Origin: a bacterium
GTDB taxonomy: Bacteria > Elusimicrobiota > Elusimicrobia > Elusimicrobiales > UBA9959
Direction: 5' to 3'
Length of the DNA: 39,163 nt
Assembly (NCBI GenBank): GCA_021811185.1
Contig: JAJZPL010000027.1
Location: forward strand, 1 to 39,163
Part shown: positions 1 through 39,163 of the stretch, one piece after another
Position numbering within the stretch: the first letter of the stretch is position 1
Layout of the letters: each line of letters opens with the position of its first letter
Translations under genes and position numbers: made by a program
Notes under the pieces: model-generated
Database searches by the model: none
Told to the model about the DNA's origin: nothing
The model's input: the letters and a program-made list of their open reading frames with translations, nothing else

Positions 1-1651
1 CTTCTATGGCCGCGGAATTCACCGTCAGCGGCGGATAGAAAGAATAGGTGGCGGTATTCTGCCATTGCGCCTCGTTAGGCGAAACGGCGCGGTCGAAATA
101 AACTTTAACGGTATCCGGGGCCGTGGCCGAAGCGTACACCATGTTCGGTTTCTCTATTTGGCCAATATATATATTGCTGGAAACAATGACTTCATCGTAA
201 TACAGGCCGCGCTGTACGGCGTTGGGAGGGTCGAGGTCGCTCCATCTTTCAAGACCTATGTAGGAATGCTGCCAGCCGCTGCCGGCGCTGAAGTCATATG
301 ACATATTGGCCACACGGTTGCCGTTCAGCCAGACCTTGATGTAGGAGGGGTTGGCGGGAGTCGAGACGTACAATTCCAGAGAGTTCCACCTGTCCGGAGC
401 TATCGGGATATTGCCGCTGAAAACCAGGTCATTCAGACTGAGATATCCCATGGGCGCCCCCGAGACTTTGGTAAGATGGAACGCAATAGGGTTGGAATAG
501 TCCGCGTCGTCTATGCTGGCTATTTTCTGGTCGTAGCCGTTCGCCACAGCGCTGAAGAACTGCTGAGGCGCGTAAAAATAGAACCGGTAATACGTCTCGT
601 TCATGACCAGCGGCGCCGCGTCGTAAAGCAGGCTCGCGTAGCGCCCGCTAACGGAGGCGTCATTTATATAAATAGAACCGCTGCCGTACAGTTTTGTGGT
701 AGTGGAAATAGCGAACCAGTTGCCGCCAGCCAGGTCTACGCCGCCCGACGGCCAGCCGCCCGCCGGGATATCGTTATCAAGGATGGCCTGCCCGTCGCGG
801 TTGAAATTATCCATGAAAACCGCTGGCTTGCTGAACCCGATAAAAGTCCCCTTGTTCTGCGTCCCCAGCACGGCCCCGTTAAGGCCGCCGACGCCGTTGA
901 CGGTAAGGGTATAGGTGGTGTTCAGCGCCAGCGCGGAGGCCAGCGTCAATTGCACCACCCTGTTATTATCCCTTCTGGCGGCAGTGTTCACGGTTACGGC
1001 CGGAGACAGGGAATAGTTGGAGGCCGTAGCTCCGTTGACCGCCACCGGCGCGTTGAAATTTACCCTTATGGTAGTGGCGTTCTTCATGTCCACGCCCATT
1101 ACCTTAAGTTCCGTCTCTTTACGGGCGTAGATATTACCAAGTTCCATCCAGCCGCCGGCTGCCGGGTAGAAGTAGGTGAACTGTATTACGAGCACGGCGG
1201 TGCTCACGGTGACCGCGAAGTAATCTGAGATAGGCACTTTTATCTGCGTAAGCCCCGCAGGCAGGCTTTCGGCCGACCAGGAATTAAGCGTCCTAACCAC
1301 GGTGGTGCCGTTGGCACGCGTAAGGGCCAGCGCCACATTCATCGCCGGGGTGCTGGTGCGGAAATCGAAAGAGAGGTAGTCGTACGTTGAAAGGTTGTAG
1401 CCGGTGGTGCCGGGGGTAAGCTGGGTGTACCATAAGTCGAAGGTGGCGTTCCAGGTGGAGGAAAGCACGCCTGTGCCGCAACCGAGCGCGGCCATGGTGC
1501 CGCCGTCGCCGGCCGGGCCGCCCAGTTTATTGGGCGTGCAGAGGCCGCTGCTGAAATCCTGTATAAGCAGGTCGGCGGCCTTGCCGTTACCAGGAAGGGC
1601 TGCAACGCCGAGAAAGAGCAAAAGCCCCGAGACCAGAAGTTTATGGCGCAT
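1..1651 (-). CDS. Secreted/surface protein with SbsA-type (Big_5) Ig-like domains, 3' end outside the window
   Basis: The reading frame is open from the ATG at 1651 to the window edge, giving 550 codons, and the C-terminus is missing. Residues 1-25 form a signal peptide (MRHKLLVSGLLLFLGVAALP, then GNGKA). Roughly residues 30-175 look like a beta-sandwich. About residues 175-265 match the bacterial Ig-like SbsA/Big_5 pattern (TTIRVNFNAPVAVNGATASN, a YSLSPA strand, then LNTTYTLTV). A jelly-roll or LamG-like region follows (YYRFYFYAPQQFFSAVANGY, then WNSLELYVS). A second Big_5-like domain (VKVYFDRAVSPNEAQWQN) begins just before the edge. The start lies 1 nt after the stop of the upstream gene (1653-3050) and has no clear ribosome-binding site, which suggests translational coupling. 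The role is probably extracellular surface display or an S-layer-like function. The ligand is unknown. Confidence 0.85.
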   Translation of the reverse strand, partial: MRHKLLVSGLLLFLGVAALPGNGKAADLLIQDFSSGLCTPNKLGGPAGDGGTMAALGCGTGVLSSTWNATFDLWYTQLTPGTTGYNLSTYDYLSFDFRTSTPAMNVALALTRANGTTVVRTLNSWSAESLPAGLTQIKVPISDYFAVTVSTAVLVIQFTYFYPAAGGWMELGNIYARKETELKVMGVDMKNATTIRVNFNAPVAVNGATASNYSLSPAVTVNTAARRDNNRVVQLTLASALALNTTYTLTVNGVGGLNGAVLGTQNKGTFIGFSKPAVFMDNFNRDGQAILDNDIPAGGWPSGGVDLAGGNWFAISTTTKLYGSGSIYINDASVSGRYASLLYDAAPLVMNETYYRFYFYAPQQFFSAVANGYDQKIASIDDADYSNPIAFHLTKVSGAPMGYLSLNDLVFSGNIPIAPDRWNSLELYVSTPANPSYIKVWLNGNRVANMSYDFSAGSGWQHSYIGLERWSDLDPPNAVQRGLYYDEVIVSSNIYIGQIEKPNMVYASATAPDTVKVYFDRAVSPNEAQWQNTATYSFYPPLTVNSAAIE

Positions 1652-1652
1652 T

Positions 1653-3050
1653 TTAATTTGTCCGCAGCCAGATCTGCCCCGTAACCGGCGCCGCCGGGTC
1701 GGAGGTGCGGTTCTCGATGGCAAGATTTTTAATGTTTGTAACGCCCGCGGAGCTGACCGCTATGCTGTATTGTCCGGTAGTAGCGGTTGTTGAAACGTAC
1801 ATCGTATATGTGCCGCCCTGATACGCCGTGACGTCCAGTTTCGCCTGCGGGCTGGCCGTGCCGATGCCGACATTGGCAGCTTTATCTATTGTCATGGCGT
1901 TAACCATCGGATTGGCGCCGGCTGGCTGAACCATAAACCTTAATCCACCGCCAAAACTGCCATCTGCCTGGCCTTTATATCCGAAAATAGCTCCGGTTCG
2001 GACCTGGCTGGCGGGATCAGAGGTTGAGTATTGCTGGGCAAATACAATTCCGTTCCCTAATGAATCTATAGCAGCCCCCCCGGAATAGGAGGCAAGAATG
2101 GAAGCCCCCTGTCCATTGTATGCGGCGTCGGCAACCGTTATCCCAGAAAGGGCTGTTAATTTCCCATCTGGAACTGTTTGCCCGATACCGACATTGCCGG
2201 AGGAAGTCAAGGTCATGTTCGTTGTGCCAATTCCGGTCCCGAACTCAAGATTTCCGGAGTCTGTTACAAGGACGTTTGAGCCGATAAAAGCCTGACCAAC
2301 TCCATCGCTTCCGCTCCACCTGATTACGCCATTTCCGATGGCACTTGCGGTTTGTTGGATACTCAAGATTGGATTTAGACCTGATAAATGCAGAATTGAT
2401 TTCGGACTCCTCGTCCCGATGCCGACATTCCCGGCCGTTGAGACATAGAGGTGAGGTGTTGTTGCGGAGGTGGACACCCACAGAGATGCCGGCAGTGTCT
2501 CTGGCGCGATTATGGTCATGGAAGAAACATTCTCTATCTGATTGTTGTTTAAATTCAGCGCCTGCGCGGCCGTGTGGTTACCCAGGTTGTCGCCGATGGC
2601 GCCGCTGCTGATCCATTGCAGATACCCGGCGGAGTCTTTGATCAATATCTGCCCTGCCGCGCCGTCGGTGATAAAGATCTTATTCGCGCCGGTGAAGGTT
2701 GAATTACCCACAAAATAAGCGCCGGAAGACACGGACAATACGCCATTCACCACCACATTGCCATCTCCGGCCACCGCACCGGAGTAGCCGGCCTGGGTGG
2801 AACCGAACACCGTAAATCCTTTTATTTCAGCGTTAGGATCAAGGAGAGTTCCGCCCGTGCCAAGCACGGTCAGATCCCCTTCGGAGCCTAGTTCGGTCTG
2901 GGAAATGGCTTTGCATGGCAGAAACGGATTCAAGAGAAGCAACAGCAATAAACCGAGGCAAACGGCCGGGAGGCGGAAGTCAACTCGCGGTCCTGCGATC
3001 TCCTCATCTGTCGGCCAGGCCGACGCACTTTCCCGGATAATCACCTTCAT
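1653..3050 (-). CDS. Tail-fibre/adhesin-like surface protein with NVGIGT repeats
   Basis: 465 residues. An N-terminal hydrophobic segment at about residues 28-48 (LPAVCLGLLLLLLLNPFLPC) follows a charged lead of about 27 residues, consistent with a long signal peptide or an anchor. The body is low-complexity and rich in beta-helix-like sequence. The phrase GNVGIGT.SP recurs three times (about residues 206, 285 and 393) with variants NVGIGQTVP and NVGIGTASP, each followed by a K-L-like strand. This motif is common in tail-fibre-like and trimeric surface proteins. No S74 peptidase chaperone domain is visible at the C-terminus. The ATG at 3050 is the only in-frame start because an in-frame TAG lies 9 nt upstream. 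GGAGG (RC at 3076-3080) is too far away to serve as a ribosome-binding site, and a TAGAAT hexamer lies right before the start. It is transcribed first in a pair with 1-1651. Function inferred: cell-surface fibre or adhesin. Confidence 0.8.
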   Translation of the reverse strand: MKVIIRESASAWPTDEEIAGPRVDFRLPAVCLGLLLLLLLNPFLPCKAISQTELGSEGDLTVLGTGGTLLDPNAEIKGFTVFGSTQAGYSGAVAGDGNVVVNGVLSVSSGAYFVGNSTFTGANKIFITDGAAGQILIKDSAGYLQWISSGAIGDNLGNHTAAQALNLNNNQIENVSSMTIIAPETLPASLWVSTSATTPHLYVSTAGNVGIGTRSPKSILHLSGLNPILSIQQTASAIGNGVIRWSGSDGVGQAFIGSNVLVTDSGNLEFGTGIGTTNMTLTSSGNVGIGQTVPDGKLTALSGITVADAAYNGQGASILASYSGGAAIDSLGNGIVFAQQYSTSDPASQVRTGAIFGYKGQADGSFGGGLRFMVQPAGANPMVNAMTIDKAANVGIGTASPQAKLDVTAYQGGTYTMYVSTTATTGQYSIAVSSAGVTNIKNLAIENRTSDPAAPVTGQIWLRTN

Positions 3051-3153
3051 AAAATAATTCTAACGCAAATATCGTCCTCCGCACATGAGGCGATATGCCC
3101 ATGCCTGCGTGCCTGTTTGCTTACGTACACAGCAACGGCCCCCCTCGTGGCAG

Positions 3154-3175
3154 ATAGAGACAGTTCTGTCTCTAT
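3154..3175. repeat. Perfect inverted repeat, operator-like
   Basis: Arms ATAGAGACAG and CTGTCTCTAT are separated by two T's. The repeat lies about 100 nt upstream of the start of the gene ending at 3050. It could be a dimeric repressor site or a small hairpin. No matching copy was noticed elsewhere in the window. Confidence 0.5.
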
Positions 3176-3278
3176 GAAAGCGCAGCCACGCATATGATTC
3201 AACCCGCCGTAAAGTTTATCAGATGAACCGTGCCGGGGAATGATATTTGGTATATATGCCGCCTTTCCGTACTCAGGA

Positions 3279-3309
3279 ACCGGCCGGGCGGTCGCTGCGC
3301 CCGGCCGGT
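3279..3309 (-). terminator. Stem-loop after the gene at 3324-4019
   Basis: A perfect 12-bp stem (ACCGGCCGGGCG with CGCCCGGCCGGT) and a 7-nt loop follow the stop of the minus-strand gene by 14 nt. There is no T-run on the minus strand, so it could be a weak terminator or an mRNA 3' stabiliser. On the plus strand a T6 tract lies about 11 nt after the stem. Confidence 0.55.
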
Positions 3310-3323
3310 GAACTATTACTTTT

Positions 3324-3840
3324 TTAATGCTTGACCCAGCACGGTATGTTCGCCAGCGGGGTCGCCTGTCCGTCCCTCATCGAGGTCATCGAGGGCTTGC
3401 CGCCGTTCTGGCCGGGGGTGATCGTCACGGAAACCCTGGAAGTGATCCCGAAGACCGTAAGGTCGCCCGCCACTTCAAGCTTGTCGCCCCCAACCCGGCT
3501 CACGACCTTTACATTGCCGAGTTCCATCGCTTCCCGCAGGTCGCCGCCGGCGAACTGCCAGAGACGGACGCTGCTGCCGTTGAGCGCTATGGCATGCCCC
3601 TCATCCTCTTCCGACAGGCAGACGTACGCCGGATTCTCCACCTTTGTCCTCTTGCTGTCTCGAGCCGAGCCGGGCAGGTTGAAGAGCTTTTCCCGGGACG
3701 GCACCATTACGAACTTGGCGCAACCGCCGTTCTGCGCTAGCGAGGAATTCAGCTTCGGCCTGGTGACCGTGGTTCCGCCGGGACACTTGAATTCGCACTT
3801 GTCCGCGTTGACACCGCTGAACGCGCAGGTTTCCATGCCC
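3324..3840. repeat. Duplicated 3' segment, copy 1 (copy 2 at 6855-7371)
   Basis: The last roughly 517 bp of this gene match 6855-7371 at a constant offset of 3531 with scattered substitutions only, at both DNA and protein level. Together with the shared upstream region this indicates duplication within the island. The middle of the two genes is unrelated in length. Confidence 0.85.
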
Positions 3841-4019
3841 GGCAGACCGCCCAAGGAAAGTCCCTCGCGCTGGATACCTTTGACTGCGGGCATCGAGACT
3901 TCGGAATCCGTTCCGCGTACATCCTCTGCCTTAAGCCCGTTAAGTTCGAAGGTCCCGGCATATCCGGTACCACTTATCGCCAATAGAATCGCCGTGACCG
4001 CGTTAATGCCTAGTTTCAT
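3324..4019 (-). CDS. Exported orphan protein A1 (leader A; C-terminal domain shared with A3)
   Basis: 231 residues. Residues 1-22 are a signal peptide (MKLGINAVTAILLAISGTGY then AG). A leader-A motif follows (GTFELNGLKAEDV, then EVSMPAV). From about residue 60 the mature domain (GMETCAFSGVNADKCEF to IPCWVKH at the C-terminus) is nearly identical to the C-terminal domain of the gene at 6855-7958. It has six cysteines, three of them in CAFSGVNADKCEFKCPGG, which suggests disulphides in the periplasm or outside the cell. I recognise no family. ATG 4019 is preceded by AGGAGGAA with suitable spacing. The upstream 160 bp is also shared with the 7958 gene and carries a class A promoter. A stem-loop follows the stop. 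It is probably an independently transcribed secreted protein. Confidence 0.85.
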   Translation of the reverse strand: MKLGINAVTAILLAISGTGYAGTFELNGLKAEDVRGTDSEVSMPAVKGIQREGLSLGGLPGMETCAFSGVNADKCEFKCPGGTTVTRPKLNSSLAQNGGCAKFVMVPSREKLFNLPGSARDSKRTKVENPAYVCLSEEDEGHAIALNGSSVRLWQFAGGDLREAMELGNVKVVSRVGGDKLEVAGDLTVFGITSRVSVTITPGQNGGKPSMTSMRDGQATPLANIPCWVKH

Positions 4020-4076
4020 GGGAATCTTCCTCCTGTAATCTTAAAGTTCCGATATGCCCTTCGTATCCCTGTTCAT

Positions 4077-4176
4077 AGTTTACACCGGGGGATGGAGTTC
4101 CAACAGTATCCTTGGTCCCTGTTCTTCGAGGAAATGGACCCGCCGATTTTTCCGCTAACTTTACTGTTTCTTTACC
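4077..4176 (-). promoter_or_regulatory. Class A promoter of the 3324-4019 gene
   Basis: Read on the minus strand: direct repeat GGTAAAGAAAC / AGTAAAGTTAG (4155-4176, 11-bp period), 35 nt, GGGAC (4115-4119), 32 nt, then TAAACTAT with hexamer TAAACT at 4077-4082. The start codon is 57 nt further on. The same order and spacing occur in front of four other leader-A genes. No good -35 box is visible, which suggests activator dependence. Confidence 0.65.
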
Positions 4177-4293
4177 GTTAATCCTGCGCGTCAAGCTCCT
4201 TGCGTCAAGCCGTTAACTCTTCGCTCCGGACGCTGAGCCGTAAGTTCCTCCGAAGCGGCATAAGCGCGGCCGCACGCCCACGTCCGGACACTC

Positions 4294-5049
4294 TCATTCC
4301 AGGCACGGGTCCGAACTGACCCTGCGTATACAGCCCCTGGAGCTGCAGCCGCCGCCCTCGAGCCAGCAGCCGTAAACATTACAGCCGCTGGCGCGGCGCG
4401 AGCAGCCGAACGCGCCGCAATCTCCGCCGGGATAATAGGTCCCGAAGTCGTTGGCCCCGCCGCAGCTCTCAAAAGGATCGGACGAGGGGTACGGAGCCGT
4501 ACCATACTTGTCCAGGTAGTTTATCGTGAAGCTCTCCCCGCCCAGCCTCGTTTCCAGGACTATATAGCCGCTGTTGGCCATTTTAGCCGCCATATGCGCC
4601 ATCGCGGCTTCCCTGCCGCCCTTAGGCTCGGCTGCTATGTTGAGGTATTCCCAGATATTGCTGTCGCCGGGCGCGTTGAAATACAGCCTGTAGCGGTCGG
4701 CGTCCTGGAAGCTTTCGTAGACCTGGTAGCCGGCGGCGGTCAAGCCCTTCACGGCCGCTTCCAGGGAAAGCGCGGCGGCCTGGGCGGACAGGAACCGCCC
4801 GCTTTCAAACCACTTGGGCCTGCTGGGCGCGGGCGCATGCGGGTGAGGCTGAGGGGAATGGTCCCAGGAGGACCCGGGCTGATGGCCGCCGCCGTGTCCG
4901 AAGAACCCGCGGACCGGGCCGGCCGTCATCTCCGAGCCCAAACTATTGAACACGGCTTCCGAAGAGTTCCTTAACTCCTCCGGTCCCCCGGCCAGGGCCG
5001 CGGCTCCGGATGACAGCATTATAATCAATACCGCTATGAATCTCATCAT
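4294..5049 (-). CDS. Exported protein with His/Pro linker and Cys-rich tail, unknown function
   Basis: 251 residues. Signal peptide MMRFIAVLIIMLSSGAAALA, cleavage near AGG. Residues about 45-75 are a Gly/His/Pro linker (GGGHQPGSSWDHSPQPHPHA). Residues about 80-185 look like a compact alpha/beta domain (LSLEAAVKGLTAAGYQVYES onward). The last 60 residues hold ten Cys, many in Gly-rich spacing (GGDCGAFGC, GCNVYGC, GGGCSSRGC), resembling a disulphide-knotted or metal-binding tail. AAGGAGAACTT precedes ATG 5049; an adjacent second ATG is an alternative. It lies 62 nt after the lipoprotein gene 5112-5915 and may be cotranscribed with it. I recognise no family. Confidence 0.75.
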   Translation of the reverse strand: MMRFIAVLIIMLSSGAAALAGGPEELRNSSEAVFNSLGSEMTAGPVRGFFGHGGGHQPGSSWDHSPQPHPHAPAPSRPKWFESGRFLSAQAAALSLEAAVKGLTAAGYQVYESFQDADRYRLYFNAPGDSNIWEYLNIAAEPKGGREAAMAHMAAKMANSGYIVLETRLGGESFTINYLDKYGTAPYPSSDPFESCGGANDFGTYYPGGDCGAFGCSRRASGCNVYGCWLEGGGCSSRGCIRRVSSDPCLE

Positions 5050-5111
5050 AAGTTCTCCTTAAATTCTCCCCGCCGTCGTCTCCGCGCTCCGGGGGAAGTT
5101 TACGTGCGGGG

Positions 5112-5915
5112 CTACCGCCCGTGGCATTCTCCCTGGAAAGTATAGACTTTCTCCGTATCTGAAGCGTGCCCGCTGTAGTCGGCAAGGTTCTTCTCCCCGC
5201 GCAGGAACCTGGCCGAAATATCCCGGTCCGTAGTCTCATAATAGTAGCGCACGAACCTTTCCCCGTAACGGGTCGCCCATACGGTATGGCAGTTGGGCGG
5301 AAGCTGCCCGTGCGCGGGGCCGGCGTGCTCCGGGTGGCCGGGCATAGGCACATGGGGCGCGCGCAGGTCATTCGTCCCCGCCGGGGACAGCAGGCTTATT
5401 TCATTCAGCAGGGCCTCCCCGGAAACACCCGCGGTAAAGCCCTTATCGGCGGCGGCCTTGTCGCAGATAATGTCCTGCGCCTGATAACTGCAGCTTTCCA
5501 TGCCGCCTTCCTCCGGGCCGCGGTGTATATAGGTGGCTATATCACCGGCCAGGTCGAAGTTCTGCCCCGTCTGGACGGCGTTCAGGCGGAAATGCTCCCC
5601 GAGGGGGATGTTCTTGTCGAATTTAAGTTCTATGGTAGTAGCCGGGCTGGCGTTATCAACCTCGAGACGGATCATATTCTCGTTGTTGACCGGCCCGAGG
5701 GTGGCCCTGGCGGTGAACTGCCCCGGATCAAGCACGATGGTCTTCTCCGGCTTGCAGTTCCACCAGTCGAATGCCTGATCGCAGTCCTGGCCTTTCTGCA
5801 CGAACGTAATGGGCTCGTGGACCCCGAGAACGCCGCTGAACTTTATTCCGCAGCCGGCAAGAACGGCAGCCGCCAGCCCCAGCATCCACGCACCAGCCAA
5901 TGATTTCCGTCTCAT
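5112..5915 (-). CDS. Predicted lipoprotein, unknown function
   Basis: 267 residues. A type II signal peptide with lipobox L-A-G-C puts the lipidated Cys at residue 22 (WMLGLAAAVLAGCG). The mature part begins with a beta-rich domain (IKFSGVLGVHEPITFV) and contains further cysteines (CDQAFDWWNC, MESCSYQAQDIIC, PNCHTV, GECHGR). A His/Pro-rich patch (HVPMPGHPEHAGPAHGQ) lies near residue 195. AGGAGG precedes ATG 5915 with slightly long spacing. It probably sits on the inner or outer membrane facing the periplasm. It lies between a leader-A gene upstream and a Cys-rich exported protein downstream. A hairpin at 5950-5980 separates it from the upstream gene, and no clear promoter of its own was seen. 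Confidence 0.8.
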   Translation of the reverse strand: MRRKSLAGAWMLGLAAAVLAGCGIKFSGVLGVHEPITFVQKGQDCDQAFDWWNCKPEKTIVLDPGQFTARATLGPVNNENMIRLEVDNASPATTIELKFDKNIPLGEHFRLNAVQTGQNFDLAGDIATYIHRGPEEGGMESCSYQAQDIICDKAAADKGFTAGVSGEALLNEISLLSPAGTNDLRAPHVPMPGHPEHAGPAHGQLPPNCHTVWATRYGERFVRYYYETTDRDISARFLRGEKNLADYSGHASDTEKVYTFQGECHGR

Positions 5916-5949
5916 AATACGCCGCCTCCTGAGATATACCGCCGCCGCA

Positions 5950-5980
5950 CGTCCGGGGATTCCTTTCCTGGAACCGGACG
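5950..5980 (-). terminator. Stem-loop after the 5990-6610 gene
   Basis: The arms CGTCCGG (5950-5956) and CCGGACG (5974-5980) pair, 9 nt past the stop on the minus strand. There is no T-run, so it may attenuate rather than end transcription into the lipoprotein gene. Confidence 0.4.
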
Positions 5981-5989
5981 GGAAAGGCC

Positions 5990-6610
5990 CTAGTAGTTCT
6001 TTATATTCCTCATGTCGATCCTGAAATTACCGCCGGTCTTGGGATCCTTGTGCCATTTCCCGTCGATAACGACCGCGACTTCCTGATAACCGCCGGGGAC
6101 AAGGCCCTTCCTGGTCCCGAAGGGAAGCTCCGCCGTCGCCTTGGCCGTCTTGGCGGCCGCGTCATAGTCGACCAAGCTCAGATCCAGTTCGCGATACTCC
6201 GGATAAGTAGAAGCCCAGGCCGGCTCGTTCCAGCTGTCTCCGGGGCGGTAGTTTATAAAAACCACCTTTACCCGGCCCGCGCTATCCGCTACGGGGGCGT
6301 CGGCAGGGAAATAAACATTGAGCCATACGGGACCGGCCGTAACCATATTCCCCACCAGGGACGCGAGCTGGTAATCTATCTTGACCTTAACGCCGTTATC
6401 CGAGTTAAGCTCTATATGCTTCCAGTCACCGTATCCGGCCCTGGCAGCCGGCCCCTCGGCCGCGGCCGCGCTGACTGCGGGCACCACCGCTTCGGACGAA
6501 GCCTTCTTTACGTCCGCCGCCTTGATCCCATCCAAACCGAACCCGCCGGCGTAGCCCGTACCGGACACCGCCAGCAGAACCGCAACTACTATTTTTGTGT
6601 TTACTTTCAT
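5990..6610 (-). CDS. Exported orphan protein A2 (leader A), beta-sandwich-like
   Basis: 206 residues from ATG 6610, preceded by AAGGAG at 10 nt. A longer frame to 6676 would run back over the predicted -10 box and is rejected. Signal peptide MKVNTKIVVAVLLAVSGTGY then AG, followed by the leader-A motif GGFGLDGIKAADV and AVVPAV. The mature part, about residues 55-206, is rich in alternating beta strands (VKVKIDYQLASLVGN, GRVKVVFINYRPGDSW, GYQEVAVVIDGKWH) and has few or no cysteines, unlike A1 and A3. It resembles a carbohydrate-binding or Ig-like sandwich only in general character, and I cannot assign a family. A class A promoter lies upstream and a stem-loop follows. Confidence 0.8.
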   Translation of the reverse strand: MKVNTKIVVAVLLAVSGTGYAGGFGLDGIKAADVKKASSEAVVPAVSAAAAEGPAARAGYGDWKHIELNSDNGVKVKIDYQLASLVGNMVTAGPVWLNVYFPADAPVADSAGRVKVVFINYRPGDSWNEPAWASTYPEYRELDLSLVDYDAAAKTAKATAELPFGTRKGLVPGGYQEVAVVIDGKWHKDPKTGGNFRIDMRNIKNY

Positions 6611-6675
6611 AAGATCAATTCTCCTTATCCTGTATCGAACAACGACCGCAATGTCTTTACTCCGCCAATATTTCA

Positions 6676-6775
6676 AGTTTAGCTCCTATAAAGGATGCTT
6701 CATAGTGTCCATAGTCCCTGTTTCCGCCGGAAATGGGCCCCCGGATAAGCCCTGCTTCTTTACCTGTTCTTTACC
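6676..6775 (-). promoter_or_regulatory. Class A promoter of the 5990-6610 gene
   Basis: Read on the minus strand: GGTAAAGAACA / GGTAAAGAAGC (6754-6775), the cleanest 11-bp direct repeat of the set, then 35 nt, GGGAC (6714-6718), 32 nt, TAAACT (6676-6681). The start codon is 65 nt downstream. Confidence 0.65.
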
Positions 6776-6808
6776 GTATGGAGCGCGCAGCGTCGCCGGA
6801 CAAGGCCT

Positions 6809-6858
6809 GACGCACTTACTACAGCAATGATTCTGAAGGGGCACGCCTTACGTTTTAA
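6809..6858 (+). pseudogene. Relic of the 3' end of an A6-like gene (homologue at 17431-17498)
   Basis: CTTACTACAGCAATGAT is identical at 6815-6831 and 17437-17453. The match continues with one mismatch through CTGAAGGG, and GACGCA also matches upstream after a 2-nt deletion. In frame it reads YYSNDSEGARLTF then stop, against PYYSNDPEG in the intact gene. The rest of the gene is absent. It is jammed between the promoter of A2 and the stop codon of A3, which it overlaps. Confidence 0.6.
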
Positions 6859-7371
6859 TGCTTGACCCAGCACGGTATGTTCACCAGCGGGGTCGCCTGT
6901 CCGTCCCTCATAGAGGTCATCGAGGGCTTGCCGCCGTTCTGGCCGGGGGTGATCGTCACGGAGACCCTGGAGGTGTTCCCGAAGAGCGTCAGGTCGCCTG
7001 CCACATTGAGCTTCCCGTCCGGAGCCTGGCTCACTACCTTTACATTGCCGAGCTCCATCGCCATCCTCAGGTCGCCGCCGGCAAACTGCCAGAGGCGGAC
7101 GCTGCTGCCGTTGAGCGCTATGGCATGCCCCTCATCCCCTTCCGACAGGCAGACGTAAGAGGGATTCTCCACTTTGGTCATCTGGCTGTCATGGGACGAG
7201 CCGGGCAGATTGAAGAGCTTGCCCTGGGACGGCGCCATTACGAACTTGGCGCAGCCGCCGTTCTGCACTAGCGAGGAATTCAGCTTCGGCCTGGTGACCG
7301 TGGTTCCGCCGGGACACTTGAATTCGCACTTGTCCGCGTTGACACCGCTGAACGCGCAGGTTTCCATGCCG
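6855..7371. repeat. Duplicated 3' segment, copy 2 (copy 1 at 3324-3840)
   Basis: See the partner copy. The two segments end together at the codons for GMETC, where homology stops and the A3-specific helical segment begins. Confidence 0.85.
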
Positions 7372-7958
7372 TCCATGGCCAGCCCGGCGCGGCCCTGTAC
7401 TGCGCCGATGTCCACTACGTCCGCGTAAATAGCGGCCAGCTCGCGCCTCAGTTCGGCGTAAGTGCCCGCGGATATCAGCGCGGAATATATCCGGTCCTTG
7501 GCCGCGGCGCTCCTGGCGCGCATCTCCACCATTGACTTGGCCTCTTTGCCCGCCTGATCATAGACCCTGGCGTACGTCTTCAGCGCGGACACGCTGGTCT
7601 CGTAAGCGGCCCGGCTCGGGGAGGCCGGGTCGGGCTTGGCGGCGATCCTGGCCACGGCGGCGCCGTAATAGCCGGCGTAAAGCGCCGGGGTCAGGTCCAT
7701 GATGCCGTCGTCCAGCAGGAGCTGGGAAGCCAGGCCCGCCGTGCGCTCGTCGCTGTTAACCAGATAGGCGCGCTCGAAGTCATTTATCGTCCCCTGCGCG
7801 GCTTTCCCGACCGCCAGTTCAGCGGACGGCATCGGAAGCGCCACCTCGGTTTTCGCCACGTCTCCAGCTTTGACGGCGCCCAAAGAGAACTCCCCGGCGT
7901 AACCCGTACCCGAAACTGCCAGCAGAACCGCCGCTACCGCATTAATGCTTGCTTTCAT
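6855..7958 (-). CDS. Exported orphan protein A3 (leader A; longer mosaic paralogue of A1)
   Basis: 367 residues. Signal peptide MKASINAVAAVLLAVSGTGY then AG, and leader-A motif GEFSLGAVKAGDV. Residues about 45-195 are a mostly alpha-helical segment absent from A1 (for example NDFERAYLVNSDERTAGLAS and LISAGTYAELRRELAAIYAD). Residues about 197-367 are the same Cys-containing domain as A1 (CAFSGVNADKCEFKCPGG to NIPCWVKH). A1 and A3 therefore share promoter, leader and C-terminal domain and differ by about 400 bp in the middle. AGGAGGAA lies 9 nt upstream of ATG 7958. It is predicted to be secreted or periplasmic; the function is unknown. Confidence 0.85.
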   Translation of the reverse strand: MKASINAVAAVLLAVSGTGYAGEFSLGAVKAGDVAKTEVALPMPSAELAVGKAAQGTINDFERAYLVNSDERTAGLASQLLLDDGIMDLTPALYAGYYGAAVARIAAKPDPASPSRAAYETSVSALKTYARVYDQAGKEAKSMVEMRARSAAAKDRIYSALISAGTYAELRRELAAIYADVVDIGAVQGRAGLAMDGMETCAFSGVNADKCEFKCPGGTTVTRPKLNSSLVQNGGCAKFVMAPSQGKLFNLPGSSHDSQMTKVENPSYVCLSEGDEGHAIALNGSSVRLWQFAGGDLRMAMELGNVKVVSQAPDGKLNVAGDLTLFGNTSRVSVTITPGQNGGKPSMTSMRDGQATPLVNIPCWVKH

Positions 7959-8118
7959 GACACTCTTCCTCCTGTAATCTTAAAGTTCCGATATGCCCTT
8001 TGCATCCCTGTTCATAGTTTACACCGGGGGATGGAGTTCCAACAGTATCCTTGGTCCCTGTTCTTCGAGGAAATGGGCCCTAAGATTTTTCCGCTAATTT
8101 TACTGCCTCTTTACCATA
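7959..8118. repeat. Duplicated upstream region, copy 2 (copy 1 at 4020-4180)
   Basis: The 5' untranslated and promoter region of A3 is nearly identical to that of A1, from the ribosome-binding site (TCCTCCTGTAATCTTAAAG on the plus strand) through the direct-repeat operator. Divergence begins just beyond the operator, so the whole control region moved with the leader. Confidence 0.85.
8016..8115 (-). promoter_or_regulatory. Class A promoter of the 6855-7958 gene
   Basis: GGTAAAGAGGC / AGTAAAATTAG (8094-8115), 35 nt, GGGAC (8054-8058), 32 nt, TAAACT (8016-8021), read on the minus strand. It is a duplicate of the A1 promoter, so it is not independent evidence for the motif. Confidence 0.65.
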
Positions 8119-8406
8119 GGTTAGAATCTCCGCCCAGAACGTAACACCGTTCACAGCAGGCCTAGCCGGCGGTCAAACTTGCCTGGAGTTCGTACGGAAT
8201 TGCACCAGGTGACACAAGAGCGGGTGTTTTACGCGAGAACGGGCGGCGCGGAACAGGGCTTCACGGGAGACTTCCAGCAGGAAGATGCGATTCAGGCTTT
8301 TGAGGGGACCACACAGAGCCTGGCGCGTGCGTAAGCCGCGCCAGGCTCGTTCCCTCCGCAAAGAGACCCAAGGGCCAGGAGTTCAAGTATCAAGTGACAA
8401 CAACGT
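8116..8406. other. Non-coding stretch, no supported gene
   Basis: The stretch lies between the A3 operator and the stop of the 8407-9363 gene. A 62-codon frame (8173-8361, minus) starts only with TTG inside a hairpin and resembles nothing I know. A plus-strand frame ending QSLARA also has no start signal. Apart from the stem-loop at 8316-8348 I see nothing. Confidence 0.5.
8316..8348 (-). terminator. Stem-loop after the 8407-9363 gene
   Basis: Perfect 12-bp stem (GAGCCTGGCGCG with CGCGCCAGGCTC), 9-nt loop, 58 nt past the stop. There is no T-run on either strand. Confidence 0.5.
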
Positions 8407-9363
8407 TTACCTCGCAATGCGGAACCCGATGGATATGTGATTGTCGGCCGGGTCGAAGCGGCCGCGTATACCGGCCAGCAGTCGAAAGGCTTTACTGTCG
8501 TAGAAGGAGCCGCCGCGGACTATACGGAGAGGCCCCTCGCCCTCGAACGCACTGCCGTCAGAAGGCGCGTCTTTATAAGAAAACTGGTGTTTATCCTGCA
8601 CCCACTGCGCTACGTTGCCTGACATATCGCACAGCCCCTGCGCGGTGTTCCCCAAGGGCCTTGAGCAGACCGGTTTGGTGCCGCTGGTATTGAATATGGC
8701 CAACTCGGTGGCAGGATCATTATTGCCCCATGGGTATTTCTGGTTCCTGCCGCCGCTTCTCGCCGCGTACTCCCATTCAGCCTCGCTGGGAAGCCTCGCG
8801 CCCTTGAACCTGGCATAAGCCTGTGCCTGGTTCCAGTTCACGCAGTTTACAGGGTGGAATTGCCTGCCGGGGTCACCCCAGTTACAAAGATCATCTTGGG
8901 CAAAACTCACCGGCTCCGTGCAACGTCCCTTGGCCACACATTCGGCGTACTGCGCCACCGTCACAGCGGTTTTAGCAAGCTTAAAGGTCTTAATAGATAC
9001 CTCATGGGCCGGCTTGGCATCTCCGAGATACGCTTCACCGCTGTCGGTGCCCATTGTAAACTTCCCTCCAGGAATAGTGAGATACTCAACCGGCTTTGCG
9101 GGGGCGCCGCGTGAAAGGTACATCTCAGCCACATCTCTTTTATTGCCGTGCTCCCACCGGGAGCCGGTTTCCACATAGAACGGCTTTATCTCGGGTTCAG
9201 GAACTTTTACGTCCCGCTCGTCCCTCTCTGCCTTTAAGACGCCAATGGCACTGTCGGACACCGCATCCCGCAGATCGGACGGGATGGCGTTATGCGGGCG
9301 CATATATAAATACGCCCCCGCGGTTACTGACATTATCGCAAGTACCCCTATTTTTTTATTCAT
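8407..9363 (-). CDS. Leader-B protein B1 with a formylglycine-generating-enzyme-like (SUMF1/FGE-sulfatase) domain
   Basis: 318 residues. An N-terminal membrane segment (about residues 5-21, IGVLAIMSVTAGAYLYM) is followed by the leader-B motif IPSDLRDAV and DVKVPEP. From about residue 92 the FGE-sulfatase fold is clear: IPGGKFTMGTDSGEAYLGD, then PAHEVSIKTF, VTVAQYAECV, HPVNCVNWNQAQAYARFKGA, RLPSEAEWEYAARSG, YPWGN, GLCDMSGNVAQWVQD, IVRGGSFYDS, and GFRIAR at the C-terminus. The catalytic cysteines of true formylglycine-generating enzymes, expected shortly after RGGS, are missing (FYDSKAFRLLAG). It is therefore more likely a non-FGE member of the superfamily, perhaps a binding or scaffold protein. 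It is probably anchored in the inner membrane and faces the periplasm. Its promoter carries a class B operator. Confidence 0.85.
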   Translation of the reverse strand: MNKKIGVLAIMSVTAGAYLYMRPHNAIPSDLRDAVSDSAIGVLKAERDERDVKVPEPEIKPFYVETGSRWEHGNKRDVAEMYLSRGAPAKPVEYLTIPGGKFTMGTDSGEAYLGDAKPAHEVSIKTFKLAKTAVTVAQYAECVAKGRCTEPVSFAQDDLCNWGDPGRQFHPVNCVNWNQAQAYARFKGARLPSEAEWEYAARSGGRNQKYPWGNNDPATELAIFNTSGTKPVCSRPLGNTAQGLCDMSGNVAQWVQDKHQFSYKDAPSDGSAFEGEGPLRIVRGGSFYDSKAFRLLAGIRGRFDPADNHISIGFRIAR

Positions 9364-9749
9364 AACACTGCCTCCTTACTCACCACATAATCCTAAAACG
9401 AACTGCGTATACCGCCATGGGCGGCCAGCTATCCAGGCTCGACGCAGGCTCACAAGGCATAACCGCTAAAACACTACGGCCATGGATCAGGTTGCGCGTC
9501 TTTTCGAGTCCGCCACACGCAGGCATATCAAGGCTAAACAGAGTCTACCAGAAGTCCGGTTACATTTCGGTAACACTCCGCGAGTTTTACCGCGGCCGTT
9601 TTTTACTCCACCCGGAGCCGCCGCGCGGCGGCACGGTCCGCCGACGGCAGAACCGCCGCAACGTCCGCCCTGATATCTACAATTATTGCCCGTGTTTTTC
9701 CGTCTGCTGGCCGCGTATACTTCATAACCACGGCCGCGTCTCCCGCCCC
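9364..9749. other. Long 5' region of the 8407-9363 gene plus 3' flank of the 9750-10388 gene
   Basis: This stretch holds the class B promoter at 9542-9579, which implies a 5' untranslated region of about 170 nt for B1, and a 16-bp perfect palindrome GCCGCCGCGCGGCGGC at 9617-9632 that could end transcription from the upstream gene. No open frame with a ribosome-binding site was found. Confidence 0.45.
9542..9579 (-). promoter_or_regulatory. Class B promoter of the 8407-9363 gene
   Basis: Plus-strand direct repeat GGTTACATTTC / GGTAACACTCC (9558-9579, 11-bp period). On the minus strand a TAGACT hexamer (9542-9547) follows after 10 nt. The same arrangement occurs at 14806-14842, which places a regulator over the -35 region. 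Confidence 0.55.
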
Positions 9750-10388
9750 TTATTTAATTTTGCAGAGGTAGCCCCATTTCATGCCGTTGCCGCCGAAGTA
9801 AGTGTTGGCGGAGTTTTCCGAGTAGACGCGGGCTTCGCGTATCGTGATGGGGTTCCCCAGCAGGGCCTCTACAGTGGGAGCCGTATTTATATCCAACTCT
9901 ACCCGTGTCCCGGACGCGAGGCCGAAACCTTCGTAGAATTTATCCATCCCCAAGTAAGTGTGCCATTCAGTGGGAGGAAGCCCGGTGACGGTGCCGCTCA
10001 GGTGAGAAGAGGCCTCACGCGGGAACCCGGCCAGCCGGTAATCGGCGGAGAGCAACTTCCTAGGGCTGCCATGTTCCGTATCAAGATAGCTCTTGAAGTT
10101 GGAGAGCGAAATGGAGCATTTCCCGCCGAGAGGGATGCTGTACTGCTTCGTGTTCTTATCGTACTGATACAGGCTCCCCTCCGCATAGCCCTGCGCCGCG
10201 GAAGCTCTCTCGGGCCCGGATCTGGATACCGCCGCCGTGGCTTTTGAGACGTCTTTGGGGACGGACGGTACGGCTATCTCAGCCGCGCCTTTCAGGTCCT
10301 TGGCCCTTATCGCCAGGTCAGAAAATTCCGCGGCCCCGGCTGCCCCCGTTATCCCCAGCAAGATCGCCGCTATCAAAGCATTCCTCAT
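9750..10388 (-). CDS. Exported orphan protein A4 (leader A)
   Basis: 212 residues. The ribosome-binding site decides the start: GGAGGT (RC at 10396-10401) is 7 nt from ATG 10388 but only 1 nt from the ATG at 10394, so 10388 is chosen. A longer frame up to 10490 would cross the promoter. Signal peptide MRNALIAAILLGITGAAGAA, then leader-A motif EFSDLAIRAKDL and EIAVPSV. The mature part has a beta-rich character (KCSISLSNFKSYLDTEHG, ADYRLAGFPREASSHLSG, GTRVELDINTAPTVEALLG) and ends in GYLCKIK. Two cysteines may form one disulphide. I recognise no family. It is transcribed from its own class A promoter. Confidence 0.8.
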   Translation of the reverse strand: MRNALIAAILLGITGAAGAAEFSDLAIRAKDLKGAAEIAVPSVPKDVSKATAAVSRSGPERASAAQGYAEGSLYQYDKNTKQYSIPLGGKCSISLSNFKSYLDTEHGSPRKLLSADYRLAGFPREASSHLSGTVTGLPPTEWHTYLGMDKFYEGFGLASGTRVELDINTAPTVEALLGNPITIREARVYSENSANTYFGGNGMKWGYLCKIK

Positions 10389-10432
10389 AAACATTACCTC
10401 CGGACTGTTGTATTTTTCTACTGCCTGGAGAT

Positions 10433-10533
10433 AGTTTAGCCCATCCTCAACATACCCGGAAGGGTTCTTGGTCCCGGAGCCTTTTGTCATACTGCCTATC
10501 GCAACCGGGCGGAATTTTAACCGTTTTTTTACC
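10433..10533 (-). promoter_or_regulatory. Class A promoter of the 9750-10388 gene
   Basis: Minus strand: GGTAAAAAAAC / GGTTAAAATTC (10512-10533), 36 nt, GGGAC (10471-10475, in the longer match GGGACCAAG shared with A1), 32 nt, TAAACT (10433-10438). It is otherwise unrelated in sequence to the A1/A3 region, so it is independent support for the layout. The 36-nt gap is the single deviation from 35. Confidence 0.65.
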
Positions 10534-10582
10534 GTGGCCCGTCCGGGCCGTTCATGGGCGAGTCCGGCGCTGCACGCGCCGC

Positions 10583-10616
10583 AAAAAAACTCCCGGCGCT
10601 ATCTCAGCGCCGGGAG
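10583..10616 (-). terminator. Rho-independent terminator of the 10669-11310 gene
   Basis: Stem CTCCCGGCGCT (10590-10600) pairs perfectly with AGCGCCGGGAG (10606-10616), loop 5 nt. On the minus strand it is followed by seven T's (10589-10583). It is the best intrinsic terminator in the island. Confidence 0.9.
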
Positions 10617-10668
10617 CGGTCACGTCCCCTGCCTGTCTGAATATTCAACAACCTGACGCCGGGGTATC

Positions 10669-11310
10669 CTAAATACACGGATTAACGGCGCCGGCGTTGC
10701 CGCCATGGCAGGCGTACGCGTAATTATTATCCACGCAGCCGCCATAGAACCGCACTACGGCGCCGCCCAGATCCACATCAGCATAGCAGCGGACCATGTT
10801 GCCGCAGGCCGAGGAATCCACGGTCCAGCTCTGGTCGTTCACCGAGCAGCTTCCACCGGCGTGCGCCAGCGACCCCGACAGGAGTTCGATGGAATCGCAG
10901 GGGTTGGCGACGGCGGCCGCCCCGCCCCCGCGGCACTCCGAAGGCGAAGTAACACAGCTTCCGTAAAGACGGAGGGAAGCTCCGCCGAAAGAAACTTCCG
11001 CGTAACACCGCGACTTGCCTTCCGAATTGCGGCACCCCGAGCTGTCGGTGGTCCAGCTCTGGTCGGTCAGCTCGCAAGAGCCGTACCTGGCCGTGGCCGC
11101 CTTGTTAGCAGCGCGGAAATCCACCCGCCGCCAGGACACTCCCGTTATCGTGCTATCAACGCGCACGGGTGCCGTGGAGAGCTGTATCACGGCTTCGCCG
11201 GCCTTCATACCGCCGCTTTCGGCCTTTAAGGTTTCTAACGCGCCGCCTGCCGCGCGAACTTGCCCGGAACAGGCCAGCATCAGGACCGCGGCGCATGTTT
11301 TGATATTCAT
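10669..11310 (-). CDS. Exported Cys-rich protein A5 with a tandem internal duplication
   Basis: 213 residues from ATG 11310, which has GGAG 5 nt upstream; an earlier in-frame start at 11352 lacks this. Signal peptide MNIKTCAAVLMLACSGQVRA, then a degenerate leader A (LETLKAE). The mature part is two copies of a roughly 60-residue disulphide-type repeat: YGSCELTDQSWTTDSSGC with RCYAEVSFGGASLRLYGSCV, and GSCSVNDQSWTVDSSACG with RCYADVDLGGAVVRFYGGCV, each followed by a G-rich NPC tail. The pattern W-T-x-D-S-S-x-C suggests a small secreted, perhaps ligand-binding, domain, but I cannot name it. It lies 58 nt downstream of a response-regulator gene on the same strand and has no class A promoter, so it is probably cotranscribed with the regulator. 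Confidence 0.8.
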   Translation of the reverse strand: MNIKTCAAVLMLACSGQVRAAGGALETLKAESGGMKAGEAVIQLSTAPVRVDSTITGVSWRRVDFRAANKAATARYGSCELTDQSWTTDSSGCRNSEGKSRCYAEVSFGGASLRLYGSCVTSPSECRGGGAAAVANPCDSIELLSGSLAHAGGSCSVNDQSWTVDSSACGNMVRCYADVDLGGAVVRFYGGCVDNNYAYACHGGNAGAVNPCI

Positions 11311-11368
11311 AGTTACTCCTTCATTTTTTCCGCGGCCCGCTCCGCCGGACAACCGGCCTGGAAACGTC

Positions 11369-12067
11369 TCACTTCCCCGCCGGGAGCATCTTGTAACCGT
11401 CGGGGCGCACCGCCACTATCAGCGCCCCTTTGTCTCCCAGTTTCCTGCGCAGGTTCATAACGGTTACGTCGACGGTCTTCCTGCCTACGGTCCCTCCCTG
11501 GGCCTTCCAGACCGTGCCCAGCAGGAATTCCCGCGTCAGCACGGTGCCGGCTTTTTCCATAAGCACGCGCAGCAGTTCGTATTCCCTGCCGGTAAGGTCT
11601 ATAACGCCGTCTTTGACCATTACTCTGCGGCCCGGCAGGTCCAGCACTATCCCGCCGGCCTCGAGCCTCCCGGCCAGAAAAACGGCGCCGGGGCACGTTC
11701 TGCGCAGGATGGCGTCCACGCGGGCCAGAAGTTCGTCCATTTCGAACGGCTTAGCCAGGTAGTCGTCGGCCCCGAAACGCAGCCCCAGCACCTTGTCTGG
11801 CGGAGCGTCCTTGCCTGTAAGCATTATTATCGGGACGCCGCGGAAGCGGGAATCTTTCCGCAAGGTCAGGCAAAGGCTCAGCCCGTCCCCGTCCGGCAGG
11901 CCGCGGTCCATTATTATCATGTCGGTATTGGCCTGTTCCAGCAGCCGGCGCCCCTCCGCCAATGTCCTTGCCGCCCGGACTAGGTGCCCCGCGTCCCGGA
12001 AAGCGGCCGACAGCAATTCAACGACGGCTTCGTCGTCCTCTATAACAAGAATTGAGATAGCGCTCAT
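11369..12067 (-). CDS. OmpR/PhoB-family response regulator (RR1)
   Basis: 232 residues: receiver domain at about residues 5-120 with acidic pocket EDD, phospho-acceptor Asp in IIMDRGLPDGDGL (about residue 54), Thr switch MLTGKD and Lys in LAKPFEMDELLARV, then a winged-helix Trans_reg_C domain (LTGREYELLRVLMEKAGTVL, RKTVDVTVMNLRRKLGD, VRPDGYKML). All key receiver residues are present. Such regulators bind direct repeats with 11-bp periods. No histidine kinase is encoded in the window, so the partner is unknown. No Shine-Dalgarno sequence is visible before ATG 12067. A leader-A gene (10669-11310) follows at 58 nt, and other island genes carry 11-bp repeat operators, so control of the island is a reasonable inference. 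Confidence 0.95.
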   Translation of the reverse strand: MSAISILVIEDDEAVVELLSAAFRDAGHLVRAARTLAEGRRLLEQANTDMIIMDRGLPDGDGLSLCLTLRKDSRFRGVPIIMLTGKDAPPDKVLGLRFGADDYLAKPFEMDELLARVDAILRRTCPGAVFLAGRLEAGGIVLDLPGRRVMVKDGVIDLTGREYELLRVLMEKAGTVLTREFLLGTVWKAQGGTVGRKTVDVTVMNLRRKLGDKGALIVAVRPDGYKMLPAGK

Positions 12068-12100
12068 AAGTGGTTTTTATTACAAACACCATCCGTGCAT

Positions 12101-12139
12101 AAAAGCCCTCTCCCGCCGGCTCCGCGGCAACGGCGGGAG
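12101..12139 (-). terminator. Terminator of the 12157-12921 gene
   Basis: CTCCCGCCG (12110-12118) pairs with CGGCGGGAG (12131-12139). On the minus strand the stem is followed by GGGCTTTT. It lies between the stop of B2 and the start of RR1, so RR1 probably has its own promoter, perhaps the TGTAATAA stretch close to its start. Confidence 0.7.
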
Positions 12140-12156
12140 GGAGACATTTAACATCT

Positions 12157-12921
12157 TCACTTACGGCATGGCACTTTCGTAAAATAGTACGCGTAACCTC
12201 TTACTTCTGATTTATACGGCATCTGAACTATCAGATAGCCGGAATTCATACGGAATTTGGTCACATTGTCGTAGCCGTTCTCCTGCCACTTGGTAGCCGC
12301 GGAACCATCTTCGTACTCTACTGGGTCCAACAGCTGTTCCACTTCGGAGCTGTTGCATAAAGACGAAGGTTCCAGATCCGTATTGAAACTAGCCGCCACC
12401 AGCTTTTTTTTGCCGTCGAACAGCGGTCCGCTGTCGGGAATCAACGCCCGTTCTCTTCCAACAAACACAGCTTTGTATACATTATTATTAACGAACAGCC
12501 GCCCTTCTGCCACACCCAGCAGATCCTTCTTGCCCGGCTGCGTACCGGCCTCGAACATCCGTTTCAGCACATCATAAGGGGCCTCGTCCCCGAATCTGAT
12601 GCCGGAGCTCTTGTTTGCCGCCGACCTTTTCGCCATCCCGTCAAACAGCGGTCCGCCGTCGGAGGCGGTACGGCCGCCGAACCAGCAGGATTTAGACCCC
12701 ACGACCTTCACTGCCTCAGCCGCCTCCCGATTAGGTTCCGGCACGTTGATATCCTGGACGTCCCGGCCTTCATTTAACGTGTCAAAAGCTTCTCCGGCCA
12801 CCGCGTCGCGCAGGTCGCCGGGGATATGCGCCGGGACCACGCGAAGGCTACGGGCGTAGAAACCGCCCGCCGCTATTATCGCCACCGCCGCCAACCCTAT
12901 CCATTTCAGTTTAGTGTTCAT
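12157..12921 (-). CDS. Leader-B protein B2, unknown payload
   Basis: 254 residues from ATG 12921, with GGAGAACTT just upstream; a start 8 codons earlier would include the ribosome-binding site. A membrane segment (KWIGLAAVAIIAAGGFY) is followed by leader-B motif RVVPAHIPGDLRDAVAG, DINVPEP. Residues 1-45 are almost identical to those of the 13001-14743 protein, including at DNA level. The payload has a twofold motif, GGPLFDGMAKR near residue 88 and SGPLFDGKKKL near residue 166, and ends YAYYFTKVPCRK. I recognise no family. It is probably inner-membrane anchored and periplasmic. It lies 79 nt after B3, which suggests one transcript, and is closed by the terminator at 12101-12139. Confidence 0.8.
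   Translation of the reverse strand: MNTKLKWIGLAAVAIIAAGGFYARSLRVVPAHIPGDLRDAVAGEAFDTLNEGRDVQDINVPEPNREAAEAVKVVGSKSCWFGGRTASDGGPLFDGMAKRSAANKSSGIRFGDEAPYDVLKRMFEAGTQPGKKDLLGVAEGRLFVNNNVYKAVFVGRERALIPDSGPLFDGKKKLVAASFNTDLEPSSLCNSSEVEQLLDPVEYEDGSAATKWQENGYDNVTKFRMNSGYLIVQMPYKSEVRGYAYYFTKVPCRK
12794..12874. repeat. Near-identical leader-B DNA, copy 1 (copy 2 at 14622-14702)
   Basis: Over about 81 bp the two copies differ at only two positions (constant offset 1828), while the rest of the two genes is unrelated. This implies recent duplication or gene conversion limited to the leader. Confidence 0.85.
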
Positions 12922-13000
12922 AAGTTCTCCTCTATTTGTCCCCAAGATAGCCTACCCTACGCCCCCGCCTTGGTTCGGCTCGACGTAAACTTATGCCAGC

Positions 13001-14743
13001 TCAATGGCTCGGCGGGAGCAACTCCTTCCCATTGGCGCTCACCGTGAAACCCTTCTGGAGCAGATATTTCAGCTCATAATCCGCATAAGATCCCGGCCAT
13101 AATCCCGGCCGCATCTTGTCTATTGGCCCCGCCACCAGCCTGAACCTGTCCCCTCGCGCTATTGCTAGGTCCAAAAGCTTTTGATCGAGAACCCGGCCCG
13201 CCGGATCTGCTTTTTGGAAACCCAATCCCACGAGAGTTTCCCCGTTAGCGCTCCTGAGCGGAGTAGGAGATTCCGGAAAAGAATTCGCGGCCGCTTCGAG
13301 TCTCCCGGCAGGAACATGCCCCCCGCCTAACCCCAGCTTCCTCGCCCCATCGGCCAGAAAGGACTGTGTTTTGGATATTGCCGCTTTTCCGGTCACGGTC
13401 TTCCCTGCGGCCCAGCCTGCCGCTATCATTACGGCGGTGATAAGCACCGTCCCGCTCAGCCGCCCAAGCCTTTTTAACGCGCTGAACCGCGAAGCCTCGT
13501 CCCGCGCTCCCCTGTAGTCTTTGTATGCTCCATAGCCTTCCTTTATAACGGCGGCTAAAGCCGCCGTCATCATACCGCCGGCCAGCAACGAAACGGCGAT
13601 CTTGGCGATCAGCCCGACTCCTGAAATTGCGGACAACAGCATGCCGGAAAACAAGCCTATTGCGGCAAGGGCCAATCCTTTAGCGCTCCCGAACTGTTCT
13701 TTCACCGCCTCGTACAAACCGGCAAGCAAGGCCGCTGTTTGGGGATGTTTTTCGCACATGCCCGCCAGACTTTCATGTTGTTTCAGCGTCTCCCGGCATG
13801 CCGCTGCCGCCCCGCCAGGAGAGGGCGCATTTTTATTGCTCGGCAACGGCGGCACAGGCGAGACCTTGGCGGCGGAGGCCGAGGGCTGCGGGGCCTGCTG
13901 CGAGACGGGGGCAGCGGGCGAGGCCTTAGCCTGGGAAACGGGCTTGCCGACGGCTGCCGTTACGGCGGCAGCGCCGCCGGTACGGGAAACAGGCGCTTCG
14001 CCGCCGGAGAAATTGACGGCCACGCCGCCGCGGACATTCGAGCCGTCGAAGAACTTGGCCATGGCGGCCGGGTCGCCGGCGGGCATGGAGGCGGAGAACT
14101 TATCCAGCGCGGCGACGGAGGCGCTCTTAGGGGCGGCGTCCTTTTTGCCCTGCTCTCGTCCGACGGAAAGGAGCGTCACGGCCTTCATGGCGCGCATATC
14201 GTTGATGGCGTCCTGGGTCAGGTAGGCGGCGAGCACATCGTTGCCGGTAATGCCGCCCGGGGCCGTCCTGGCGGCGAAGCGCACTATGGCAAGTTTCTTC
14301 CTCAACTTGGCGGCGGCTTCCCCGCCCAGCCAGAGCTCGGCGGCCTCAAGGTTCTTTTCCTTGATGGCGGCATCGAAGCCCTTTAGGTCGCGGGTGTTCC
14401 AGGGGGCCATGGCGGCGGCGTACCATTTTTGCATGAAGGCCAGGCGACTGGCGGCCGGTTCCTTGGCCCGCAACAACTCCTGCTCTTGGGCCTGCGGCGG
14501 CACGAGGGCCCAGGTTTTGGGGGTGAAGGGGCCGACTTCGGTGAAGAGCTTGAACTCGCTGGCGTAGTCCTGCATGCCCCAAGGCACCCCGCCCGCGCCG
14601 AACTGGGATATGGCGCCATTGCCGGCCACCGCGTCGCGCAGGTCGCCGGGAATATGCGCCGGGACCACGCGAAGGCTATGGGCGTAGAAACCGCCCGCCG
14701 CTATTACCACCGCCATCGCCAGCCATTTCAGTTTAGTCTTCAT
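13001..14743 (-). CDS. Leader-B protein B3: large membrane protein with Pro-rich linker and several hydrophobic segments
   Basis: 580 residues. Residues about 7-21 are a membrane anchor, then RVVPAHIPGDLRDAVAG. Residues 45-240 are a helical domain (for example ELLRAKEPAASRLAFMQKWY). About 255-320 are an Ala/Pro/Ser-rich linker (SPAAPVSQQAPQPSASAAKV). Residues about 360-400 are hydrophobic with two likely membrane helices (LALAAIGLFSGMLLSAISGV, then KIAVSLLAGGMMTAALAAVI), and a third lies near 440 (GTVLITAVMIAAGWAAGKTV). The last 60 residues are a soluble module (LDLAIARGDRFRLVAGPIDK then YADYELKYLLQKGFTVSANG) that reminds me of short terminal modules in polymorphic-toxin-type proteins; this is only a resemblance. 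TTAAGGAGAAG precedes ATG 14743. A class B promoter lies upstream, and B2 follows on the same strand. Confidence 0.8.
   Translation of the reverse strand: MKTKLKWLAMAVVIAAGGFYAHSLRVVPAHIPGDLRDAVAGNGAISQFGAGGVPWGMQDYASEFKLFTEVGPFTPKTWALVPPQAQEQELLRAKEPAASRLAFMQKWYAAAMAPWNTRDLKGFDAAIKEKNLEAAELWLGGEAAAKLRKKLAIVRFAARTAPGGITGNDVLAAYLTQDAINDMRAMKAVTLLSVGREQGKKDAAPKSASVAALDKFSASMPAGDPAAMAKFFDGSNVRGGVAVNFSGGEAPVSRTGGAAAVTAAVGKPVSQAKASPAAPVSQQAPQPSASAAKVSPVPPLPSNKNAPSPGGAAAACRETLKQHESLAGMCEKHPQTAALLAGLYEAVKEQFGSAKGLALAAIGLFSGMLLSAISGVGLIAKIAVSLLAGGMMTAALAAVIKEGYGAYKDYRGARDEASRFSALKRLGRLSGTVLITAVMIAAGWAAGKTVTGKAAISKTQSFLADGARKLGLGGGHVPAGRLEAAANSFPESPTPLRSANGETLVGLGFQKADPAGRVLDQKLLDLAIARGDRFRLVAGPIDKMRPGLWPGSYADYELKYLLQKGFTVSANGKELLPPSH
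14622..14702. repeat. Near-identical leader-B DNA, copy 2
   Basis: Partner of 12794-12874. It covers the codons for most of the membrane segment through DLRDAVAG. Confidence 0.85.
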
Positions 14744-14805
14744 AACGGCTTCTCCTTAAGCAAAGGTGCTATTGACTCTATTTCGCCCGGTACACGTATA
14801 GCAAA

Positions 14806-14842
14806 AGTATAGCCCCTACCGGTAACATGGCGGTAACAACGG
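14806..14842 (-). promoter_or_regulatory. Class B promoter of the 13001-14743 gene
   Basis: Plus-strand direct repeat GGTAACATGGC / GGTAACAACGG (14821-14842, 11-bp period). On the minus strand TATACT (14806-14811) follows after 9 nt. GTATAGC also repeats with an 11-bp period at 14796 and 14807. Compared with 9542-9579 both repeat sequence and distance are kept. Confidence 0.55.
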
Positions 14843-14867
14843 GAGTGTCTTTCGTCCCGAAGTCACG

Positions 14868-15560
14868 CTACCTGTCCGTCCACCTGTAACCCGCTCCGGG
14901 AACGGCGTCGATACGCGTCCCGTAAGCCCCGAGCTTGCGCCTAAGCCTTGAGACCGTTACTTTTATCGTAGCCCGGACAGTTACGGACTCCAATCCCCAG
15001 ACGAACTCGCGTATAGTGGAGAACGAGAGAACATGCCCGCGTTTCTTCAGGAACAACGTCAGCAAAGCGCACTCTTTCGGCAGCAGCGCCAGTTTACGCC
15101 CGGCCACGGCCGCCTGCCCGGCGTCCAGGTCCAGCGCCAGGCCGCCCGAGACCAACTCCCGCCTGCAGCCGCCGTTGTGATAGGTCCGGCGCAGCAGGGC
15201 TTCCAGGCGGGCCAGCAGTTCCCTGCTGGAAAATGGTTTCACCACGTAGTCTTCGGCGCCGGCTTTGAACGCGTCGACCTTATACCGCTCCTCCCGCAGC
15301 GCGCTCAGCATAAGAACGGGAATATGAGAAAAACGGAGATCTGCTTTCAGTAAACCGCAAAACTTAACTCCGGAGATCCCCGGCAGGCGGATGTCCGAGA
15401 TTATAAGCTCCGGCTTATGCTCTTTCAGCCATTCCAGGGCACCGGCGGCGTCGGAAAAACATACCGTATCGTAACCTTCCCCGGCCAGAACCTCCGCCAC
15501 AAGGCGCGAAAGCCCTTCATCATCGTCCACGAGCAACACCAGCGTCCGCTGTCTTTTCAT
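14868..15560 (-). CDS. OmpR/PhoB-family response regulator (RR2)
   Basis: 230 residues. Receiver domain at about residues 8-120: acidic pocket VDDDEG, phospho-acceptor Asp in LIISDIRLPGISGVKF, switch serine in MLSALRE, Lys in VVKPFSSRELLARLEALLRR. The C-terminal winged helix (KLALLPKECALLTLFLKKRG, RATIKVTVSRLRRKLG, AVPGAGYRW) is of the Trans_reg_C type. It is only distantly similar to RR1, so this is not a recent duplicate. No kinase is nearby. It is transcribed divergently from the HTH regulator at 15749. A GGGAC-N32-TATCAT arrangement (15572-15614) sits upstream, echoing the class A promoters but without the GGTAAA repeat. The downstream gene is B3, separated by its own class B promoter. 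Confidence 0.95.
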   Translation of the reverse strand: MKRQRTLVLLVDDDEGLSRLVAEVLAGEGYDTVCFSDAAGALEWLKEHKPELIISDIRLPGISGVKFCGLLKADLRFSHIPVLMLSALREERYKVDAFKAGAEDYVVKPFSSRELLARLEALLRRTYHNGGCRRELVSGGLALDLDAGQAAVAGRKLALLPKECALLTLFLKKRGHVLSFSTIREFVWGLESVTVRATIKVTVSRLRRKLGAYGTRIDAVPGAGYRWTDR

Positions 15561-15571
15561 ATAACAGTTAA

Positions 15572-15614
15572 ATGATATTAGTTACTTTCCTTTTTCACAT
15601 GAGGCACAAGTCCC
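15572..15614 (-). promoter_or_regulatory. Possible promoter of the RR2 gene with class A-like spacing
   Basis: On the minus strand GGGAC (15610-15614) is exactly 32 nt from TATCAT (15572-15577), the spacing of the class A promoters. The upstream GGTAAA direct repeat is not found at the expected place, where GGTATCGCGAT stands instead. It could be coincidence. Confidence 0.3.
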
Positions 15615-15748
15615 ATTCCGGATACCCCGTCGGCTTACGTTAAAAATGTAGCCTATATCGCGATACCGGATATGTTCCGTACGCCTACACAGCAAAACCA
15701 TTTTTTTGCTTTAATGAAGGTGGACGGCGGGGTTTTGAGGTAACGCAC

Positions 15749-16594
15749 ATGGATACTGTTTTTTCCGCGATCCTGAGGAAGTACAGGGAAGAGGCCGGGT
15801 TCAAAACAGCCTACGCTTTTTACAACAACAACGGCGGGAAGGATATTTTCAGATTCTCCTACCGGCTGTACCTTGCCATGGAGGACGGCAGGCGCCTGCC
15901 GGCGTTCAAATATCTGCCGGTCCTCCTGCATGGGTTAAGGCTGGTGCCGCTGACGGCGGAAGCCTCACAGCTCATCTCCGCCTGGCTGGAGCAGAAATTG
16001 GGGAAGGACTCTTTCACTTATCTGCTGAAGCCCCTGCTAAAAGATCCGCCTCAGCCCTCCATTGCCTCTCCGCTGCATAGGGCGCTGGAAAGGTCCCTGG
16101 CCGGGAAAAAAGCATATCTCACTCCTGAGCAGATGGACGCCATCTCCGGCAGTAAGGCTAATTTCCTATGCTGGACGGCTCTTTCCAACGACACGGGCCA
16201 ATGGACGCCTGAAAAGCTGGGGAACAACCTTAAACTTGCCGCTTCAGAAGTGAAGACCGCGCTGAACAGACTTGCCGCGGCAAAACTGGTAAAAAAAACA
16301 AGCTCCGGGAGCTACAAATGCCCTCTGGCCGGAGAGATGATAGAATTCCCCCGCCAGAACGTAGTCAGGTCCGCAAAAAAACTCAGGGACCTGCGTAACG
16401 AACTTATTTCAGGGGGAGAGGAGATCTACTCCAGGCGCGGCATTTTACGCGCCGAGACCGCGGATTTCTTCAGGTATTTTCCATTGCTCTCGCTCAACCT
16501 CTCAACGGCGCAGACCTATGCCGTAACCGAAAAAAAGCAAAAGACGGCCATCTTTGCCGTCGAATGCAAAGTGGTGAAGATTCGGGATTTTTAG
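15749..16594 (+). CDS. HTH transcriptional regulator, TIGR02147/DUF4423-like
   Basis: 281 residues, ATG 15749 with GAGGT 8 nt upstream. Residues 1-60 resemble an XRE-type helix-turn-helix (ILRKYREEAGFKTAYAFYNN, then YLAMEDGRRLPAFKYLPVLL). Residues about 145-195 form a winged-helix domain (LCWTALSNDTGQWTPEKLGN, then VKTALNRLAAAKLVKKTSSG). The C-terminal part ends in an amphipathic region (PLLSLNLSTAQTYAVTEKKQ). This order and length fit the TIGR02147 group of regulators known from Fibrobacteres and relatives; assignment is from memory of the pattern, not a search. It is divergent from RR2 across 188 nt. It could regulate the island or just itself. Confidence 0.75.
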   Translation: MDTVFSAILRKYREEAGFKTAYAFYNNNGGKDIFRFSYRLYLAMEDGRRLPAFKYLPVLLHGLRLVPLTAEASQLISAWLEQKLGKDSFTYLLKPLLKDPPQPSIASPLHRALERSLAGKKAYLTPEQMDAISGSKANFLCWTALSNDTGQWTPEKLGNNLKLAASEVKTALNRLAAAKLVKKTSSGSYKCPLAGEMIEFPRQNVVRSAKKLRDLRNELISGGEEIYSRRGILRAETADFFRYFPLLSLNLSTAQTYAVTEKKQKTAIFAVECKVVKIRDF

Positions 16595-16773
16595 CTCATC
16601 TCGAAGGCTTCTAAAACCGTCACGGGCACGCCGGGCACGCATTCAACTCGCTTTGCTGAATGGCGGCCCCCTTTCCGGCTGTCTTAGTTCAATCTTTCAC
16701 TTTTCCCGCTCCGTCTCAGCGGATGATGCGAATGAGCGTCCGCCTGGGCGCTCCGTCGGAGCGGCCCGTTTTT
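16595..16773. other. Intergenic stretch after the HTH gene, closed by a terminator
   Basis: No gene is supported between 16595 and the class A operator at 16774. Only the terminator-like stem at 16746-16773 was recognised. Confidence 0.4.
16746..16773 (+). terminator. Terminator-like hairpin downstream of the HTH regulator
   Basis: GGGC-GCTCC pairs with GGAGC-GGCCC (one bulged G, loop GTC), followed by TTTTT at 16769-16773. It abuts the direct-repeat operator of the next gene, so it probably insulates that gene. Confidence 0.6.
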
Positions 16774-16873
16774 GTAAAAGACCGGTAAAAGAATGCAAAA
16801 AGGCACGTAGGCACAATGTTGGAAGAAGCCGGGACTATCGCTCTTTTGCGGAGGCGCTCTTGCTGGGTAGACT
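16774..16873 (+). promoter_or_regulatory. Class A promoter of the 16923-17498 gene
   Basis: Plus strand: GTAAAAGACCG / GTAAAAGAATG (16774-16795), 35 nt, GGGAC (16831-16835), 32 nt, TAGACT (16868-16873, in TAGACTAT). It lies on the opposite strand and is unrelated to the other copies outside the three elements, so it strongly supports the layout. Confidence 0.65.
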
Positions 16874-16922
16874 ATACCTGGAAGTTAACCGCGGCCGAGT
16901 ATAAATTCAGGAGGGAAAACAT

Positions 16923-17498
16923 ATGAAGACAAATGCAAAAGCGGGAATGGCGGCAATGGCGCTGATGCTGGCGATAACGGGCGGGACATACGCGGCGGAG
17001 TTCTCCGACCTGCAGGCCCTTACGGCCTCCAAGGTTAAAGCCGACGCCGCAAAAATAGCGGTTCAGGCTAAAGCGGAACACTGTGATGTTCAGCTGGTAC
17101 CTTCGGTAATAGTGGAATCTATGGAGATGACCGTTAAAACTTCGGCCGCCGGCCAGCAGCAGATGGCTGAAATACGTGCGAATCTGGAAAAAGCCGGCCT
17201 GGTCTACATCGCGGGGAGCGTTCAGCCGTACTATATTAACGAGAATTGGGAGAACGCAAGTCTTTGGAAGCTGAAGGTGCTGTACGCTACCAAAGCGGCG
17301 GTTCCGGCGGACACGCCGCGTATTCTGGACTTCAGTATCAGGGTCAAGAAAAACACCGAAGAGGCGCCTAAATTGGATGAAATACGGGCCAACCTGCAAA
17401 AAGCGGGCCTTGTTTATATTTCAGGAGAGACGCATCCTTACTACAGCAATGATCCTGAAGGGCCGCGCATTTTAGCCGTGAATTATGCGCGCAACTAA
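16923..17498 (+). CDS. Exported orphan protein A6 (leader A) with an internal repeat
   Basis: 191 residues, ATG 16923 with AGGAGG just upstream. Signal peptide MKTNAKAGMAAMALMLAITG then GTYAA, followed by leader-A-like EFSDLQALTASKV and KIAVQAK. The mature part holds two copies of a motif: AEIRANLEKAGLVYIAG with QPYYIN at about residues 81-105, and DEIRANLQKAGLVYISG with HPYYSND at about 153-178. The predicted helix plus strand unit may form a small alpha/beta repeat. No family was recognised. It has its own class A promoter. It is the only leader-A gene on the plus strand, and part of its 3' end recurs as a relic at 6809-6858. It converges on purH with 74 nt between. Confidence 0.8.
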   Translation: MKTNAKAGMAAMALMLAITGGTYAAEFSDLQALTASKVKADAAKIAVQAKAEHCDVQLVPSVIVESMEMTVKTSAAGQQQMAEIRANLEKAGLVYIAGSVQPYYINENWENASLWKLKVLYATKAAVPADTPRILDFSIRVKKNTEEAPKLDEIRANLQKAGLVYISGETHPYYSNDPEGPRILAVNYARN

Positions 17499-17572
17499 GG
17501 GGGCTGCCTGAATACGGATCAAGTCTTGCGTCGCGGCCCGCAGATTGGGCAGGGAGGTTCAGGTAAAGCTCG

Positions 17573-19072
17573 TCAGTGCCTGAAGTGGCGCATGCCGGTG
17601 AAGAGCATAGCGGCGCCTTTGTCGTCGCACAGCCGGGCGCAGTCGTCGTCGTCCTGCCAGCCGCCCGGCTGGATGACGGCGGTGACCCCGCCCGCCAGGG
17701 CGGCCTGCAGGGTTTTAAGCGGGAGCGCCGCGTCGGCGGCCATCACGAGGGGCCCGGCCCCGGGCAGGATGGAGCGTTTGTCCCGCAGCTTCCAGAGCGC
17801 GCCGCGCACCGCGTCGTAGGTAGAACTTTCCCCGGCGCTCACGGCCGCGGTGCAGTTGCCCTCCGCGAGCACTACCGCATAGGTCTTGGCGTACTTAGAG
17901 GTTTTCCACGCCAGTTTCAACAAGCGCAGTTCGGCTTCCGAGGGCCGGCGCCTGGTGGCGCAGACGGGCTCGCCGGAAAAGACCGCGTTGTCCTTGGATT
18001 CTATGATCACCCCGCCGGACACCGAATGCAGCTCCACTTCGTGGGGCGAGATCACCGGCGCGCCCAGCTGCAGCGCGCGCAGCCCTTCCTTCAAGCGGAG
18101 GATGGCGAGCGCCTCGGGGCTGTAGCCCGGCGCCACCACGTTCTCCACGAAAACTTCCTTAAGGATCCCGGCGGCGGCGGCGTCCACCTGCCTGTTGAAG
18201 GCGGCCGTCCCGCCCACCGCCCCGGCGGGATCGGCGCGGAGCGCGCCGCGCAGGCAGTCGGCCTGCGTTCCGGCCGCGCAAACTGCGGCGGGCCTGGCGT
18301 GTTTAGCGAGGACGCAGGCCGGCTCTTCGAACTGCACCGCCAGCTCGAAGGCGGTATCCAGGTCGAGGTAATGATTAAGGTTCAGCCCGCCGCCGCAAAG
18401 AAGTTTGGCGGCGTTAAGGCCGCGGGGTCGGGCCCCGCTCAGGGCGTAAAAGGCGGCCTTCTGGTGGCGGTTCTCGCCGTAATCGAGGTCGGTGACCTTC
18501 CTGAGGCTCAGCACGACTTCGTCGTCGAGCAGGTTCCCGGGCCCGGAAAGGTACTGGGCCACGGTGGCGTCGTAGGCGGCCAGGTACTGCCAGGCCCGCG
18601 CCGCCAGTTGTTGTTTGATCGCGGGCTCCAGGCCGCCGGTCTCCTGCAGCGCGCGCAGCACCGGCCCGTAGTCCGCCGGGCTCGAAAGGGTGATGACGTT
18701 CTCGAAATCTTTGGCCGCGGCCCTGAGCACGGCTGAATTGGCTTGGTCCAGGTAATTGGAAAGTTCGGCTACGCCGAATTCCTCCTGTTCCATCAAGCCG
18801 GCTACAGGATAAAGGTCGGCTGCCACCACATAGAAGGAAGGAAGTTCCACGCCGTTCTCGGAGACCGCGGGGAAGCGGCCGGAAAGGGCCTTGAGCACGC
18901 CCGCCGGCACCGGCGGGGTATAACGGACGTCTTCCGCCTCCAGCCCGGCTTCCTTCAGCAGTTTGTAGGTGGACCCGGAGGCGTAGAGCGCGAACCCGAG
19001 CTCGCTAAGGCCGCGGGCGAGGTCCTCCACGCCCGTCTTGTCGTATACGCTCAGGTAGGCCGTCTTGTCCAT
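17573..19072 (-). CDS. purH: Divergent PurH: AICAR formyltransferase / IMP cyclohydrolase family
   Basis: 499 residues, in the normal range for the bifunctional enzyme of the last two steps of IMP synthesis. N-terminal MGS-like cyclohydrolase domain about 1-180 (TAYLSVYDKTGVEDLARGLS, LYASGSTYKLL, AAYDATVAQYLSG). C-terminal formyltransferase about 185-499 (LDYGENRHQKAAFYAL, VVAPGYSPEALAILR, GGVTAVIQPGG, AMLFTGMRHFRH). Several signature sites differ: the cyclohydrolase VKTLHP..HGGIL stretch is replaced by LKALSGRFPAVSENG, the KH-x-N-P-C-G site reads KHARPAAV, and SAFGG reads GAVGG. Activity of either domain is therefore uncertain. It ends a minus-strand run and starts 5 nt after the stop of the thioredoxin-TPR gene. 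Confidence 0.85.
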   Translation of the reverse strand: MDKTAYLSVYDKTGVEDLARGLSELGFALYASGSTYKLLKEAGLEAEDVRYTPPVPAGVLKALSGRFPAVSENGVELPSFYVVAADLYPVAGLMEQEEFGVAELSNYLDQANSAVLRAAAKDFENVITLSSPADYGPVLRALQETGGLEPAIKQQLAARAWQYLAAYDATVAQYLSGPGNLLDDEVVLSLRKVTDLDYGENRHQKAAFYALSGARPRGLNAAKLLCGGGLNLNHYLDLDTAFELAVQFEEPACVLAKHARPAAVCAAGTQADCLRGALRADPAGAVGGTAAFNRQVDAAAAGILKEVFVENVVAPGYSPEALAILRLKEGLRALQLGAPVISPHEVELHSVSGGVIIESKDNAVFSGEPVCATRRRPSEAELRLLKLAWKTSKYAKTYAVVLAEGNCTAAVSAGESSTYDAVRGALWKLRDKRSILPGAGPLVMAADAALPLKTLQAALAGGVTAVIQPGGWQDDDDCARLCDDKGAAMLFTGMRHFRH

Positions 19073-19077
19073 GCGGC

Positions 19078-20685
19078 TTAGTTGGAAGCTTTTACTTTTT
19101 CCAGGTACTCTTTGAGGCCGCGCGACGAGACCTTGGCCGCGTCGGCTTCGGCTACGGCGTCGTTCAGCAGCTTGACGGCCCCGGCCTTGTCCTTCTGCGC
19201 CAGCTCTATTTTCGCCTGCAGGATAACGATGCTGGAATGGATGTCGCCGTACGAGAGCCGCGCGGCCAGCTTGGCTTCCTCGAGCGCTTCAGGGTATTTC
19301 TTCAGCTGCAGCAGCGCGCCGGCGTAAGAACGGTGAAAAGCGTATTCGGCCGGGAACTGCCCGGCCAGCCCGCCGTAAACTGCCGCCCCTTCGGCGTAGA
19401 GCCCGGCGGCCATCAGGCAGCGGGCCTGGGACATATGCAGCCCCTTGGCCAGTTCCGGCCCGGCGGCTTTGGCGGCGAGCCCGCCGTAAGCCTTGGCGGC
19501 GCGCCCGTAAAGATCTGTCGCCAAATCCTTCAGCCCCGCGTCTTCCATGTCCGTGGCGGCCTGGTACAGCACGTCCTCGGGGCCGTAGCCCTCGGCCGCC
19601 GCGTCTTTAGAAACGTTCAAGCGCCCGATCAGCGCGTCCAGCCCGGCTATATAGGGTTTGGCGGCCGCGGGGTCTATTTTTTGCAGCGCCGCTATCCAGT
19701 CCAGCACCGCGCCCTCGGCGTCCTGCCCATCGCTGCCGTCGAAACGGCCGATCAGGCCCAGGTAGAGTTCCGTCATCTTCACCGTGTGGGTCGACACGTT
19801 TTCATGCACCAGGGCCTGGGCGTCCAGGTAGGCCGCGGCCCTGGTATTCACGCCGGCAAGGATCTTGCGGGCTTCCCCCCACTGCTCTCCGGCCATATAT
19901 TCTTTGGCCACGCGGAGCTTCCCGGCCTCGTCGAGTTTTGAGACTTCGGCCTTAGCTTTCGCGATAGGCTGGTCTTTCCACTTCTCCTGCTCCTTCACCC
20001 AGGCGCTGAAGGCCGCGAGGTTCCCGCTGCCGCTCCAGCGGCCGATCTCGTTCAGCTCCGCGTCGGCGATAAGGTAAGTGGGATAGCCGGCGGGTTTGAA
20101 CCGGGCCTTCCAGTCGCGCACCGCCGGCCGGTCCACGTCGAGGCTGACGCGCACCATGTTCCCGGTGGCCTCCAGGAAAGCCGGCTGGGTCAGCACGGTG
20201 TCTTCCATTACCCGGCAAGGGGGGCACCACCGCCCGAAAAAATCTATGAACAGCAGTTTGTGTTCTTTCTTGGCCAGCGCCAGCGCGCCGGCGGGGTCGT
20301 TCAGCAGGAAGCCGGCGAGCCCGGTGTCCTTGGCCTCTTCCGCCGCCCCGGCGGACGCCTTGGCCTCGCCGGCCACCAGCACGGTGAAATCCTCGAACAT
20401 GCACGCGGTTTCCTTGTCGTCGCAGATCTTGAGGCTCACGGCCTGCTCTCCGCCGGAAGTGAATTTACACTTCAGCTCTTTTTTGGTTATGTCGAAAGCT
20501 TCGGTGTCGCCGCATTCCTGCGGGGCTTTAAGGTTGAAATGATAGCCGGCCTTAGCCGCGTACGCGACAGTTTCGTTAAGCCCCGCGGTCCCGGCCGGGG
20601 GCGCGGTAAGCAGCGAGGGCGCCGCGCCCTGGGCGGAAGAGTAGCCAGCCGAGGATAAAAACGCTAAGGCGAGCAGGTATTTCAT
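19078..20685 (-). CDS. Periplasmic thioredoxin-like protein with TPR repeats
   Basis: 535 residues. Signal peptide (MKYLLALAFLSSAGYSSAQG). Residues about 30-110 resemble the N-terminal domain of DsbD-type proteins (AYAAKAGYHFNLKAPQECGD). A linker follows, then a thioredoxin fold at about 125-240 with active site WCPPC (LLFIDFFGRWCPPCRVME) and cis-Pro in AGYPTYLIAD. From about 250 to the end are helical TPR-like repeats (YGRAAKAYGGLAAKAAGPEL, YAEGAAVYGGLAGQFPAEYA, YPEALEEAKLAARLSYGD). It probably acts as a thiol-disulphide reductase or chaperone outside the cytoplasm. It lies 30 nt downstream of ligA and 5 nt upstream of purH in one probable transcript, although the three functions are unrelated. 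Confidence 0.85.
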   Translation of the reverse strand: MKYLLALAFLSSAGYSSAQGAAPSLLTAPPAGTAGLNETVAYAAKAGYHFNLKAPQECGDTEAFDITKKELKCKFTSGGEQAVSLKICDDKETACMFEDFTVLVAGEAKASAGAAEEAKDTGLAGFLLNDPAGALALAKKEHKLLFIDFFGRWCPPCRVMEDTVLTQPAFLEATGNMVRVSLDVDRPAVRDWKARFKPAGYPTYLIADAELNEIGRWSGSGNLAAFSAWVKEQEKWKDQPIAKAKAEVSKLDEAGKLRVAKEYMAGEQWGEARKILAGVNTRAAAYLDAQALVHENVSTHTVKMTELYLGLIGRFDGSDGQDAEGAVLDWIAALQKIDPAAAKPYIAGLDALIGRLNVSKDAAAEGYGPEDVLYQAATDMEDAGLKDLATDLYGRAAKAYGGLAAKAAGPELAKGLHMSQARCLMAAGLYAEGAAVYGGLAGQFPAEYAFHRSYAGALLQLKKYPEALEEAKLAARLSYGDIHSSIVILQAKIELAQKDKAGAVKLLNDAVAEADAAKVSSRGLKEYLEKVKASN

Positions 20686-20715
20686 AGTTTAATCTCCATT
20701 CATGTCCCGGCCGGC

Positions 20716-23132
<2,417 letters not shown>

Positions 23133-23218
23133 AAAATTTTATTCAGAGACCTTGTATACCCATATGATACAAAATTTACGAGGCGGGACGGAATACGGCG
23201 GCCCCCGGGCCGGCTTCT

Positions 23219-23247
23219 TTGCTTTAACGCGGCTTCTTTTGTAGACT
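23219..23247 (+). promoter_or_regulatory. Probable sigma-70-type promoter of the slipin gene
   Basis: TTGCTT (23219-23224), 17 nt, TAGACT (23242-23247). The start codon is 38 nt further on. The match to the consensus is moderate, but the spacing is ideal. Confidence 0.45.
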
Positions 23248-23285
23248 TTAGGCGTAGCAGGATTCTGCAGATACGGAGGTTCTAA

Positions 23286-24026
23286 ATGGCCATGTTGCCC
23301 TTAGTGATCATTATCGTGGTGATACTGTTCTCCAGCATAAAAGTGCTGAACGAATACGAGCGCGGCGTAACGCTGACCCTCGGCCGCTTCACCGGAGTGA
23401 AAGGCCCCGGCCTGATCTTCCTGATCCCCGGCATCCAGCAGATGTTCCGCATGAGCACCCGCGTGGTCGTGCTGGACGTCCCCCCGCAGGACGTCATCAC
23501 CCGCGACAACATCTCGGTGAAGGTCAACGCCGTCATTTACTTCAGGGTGGTGGACCCCCAGGCCGCCGTGCTGAACGTGGAGAATTTTATGTACGCCACC
23601 AGCCAGCTCGCCCAGACCACGCTCAGGAGCGTGCTCGGCCAGCAGGAGCTGGACGACCTGCTCGCCCAGCGCGACAAGATCAACAAGAACCTCCAGGAGA
23701 TCCTGGACCTGCACACCGAGCCCTGGGGCATCAAGATCTCCAGCGTGGAAGTGAAGAACGTGGACCTGCCGCAGGAAATGCAGCGCGCCATCGCCAAGCA
23801 GGCCGAGGCCGAGCGCGAACGCCGCGCCAAGGTCATCCACGCCGAGGGCGAATTCCAGGCCGCGCAGAAGCTCTCCGACGCCGCCGCCATCATGGCGGTG
23901 AACCCGGCGGCCATCCAGCTGCGCTACCTGCAGACCCTCACCGAGATAGCCACGGACAACAACTCCACCACTATCTTCCCGGTGCCCATAGACTTCCTGA
24001 ACACGTTCATGAAGAAGAACGGCTGA
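23286..24026 (+). CDS. Slipin/stomatin-like SPFH-domain membrane protein
   Basis: 246 residues, ATG 23286 with GGAGG 6 nt upstream. One N-terminal membrane helix ([20 protein letters not shown]). The SPFH/band 7 domain starts at about residue 20 ([52 protein letters not shown]) and continues through [35 protein letters not shown] and the coiled region [20 protein letters not shown]. These match bacterial slipin p-type proteins. It likely forms oligomeric membrane scaffolds. No NfeD gene is adjacent, although such pairs are common. A T-rich terminator follows, so it is a single-gene unit. Confidence 0.92.
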
Positions 24027-24046
24027 CCAGGCTCACACGGAGAAAG

Positions 24047-24077
24047 ACGGGGACGGCCTGGCCGCCCCCGTTTTTTT
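24047..24077 (+). terminator. Rho-independent terminator of the slipin gene
   Basis: ACGGGG-a-CGGC pairs with GCCG-c-CCCCGT (one mismatch, loop CTG), followed by seven T's (24071-24077). Confidence 0.85.
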
Positions 24078-24083
24078 ATCGGT

Positions 24084-24089
24084 TATAAT
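24084..24089 (+). promoter_or_regulatory. Perfect -10 box directly before hemW
   Basis: TATAAT ends 6 nt before the ATG at 24096, so transcription would begin at or next to the start codon. This suggests a leaderless mRNA. The T-run of the upstream terminator occupies part of the spacer, and no -35 box is recognisable. Confidence 0.5.
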
Positions 24090-24095
24090 ATAAAT

Positions 24096-25187
24096 ATGCC
24101 GGGCCTTTACGTGCACATACCTTTCTGCCGCGCCAAGTGCGGCTATTGCGATTTCGCTTCTGCGCCGGGCACGAAGGCTGAGACAGACCGGTTCCTGGAG
24201 GCGCTGGCGCTGGAAGCCGCCCGGTACCGCGGGCTGGCCGGCAGCTTCACCACGCTCTACGTCGGCGGCGGCACGCCCAGCCTGCTCTCCTCCGCGCAGC
24301 TTAAAAAACTTCTCAGCGTGGTTGAAACCCTGACCGGCCCTCTGGCCGGGCTGGCCGAAAGCACCTTCGAGGCCAACCCGGAAAGCCTGAACAGAACGAA
24401 AGCCGGGCTGCTGAAGAAAGCCGGCATCAGCCGGATAAGCCTGGGACTGCAGGCCGCCCAGGACGCGCTGCTGAAGCGCCTGGGCAGGCTGGCCATGTCA
24501 GGAGACTTCCTGAGGGCATACAAAGACCTGAGGGCCGCCGGCTTCGCCGACATCAACGCGGACCTGATGTGCGGCCTGCCCGGACAGACGGTTAAAGATT
24601 TCAAAGACTCCCTGGCCTGGCTCACGGAACTCGGGCCGGAACACGTGTCCTTCTACGCCCTGGAAGTGCATGAAGGCACGCCCTTCGCCGCGGCCGGGGT
24701 TAAAGAGGCGCCGGACCTGGCGGCGGACATGTACGAAGCCGGGGCGGCCGCCCTGGAAGCGGCCGGCTACACGCAATACGAGATCTCCAACTTCGCGAAA
24801 CCCGGCCGGGAAGCGCGGCATAACCTGAACTACTGGGAGCAGGGCGCCTACCTGGGGCTGGGCCCGGCCGCCGCCTCCTACCTGGCCGGCGAACGCCGGG
24901 CGAACACCCCGGACAGGGCGAAGTACGTGAGAACCGCCCTGGCGGGTTCGGAAATTCCTTTGCAGTACCGCGAAACCCTGACCGGGCGCGCGAAGAAGGC
25001 CGAACGGCTCATGCTGGGGCTGCGCAAGGTTTCCGGAATTGAACTGCCGGACGATATATTTATAGAATTCAAAGAGGAGCTGGGCAGGCTGTTCGCGGCG
25101 GGGCTCCTCGAGAAAAGCGGCGGGCTTGTCAGGATAAAGAAAGACCGCCTTTACGTCTCGAACGCCGTTTTCAGGGAATTCGTTTAA
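24096..25187 (+). CDS. hemW: HemW-type radical SAM protein (heme chaperone)
   Basis: 363 residues. The N-terminus MPGLYVHIPFCRAKCGYCDF holds the radical-SAM CxxxCxxC site followed by C-D-F, typical of HemW (formerly annotated as an oxygen-independent coproporphyrinogen oxidase). Next come the glycine motif YVGGGTPSLLS, ESTFEANPESL, RISLGLQ, LMCGLPGQ, FYALEVHEGTPFA, YEISNFAKPG and the HemW marker ARHNLNYW followed by GLGPAA. The C-terminal winged part (LMLGLRKVSGIELPDD) is complete. It binds a 4Fe-4S cluster and heme in the cytoplasm. There is no Shine-Dalgarno sequence, and the start sits at the expected transcription start. Two small membrane-protein genes follow. Confidence 0.94.
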   Translation: MPGLYVHIPFCRAKCGYCDFASAPGTKAETDRFLEALALEAARYRGLAGSFTTLYVGGGTPSLLSSAQLKKLLSVVETLTGPLAGLAESTFEANPESLNRTKAGLLKKAGISRISLGLQAAQDALLKRLGRLAMSGDFLRAYKDLRAAGFADINADLMCGLPGQTVKDFKDSLAWLTELGPEHVSFYALEVHEGTPFAAAGVKEAPDLAADMYEAGAAALEAAGYTQYEISNFAKPGREARHNLNYWEQGAYLGLGPAAASYLAGERRANTPDRAKYVRTALAGSEIPLQYRETLTGRAKKAERLMLGLRKVSGIELPDDIFIEFKEELGRLFAAGLLEKSGGLVRIKKDRLYVSNAVFREFV

Positions 25188-25245
25188 CGGGAGAGCGGCC
25201 ACGCCGCAGGGTTCAGCAAAGAGCCGGGAAAGATAAAGGCCTAAA

Positions 25246-25542
25246 ATGAGCGACCGCAAATTCTGGATACGCAAAGACCGGGAGCAATATTTCCTGAGCG
25301 GCGTCATCATTACCTGCATCTTAGGCGGCTTCATCTCCTCCTATTGGCACTTCACCGACCGCATAACCGTGCGCCAGGATATCAAGATAAAGAACTGGAA
25401 AACCCACGAATCCGAGCAGAAGAAGCTTAAAGATCTGCAGTACACCCCCTCCAAGCTCAAGGTAGGGGGCACGCAGTATTACCGCATGGATAACGATACT
25501 ATCCCTTCGGTCCCGAAGTTGGGTGAAAATGAAGGCAATTAA
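25246..25542 (+). CDS. Small single-pass membrane protein, unknown
   Basis: 98 residues. A basic N-terminus (MSDRKFWIRKDREQYF) is followed by one membrane helix (residues about 18-35, GVIITCILGGFISSYWHF) and a charged tail (RQDIKIKNWKTHESEQKKLK). The 3' end overlaps the next gene by 14 nt, so they are probably translated together. It lies 58 nt after hemW. I recognise no family. Confidence 0.7.
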   Translation: MSDRKFWIRKDREQYFLSGVIITCILGGFISSYWHFTDRITVRQDIKIKNWKTHESEQKKLKDLQYTPSKLKVGGTQYYRMDNDTIPSVPKLGENEGN

Positions 25543-26158
25543 GCTCCTCTTCCCGGCCGCGCTGGCGCTGTCCGCGGCGGCTTTTTGCCCGCCTTCCGCG
25601 CGGGCGCAGATCGACACCCCCGCGGAGGAACAGTCCTTCGACTACACTCCGGGCGCCGGGGAGCAGACGCCTAAAATAGCGCAGCCCGTGGCGGAAACCA
25701 CGTACGAAGACGCCGAGATAGTGAACCATCCCGTTTATGGCATCCTGATCCTCTCCAAATCCAGGTGGAAGAACTGGGTGGGCCGCGCCCTGTACCTGGC
25801 CCTGATAAACATAGCGCTCCTGGCCATAATCCTGTCCCTTTCCAAGACCGAGGAATACAACATCATCATAGGCTACATACTTTCAGGCGCCAGCATGACG
25901 GTATCCTTCTGGACCTTCTTATGCGCGGTCCTGATCTTCCAGCTGAAATCGTCGGCCTGGCTGTATGTCCTGCCGGTCTCGCTGGTCACGGCGGGCGCGG
26001 GCTACATAGTGCTCATGAAAATAAAGAAGTCGGACATCTCGCTGACCGAGCTGAAAGAAACTTTCCAGAAAATGCGCGCCGCCCCACGCGAGGACCAGCG
26101 CCTGGCCTCGGTGGACGGCTCCCCCGGCGACTGGCCCGACCAGGACTTCCTGAAATAA
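25529..26158 (+). CDS. Polytopic membrane protein with signal peptide, unknown
   Basis: 209 residues from ATG 25529; a GTG two codons earlier is the alternative. Signal peptide MKAIKLLFPAALALSAAAFC then PPSARAQ, an acidic periplasmic stretch to about residue 85, then three or four membrane helices (ALYLALINIALLAIILSLSK, YNIIIGYILSGASMTVSFWT, WTFLCAVLIFQLK, WLYVLPVSLVTAGAGYIVLM) and a charged cytoplasmic tail ending DWPDQDFLK. It overlaps the preceding small membrane-protein gene, which suggests a functional pair. A bidirectional terminator follows. No family recognised. Confidence 0.75.
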   Translation: MKAIKLLFPAALALSAAAFCPPSARAQIDTPAEEQSFDYTPGAGEQTPKIAQPVAETTYEDAEIVNHPVYGILILSKSRWKNWVGRALYLALINIALLAIILSLSKTEEYNIIIGYILSGASMTVSFWTFLCAVLIFQLKSSAWLYVLPVSLVTAGAGYIVLMKIKKSDISLTELKETFQKMRAAPREDQRLASVDGSPGDWPDQDFLK

Positions 26159-26163
26159 GTGAA

Positions 26164-26196
26164 AATAAGAAGAGCCGCTTAGCGGCTCTTCTTATT
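26164..26196. terminator. Bidirectional terminator between convergent genes
   Basis: A perfect 15-bp stem (AATAAGAAGAGCCGC with GCGGCTCTTCTTATT) with a TTA loop separates the plus-strand gene ending at 26158 from the minus-strand gene ending at 26212. The A/T-rich stem bases give T-rich tails on both strands. Confidence 0.85.
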
Positions 26197-26211
26197 CGCG
26201 CCGCAGTTCCT

Positions 26212-27141
26212 TTAGAACTGCAGCCAGACGCCGAACCGGTGGACGCTCCCGAGGTCCCCGAACGGCAGGAAAGCGTAATCCACGCCCAGCCCAGCCACTT
26301 TCACCCCGAACCCGAGGCTGAGGCCTACCGCCGCGCCGAGGTTGGCAGTATCGTAGCCGAACTTGTAGCCGCCGCGCAGCGCGAAGGCTTTGCGGAACCA
26401 GTACTCGGCCCCTACGGACGGGTAGAACTTCTCGTCCTGCAGGTATTCGCTGATCTCGGCCGTAACGTTAAGGTCCGGCGAAGCTTTATAAAGAGCCCCG
26501 GCGCGCAGGTTCAGCGGCAAAGGGTCGGATTCTTCTTCGAACTTCATCCTGGTCCCGAGGTTCTGCACCACCAGAGAAAGGTTCATTTTCCTGGTAGCGC
26601 GGTAGAGCAGCCCCGCGTCCACGGCGGCGGCGAAAGCCGTCTTCGAATCTATCGCGGACCGTATGAACTTCACCGAGAAGCCCCCGTCCAGGCCCTTGAT
26701 GGACTCGGGGATAAGATCCGCTTCCGCGTAGGCCAGCGTAACGGCCAGGTCGCTGGCGCTGAAGCTGCCCAGGTCCGGCACCGCGCCCGCCGTATCGGTG
26801 AGGCCGCGCTTGTCCAGGCCCCCCACGGTAGTGAAGGTGGCGCCGAAACCGAAACGGTTCCCCCCGGCGTTCCCGGCGTAGGAAAGGTTCCCCATCTTGG
26901 CGTCCTGCAGGTAGGAACTAAAGTCCACCGCGGCCTCCTGCCCCCCGAACTGGGCCAGGCCGGCCGGGTTCACGAAAATGGCCCCCGAGTCGTTGGCCAG
27001 GGCGCTGAAGGCGCCCGCCATGCCCACCGCCCGCGGGCTCATGGCGGCCTTAAGGAAGGGCGCTGCGGTAGTGCCCGCCCCCGACGCGTAAGCCGCCGCC
27101 GGCAGAGCCAGCGCCGCGGAAAGAATGAATATTTTTCTCAT
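26212..27141 (-). CDS. PorV/PorQ-family outer-membrane beta-barrel protein
   Basis: 309 residues. Signal peptide MRKIFILSAALALPAAAYAS. The N-terminal signature of the PorV/PorQ group is clear: GTTAAPFLKAAMSPRAVGMA followed by AFSALANDSGAIFVNPAGLA. The rest is alternating beta strands typical of a FadL-like barrel (RFGFGATFTTVGGLD, LNVTAEISEYLQDE, FALRGGYKFGYD, FGVKVAGLGVDYAF), ending in VWLQF with C-terminal Phe as in outer-membrane barrels. In Bacteroidota PorV helps type IX secretion clients at the cell surface. Here it lies directly downstream (26 nt) of the giant protein with a T9SS/FlgD-like C-terminal domain, so a role in its export or attachment is inferred. Last gene of the operon. 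Confidence 0.88.
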   Translation of the reverse strand: MRKIFILSAALALPAAAYASGAGTTAAPFLKAAMSPRAVGMAGAFSALANDSGAIFVNPAGLAQFGGQEAAVDFSSYLQDAKMGNLSYAGNAGGNRFGFGATFTTVGGLDKRGLTDTAGAVPDLGSFSASDLAVTLAYAEADLIPESIKGLDGGFSVKFIRSAIDSKTAFAAAVDAGLLYRATRKMNLSLVVQNLGTRMKFEEESDPLPLNLRAGALYKASPDLNVTAEISEYLQDEKFYPSVGAEYWFRKAFALRGGYKFGYDTANLGAAVGLSLGFGVKVAGLGVDYAFLPFGDLGSVHRFGVWLQF

Positions 27142-27167
27142 AAGGTTACCTCAAATCCGGCCGGCCG

Positions 27168-30100
27168 CTACTTTATGATCGCCATCTTGTGCGCCTTGGA
27201 GCCCAGCTTCTTGCCGTCCTGGAAGGCCAGCATGAAATACACCCCGGAAGCGCACTTGGAGCCGTTGTCGTTGCGGCCGTCCCACTCGGAATAATACACC
27301 TGGTTCCCCTCGCGCTGCCCTTCGTCGATGGTGCGCACCTTCTCGCCGGCCAGGTTGTAGATCACGAACTTCAGGCTCCCCGACTTGCCGGCGGGCAGGT
27401 TGTATTTTATCAGCGTGCCGTTCGTGGGATAGGCTGCCCCAAGTATAGCCTGGCCGTCGGAGCTGACGTTGACCGTTTTGGCCTTCAGGCTGAACGGGTT
27501 GGGCATGTTGTAGACCTCGAACGCGGCGCTGAAAGCGGCGGTGCCGGTGGCCGGCTTGGCGGTGAACACCGCGAACTTGCCGGACTGGGTCGAGGAGGTA
27601 GTGGAGCTCGGCACGTACCTGCCGTTCCGCACGGCGCTCATGTGGAACTGCTTGCGCGCCAGCGGCGTGTTCAGGCCTTCGGTGCCCAGGTAGGCCCCGT
27701 CAAGGCTGTTCACGTCCACGGAAACCACGCCGGTCATCGGGTCCACCGTGTAGTCGCCGGGAACCTCCTTCCACTGGCCGGAGGCCTCGTCGTACTGGTA
27801 GATGCGCAGGCCGGTAGTGTTGAGCGCCCGCTCCTTGTCGTATTTAAGGGTCAGGGTGAAGGGCTTGTTCGGCTGGGCGTTGGAGAGGTCCATATTGTAG
27901 ACCTCCGAAGCCATCAGGTCCTTGATAGCGGACGTGAGCGTAACGTTGCCCTTGGCGGTCTTTACCGTCCGCACCGAGGGCAGCGCGCTGAAGAAGCCGC
28001 CCACCAGGTTGGAGAAATCGGCCGTCCCGGACGACGTGGTAATGGCGCCGGCGTCCAGTTCTATGCCGGAATACTCCTCCGTCTCCTGGTCCATCACGAT
28101 CTCGCCGCCGGCGATGGCCGCGTCCTGGATGTACTGTTCGGTCTTGGCGTCGTTGGTCTGGTCGTAAAGGATGCTCTTCTCCATGCGGTTATCGCCGTCG
28201 CCCGCCGCCACGTAGACGGTATAATACTGCTGGTTGGACGAAACCGTGAACTGGCCCAGGTAGCTGTTGTTGGCGCCGGGCACCAGCGCCAGGCTCACCG
28301 CCGAGGTGGCCGTGTAAACGCCGCCGGTATTATAACGGCAGGAAGGCGTGGTCACCAGCGCCTTGGGACTGGTTATCACCACGTCCACCTTGCTTACGGA
28401 ATCCGGGGATTTGCGCACCTTTACCATTACCTGCGGCGGGATGTCCCGCAGCACGATATCGTCCACCACCGTATTGCCGTTGATCGCCGTCACCTCTATG
28501 GTGGCGGGCAGTTTGCCCTCCATGAAGGCCGACACCTTGTAGAGGTGGCCCATTACTATGCCGGTAAGCTCGTAGGAACCATCCTCCGAGGTCTGCGCGT
28601 CTATCTTGGGCAGGTAGGCCGAGGGCGACGCCACGTTCAGGGTCTCGTCGTAGGCCACCAGCCTGATCCCCTGGCTGGTGGAGGGCGACGGGAACTTGCC
28701 CAGGTAGACCTTGCCGCTTATTTTGGATTCGGTGGGCACCATGAAGAACTGGAAGGCGGCCGCGTCGTTGCCGGCCAGGCCCGTCTTCCTGCCGGTCTTC
28801 ACAAAGCCGTCCTTGGTGAGTTCCAGCCGGTAAATGCCGGCCGGCAGGTTGGCGAAGGAGAAGGCGCCGGAAGAATCCGTGACCGCGAACTTCTCCACGG
28901 TGCGGTGCTTAAGGTAGACCCGGACGTTGGACAGGGCTTCGCCGGTGGCGGAACTCTTCACCACGCCGGAAATAGCGCTGACCACCAGCGACTGCGCGTC
29001 GAAGTCGAAGTTATAATTCTCGTCGGCCGGCAGCTGGATCTCCTTGGCCACCACAGGGTAGTTGGGGTTTACGAACACCGCCGTGTAGCGGCCGGGAGGC
29101 ACGCCCCACACCAGGTAGCGCAGCGGGTTGGCGACAAGCGCGTCCAGCACCAGCGCCTTGTCTTTTTCCTTTATGCCGTTCTCGAAAGCCACGATGGCAG
29201 TTTCGTCCGGCATGGCATGGCCGAAGCCCTTAAGGTCGCCCGCCGTGTCATAAAGCATCACGGCCGGGATCAGCGGCATTATTTCCGAGTCGAAGTTGGC
29301 GAAGATCTTCTCGAAGTCCTGGTCGGTGAAGATCTTGCCGCCGGTGATACGCCCGGTCATTGCGCCCTGGCCCACCGAGCCGAGCACGTTCACGGGGATA
29401 GGCTGGGCCAGCGTGCCGGGGCTGGTGTCGGATTTTTTTACCGTAACGCCGCGCTGCTGGCCTATGAAGTTGGCGAACTGGTAATAGCTCTGGGGCTTGT
29501 ACTGATCGCCGCCGCCTGGGTTATAGGCGGCGCCCACCGTCAGGTAGAAGTCGTACTGGCCGGGCACCATGTACTTCTTATCCCAGGCGGCGGTAGTTGT
29601 GCTGTAGTTGAAATAATACTGGGGCTGCTCGAAGAACAGTTCCGTGATGTTCCTCTGGTTCATGGCGAAGCCGGAAGGCACGCCTATTACGGTGTAAGTC
29701 CAGGCCGGCGTGGAGATAGCGGGCAGGCCGAAGATCTGAGGCTGCACCACCAGGCCGTCGGCCAGGGTCAGCTTGACCTCGGTGGTGTTGCCGATGCTTA
29801 CGGATACGTCGTCGAGTTCCGCGGGGGGCCACCTGAAGCCGGCGCCCTGCGGCTTTATGTAAATATCGTAAATGCCGGGCGGCACGTTGGGATACTCGAA
29901 AGAGCCGTACTGGTCTACGCTGCTGCCGTCGCTGAACTGCACGTTCTTGCCGCGCAGTTCTATATTCGCGGCGTAGTAATCAGGCGAATCGCTCCCGGTG
30001 GAGTAGTTGGGCTTGAAGTTGCTGCCGTCCGGGAACTTCAGCTGGCCCTTGAGCCCGCCGGCCCGGGTCAGGGTAAAGTCCATCCTGACCGTGTCGGTGG

Positions 30101-33100
30101 AGGTCAGTTTGGCCCCGTCGTTGAAGGAAGAAAGCATGCCCCATTCCGCGGAGTAGATCTTAACCCAGTAGTCTACGCCGGAAGACAGCGCTATGGCGTA
30201 GTTCGTGGCGTTGGAGGTAAGCGTGCCGGAGAAGGAGGTAAAACCGAGCTGCCGGTTCTGGCAGTCCCCGCTGCAATTCTGCATGGCCATTACCACTACC
30301 GGCGAGGAAGCGGGGATCTCCAGCGGGCTGGCTTCCGTTACCGTATAGGTGGTAACAAAGGTCAGCTTGCCGTAAAGGGCGCCTAGGCTGTTGGCGCCGG
30401 TGGGCGCGAGGTTGAACTGCAGGTTGTTGGCAGCCAGGCAATTGCCCGCCGTATCCAGCACCCACACGCGGCCGGGCAGGCACTGGTTGCCGGCGGGGAG
30501 GGAGGGCATGCGCGCGGAGTCCGAAGAGACGGTGACGCGCAGATTGTCGGAATCGGAAAACGGATCGTTGCCGGAGTTAAGATCGCGCCAGTTGCCCATG
30601 AATTCGGCGTTCAGGCGCACATTCCCGTCGGTAAGCCCGGTTACGGTAAAGGAACCGTCGGCCCCGGTCTTAACTTTGGCGTCGGTGCGGATGCCGGAAT
30701 TATTAAGGCTGGAGTACGAGTCCGTGCCGGTAACCCAGTTGGAGTCGCCGTACACCATTACGCTGGCGTTAGGCAGCGGCACGCCGTTATATTTCAGCAC
30801 GCCCGTCAGCGTGTAAGTGGCGAGGTCCACCATATAGTCCCGCGTGACCGTATAGGCGGGCGTTGAAACGCATATTCCCCACGCCGCGGCCATGGAGCAG
30901 TCGCTGCCGCCGTACTCGCTTAAATTGCTGTACCCCTGCTTTTTTATTTCCAGGCTGTAACTGCTGGTGGAGAGCGGAATATTGTTGAATACCGCCCGCC
31001 CGTTCACGTCGGTAAGGTTCTCGTAGGCGACGGTCTTGACCCAGCAGGGAGCTCCGGAACAGTTGGTGGTGCCGTCCAGCCCCCATTTGGAGATCTCCAC
31101 GCGCGCTCCCTCGATGGGAGCGCCCCAGGTCGAGCGCACCACGCCCTGGAAGGACGGCGGAATGGTGGAACCGCCCACGGTATAACCCACCATGGCCACG
31201 GCGCTGGTCATGTCCACGGTATAACTGGAAACGCCCGGGAAAGGCTGGGTCAGGTACAGCATGAAGGCCTTGTTCTTGCCGGGGACGCTGATATTGAAGC
31301 CGTAGACCCCGCCGTCGGCGGGCGGCACATTATGCAGCGTGATAGAGGTGCTGAAGGAAGTGGACTTGGCCACCCCGTAGGCGGCCTTGTCGCCGTTCAT
31401 GGAGTAGAAGACCTCGCCCATCAGGTAATCCCCGGCTACCAGGCCGGAGGAGACGAACACGTTCAGCGTATAACCCGGCTCGGCCGCGCTCTTGCGGTAC
31501 AACCGGAACTGCTTCGTGGTGTCGCCGGTCAGGTTCACCATGAAGGAGCCGTACGGGTCCATCAGCTGGTCCTTCATCGTAGGCTTAAAGCCAGGGGTAG
31601 AAATACCGACGAAATACTGCATGCCCGCGGGCAGGCGCGCGCTGAAATAGCCCGAGGCGCTGGCGCTGCCTATGACCATCAGCTCCGGGTTGACGCCGCC
31701 GCTCTGGTCGAAGGGCATTATGATCACCGGCACGCCGTCGGCGTAAGCCCCCGTGGTGCCTGAAGTTATATAAATGGACAGCAGCGGATTGCTGTTAGAG
31801 AAGATAAGTTGTTTGTAGCGGTAAACGCCGAAACCGCCGTTCATTTCGCCGGTGGCGTAAACATAGCCGGCGGTATCCACGTGAATGTCCCAACCGCGCT
31901 CGTAGGAGGAAACTCCCCCGTTAAAGGACTTGGTCCAGATGATGCCCCCGTCGGAGCCGAACTTGCGGATAAAGAGGTTCTCGCCCTGATTGATATCCCA
32001 GCGGGACTCCGAGCCGGTCACGTAGACGCTGCCCATGGAATCCAGCGCGACATTGCCGGCCGTATCGTAACTGTTGGCCGGATCGTTATAGGTGCTGACC
32101 CAAACCTCGGCGAGCGCCGGGTTAAATTTGCGCAGCACGATATCCGAACCGGTCTCCATGCCGCTATAGACCGAAGCGGAGACGTACACATTCCCCAGGC
32201 CGTCCACGGCAAGACCGCCGCCCTGGTCCCAATTACTGCCGGCACCGGAGATAACGGCGGTGGACAGCGCGAGCAGCTGGGGGTCCAGCTTGGTCACAAA
32301 AGCGTCCCCGCCCGTGGCGGAGTTGTTTATGTTGCCGGTAACATAAAGCAGGGAATTGGTGCTGTCATAGACTACATTGGTAATTTCATTGCCCCACGAG
32401 ACGCTGTCGCCGTACAGCGCCGCGGCGGTAAGCTGCACCCCGTCGGCGTTGGTCTTCACTATATACGCGTAACTGGCGCTGACCGGGGGCGCGGGCTGCG
32501 CGCTGCCGCCCAGGTAGATATTGCCGGCGTCGTCGGTGGTTACCCCGTAGCCGTAATCGTAGTTCAGGTCGAAGTCGTAGTTGCGGCTCCAGAGCAGCTG
32601 GCCCGCGCTATTGTACTTCACGGCCAGGATGTCGTTCCGGGTTGCGCTTTCCCATGAGCCGCGGGTACCGGCCACTATTATGCTGCCGGCGCGGTCCACG
32701 GTAACGGCGTAGGCCTGGAGATCCTCGTTCTGGCGGCCGGCGAAGAATTTCGTCCAGGCAACGGCCATAGTGGGGAGGTATTTGCGCAGCACGAACATAC
32801 TGCCGCCGGCTGCCGTCCCCCCCGCGGTCGCGCCGCCCCAGTAGTTGGAGACGGTATAGAGGTTGCCCGCGGCGTCGCGGGCGGACTTGTTGCGCCAGCT
32901 GTAGGAGTTGTTTATGCTCCACACCTTGCTGTCCGGATAGGTTACGGCGCTGTCCAGGACCGAGGGCGTATTGGCGTACGAAGTCGCCCAGCCCGTCAGT
33001 TCGCGTAAGGTCCCGTCGTAGGCCCAGCCTTTGAGATAATAATTGGGCGAGGTTATCATGCCCGTCCCGTCGCGGCTGGAATCCAGGCCGCCTACGTTAT

Positions 33101-36100
33101 AGCTCTGGTACATGCCGGAAGAGACCGGCCCGGTGGTATAGAACATGGTCTGGGCCTTGGCCTGGCTCCAGGCAAGGCCGGCGGTATACGTGCTGGCCTG
33201 GAAATAATAAGTGGAACCCGCGGCCAGGTCGTAAGGCGAGGTCCAGTAGACCTCGGCGGTGCCCGGGTAGGCGCCGGGGCGGCCGCTTACCGCGAACGAC
33301 GGGGGCAGGAAAGTGTAAATACCGGGCTTTCCCATGCTGGCGGCGGCGGAGAATATCCCCGAGCCGTCCAGCATTACGTTCCTGGCTATCTCATCGCTGC
33401 CGCCGTCGAAGGTCTTGGTCCACAGCGTCGACAGCGTGACCGGGTCAGTCTTGGCAACGCGGATATTATTGCCCTGCGTCAGGTCCATGCGGTACTCGCT
33501 GCCCGCGGTATAAAGATAGCCGCCGTAATAGGCAACGCCGTAGTTATAATCCATCATATTGCCGGCGCTGGCATAGGTGGAGGCGGCCACGAACTGCAGC
33601 GAGCCCCCATCATGGTTTATGAACTTGCCCAGCCAGGCGTCTTCGTTGGCGGCGTACAGTTTCCCTGCCACGTAGATATCGGAGTCAGGCCCGGCGGCTA
33701 CGGCGTAAGCCGCGTCAAAAGCGGGGCTGACAATGGTCTTCTGGGCAAGCACGGAATTGGAATTAAGGCCGTACTTGACAAGCAGAATATCGTCGTCGGA
33801 GGCGTTGATGCCCATACGGCCAGCCGCGTAAACGGCCGAGGTGGTTACCGCCAGCCCGTTGAAACTATTGCCCATGCTCCCGCCCGCGGCGTTAATGGTG
33901 GAGGTCCAGAGCTCAGTTCCCGAAGAGCTGTACTTCTGCAGCAGGGCGGCCCAGTTCCCGGCAGAGTAAACCTGGCCGGCCAGGTAGACGTTGCCTGAGG
34001 CGTCCAGCGCCAGGGCCTTCGCCGAATCCGTCTGCATCCCTTCGCCGGGATAGACCTTGTCCCAGAGCAGCGCGCCGTCGGGCGCTATCTTGGCGAGGTA
34101 GACATCCTGCATGGTGACAGGGTCCCTATCCACGGAACCCGCGGCGTACACTACCCCGGCCGCGTCCACAGCCAGCGAGGTTATAGTGTAGTACGGCATC
34201 GGGTTAACCGTGGGAACCGGGCTGCTGTAAAACCTGGTCCAGGCGAAACGCCCCGACACCTTGTCGTACTTGCGCAGCGCCCAGCCGCTCTCCATGTTAG
34301 CTCCGCCCATCAGGCCGAAAGCCTGGTAGATGTTGCCGTTGGGGTCCATGGCCGAAGCGAATTCCCCCATCGCGGGCCAGGCCTCGGCGTAGGTGAGCCT
34401 GGACTGAGGATAGGGAAGCACCGTATCGTTTATATACGGAGTGCGCGGGGCGGCGCTTACCGGGGCGGCGCTGAGCGGCGCCCCGTTAACCCAGACCTTG
34501 AAATAATAGACGGGGGAGGTAGGGTTCCCGAAAGGATCCGCGGAAGACTGCAGCTTCCGGACAAGGAAGCTGTCCGGCATAAAAGCCGATACGGGCCCTG
34601 TCGTAAAGCTTACCGCGCTGGCGGTGCTCCAGACCACGTTCTGGACGGGGCTGACCTGTATCTGCAAAGACGAACCGGGCGCCACGGCGGCCGGATACAT
34701 CCAGCTTAAATTTACCGTGCCGGGGAACTGGCCGGGCAAGGCGCTAAGTTGGGACGCACTACCGGCGGCGGCGGGCTGCTCGGAATAATAGCCGTATGAA
34801 TTGTTGAACTGGCCGGCGAGGTTCACGGAACCTAGGCTGCTTACGGCCACGTCGTAAAAGGCGTCGTAATTTATGGAAGCGTAGGTAAAGGTGGAAATAA
34901 GCTGGCCGTCGGCGGTGTACTTCATGTACAGCGCGTTGCCGCTCTGGCCCAGGTCCATGCGGTTTTCATAGCCCGCCGCGTGCAGCACGCCGAACTTGTC
35001 CACGGCGCAGCCGTAAAAGGCCTCGTCCTTGCTGTAGGTGGTGTACGGGTTGTCGTAGCTCCTGGTCCAGACGGGCGCCCCGGCGCTGTCGTACTTGCGC
35101 ACAAAGGCGTTGTTCCCCTGGGTCAGGGTGAATTCCGAACCGCACAGGTATACGTTCCCGTACTGGTCCGCGGTCACGCCGTAAGCCTGGTCGGAGCCGG
35201 AAGCGGGCCCGTCGTAAAGCGTGGTCCAGAGCCTGTCGCCGTTGGGCGCGTACTTCGCCAGCCACATGTCCCAGGCTTTGGGATAATTGTCCGTATACCC
35301 CGACACGTAAACATAGCCGGAGGCGTCCAGCGCCAGGGCGTTCGCTCCGGCGGAAGGGTTGGAGACCGCGGCCGTACTGTCGAAAACCCGCTCCCAGATA
35401 TTGGCGCCGGACCTGTCGTATTTCCCCAGCCAGACGTCGGTGCCGGTGCTGGTGGCGTACGCCACCGCGTAACCGGCGACGTAAAGACTGCCGGAGACAT
35501 TGTCGAAAGCCAGCGCCTTCGCGCTCTCCCAGCTGTTGGGCTGCGCGCCGGGGCGCACTTTGGCCCACAGCAGGTCGCCGTTCCTGTCGTACCTCGCGAA
35601 CATGATATCGTTGTCCGCGCCGTTGTAAAAACTGCCGCCCACGTAAACGTCCCCTGTAACCTCGTCCACGGCCACGCCGCGGCCGTAGTTATAACTGCCC
35701 TGATAGGGGCTCGCCAGGAAACGCACCCACTGGAGGGCCCCGGCGGCGTTGTATTTGCGGGTCGTCGCCTGGTAGCCATACCCGCCTACGTAGTAGCCCG
35801 TCACCAGGTAGGTATTTCCCAGGCGGTCCACGGCTACGCGCTCATTGGCGTCCCCGCTATTGTACTCGAGCGCCAGGAACCCGGCCGCGTAAGGCATGGT
35901 GCTTACCGAAGTGAAAACGGGGGTAGAGGGCGTGGCCGCGGGGCTGCCGCCTATGGGGGACATTACCGAAGCGACCTCTATCCAGATACGGAAAGTATAG
36001 GCCGGGGTCTGAACGGCGCCGGTGCCGTTAAGGCCGGTATTCAAGGCGCCTATGGTCCTGGTCAGGGTGAAGCCGCTGGGAACGGTGAACGTGGAGACGA

Positions 36101-36347
36101 TCACCAGCTGGGCGCTGGCCGGTGCCCATACCGTGGTAGCCGCGTTCGTGGCGTATTGAATGTAGAACTTGTCGCCGATGCTTATGTTGTCGTTCACTTG
36201 CCAGGAAAACTGCACGGCGCCGGGGAAAGGGGCCGGGAAGGCGGTCTCGTTCGTGGCGGCATTAGTAGCGCCGGCGCTCCCCGTAAGGCCCGCCCAGAGG
36301 CAGGCCGCGGCCGCCAGGGTTAAGATGGTTTTTTTAATGTTGAACAT
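27168..36347 (-). CDS. Giant surface protein: three Fn-like plus beta-propeller modules, CarboxypepD_reg-like repeats, FlgD/T9SS-like C-terminal domain
   Basis: 3059 residues, AGGAGAACTT before ATG 36347. Signal peptide to about residue 28. Residues about 45-1519 are three copies of a module of about 490 residues (starting near 45, 536 and 1019). Each opens with a fibronectin/Ig-like domain (PGAVQFSWQ, PGTVNLSWM, PGTAEVYW; TTGPVS) and continues with SBBP-type propeller blades (for example DASGNVYLAGQVYSAGNWAA, DSMGSVYVTGSESRWD). Residues about 1520-2900 hold repeated CarboxypepD_reg/prealbumin-like domains (GVVKSSATGEALSNVRVYLK with LPAGIYRLELTKDGFV). The end is FlgD/T9SS-like (PNPFSLKAKTVN, VIYNLAGEKVRTI, EWDGRNDNG, ASGVYFMLAF, HKMAIIK). 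It is probably a secreted adhesin or matrix protein. It lies between an outer-membrane barrel gene and a PorV-like gene. Confidence 0.88.
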   Translation of the reverse strand: MFNIKKTILTLAAAACLWAGLTGSAGATNAATNETAFPAPFPGAVQFSWQVNDNISIGDKFYIQYATNAATTVWAPASAQLVIVSTFTVPSGFTLTRTIGALNTGLNGTGAVQTPAYTFRIWIEVASVMSPIGGSPAATPSTPVFTSVSTMPYAAGFLALEYNSGDANERVAVDRLGNTYLVTGYYVGGYGYQATTRKYNAAGALQWVRFLASPYQGSYNYGRGVAVDEVTGDVYVGGSFYNGADNDIMFARYDRNGDLLWAKVRPGAQPNSWESAKALAFDNVSGSLYVAGYAVAYATSTGTDVWLGKYDRSGANIWERVFDSTAAVSNPSAGANALALDASGYVYVSGYTDNYPKAWDMWLAKYAPNGDRLWTTLYDGPASGSDQAYGVTADQYGNVYLCGSEFTLTQGNNAFVRKYDSAGAPVWTRSYDNPYTTYSKDEAFYGCAVDKFGVLHAAGYENRMDLGQSGNALYMKYTADGQLISTFTYASINYDAFYDVAVSSLGSVNLAGQFNNSYGYYSEQPAAAGSASQLSALPGQFPGTVNLSWMYPAAVAPGSSLQIQVSPVQNVVWSTASAVSFTTGPVSAFMPDSFLVRKLQSSADPFGNPTSPVYYFKVWVNGAPLSAAPVSAAPRTPYINDTVLPYPQSRLTYAEAWPAMGEFASAMDPNGNIYQAFGLMGGANMESGWALRKYDKVSGRFAWTRFYSSPVPTVNPMPYYTITSLAVDAAGVVYAAGSVDRDPVTMQDVYLAKIAPDGALLWDKVYPGEGMQTDSAKALALDASGNVYLAGQVYSAGNWAALLQKYSSSGTELWTSTINAAGGSMGNSFNGLAVTTSAVYAAGRMGINASDDDILLVKYGLNSNSVLAQKTIVSPAFDAAYAVAAGPDSDIYVAGKLYAANEDAWLGKFINHDGGSLQFVAASTYASAGNMMDYNYGVAYYGGYLYTAGSEYRMDLTQGNNIRVAKTDPVTLSTLWTKTFDGGSDEIARNVMLDGSGIFSAAASMGKPGIYTFLPPSFAVSGRPGAYPGTAEVYWTSPYDLAAGSTYYFQASTYTAGLAWSQAKAQTMFYTTGPVSSGMYQSYNVGGLDSSRDGTGMITSPNYYLKGWAYDGTLRELTGWATSYANTPSVLDSAVTYPDSKVWSINNSYSWRNKSARDAAGNLYTVSNYWGGATAGGTAAGGSMFVLRKYLPTMAVAWTKFFAGRQNEDLQAYAVTVDRAGSIIVAGTRGSWESATRNDILAVKYNSAGQLLWSRNYDFDLNYDYGYGVTTDDAGNIYLGGSAQPAPPVSASYAYIVKTNADGVQLTAAALYGDSVSWGNEITNVVYDSTNSLLYVTGNINNSATGGDAFVTKLDPQLLALSTAVISGAGSNWDQGGGLAVDGLGNVYVSASVYSGMETGSDIVLRKFNPALAEVWVSTYNDPANSYDTAGNVALDSMGSVYVTGSESRWDINQGENLFIRKFGSDGGIIWTKSFNGGVSSYERGWDIHVDTAGYVYATGEMNGGFGVYRYKQLIFSNSNPLLSIYITSGTTGAYADGVPVIIMPFDQSGGVNPELMVIGSASASGYFSARLPAGMQYFVGISTPGFKPTMKDQLMDPYGSFMVNLTGDTTKQFRLYRKSAAEPGYTLNVFVSSGLVAGDYLMGEVFYSMNGDKAAYGVAKSTSFSTSITLHNVPPADGGVYGFNISVPGKNKAFMLYLTQPFPGVSSYTVDMTSAVAMVGYTVGGSTIPPSFQGVVRSTWGAPIEGARVEISKWGLDGTTNCSGAPCWVKTVAYENLTDVNGRAVFNNIPLSTSSYSLEIKKQGYSNLSEYGGSDCSMAAAWGICVSTPAYTVTRDYMVDLATYTLTGVLKYNGVPLPNASVMVYGDSNWVTGTDSYSSLNNSGIRTDAKVKTGADGSFTVTGLTDGNVRLNAEFMGNWRDLNSGNDPFSDSDNLRVTVSSDSARMPSLPAGNQCLPGRVWVLDTAGNCLAANNLQFNLAPTGANSLGALYGKLTFVTTYTVTEASPLEIPASSPVVVMAMQNCSGDCQNRQLGFTSFSGTLTSNATNYAIALSSGVDYWVKIYSAEWGMLSSFNDGAKLTSTDTVRMDFTLTRAGGLKGQLKFPDGSNFKPNYSTGSDSPDYYAANIELRGKNVQFSDGSSVDQYGSFEYPNVPPGIYDIYIKPQGAGFRWPPAELDDVSVSIGNTTEVKLTLADGLVVQPQIFGLPAISTPAWTYTVIGVPSGFAMNQRNITELFFEQPQYYFNYSTTTAAWDKKYMVPGQYDFYLTVGAAYNPGGGDQYKPQSYYQFANFIGQQRGVTVKKSDTSPGTLAQPIPVNVLGSVGQGAMTGRITGGKIFTDQDFEKIFANFDSEIMPLIPAVMLYDTAGDLKGFGHAMPDETAIVAFENGIKEKDKALVLDALVANPLRYLVWGVPPGRYTAVFVNPNYPVVAKEIQLPADENYNFDFDAQSLVVSAISGVVKSSATGEALSNVRVYLKHRTVEKFAVTDSSGAFSFANLPAGIYRLELTKDGFVKTGRKTGLAGNDAAAFQFFMVPTESKISGKVYLGKFPSPSTSQGIRLVAYDETLNVASPSAYLPKIDAQTSEDGSYELTGIVMGHLYKVSAFMEGKLPATIEVTAINGNTVVDDIVLRDIPPQVMVKVRKSPDSVSKVDVVITSPKALVTTPSCRYNTGGVYTATSAVSLALVPGANNSYLGQFTVSSNQQYYTVYVAAGDGDNRMEKSILYDQTNDAKTEQYIQDAAIAGGEIVMDQETEEYSGIELDAGAITTSSGTADFSNLVGGFFSALPSVRTVKTAKGNVTLTSAIKDLMASEVYNMDLSNAQPNKPFTLTLKYDKERALNTTGLRIYQYDEASGQWKEVPGDYTVDPMTGVVSVDVNSLDGAYLGTEGLNTPLARKQFHMSAVRNGRYVPSSTTSSTQSGKFAVFTAKPATGTAAFSAAFEVYNMPNPFSLKAKTVNVSSDGQAILGAAYPTNGTLIKYNLPAGKSGSLKFVIYNLAGEKVRTIDEGQREGNQVYYSEWDGRNDNGSKCASGVYFMLAFQDGKKLGSKAHKMAIIK

Positions 36348-36433
36348 AAGTTCTCCTAAAGAACCGCCTGCCTTTGGCTCTAGCCGCGGGCCTCATGCGA
36401 AAAATAGATGCCGCACCGTCTTTAACTCCAAAC

Positions 36434-37654
36434 TCAGAATTCCCACTCTATGCCGGCCAGGTACGTGCTGGCGCGGTAGTTGTACCGGTAGTTGGCCTCG
36501 TAGCGCATGTTGGAGCTGGAGACCTGGTAATTGTAGGCGGCCCGGGCGTAGAAATGGCTGAACACCGGGTACCGCGCCGAAAGCGAGGAGAGCCAGACGG
36601 TCTGGTTCACCTTGGAGGAACCGTAATTGCCCGAAGAGTCCTGCTTCAGGCGGCCCAGGTAGTACAGGCGGCGCCAATCCAGCGAATAACCGAACTGCGC
36701 GCCGTTCTTGAGGATCACGGTCATCGACGGGGAAAGGCCCAGATCCACATAACTGTAATAATCCTCTATGAACTTGGTGCGGGAGGAATCGTAAGAGTTC
36801 TGGTTGGAGCTCAGCCAGCCCACGCGGGCGCCGAGGCCCAGGTAGAGCGGCTTAAACGCGCGCGAAACGCCATAAGTCCAGTTCTGTACCAGGTCCGAAC
36901 GCTTGCCGCTCTGGAAGTAGGGCTGGCCCGCGGCGGGTTTGCCGATTATGCTCTGCTCGCCGTAGCGGCGGTAGGTAACGTCGTAGCCGGCTTTCATGTC
37001 GCCCGCGGCCGGGAACCAGGCGTAAGTGAAAGCCAGGCGGTGGTTGACGTTGTCCAGGGTGTTCTTGCCGGCGTTGGCCGAAAGTTCGTTGAAAGTGGTA
37101 GTGTCTATCACCGTCTGCGACTGCGACAGCAGCGTGCTGTAGTTGCCGTACGCCACTTTGTAAAAATCGTAGGACTCGGTAAAGGTGCCGTGCGGACGCT
37201 CCTGCGAAGCCTCGAAACCCGCCGAGAGCGTGTCGTAGTCGAAAAGGCCTTTCCCCCACTTCTCGTCGTTGGTCTCTTTTATCAGCGCCTTGGAATACGA
37301 AACGCGCGGCTTGTACTTGTCGAACTCGTCGGTATAAACGTACTTCGCCGACACCGTATGGGTCTGGCGCTGGCGGGTGAGCACGCCGCCGCCGGCCAGC
37401 TCCTGGATGTCCTGCGTGCCGGAATAGTCGCCGGAATATACCGGTACCAGCTCCGAATTCTCGCCGAACTTCAGCACCGGGGAGAAGAAGGCGTCCACGC
37501 GGGCGTTGAAGGCCGCGGCGTCGGAATCCAGGTAGTACTTGCCCCCCAGCACCGTAACGTCCGCCACAGGCGTAACCTTCACCTGGCCATAGCCGGGCAG
37601 GGCCGGGGCGAACAGCAGAAGAGCGAGTATCCTAGCCGTGTTGTTGAACCGCAT
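36434..37654 (-). CDS. Outer-membrane beta-barrel protein, unknown specificity
   Basis: 406 residues. Signal peptide (MRFNNTARILALLLFAPALP then GYGQ). The mature part is a run of aromatic-rich amphipathic strands (HTVSAKYVYTDEFD, SYDFYKVAYGNYSTLLSQ, FTYAWFPAAGDMKAGYDVTY, QNWTYGVSRAFKPLYLGLGA, YLAGIEWEF) ending in Phe, as expected of barrels inserted by the BAM machinery. No named porin family was recognised. It lies 37 nt downstream of the FecR-domain gene and 86 nt upstream of the giant propeller gene, on one strand. It could be a pore or anchor for the giant protein, or an independent porin. Confidence 0.82.
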   Translation of the reverse strand: MRFNNTARILALLLFAPALPGYGQVKVTPVADVTVLGGKYYLDSDAAAFNARVDAFFSPVLKFGENSELVPVYSGDYSGTQDIQELAGGGVLTRQRQTHTVSAKYVYTDEFDKYKPRVSYSKALIKETNDEKWGKGLFDYDTLSAGFEASQERPHGTFTESYDFYKVAYGNYSTLLSQSQTVIDTTTFNELSANAGKNTLDNVNHRLAFTYAWFPAAGDMKAGYDVTYRRYGEQSIIGKPAAGQPYFQSGKRSDLVQNWTYGVSRAFKPLYLGLGARVGWLSSNQNSYDSSRTKFIEDYYSYVDLGLSPSMTVILKNGAQFGYSLDWRRLYYLGRLKQDSSGNYGSSKVNQTVWLSSLSARYPVFSHFYARAAYNYQVSSSNMRYEANYRYNYRASTYLAGIEWEF

Positions 37655-37691
37655 TAGTCCTCCAGAGATCTTTCAGTGGTAACGCCGCGCC

Positions 37692-39140
37692 TCAGAACCG
37701 GAGCAGGCCGGCTTCTTTGAGCAGCTTGGCCGAGAACTCCAGGTCTATCTTGCGCCCGCCGAAGAGCGAGCTGGTGTAGACGCGCTGGAAATTGAGCTTG
37801 TCCGTAACGCTGTCGATGGTAGCGCCGCCGCCCAGCCCCGCGCCGAAGTCCCCGGCGGTAAGGAGCTTGCCGTCGTCGAACAGCACGTAATCGGAGGCGG
37901 CTATCCACAGGCCGCCGGCATAAGTGTTCCTGGTATAAGTGTAGAAGGTGTCGCTGCCGGCGGGGGTGGAAGCGTCCGTAATTATGGCGGTCGGCGAGCC
38001 GTAGTAGGCGAACGAGGCGGACTGGTTTTTGGGCACGTTATAATCCGTTTTCGTCCAGAGCCACTTGCCCAGCCCGCCGTTGTCGTTAATTTCCGCCGGG
38101 CCGGCGGCGTAAAAGGAATAGGCGCCGAAAACCAGCTGGTTCTGCGGGTCCGACAGGCTGCCGTTATAGACCATGCGCCCGGCGGAGGCGTCCTCGGTCA
38201 CCTTGTCCGTGGTATTGGACATCACGCTGTTCATGGCGGTGAGGTACCACTGCGGCGCCGCGGCGCCGGGGGAGCTCATCATGTTTGCCGTGGCCAGCGA
38301 GAGGTCCGAAGGCAGGGCGGAGTTGAAGGTGAAGAGGATCTTGCCGAAGTCGAAGCGGTTATCGCGGGTGTTAAGCACCACGTACTTGAACTGGTCCGGC
38401 GCCGGGCGGATAACGTATTCTTCCATGCGCACGCGGTTGCCGAAAGCGTCTATGGCCACCTTGCGGTTCTGGAACTCGGCGGACTGGATCTCTTCCTGCG
38501 CCCGGGCGATCACGTCCGCCTTGGAGAGCTCGTTGTAAATTTCGCTGCGCGCGGCCTGGCGCTGGTCGCCCACGGCGGAATTCATGTTATTGGAATCGTT
38601 AGGGTTATGGCCTGGGGAACTCATGCGCCCGCCGTTGGGGATCTCGGCGAACTGGCCTTCGCGCACCAGGCTGGAATTCCCTTTGGAATCTCCGGCGAGC
38701 ACGCTGCCTTCGTACACCTCCACGCGGCTGTTGCCTTTTTCGTCCGAAGAAACCATGAAGTCGGTGCCGCGCACGGCGCAGACCGCCGACGGGGTGCGGA
38801 CCTCGAATTTTTTGGAGAATTTCTTTACCCAGGAGCGCACGCGGCCATAGTAGAGCCCCAGCGAAACGGCGTCCTTGCCTTCGGAGGCCATCTTGAAAAA
38901 GGAAACAGGGGCCAGTTTTACCCTGGAACCGTCGTCCATAAGGATCTCCACCGTGGAGGCGCGGGCGGTGCGCAGTTCGTCGCCGTCGCCCAGGCGCGCT
39001 TTTTCGTCCCCGGCGAGGGGCGCCCACTCCGCGGTCCCGCTTTTCCTGAAGTTAACCTCGCCGCGCCAGGAATCGATATAGGCGGCGCTGGCGGGCAGGC
39101 AGGCAAAAAACAGGACCGCTGAAACAAGAGCTTGTTTCAT
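37692..39140 (-). CDS. FecR-domain exported protein
   Basis: 482 residues, AAGGAG 8 nt before ATG 39140. Signal peptide MKQALVSAVLFFACLPASAA. FecR domain at about residues 25-160: VNFRKSGTAEWAPLAGDEKA, RLGDGDELRTARASTVEILM, DGSRVKLAP and the hallmark RTPSAVCAVRGTDFMV. The rest (about 200-482) is an extended beta-rich region of unknown family (VIRPAPDQFKYVVLNTRDNR, YFAT-like strands, SDYVLFDDGKLLTAGDF) ending LLRF. Unlike the classical FecR sigma regulator it has a signal peptide and no N-terminal membrane-spanning anti-sigma segment. It is therefore more likely a periplasmic or surface protein. First visible gene of the envelope operon; its promoter lies outside the window. Confidence 0.85.
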   Translation of the reverse strand: MKQALVSAVLFFACLPASAAYIDSWRGEVNFRKSGTAEWAPLAGDEKARLGDGDELRTARASTVEILMDDGSRVKLAPVSFFKMASEGKDAVSLGLYYGRVRSWVKKFSKKFEVRTPSAVCAVRGTDFMVSSDEKGNSRVEVYEGSVLAGDSKGNSSLVREGQFAEIPNGGRMSSPGHNPNDSNNMNSAVGDQRQAARSEIYNELSKADVIARAQEEIQSAEFQNRKVAIDAFGNRVRMEEYVIRPAPDQFKYVVLNTRDNRFDFGKILFTFNSALPSDLSLATANMMSSPGAAAPQWYLTAMNSVMSNTTDKVTEDASAGRMVYNGSLSDPQNQLVFGAYSFYAAGPAEINDNGGLGKWLWTKTDYNVPKNQSASFAYYGSPTAIITDASTPAGSDTFYTYTRNTYAGGLWIAASDYVLFDDGKLLTAGDFGAGLGGGATIDSVTDKLNFQRVYTSSLFGGRKIDLEFSAKLLKEAGLLRF

Positions 39141-39163
39141 AAGAAAAACTCCTTACGGAAACT

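Follow-up and report, generated by a model that had tools for sequence, protein, structure and literature searches.

A composite promoter layout recurs ahead of exported-type protein genes in uncultured Elusimicrobiota

The window studied here is the whole of a 39,163-nucleotide stretch of DNA from an uncultured bacterium of the Elusimicrobiota. Five of its genes, starting at 4019, 6610, 7958 and 10388 on the minus strand and at 16923 on the plus strand, have the same short elements upstream of them, in the same order. This raises the question of what kind of promoter it might be, and which proteins read it. Most of the proteins encoded behind such promoters have no recognised domain, so their common control offers one of the rare clues to what they do. 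For an uncultured lineage, the sites also allow targets and a start to be predicted and a candidate regulator to be named.

In all five promoters a direct repeat comes first, followed by GGGAC, then exactly 32 nt, and then TAAACT (TAGACT at 16923). A preliminary description of this DNA had the order right. It also gave the gap between repeat and GGGAC as 35 or 36 nt, which is wrong: counted from the second unit, the gap is 40 nt at 4019, 6610 and 7958, and 41 nt at 16923. At 10388 it is 41 nt if the repeat is defined as a 17-mer, or 40 nt if an extra base there is assigned to the repeat. A search for the pattern as originally written, with N35/36, would hit 0 of the 5 window promoters.

GGGAC itself makes up the left arm in a dyad, GGGAC-N4-GNCMC (box 1). 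The centre of this dyad lies near -42.5 if the start is 7 nt after the hexamer. A weaker and weakly conserved copy of the dyad (box 2) lies 22 bp upstream of box 1. The earlier proposal of a second protein site at GGGAC stands in this altered form.

For the gene at 4019 (3324..4019, minus strand, leader AGTFELNGLKAEDV), the repeat GGTAAAGAAACAGTAAA is found at 4160..4176, box 2 GGGTCCATTTCCTC at 4128..4141, box 1 GGGACCAAGGATACTG at 4104..4119 and the -10 at 4077..4082, with a predicted start at 4070. Gene 6610 (5990..6610, minus), which belongs to the leader family of 4019, has its repeat GGTAAAGAACAGGTAAA at 6759..6775, box 2 GGGCCCATTTCCGG at 6727..6740, box 1 GGGACTATGGACACTA at 6703..6718 and the -10 at 6676..6681 (predicted start 6669). 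At 7958 (6855..7958, minus), the repeat GGTAAAGAGGCAGTAAA covers 8099..8115, box 2, assigned by position, 8067..8080, box 1, identical to that of 4019, 8043..8058, and the -10 8016..8021 (predicted start 8009). Gene 10388 (9750..10388, minus, leader AEFSDLAIRAKDL) follows a repeat GGTAAAAAAACGGTTAAA with an extra base in its second unit (10516..10533), box 2 AGGCAGTATGACAA (10484..10497), box 1 GGGACCAAGAACCCTT (10460..10475) and a -10 at 10433..10438 (predicted start 10426). On the plus strand, gene 16923 (16923..17498, leader AEFSDLQALTASKV) has the repeat TGTAAAAGACCGGTAAA at 16773..16789, box 2 AGGCACAATGTTGG at 16809..16822, box 1 GGGACTATCGCTCTTT at 16831..16846 and TAGACT at 16868..16873, with a predicted start at 16880. 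All five proteins are of exported type as judged by eye, and none has a Pfam match.

The layout was counted with the pattern GTAAA-N6-GTAAA-N30..42-GGGAC-N28..36-TANACT. It matches four times in the window, and the shuffled-sequence control that had been proposed averaged 0.00 matches over 100 shuffles. Promoter 10388 is missed, as its second unit reads GGTTAAA. The window's own genome has no match beyond these four, and the backwards pattern has 0. Relatives add three more matches, in 3 of 60 genomes, followed in every case by an ORF of exported type that lies 65-115 nt past the -10.

The wider comparison used 32 genomes of the same genus, where GGGAC-N32-TANACTAT has 31 matches, versus 8 backwards. 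For a set of 28 sites, L024, L031 and L036 (judged to be chance matches, without further conservation) and the duplicate L043 were removed, and 6610, which is without the TAT end, was added. Columns between GGGAC and the -10, which were no part of the search, are conserved across these 28 sites, somewhat flattered by the dropping of L024, L031 and L036. An alignment, A1, also leaves out L022, L034 and L044 and has 25 rows. The -10 is TANACTAT, with all but its third base fixed by the search, and of a -35 at 17-nt spacing only TT is conserved. A pyrimidine (22 of 28 sites) and then a purine (26 of 28) stand about 7 nt past the hexamer, which agrees with the start proposed earlier. The right arm of the dyad is degenerate, with G in 25, C in 21 and C in 26 of the 28 sites and two variable columns; the left arm was set by the search pattern.

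Model R1 has at least 344 matches at E<=1 in the genus genomes, versus 9 when reversed. At E<=0.01 it matches in at least 29 of the 32, where the weaker matches may be merely a -10. Both counts are lower bounds, as 150 of the 230-685 first-look candidates per genome were scored. Many R1 matches lie away from exported-protein islands.

With the layout model R3, which includes the repeat, 10 of the 32 genomes have sites at E<1e-10, at least 35 in total; 18 of these are training sites and 17 are not training rows. These too are lower bounds, with 114 first-look candidates scored, and 24 in a further search. The strong sites cluster on one to three contigs per genome, mostly upstream of exported-type proteins. 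One locus per genome would be too strict a description: sites at E<1e-10 are on one contig in seven genomes, on two in G012 and G028, and on three in G018. The claim of a rigid composite promoter is supported by these results, with a layout common to exported-type protein genes. R1 does not match at E<=0.1 anywhere in the purH flanks searched in 15 named relatives, and therefore the island is not fixed at purH.

The repeat was also looked for at 59 core sites chosen on the core alone (63 before near-duplicates were removed). These are a subset of the 344 R1 matches, and some come from regions picked for clustered R1 matches. The repeat is present at 19 of them, 18 with a gap of 40-43 nt; shuffles gave 0.57 repeats at any gap, and the opposite strand 0. 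From 57 R3 matches, 53 sites were scored for GGTAAA-N5-GGTAAA, and 46 reach at least 10 of 12, under a model that itself contains the repeat. Two R3 sites have deviant gaps, of 28 and 30 nt. Reading these as one helical turn less was rejected, because they are 12-14 nt below 42, which is no whole number of helical turns; helical phasing is thus not shown. An automatic ORF is absent at 9 of the 53 sites, and 5 of these 9 show exported-type starts. The other 44 sites do have automatic ORFs, of which at least 3 seem spurious (L168:7046, L168:3805 and L170:4799).

What could read the repeat? It is of GGTAAA type, and its two direct units with an 11-bp centre distance have the layout of OmpR/PhoB-type sites. 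Such a site far upstream had been proposed, and a repeat centre near -98 to -100 supports this. The window encodes two response regulators of this type, RR1 (11369..12067, minus) and RR2 (14868..15560, minus), both of which had been put forward as candidates. This held for RR1. RR2 was rejected as reader of the GGTAAA repeat, as its best island matches are the RR1 orthologues themselves. It is adjoined by a different repeat, TGTTACC-N4-TGTWACC, which occurs upstream of 14743 (the gene downstream of RR2) and of 9363, and by position only RR2 is a candidate reader of these.

RR1 has a receiver domain (PF00072, E=2.3e-25) and a winged-helix Trans_reg_C domain (PF00486, E=8.1e-19), and its nearest solved sequences are BasR, PrrA and RegX3. 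Of the 10 genomes in which repeat promoters score strongly, 8 carry an intact orthologue, located in the contig stretch that has the promoters; none of the remaining 22 does (p=4.3e-6, no tree correction). In 6 of 7 cases outside the window it is at most 0.3 kb from a site. On a PurH tree of 30 genomes the promoters change at least 6 times, and RR1 changes with them in 5.2 of 6 independent pairs and never in the opposite sense (median p 0.0625, from only 6 pairs).

G012 has repeat promoters, and RR1 was not found there; G018 shows only a fragment, located where a contig ends. A full-length relative at 42% occurs in G016, with no promoter site in the 20 kb searched on its contig. The weakest accepted orthologue, in G011, is at 46%, which is close, so the orthologue cut is not sharp. 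Two RR1-like genes were discounted, one in G005 that misses the end of its DNA-binding domain and another in G016 that is a receiver only. Around the RR1-like genes of G005 (39.5 kb) and G016 (38 kb) there is no R3 match at E<=1. Genomes without RR1 do have weaker R3 matches, which lack most of the repeat (for example 2.6e-6 in G004 and 2.9e-6 in G016). The shared occurrence may be linkage alone, since RR1 and the promoters sit in one island. From its domains and this co-occurrence, RR1 is most likely the reader of the GGTAAA repeat, and the best candidate for it.

The dyad fits a dimer of NarL/DevR type. In the available parts of two papers, DevR/DosR and OsdR boxes are dyads of the form GGGNC-N4-GNCCC, with a 5-4-5 geometry that resembles the window dyad (PMC3029386, PMC5069765). 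The OsdR consensus is given there as AGGGCCGATCGGCCCT (PMC5069765), and in the DevR promoters covered the proximal box overlaps the -35, with the boxes closely packed (PMC3029386). The window's own genome has four NarL-type regulators, none linked to dyad sites, and PF00196 has no match on the window's contig. For one NarL-type regulator the best solved relative is VraR, with DevR listed fifth. A core regulator suits as reader of the dyad, because R1 matches are found genus-wide and many are off the island.

Each site is thus probably a composite two-input activator promoter, made up of a polymerase -10, NarL-type dyads and a repeat read by RR1. Vegetative RNA polymerase would use the conserved TANACTAT together with a degenerate -35. 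A DevR/OsdR-like dimer of the NarL family would occupy box 1, and a second NarL-type dimer box 2, both helping to recruit polymerase. An OmpR/PhoB-family regulator, most likely RR1, would bind GGTAAA-N5-GGTAAA near -98, and would restrict the core promoter to island genes, which are the exported proteins and RR1 itself.

It is also conceivable, if unlikely, that the near-fixed spacing was simply inherited, by paralogues whose 5' module of promoter and leader was copied together without strict functional constraint. Some observations speak for it. Promoters 4019 and 7958 are duplicates, as claimed earlier, near-identical from the repeat through the leader, and protein 7958 has 79% identity to 4019 plus an inserted stretch. 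The other three had been called unrelated in their flanks, which fails: GGGACYAANGNCNCTT is conserved past GGGAC, and box 2 and the N-terminal leader are common to all five. Elsewhere, a tandem pair at locus L166 has nearly the same promoter, the same first 55 codons and different 3' parts. Across genomes, however, the -10, dyad and repeat are preserved amid widely differing sequence between the boxes, two different leader families use the same promoter, and 18 of the 59 core sites have the repeat at 40-43 nt where 0.57 would be expected at any gap. The claim of a spacing conserved regardless of sequence is only partly right for the window, whose promoters and leaders seem to share an origin; other genomes provide the better evidence for it.

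The other rivals concern the readers. In one, both repeat and boxes (GGGAC/GGCC) would be degenerate sites for a single OmpR-type protein, which would coat the whole region in the manner of ArcA. The boxes are indeed 22 bp apart, and ArcA sites, in the part of the source available, have as many as five repeats, usually spaced by 11 or 22 bp (PMC3798270). This is nevertheless improbable: 40 of the 59 core sites are without the repeat, R1 matches also occur in genomes without intact RR1, and GGTAAA is unlike GGGAC/GGCC. It is similarly doubtful that the dyad is read by another island regulator, for example the DUF4423-like putative regulator (15749..16594, plus, below the Pfam cut-off). Its relatives do recur in the islands examined (10 further matches at E<=2.1e-18, from 7 loci in 6 genomes); against it are the genus-wide and often off-island R1 matches, and arms and 5-4-5 geometry that resemble DevR/OsdR boxes. 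An RNA element or chance sequence is largely refuted and hardly credible. The GGCC-rich upstream stretch could form hairpins, but 18 aligned sites yield no consensus structure, no Rfam family reaches its gathering score in the window, and shuffles are without matches. A sigma-54 promoter was also rejected, as no such layout was seen by eye.

Of 40 of the proteins scanned against Pfam, no more than 11 gave a hit; these hits are to seven families, each represented by one or two proteins. No viral relatives of protein 6610 were found. With the composite promoter as starting point, a larger picture can be put forward tentatively. The locus may be a patchy Elusimicrobiota secretome island whose many exported proteins are each under a separate copy of a promoter with two keys, a genus-wide DevR-like core being licensed by an island-borne OmpR-type regulator. 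Arrays of unlike proteins, tagged with one of two conserved N-terminal leaders, would then be acquired, rearranged and lost along with their key.

Parts of this design are familiar. In the excerpts available, the PhoP box, (T/G)GTTTA-5 nt-(T/G)GTTTA, has the same two-unit 11-bp layout as the window repeat (PMC3335776), and ArcA has the same centre distance (PMC3798270). The window unit differs from both in being GGTAAA. About 77-80 nt separate the downstream end of its repeat from the -10; for active PhoP boxes this distance is about 12 to 59 nt (PMC3335776). Unlike DevR/OsdR boxes, the window dyad has a degenerate right arm, a -10 exactly 32 nt past GGGAC and an OmpR-type repeat upstream. The host also differs from the actinobacterial systems, being one of the Elusimicrobiota with exported-type targets and no identified DevR orthologue. 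Elusimicrobium minutum is reportedly mentioned in two published regulatory surveys (PMC3162934, PMC9413887). The literature, available in part, gave no match for such a layout, nor for such a regulon in Elusimicrobiota. Composite two-regulator promoters are known, for example those of NarL with FNR in enterobacteria. The window promoters are like these in putting two regulator classes on one promoter, and unlike them in that one layout is repeated before many genes of one patchy island.

One promoter layout stands upstream of five genes of the window, named here by their start positions: 4019(-), 6610(-), 7958(-), 10388(-) and 16923(+). It consists of an 11-bp direct repeat of the GGTAAA type, then GGGAC, exactly 32 nt, and a TANACT -10 element. 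The full pattern has four matches in the window; 100 shuffled versions average 0.00. It misses the 10388 promoter, where the second repeat unit has one extra base. The common layout of the preliminary description is thus borne out, except that the gap from repeat to GGGAC, noted there as 35 or 36 nt, counts to 40 or 41 nt. A genome-wide search, as it had suggested, returns only the same four matches in the whole own assembly (3.09 Mb, 93.6% complete; the window contig, G000:C16, has 39,163 bases), and none backwards. Taken alone, the repeat (GTAAA-N6-GTAAA) has 11 copies in this genome, against four when read backwards; seven of the 11 are outside the window, none of them part of the full pattern.

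PurH, which adjoins the promoter cluster, is 68-80% identical to PurH of 15 MAGs, 14 of them from Elusimicrobia, Elusimicrobiota or Elusimicrobiales. The genus set comprises the own genome and 31 others. The full pattern is present in 3 of 60 relatives. The core alone, GGGAC-N32-TANACTAT, has 31 matches in the 32 genus genomes versus 8 backwards. Columns outside the search pattern are conserved over 28 core sites (GGGACYAANGNCNCTT), with a pyrimidine (22/28) and then a purine (26/28) 7 nt past the hexamer; these columns are somewhat flattered, as three matches lacking such conservation were left out as chance. At E<=1, R1, a sequence-only model of the 51-nt core that includes no repeat, has 344 matches in the 32 genomes; the reversed model, R2, has 9, none better than E=0.091. 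Many weaker R1 matches stop short of GGGAC, and ordinary -10 elements are not controlled for by the reversal; the 344 thus include more than this one promoter. Under stricter filters, R1 matches at E<=0.001 in 16 of 247 phylum genomes: 11 of the same genus (own included), four of the same family and one of the same class.

The GGTAAA repeat is tied to this core by distance. Among 59 distinct core sites with available upstream sequence, 19 have the repeat (at least 10 of 12 bases), 18 of them 40-43 nt upstream of GGGAC and one at 28 nt; the other 40 have the core without it. The expectation from shuffled upstream sequences, all distances counted, is 0.57, and the count in the opposite orientation is 0. 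This set is not fully blind, since it includes the window's sites and some regions chosen for clustered R1 matches. Aligned over 121 columns, 18 repeat sites read GGTAAAGGAACGGTAAA, TGGGCC, TAGGCC-N-TTT, GGGACCAAGGACACTT and the -10. With R3, the model of this full layout, 10 of 32 genomes show sites at E<1e-10, 35 in all; 18 of these sites are training rows and two more are close copies of such rows. Beyond the five window sites, the best R3 match of the own genome is at E=0.0035. Sites cluster in G026 (six in a 24-kb stretch of a 243-kb contig) and G024 (four within 9 kb), and are scattered over two or three contigs in G012, G028 and G018. The repeat is present in 46 of the 53 sites with E<2e-4 checked in fetched regions, 44 at 40-43 nt and two at 28 and 30 nt. 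We are highly confident that the composite layout and its recurrence are real. Literature searches found no published description of this layout.

A start codon and hydrophobic leader follow the promoter in 44 of the 53 sites by an automatic rule, though at least 3 of the 44 look spurious; a relaxed listing adds 5. Export is predicted by eye from these leaders, which include two families, xEFxxLxxxKAxDL and RPHNxxPSDLRDAVxD. The first motif directly follows the apparent signal peptide in the window's 3324-4019, 5990-6610, 6855-7958, 9750-10388 and 16923-17498; the second, with PSDLRDAVxD, marks another set of exported-type proteins. Either could be a sorting tag. Among 40 promoter-linked proteins, seven Pfam families, including FGE-sulfatase, trypsin and clostripain, are represented by one or two proteins each; none of the five window proteins matches Pfam at E<=0.1. 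In one fetched locus (L166, 7982-9560), tandem genes have near-identical promoters, identical first 55 codons and unlike 3' parts, which suggests, from sequence, shuffling behind a common 5' module. The window also holds a 3,059-codon ORF (27168-36347(-)), apparently a giant exported repeat protein.

The probable reader of the repeat is RR1 (11369-12067(-)), an OmpR/PhoB-type regulator. Seven other genomes (G030, G024, G028, G026, G014, G002 and G011) carry relatives, 46-57% identical over nearly full length, in their promoter regions, in six cases at most 0.3 kb from a promoter site. A DUF4423-like putative regulator (15749-16594(+)) is likewise recurrent in promoter regions. The case for RR1 as reader is its co-occurrence with strong repeat promoters: it is intact in 8 of 10 genomes that have them versus 0 of 22 without (p=4.3e-6, kinship ignored). 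Of the remaining two, G018 has RR1 only as a fragment at a contig end, and G012 yielded none. G005 and G016 carry RR1-related genes without the end, or all, of the DNA-binding domain, and beside these there is no R3 match in the 39.5 and 38 kb searched; G016 additionally has a full-length relative at 42% identity. The PurH tree covers 30 genomes, the other two having no PurH match, and requires at least six changes of the promoters. RR1 follows in the same direction in an average of 5.2 of 6 independent pairs and never goes the opposite way (median p 0.0625, range 0.031-0.0625). This supports RR1 as reader of the repeat, but mere linkage in one island could give the same result.

A second 11-bp repeat, TGTTACC-N4-TGTWACC, lies at 9558-9575(-), 10 nt before TAGACT of gene 9363, and at 14821-14838(-), 9 nt before TATACT of gene 14743. 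These are its only copies in the own genome. Across the 32 genomes it has 5 matches, spread over 4 of them, and none backwards; in G014 and G022 it precedes PAD(I/L)RDAV-type exported proteins, and in G016 it is beside an OmpR-type regulator. The window's other OmpR/PhoB-type regulator, RR2 (14868-15560(-)), is the natural candidate for its reader.

GGGAC itself appears to be the left arm of a dyad, GGGAC-YAAN-GNCMC, whose centre would be near -42.5; a weaker copy lies 22 bp upstream of it (best columns G 22/28, C 19/28). Five proteins of the own genome match PF00196: four are NarL-type response regulators, and the other looks by eye like a sigma factor. Among the four, one is similar to VraR and, to a lesser degree, to DevR; no result links any of them to the dyad sites. 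We give even chances to a NarL-type regulator, the candidate class, being the dyad's reader. In five other loci (L116, L114, L118, L077 and L080), promoters without the GGTAAA repeat lie upstream of a conserved gene and have, by eye, tandem AGGTC-CTTT-GTCCT-like boxes ~21 bp apart. The dyad's reader may act on these promoters too.

The sites would be composite activator promoters: RNA polymerase would contact the -10, a pair of NarL-type dimers would occupy the dyads, and RR1, bound to the distant repeat, would act as an island-specific key. The OsdR consensus is AGGGCCGATCGGCCCT, and predicted OsdR sites include GGGACCGACCGGCCCT (PMC5069765); the putative dyad here matches the 5-4-5 geometry of that consensus. 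DevR promoters have tightly spaced boxes, the proximal one overlapping the -35 (PMC3029386). The promoters are not assigned to an OmpR-type or a DevR-type regulon; the proposed mode of action is like that of both promoter types combined.
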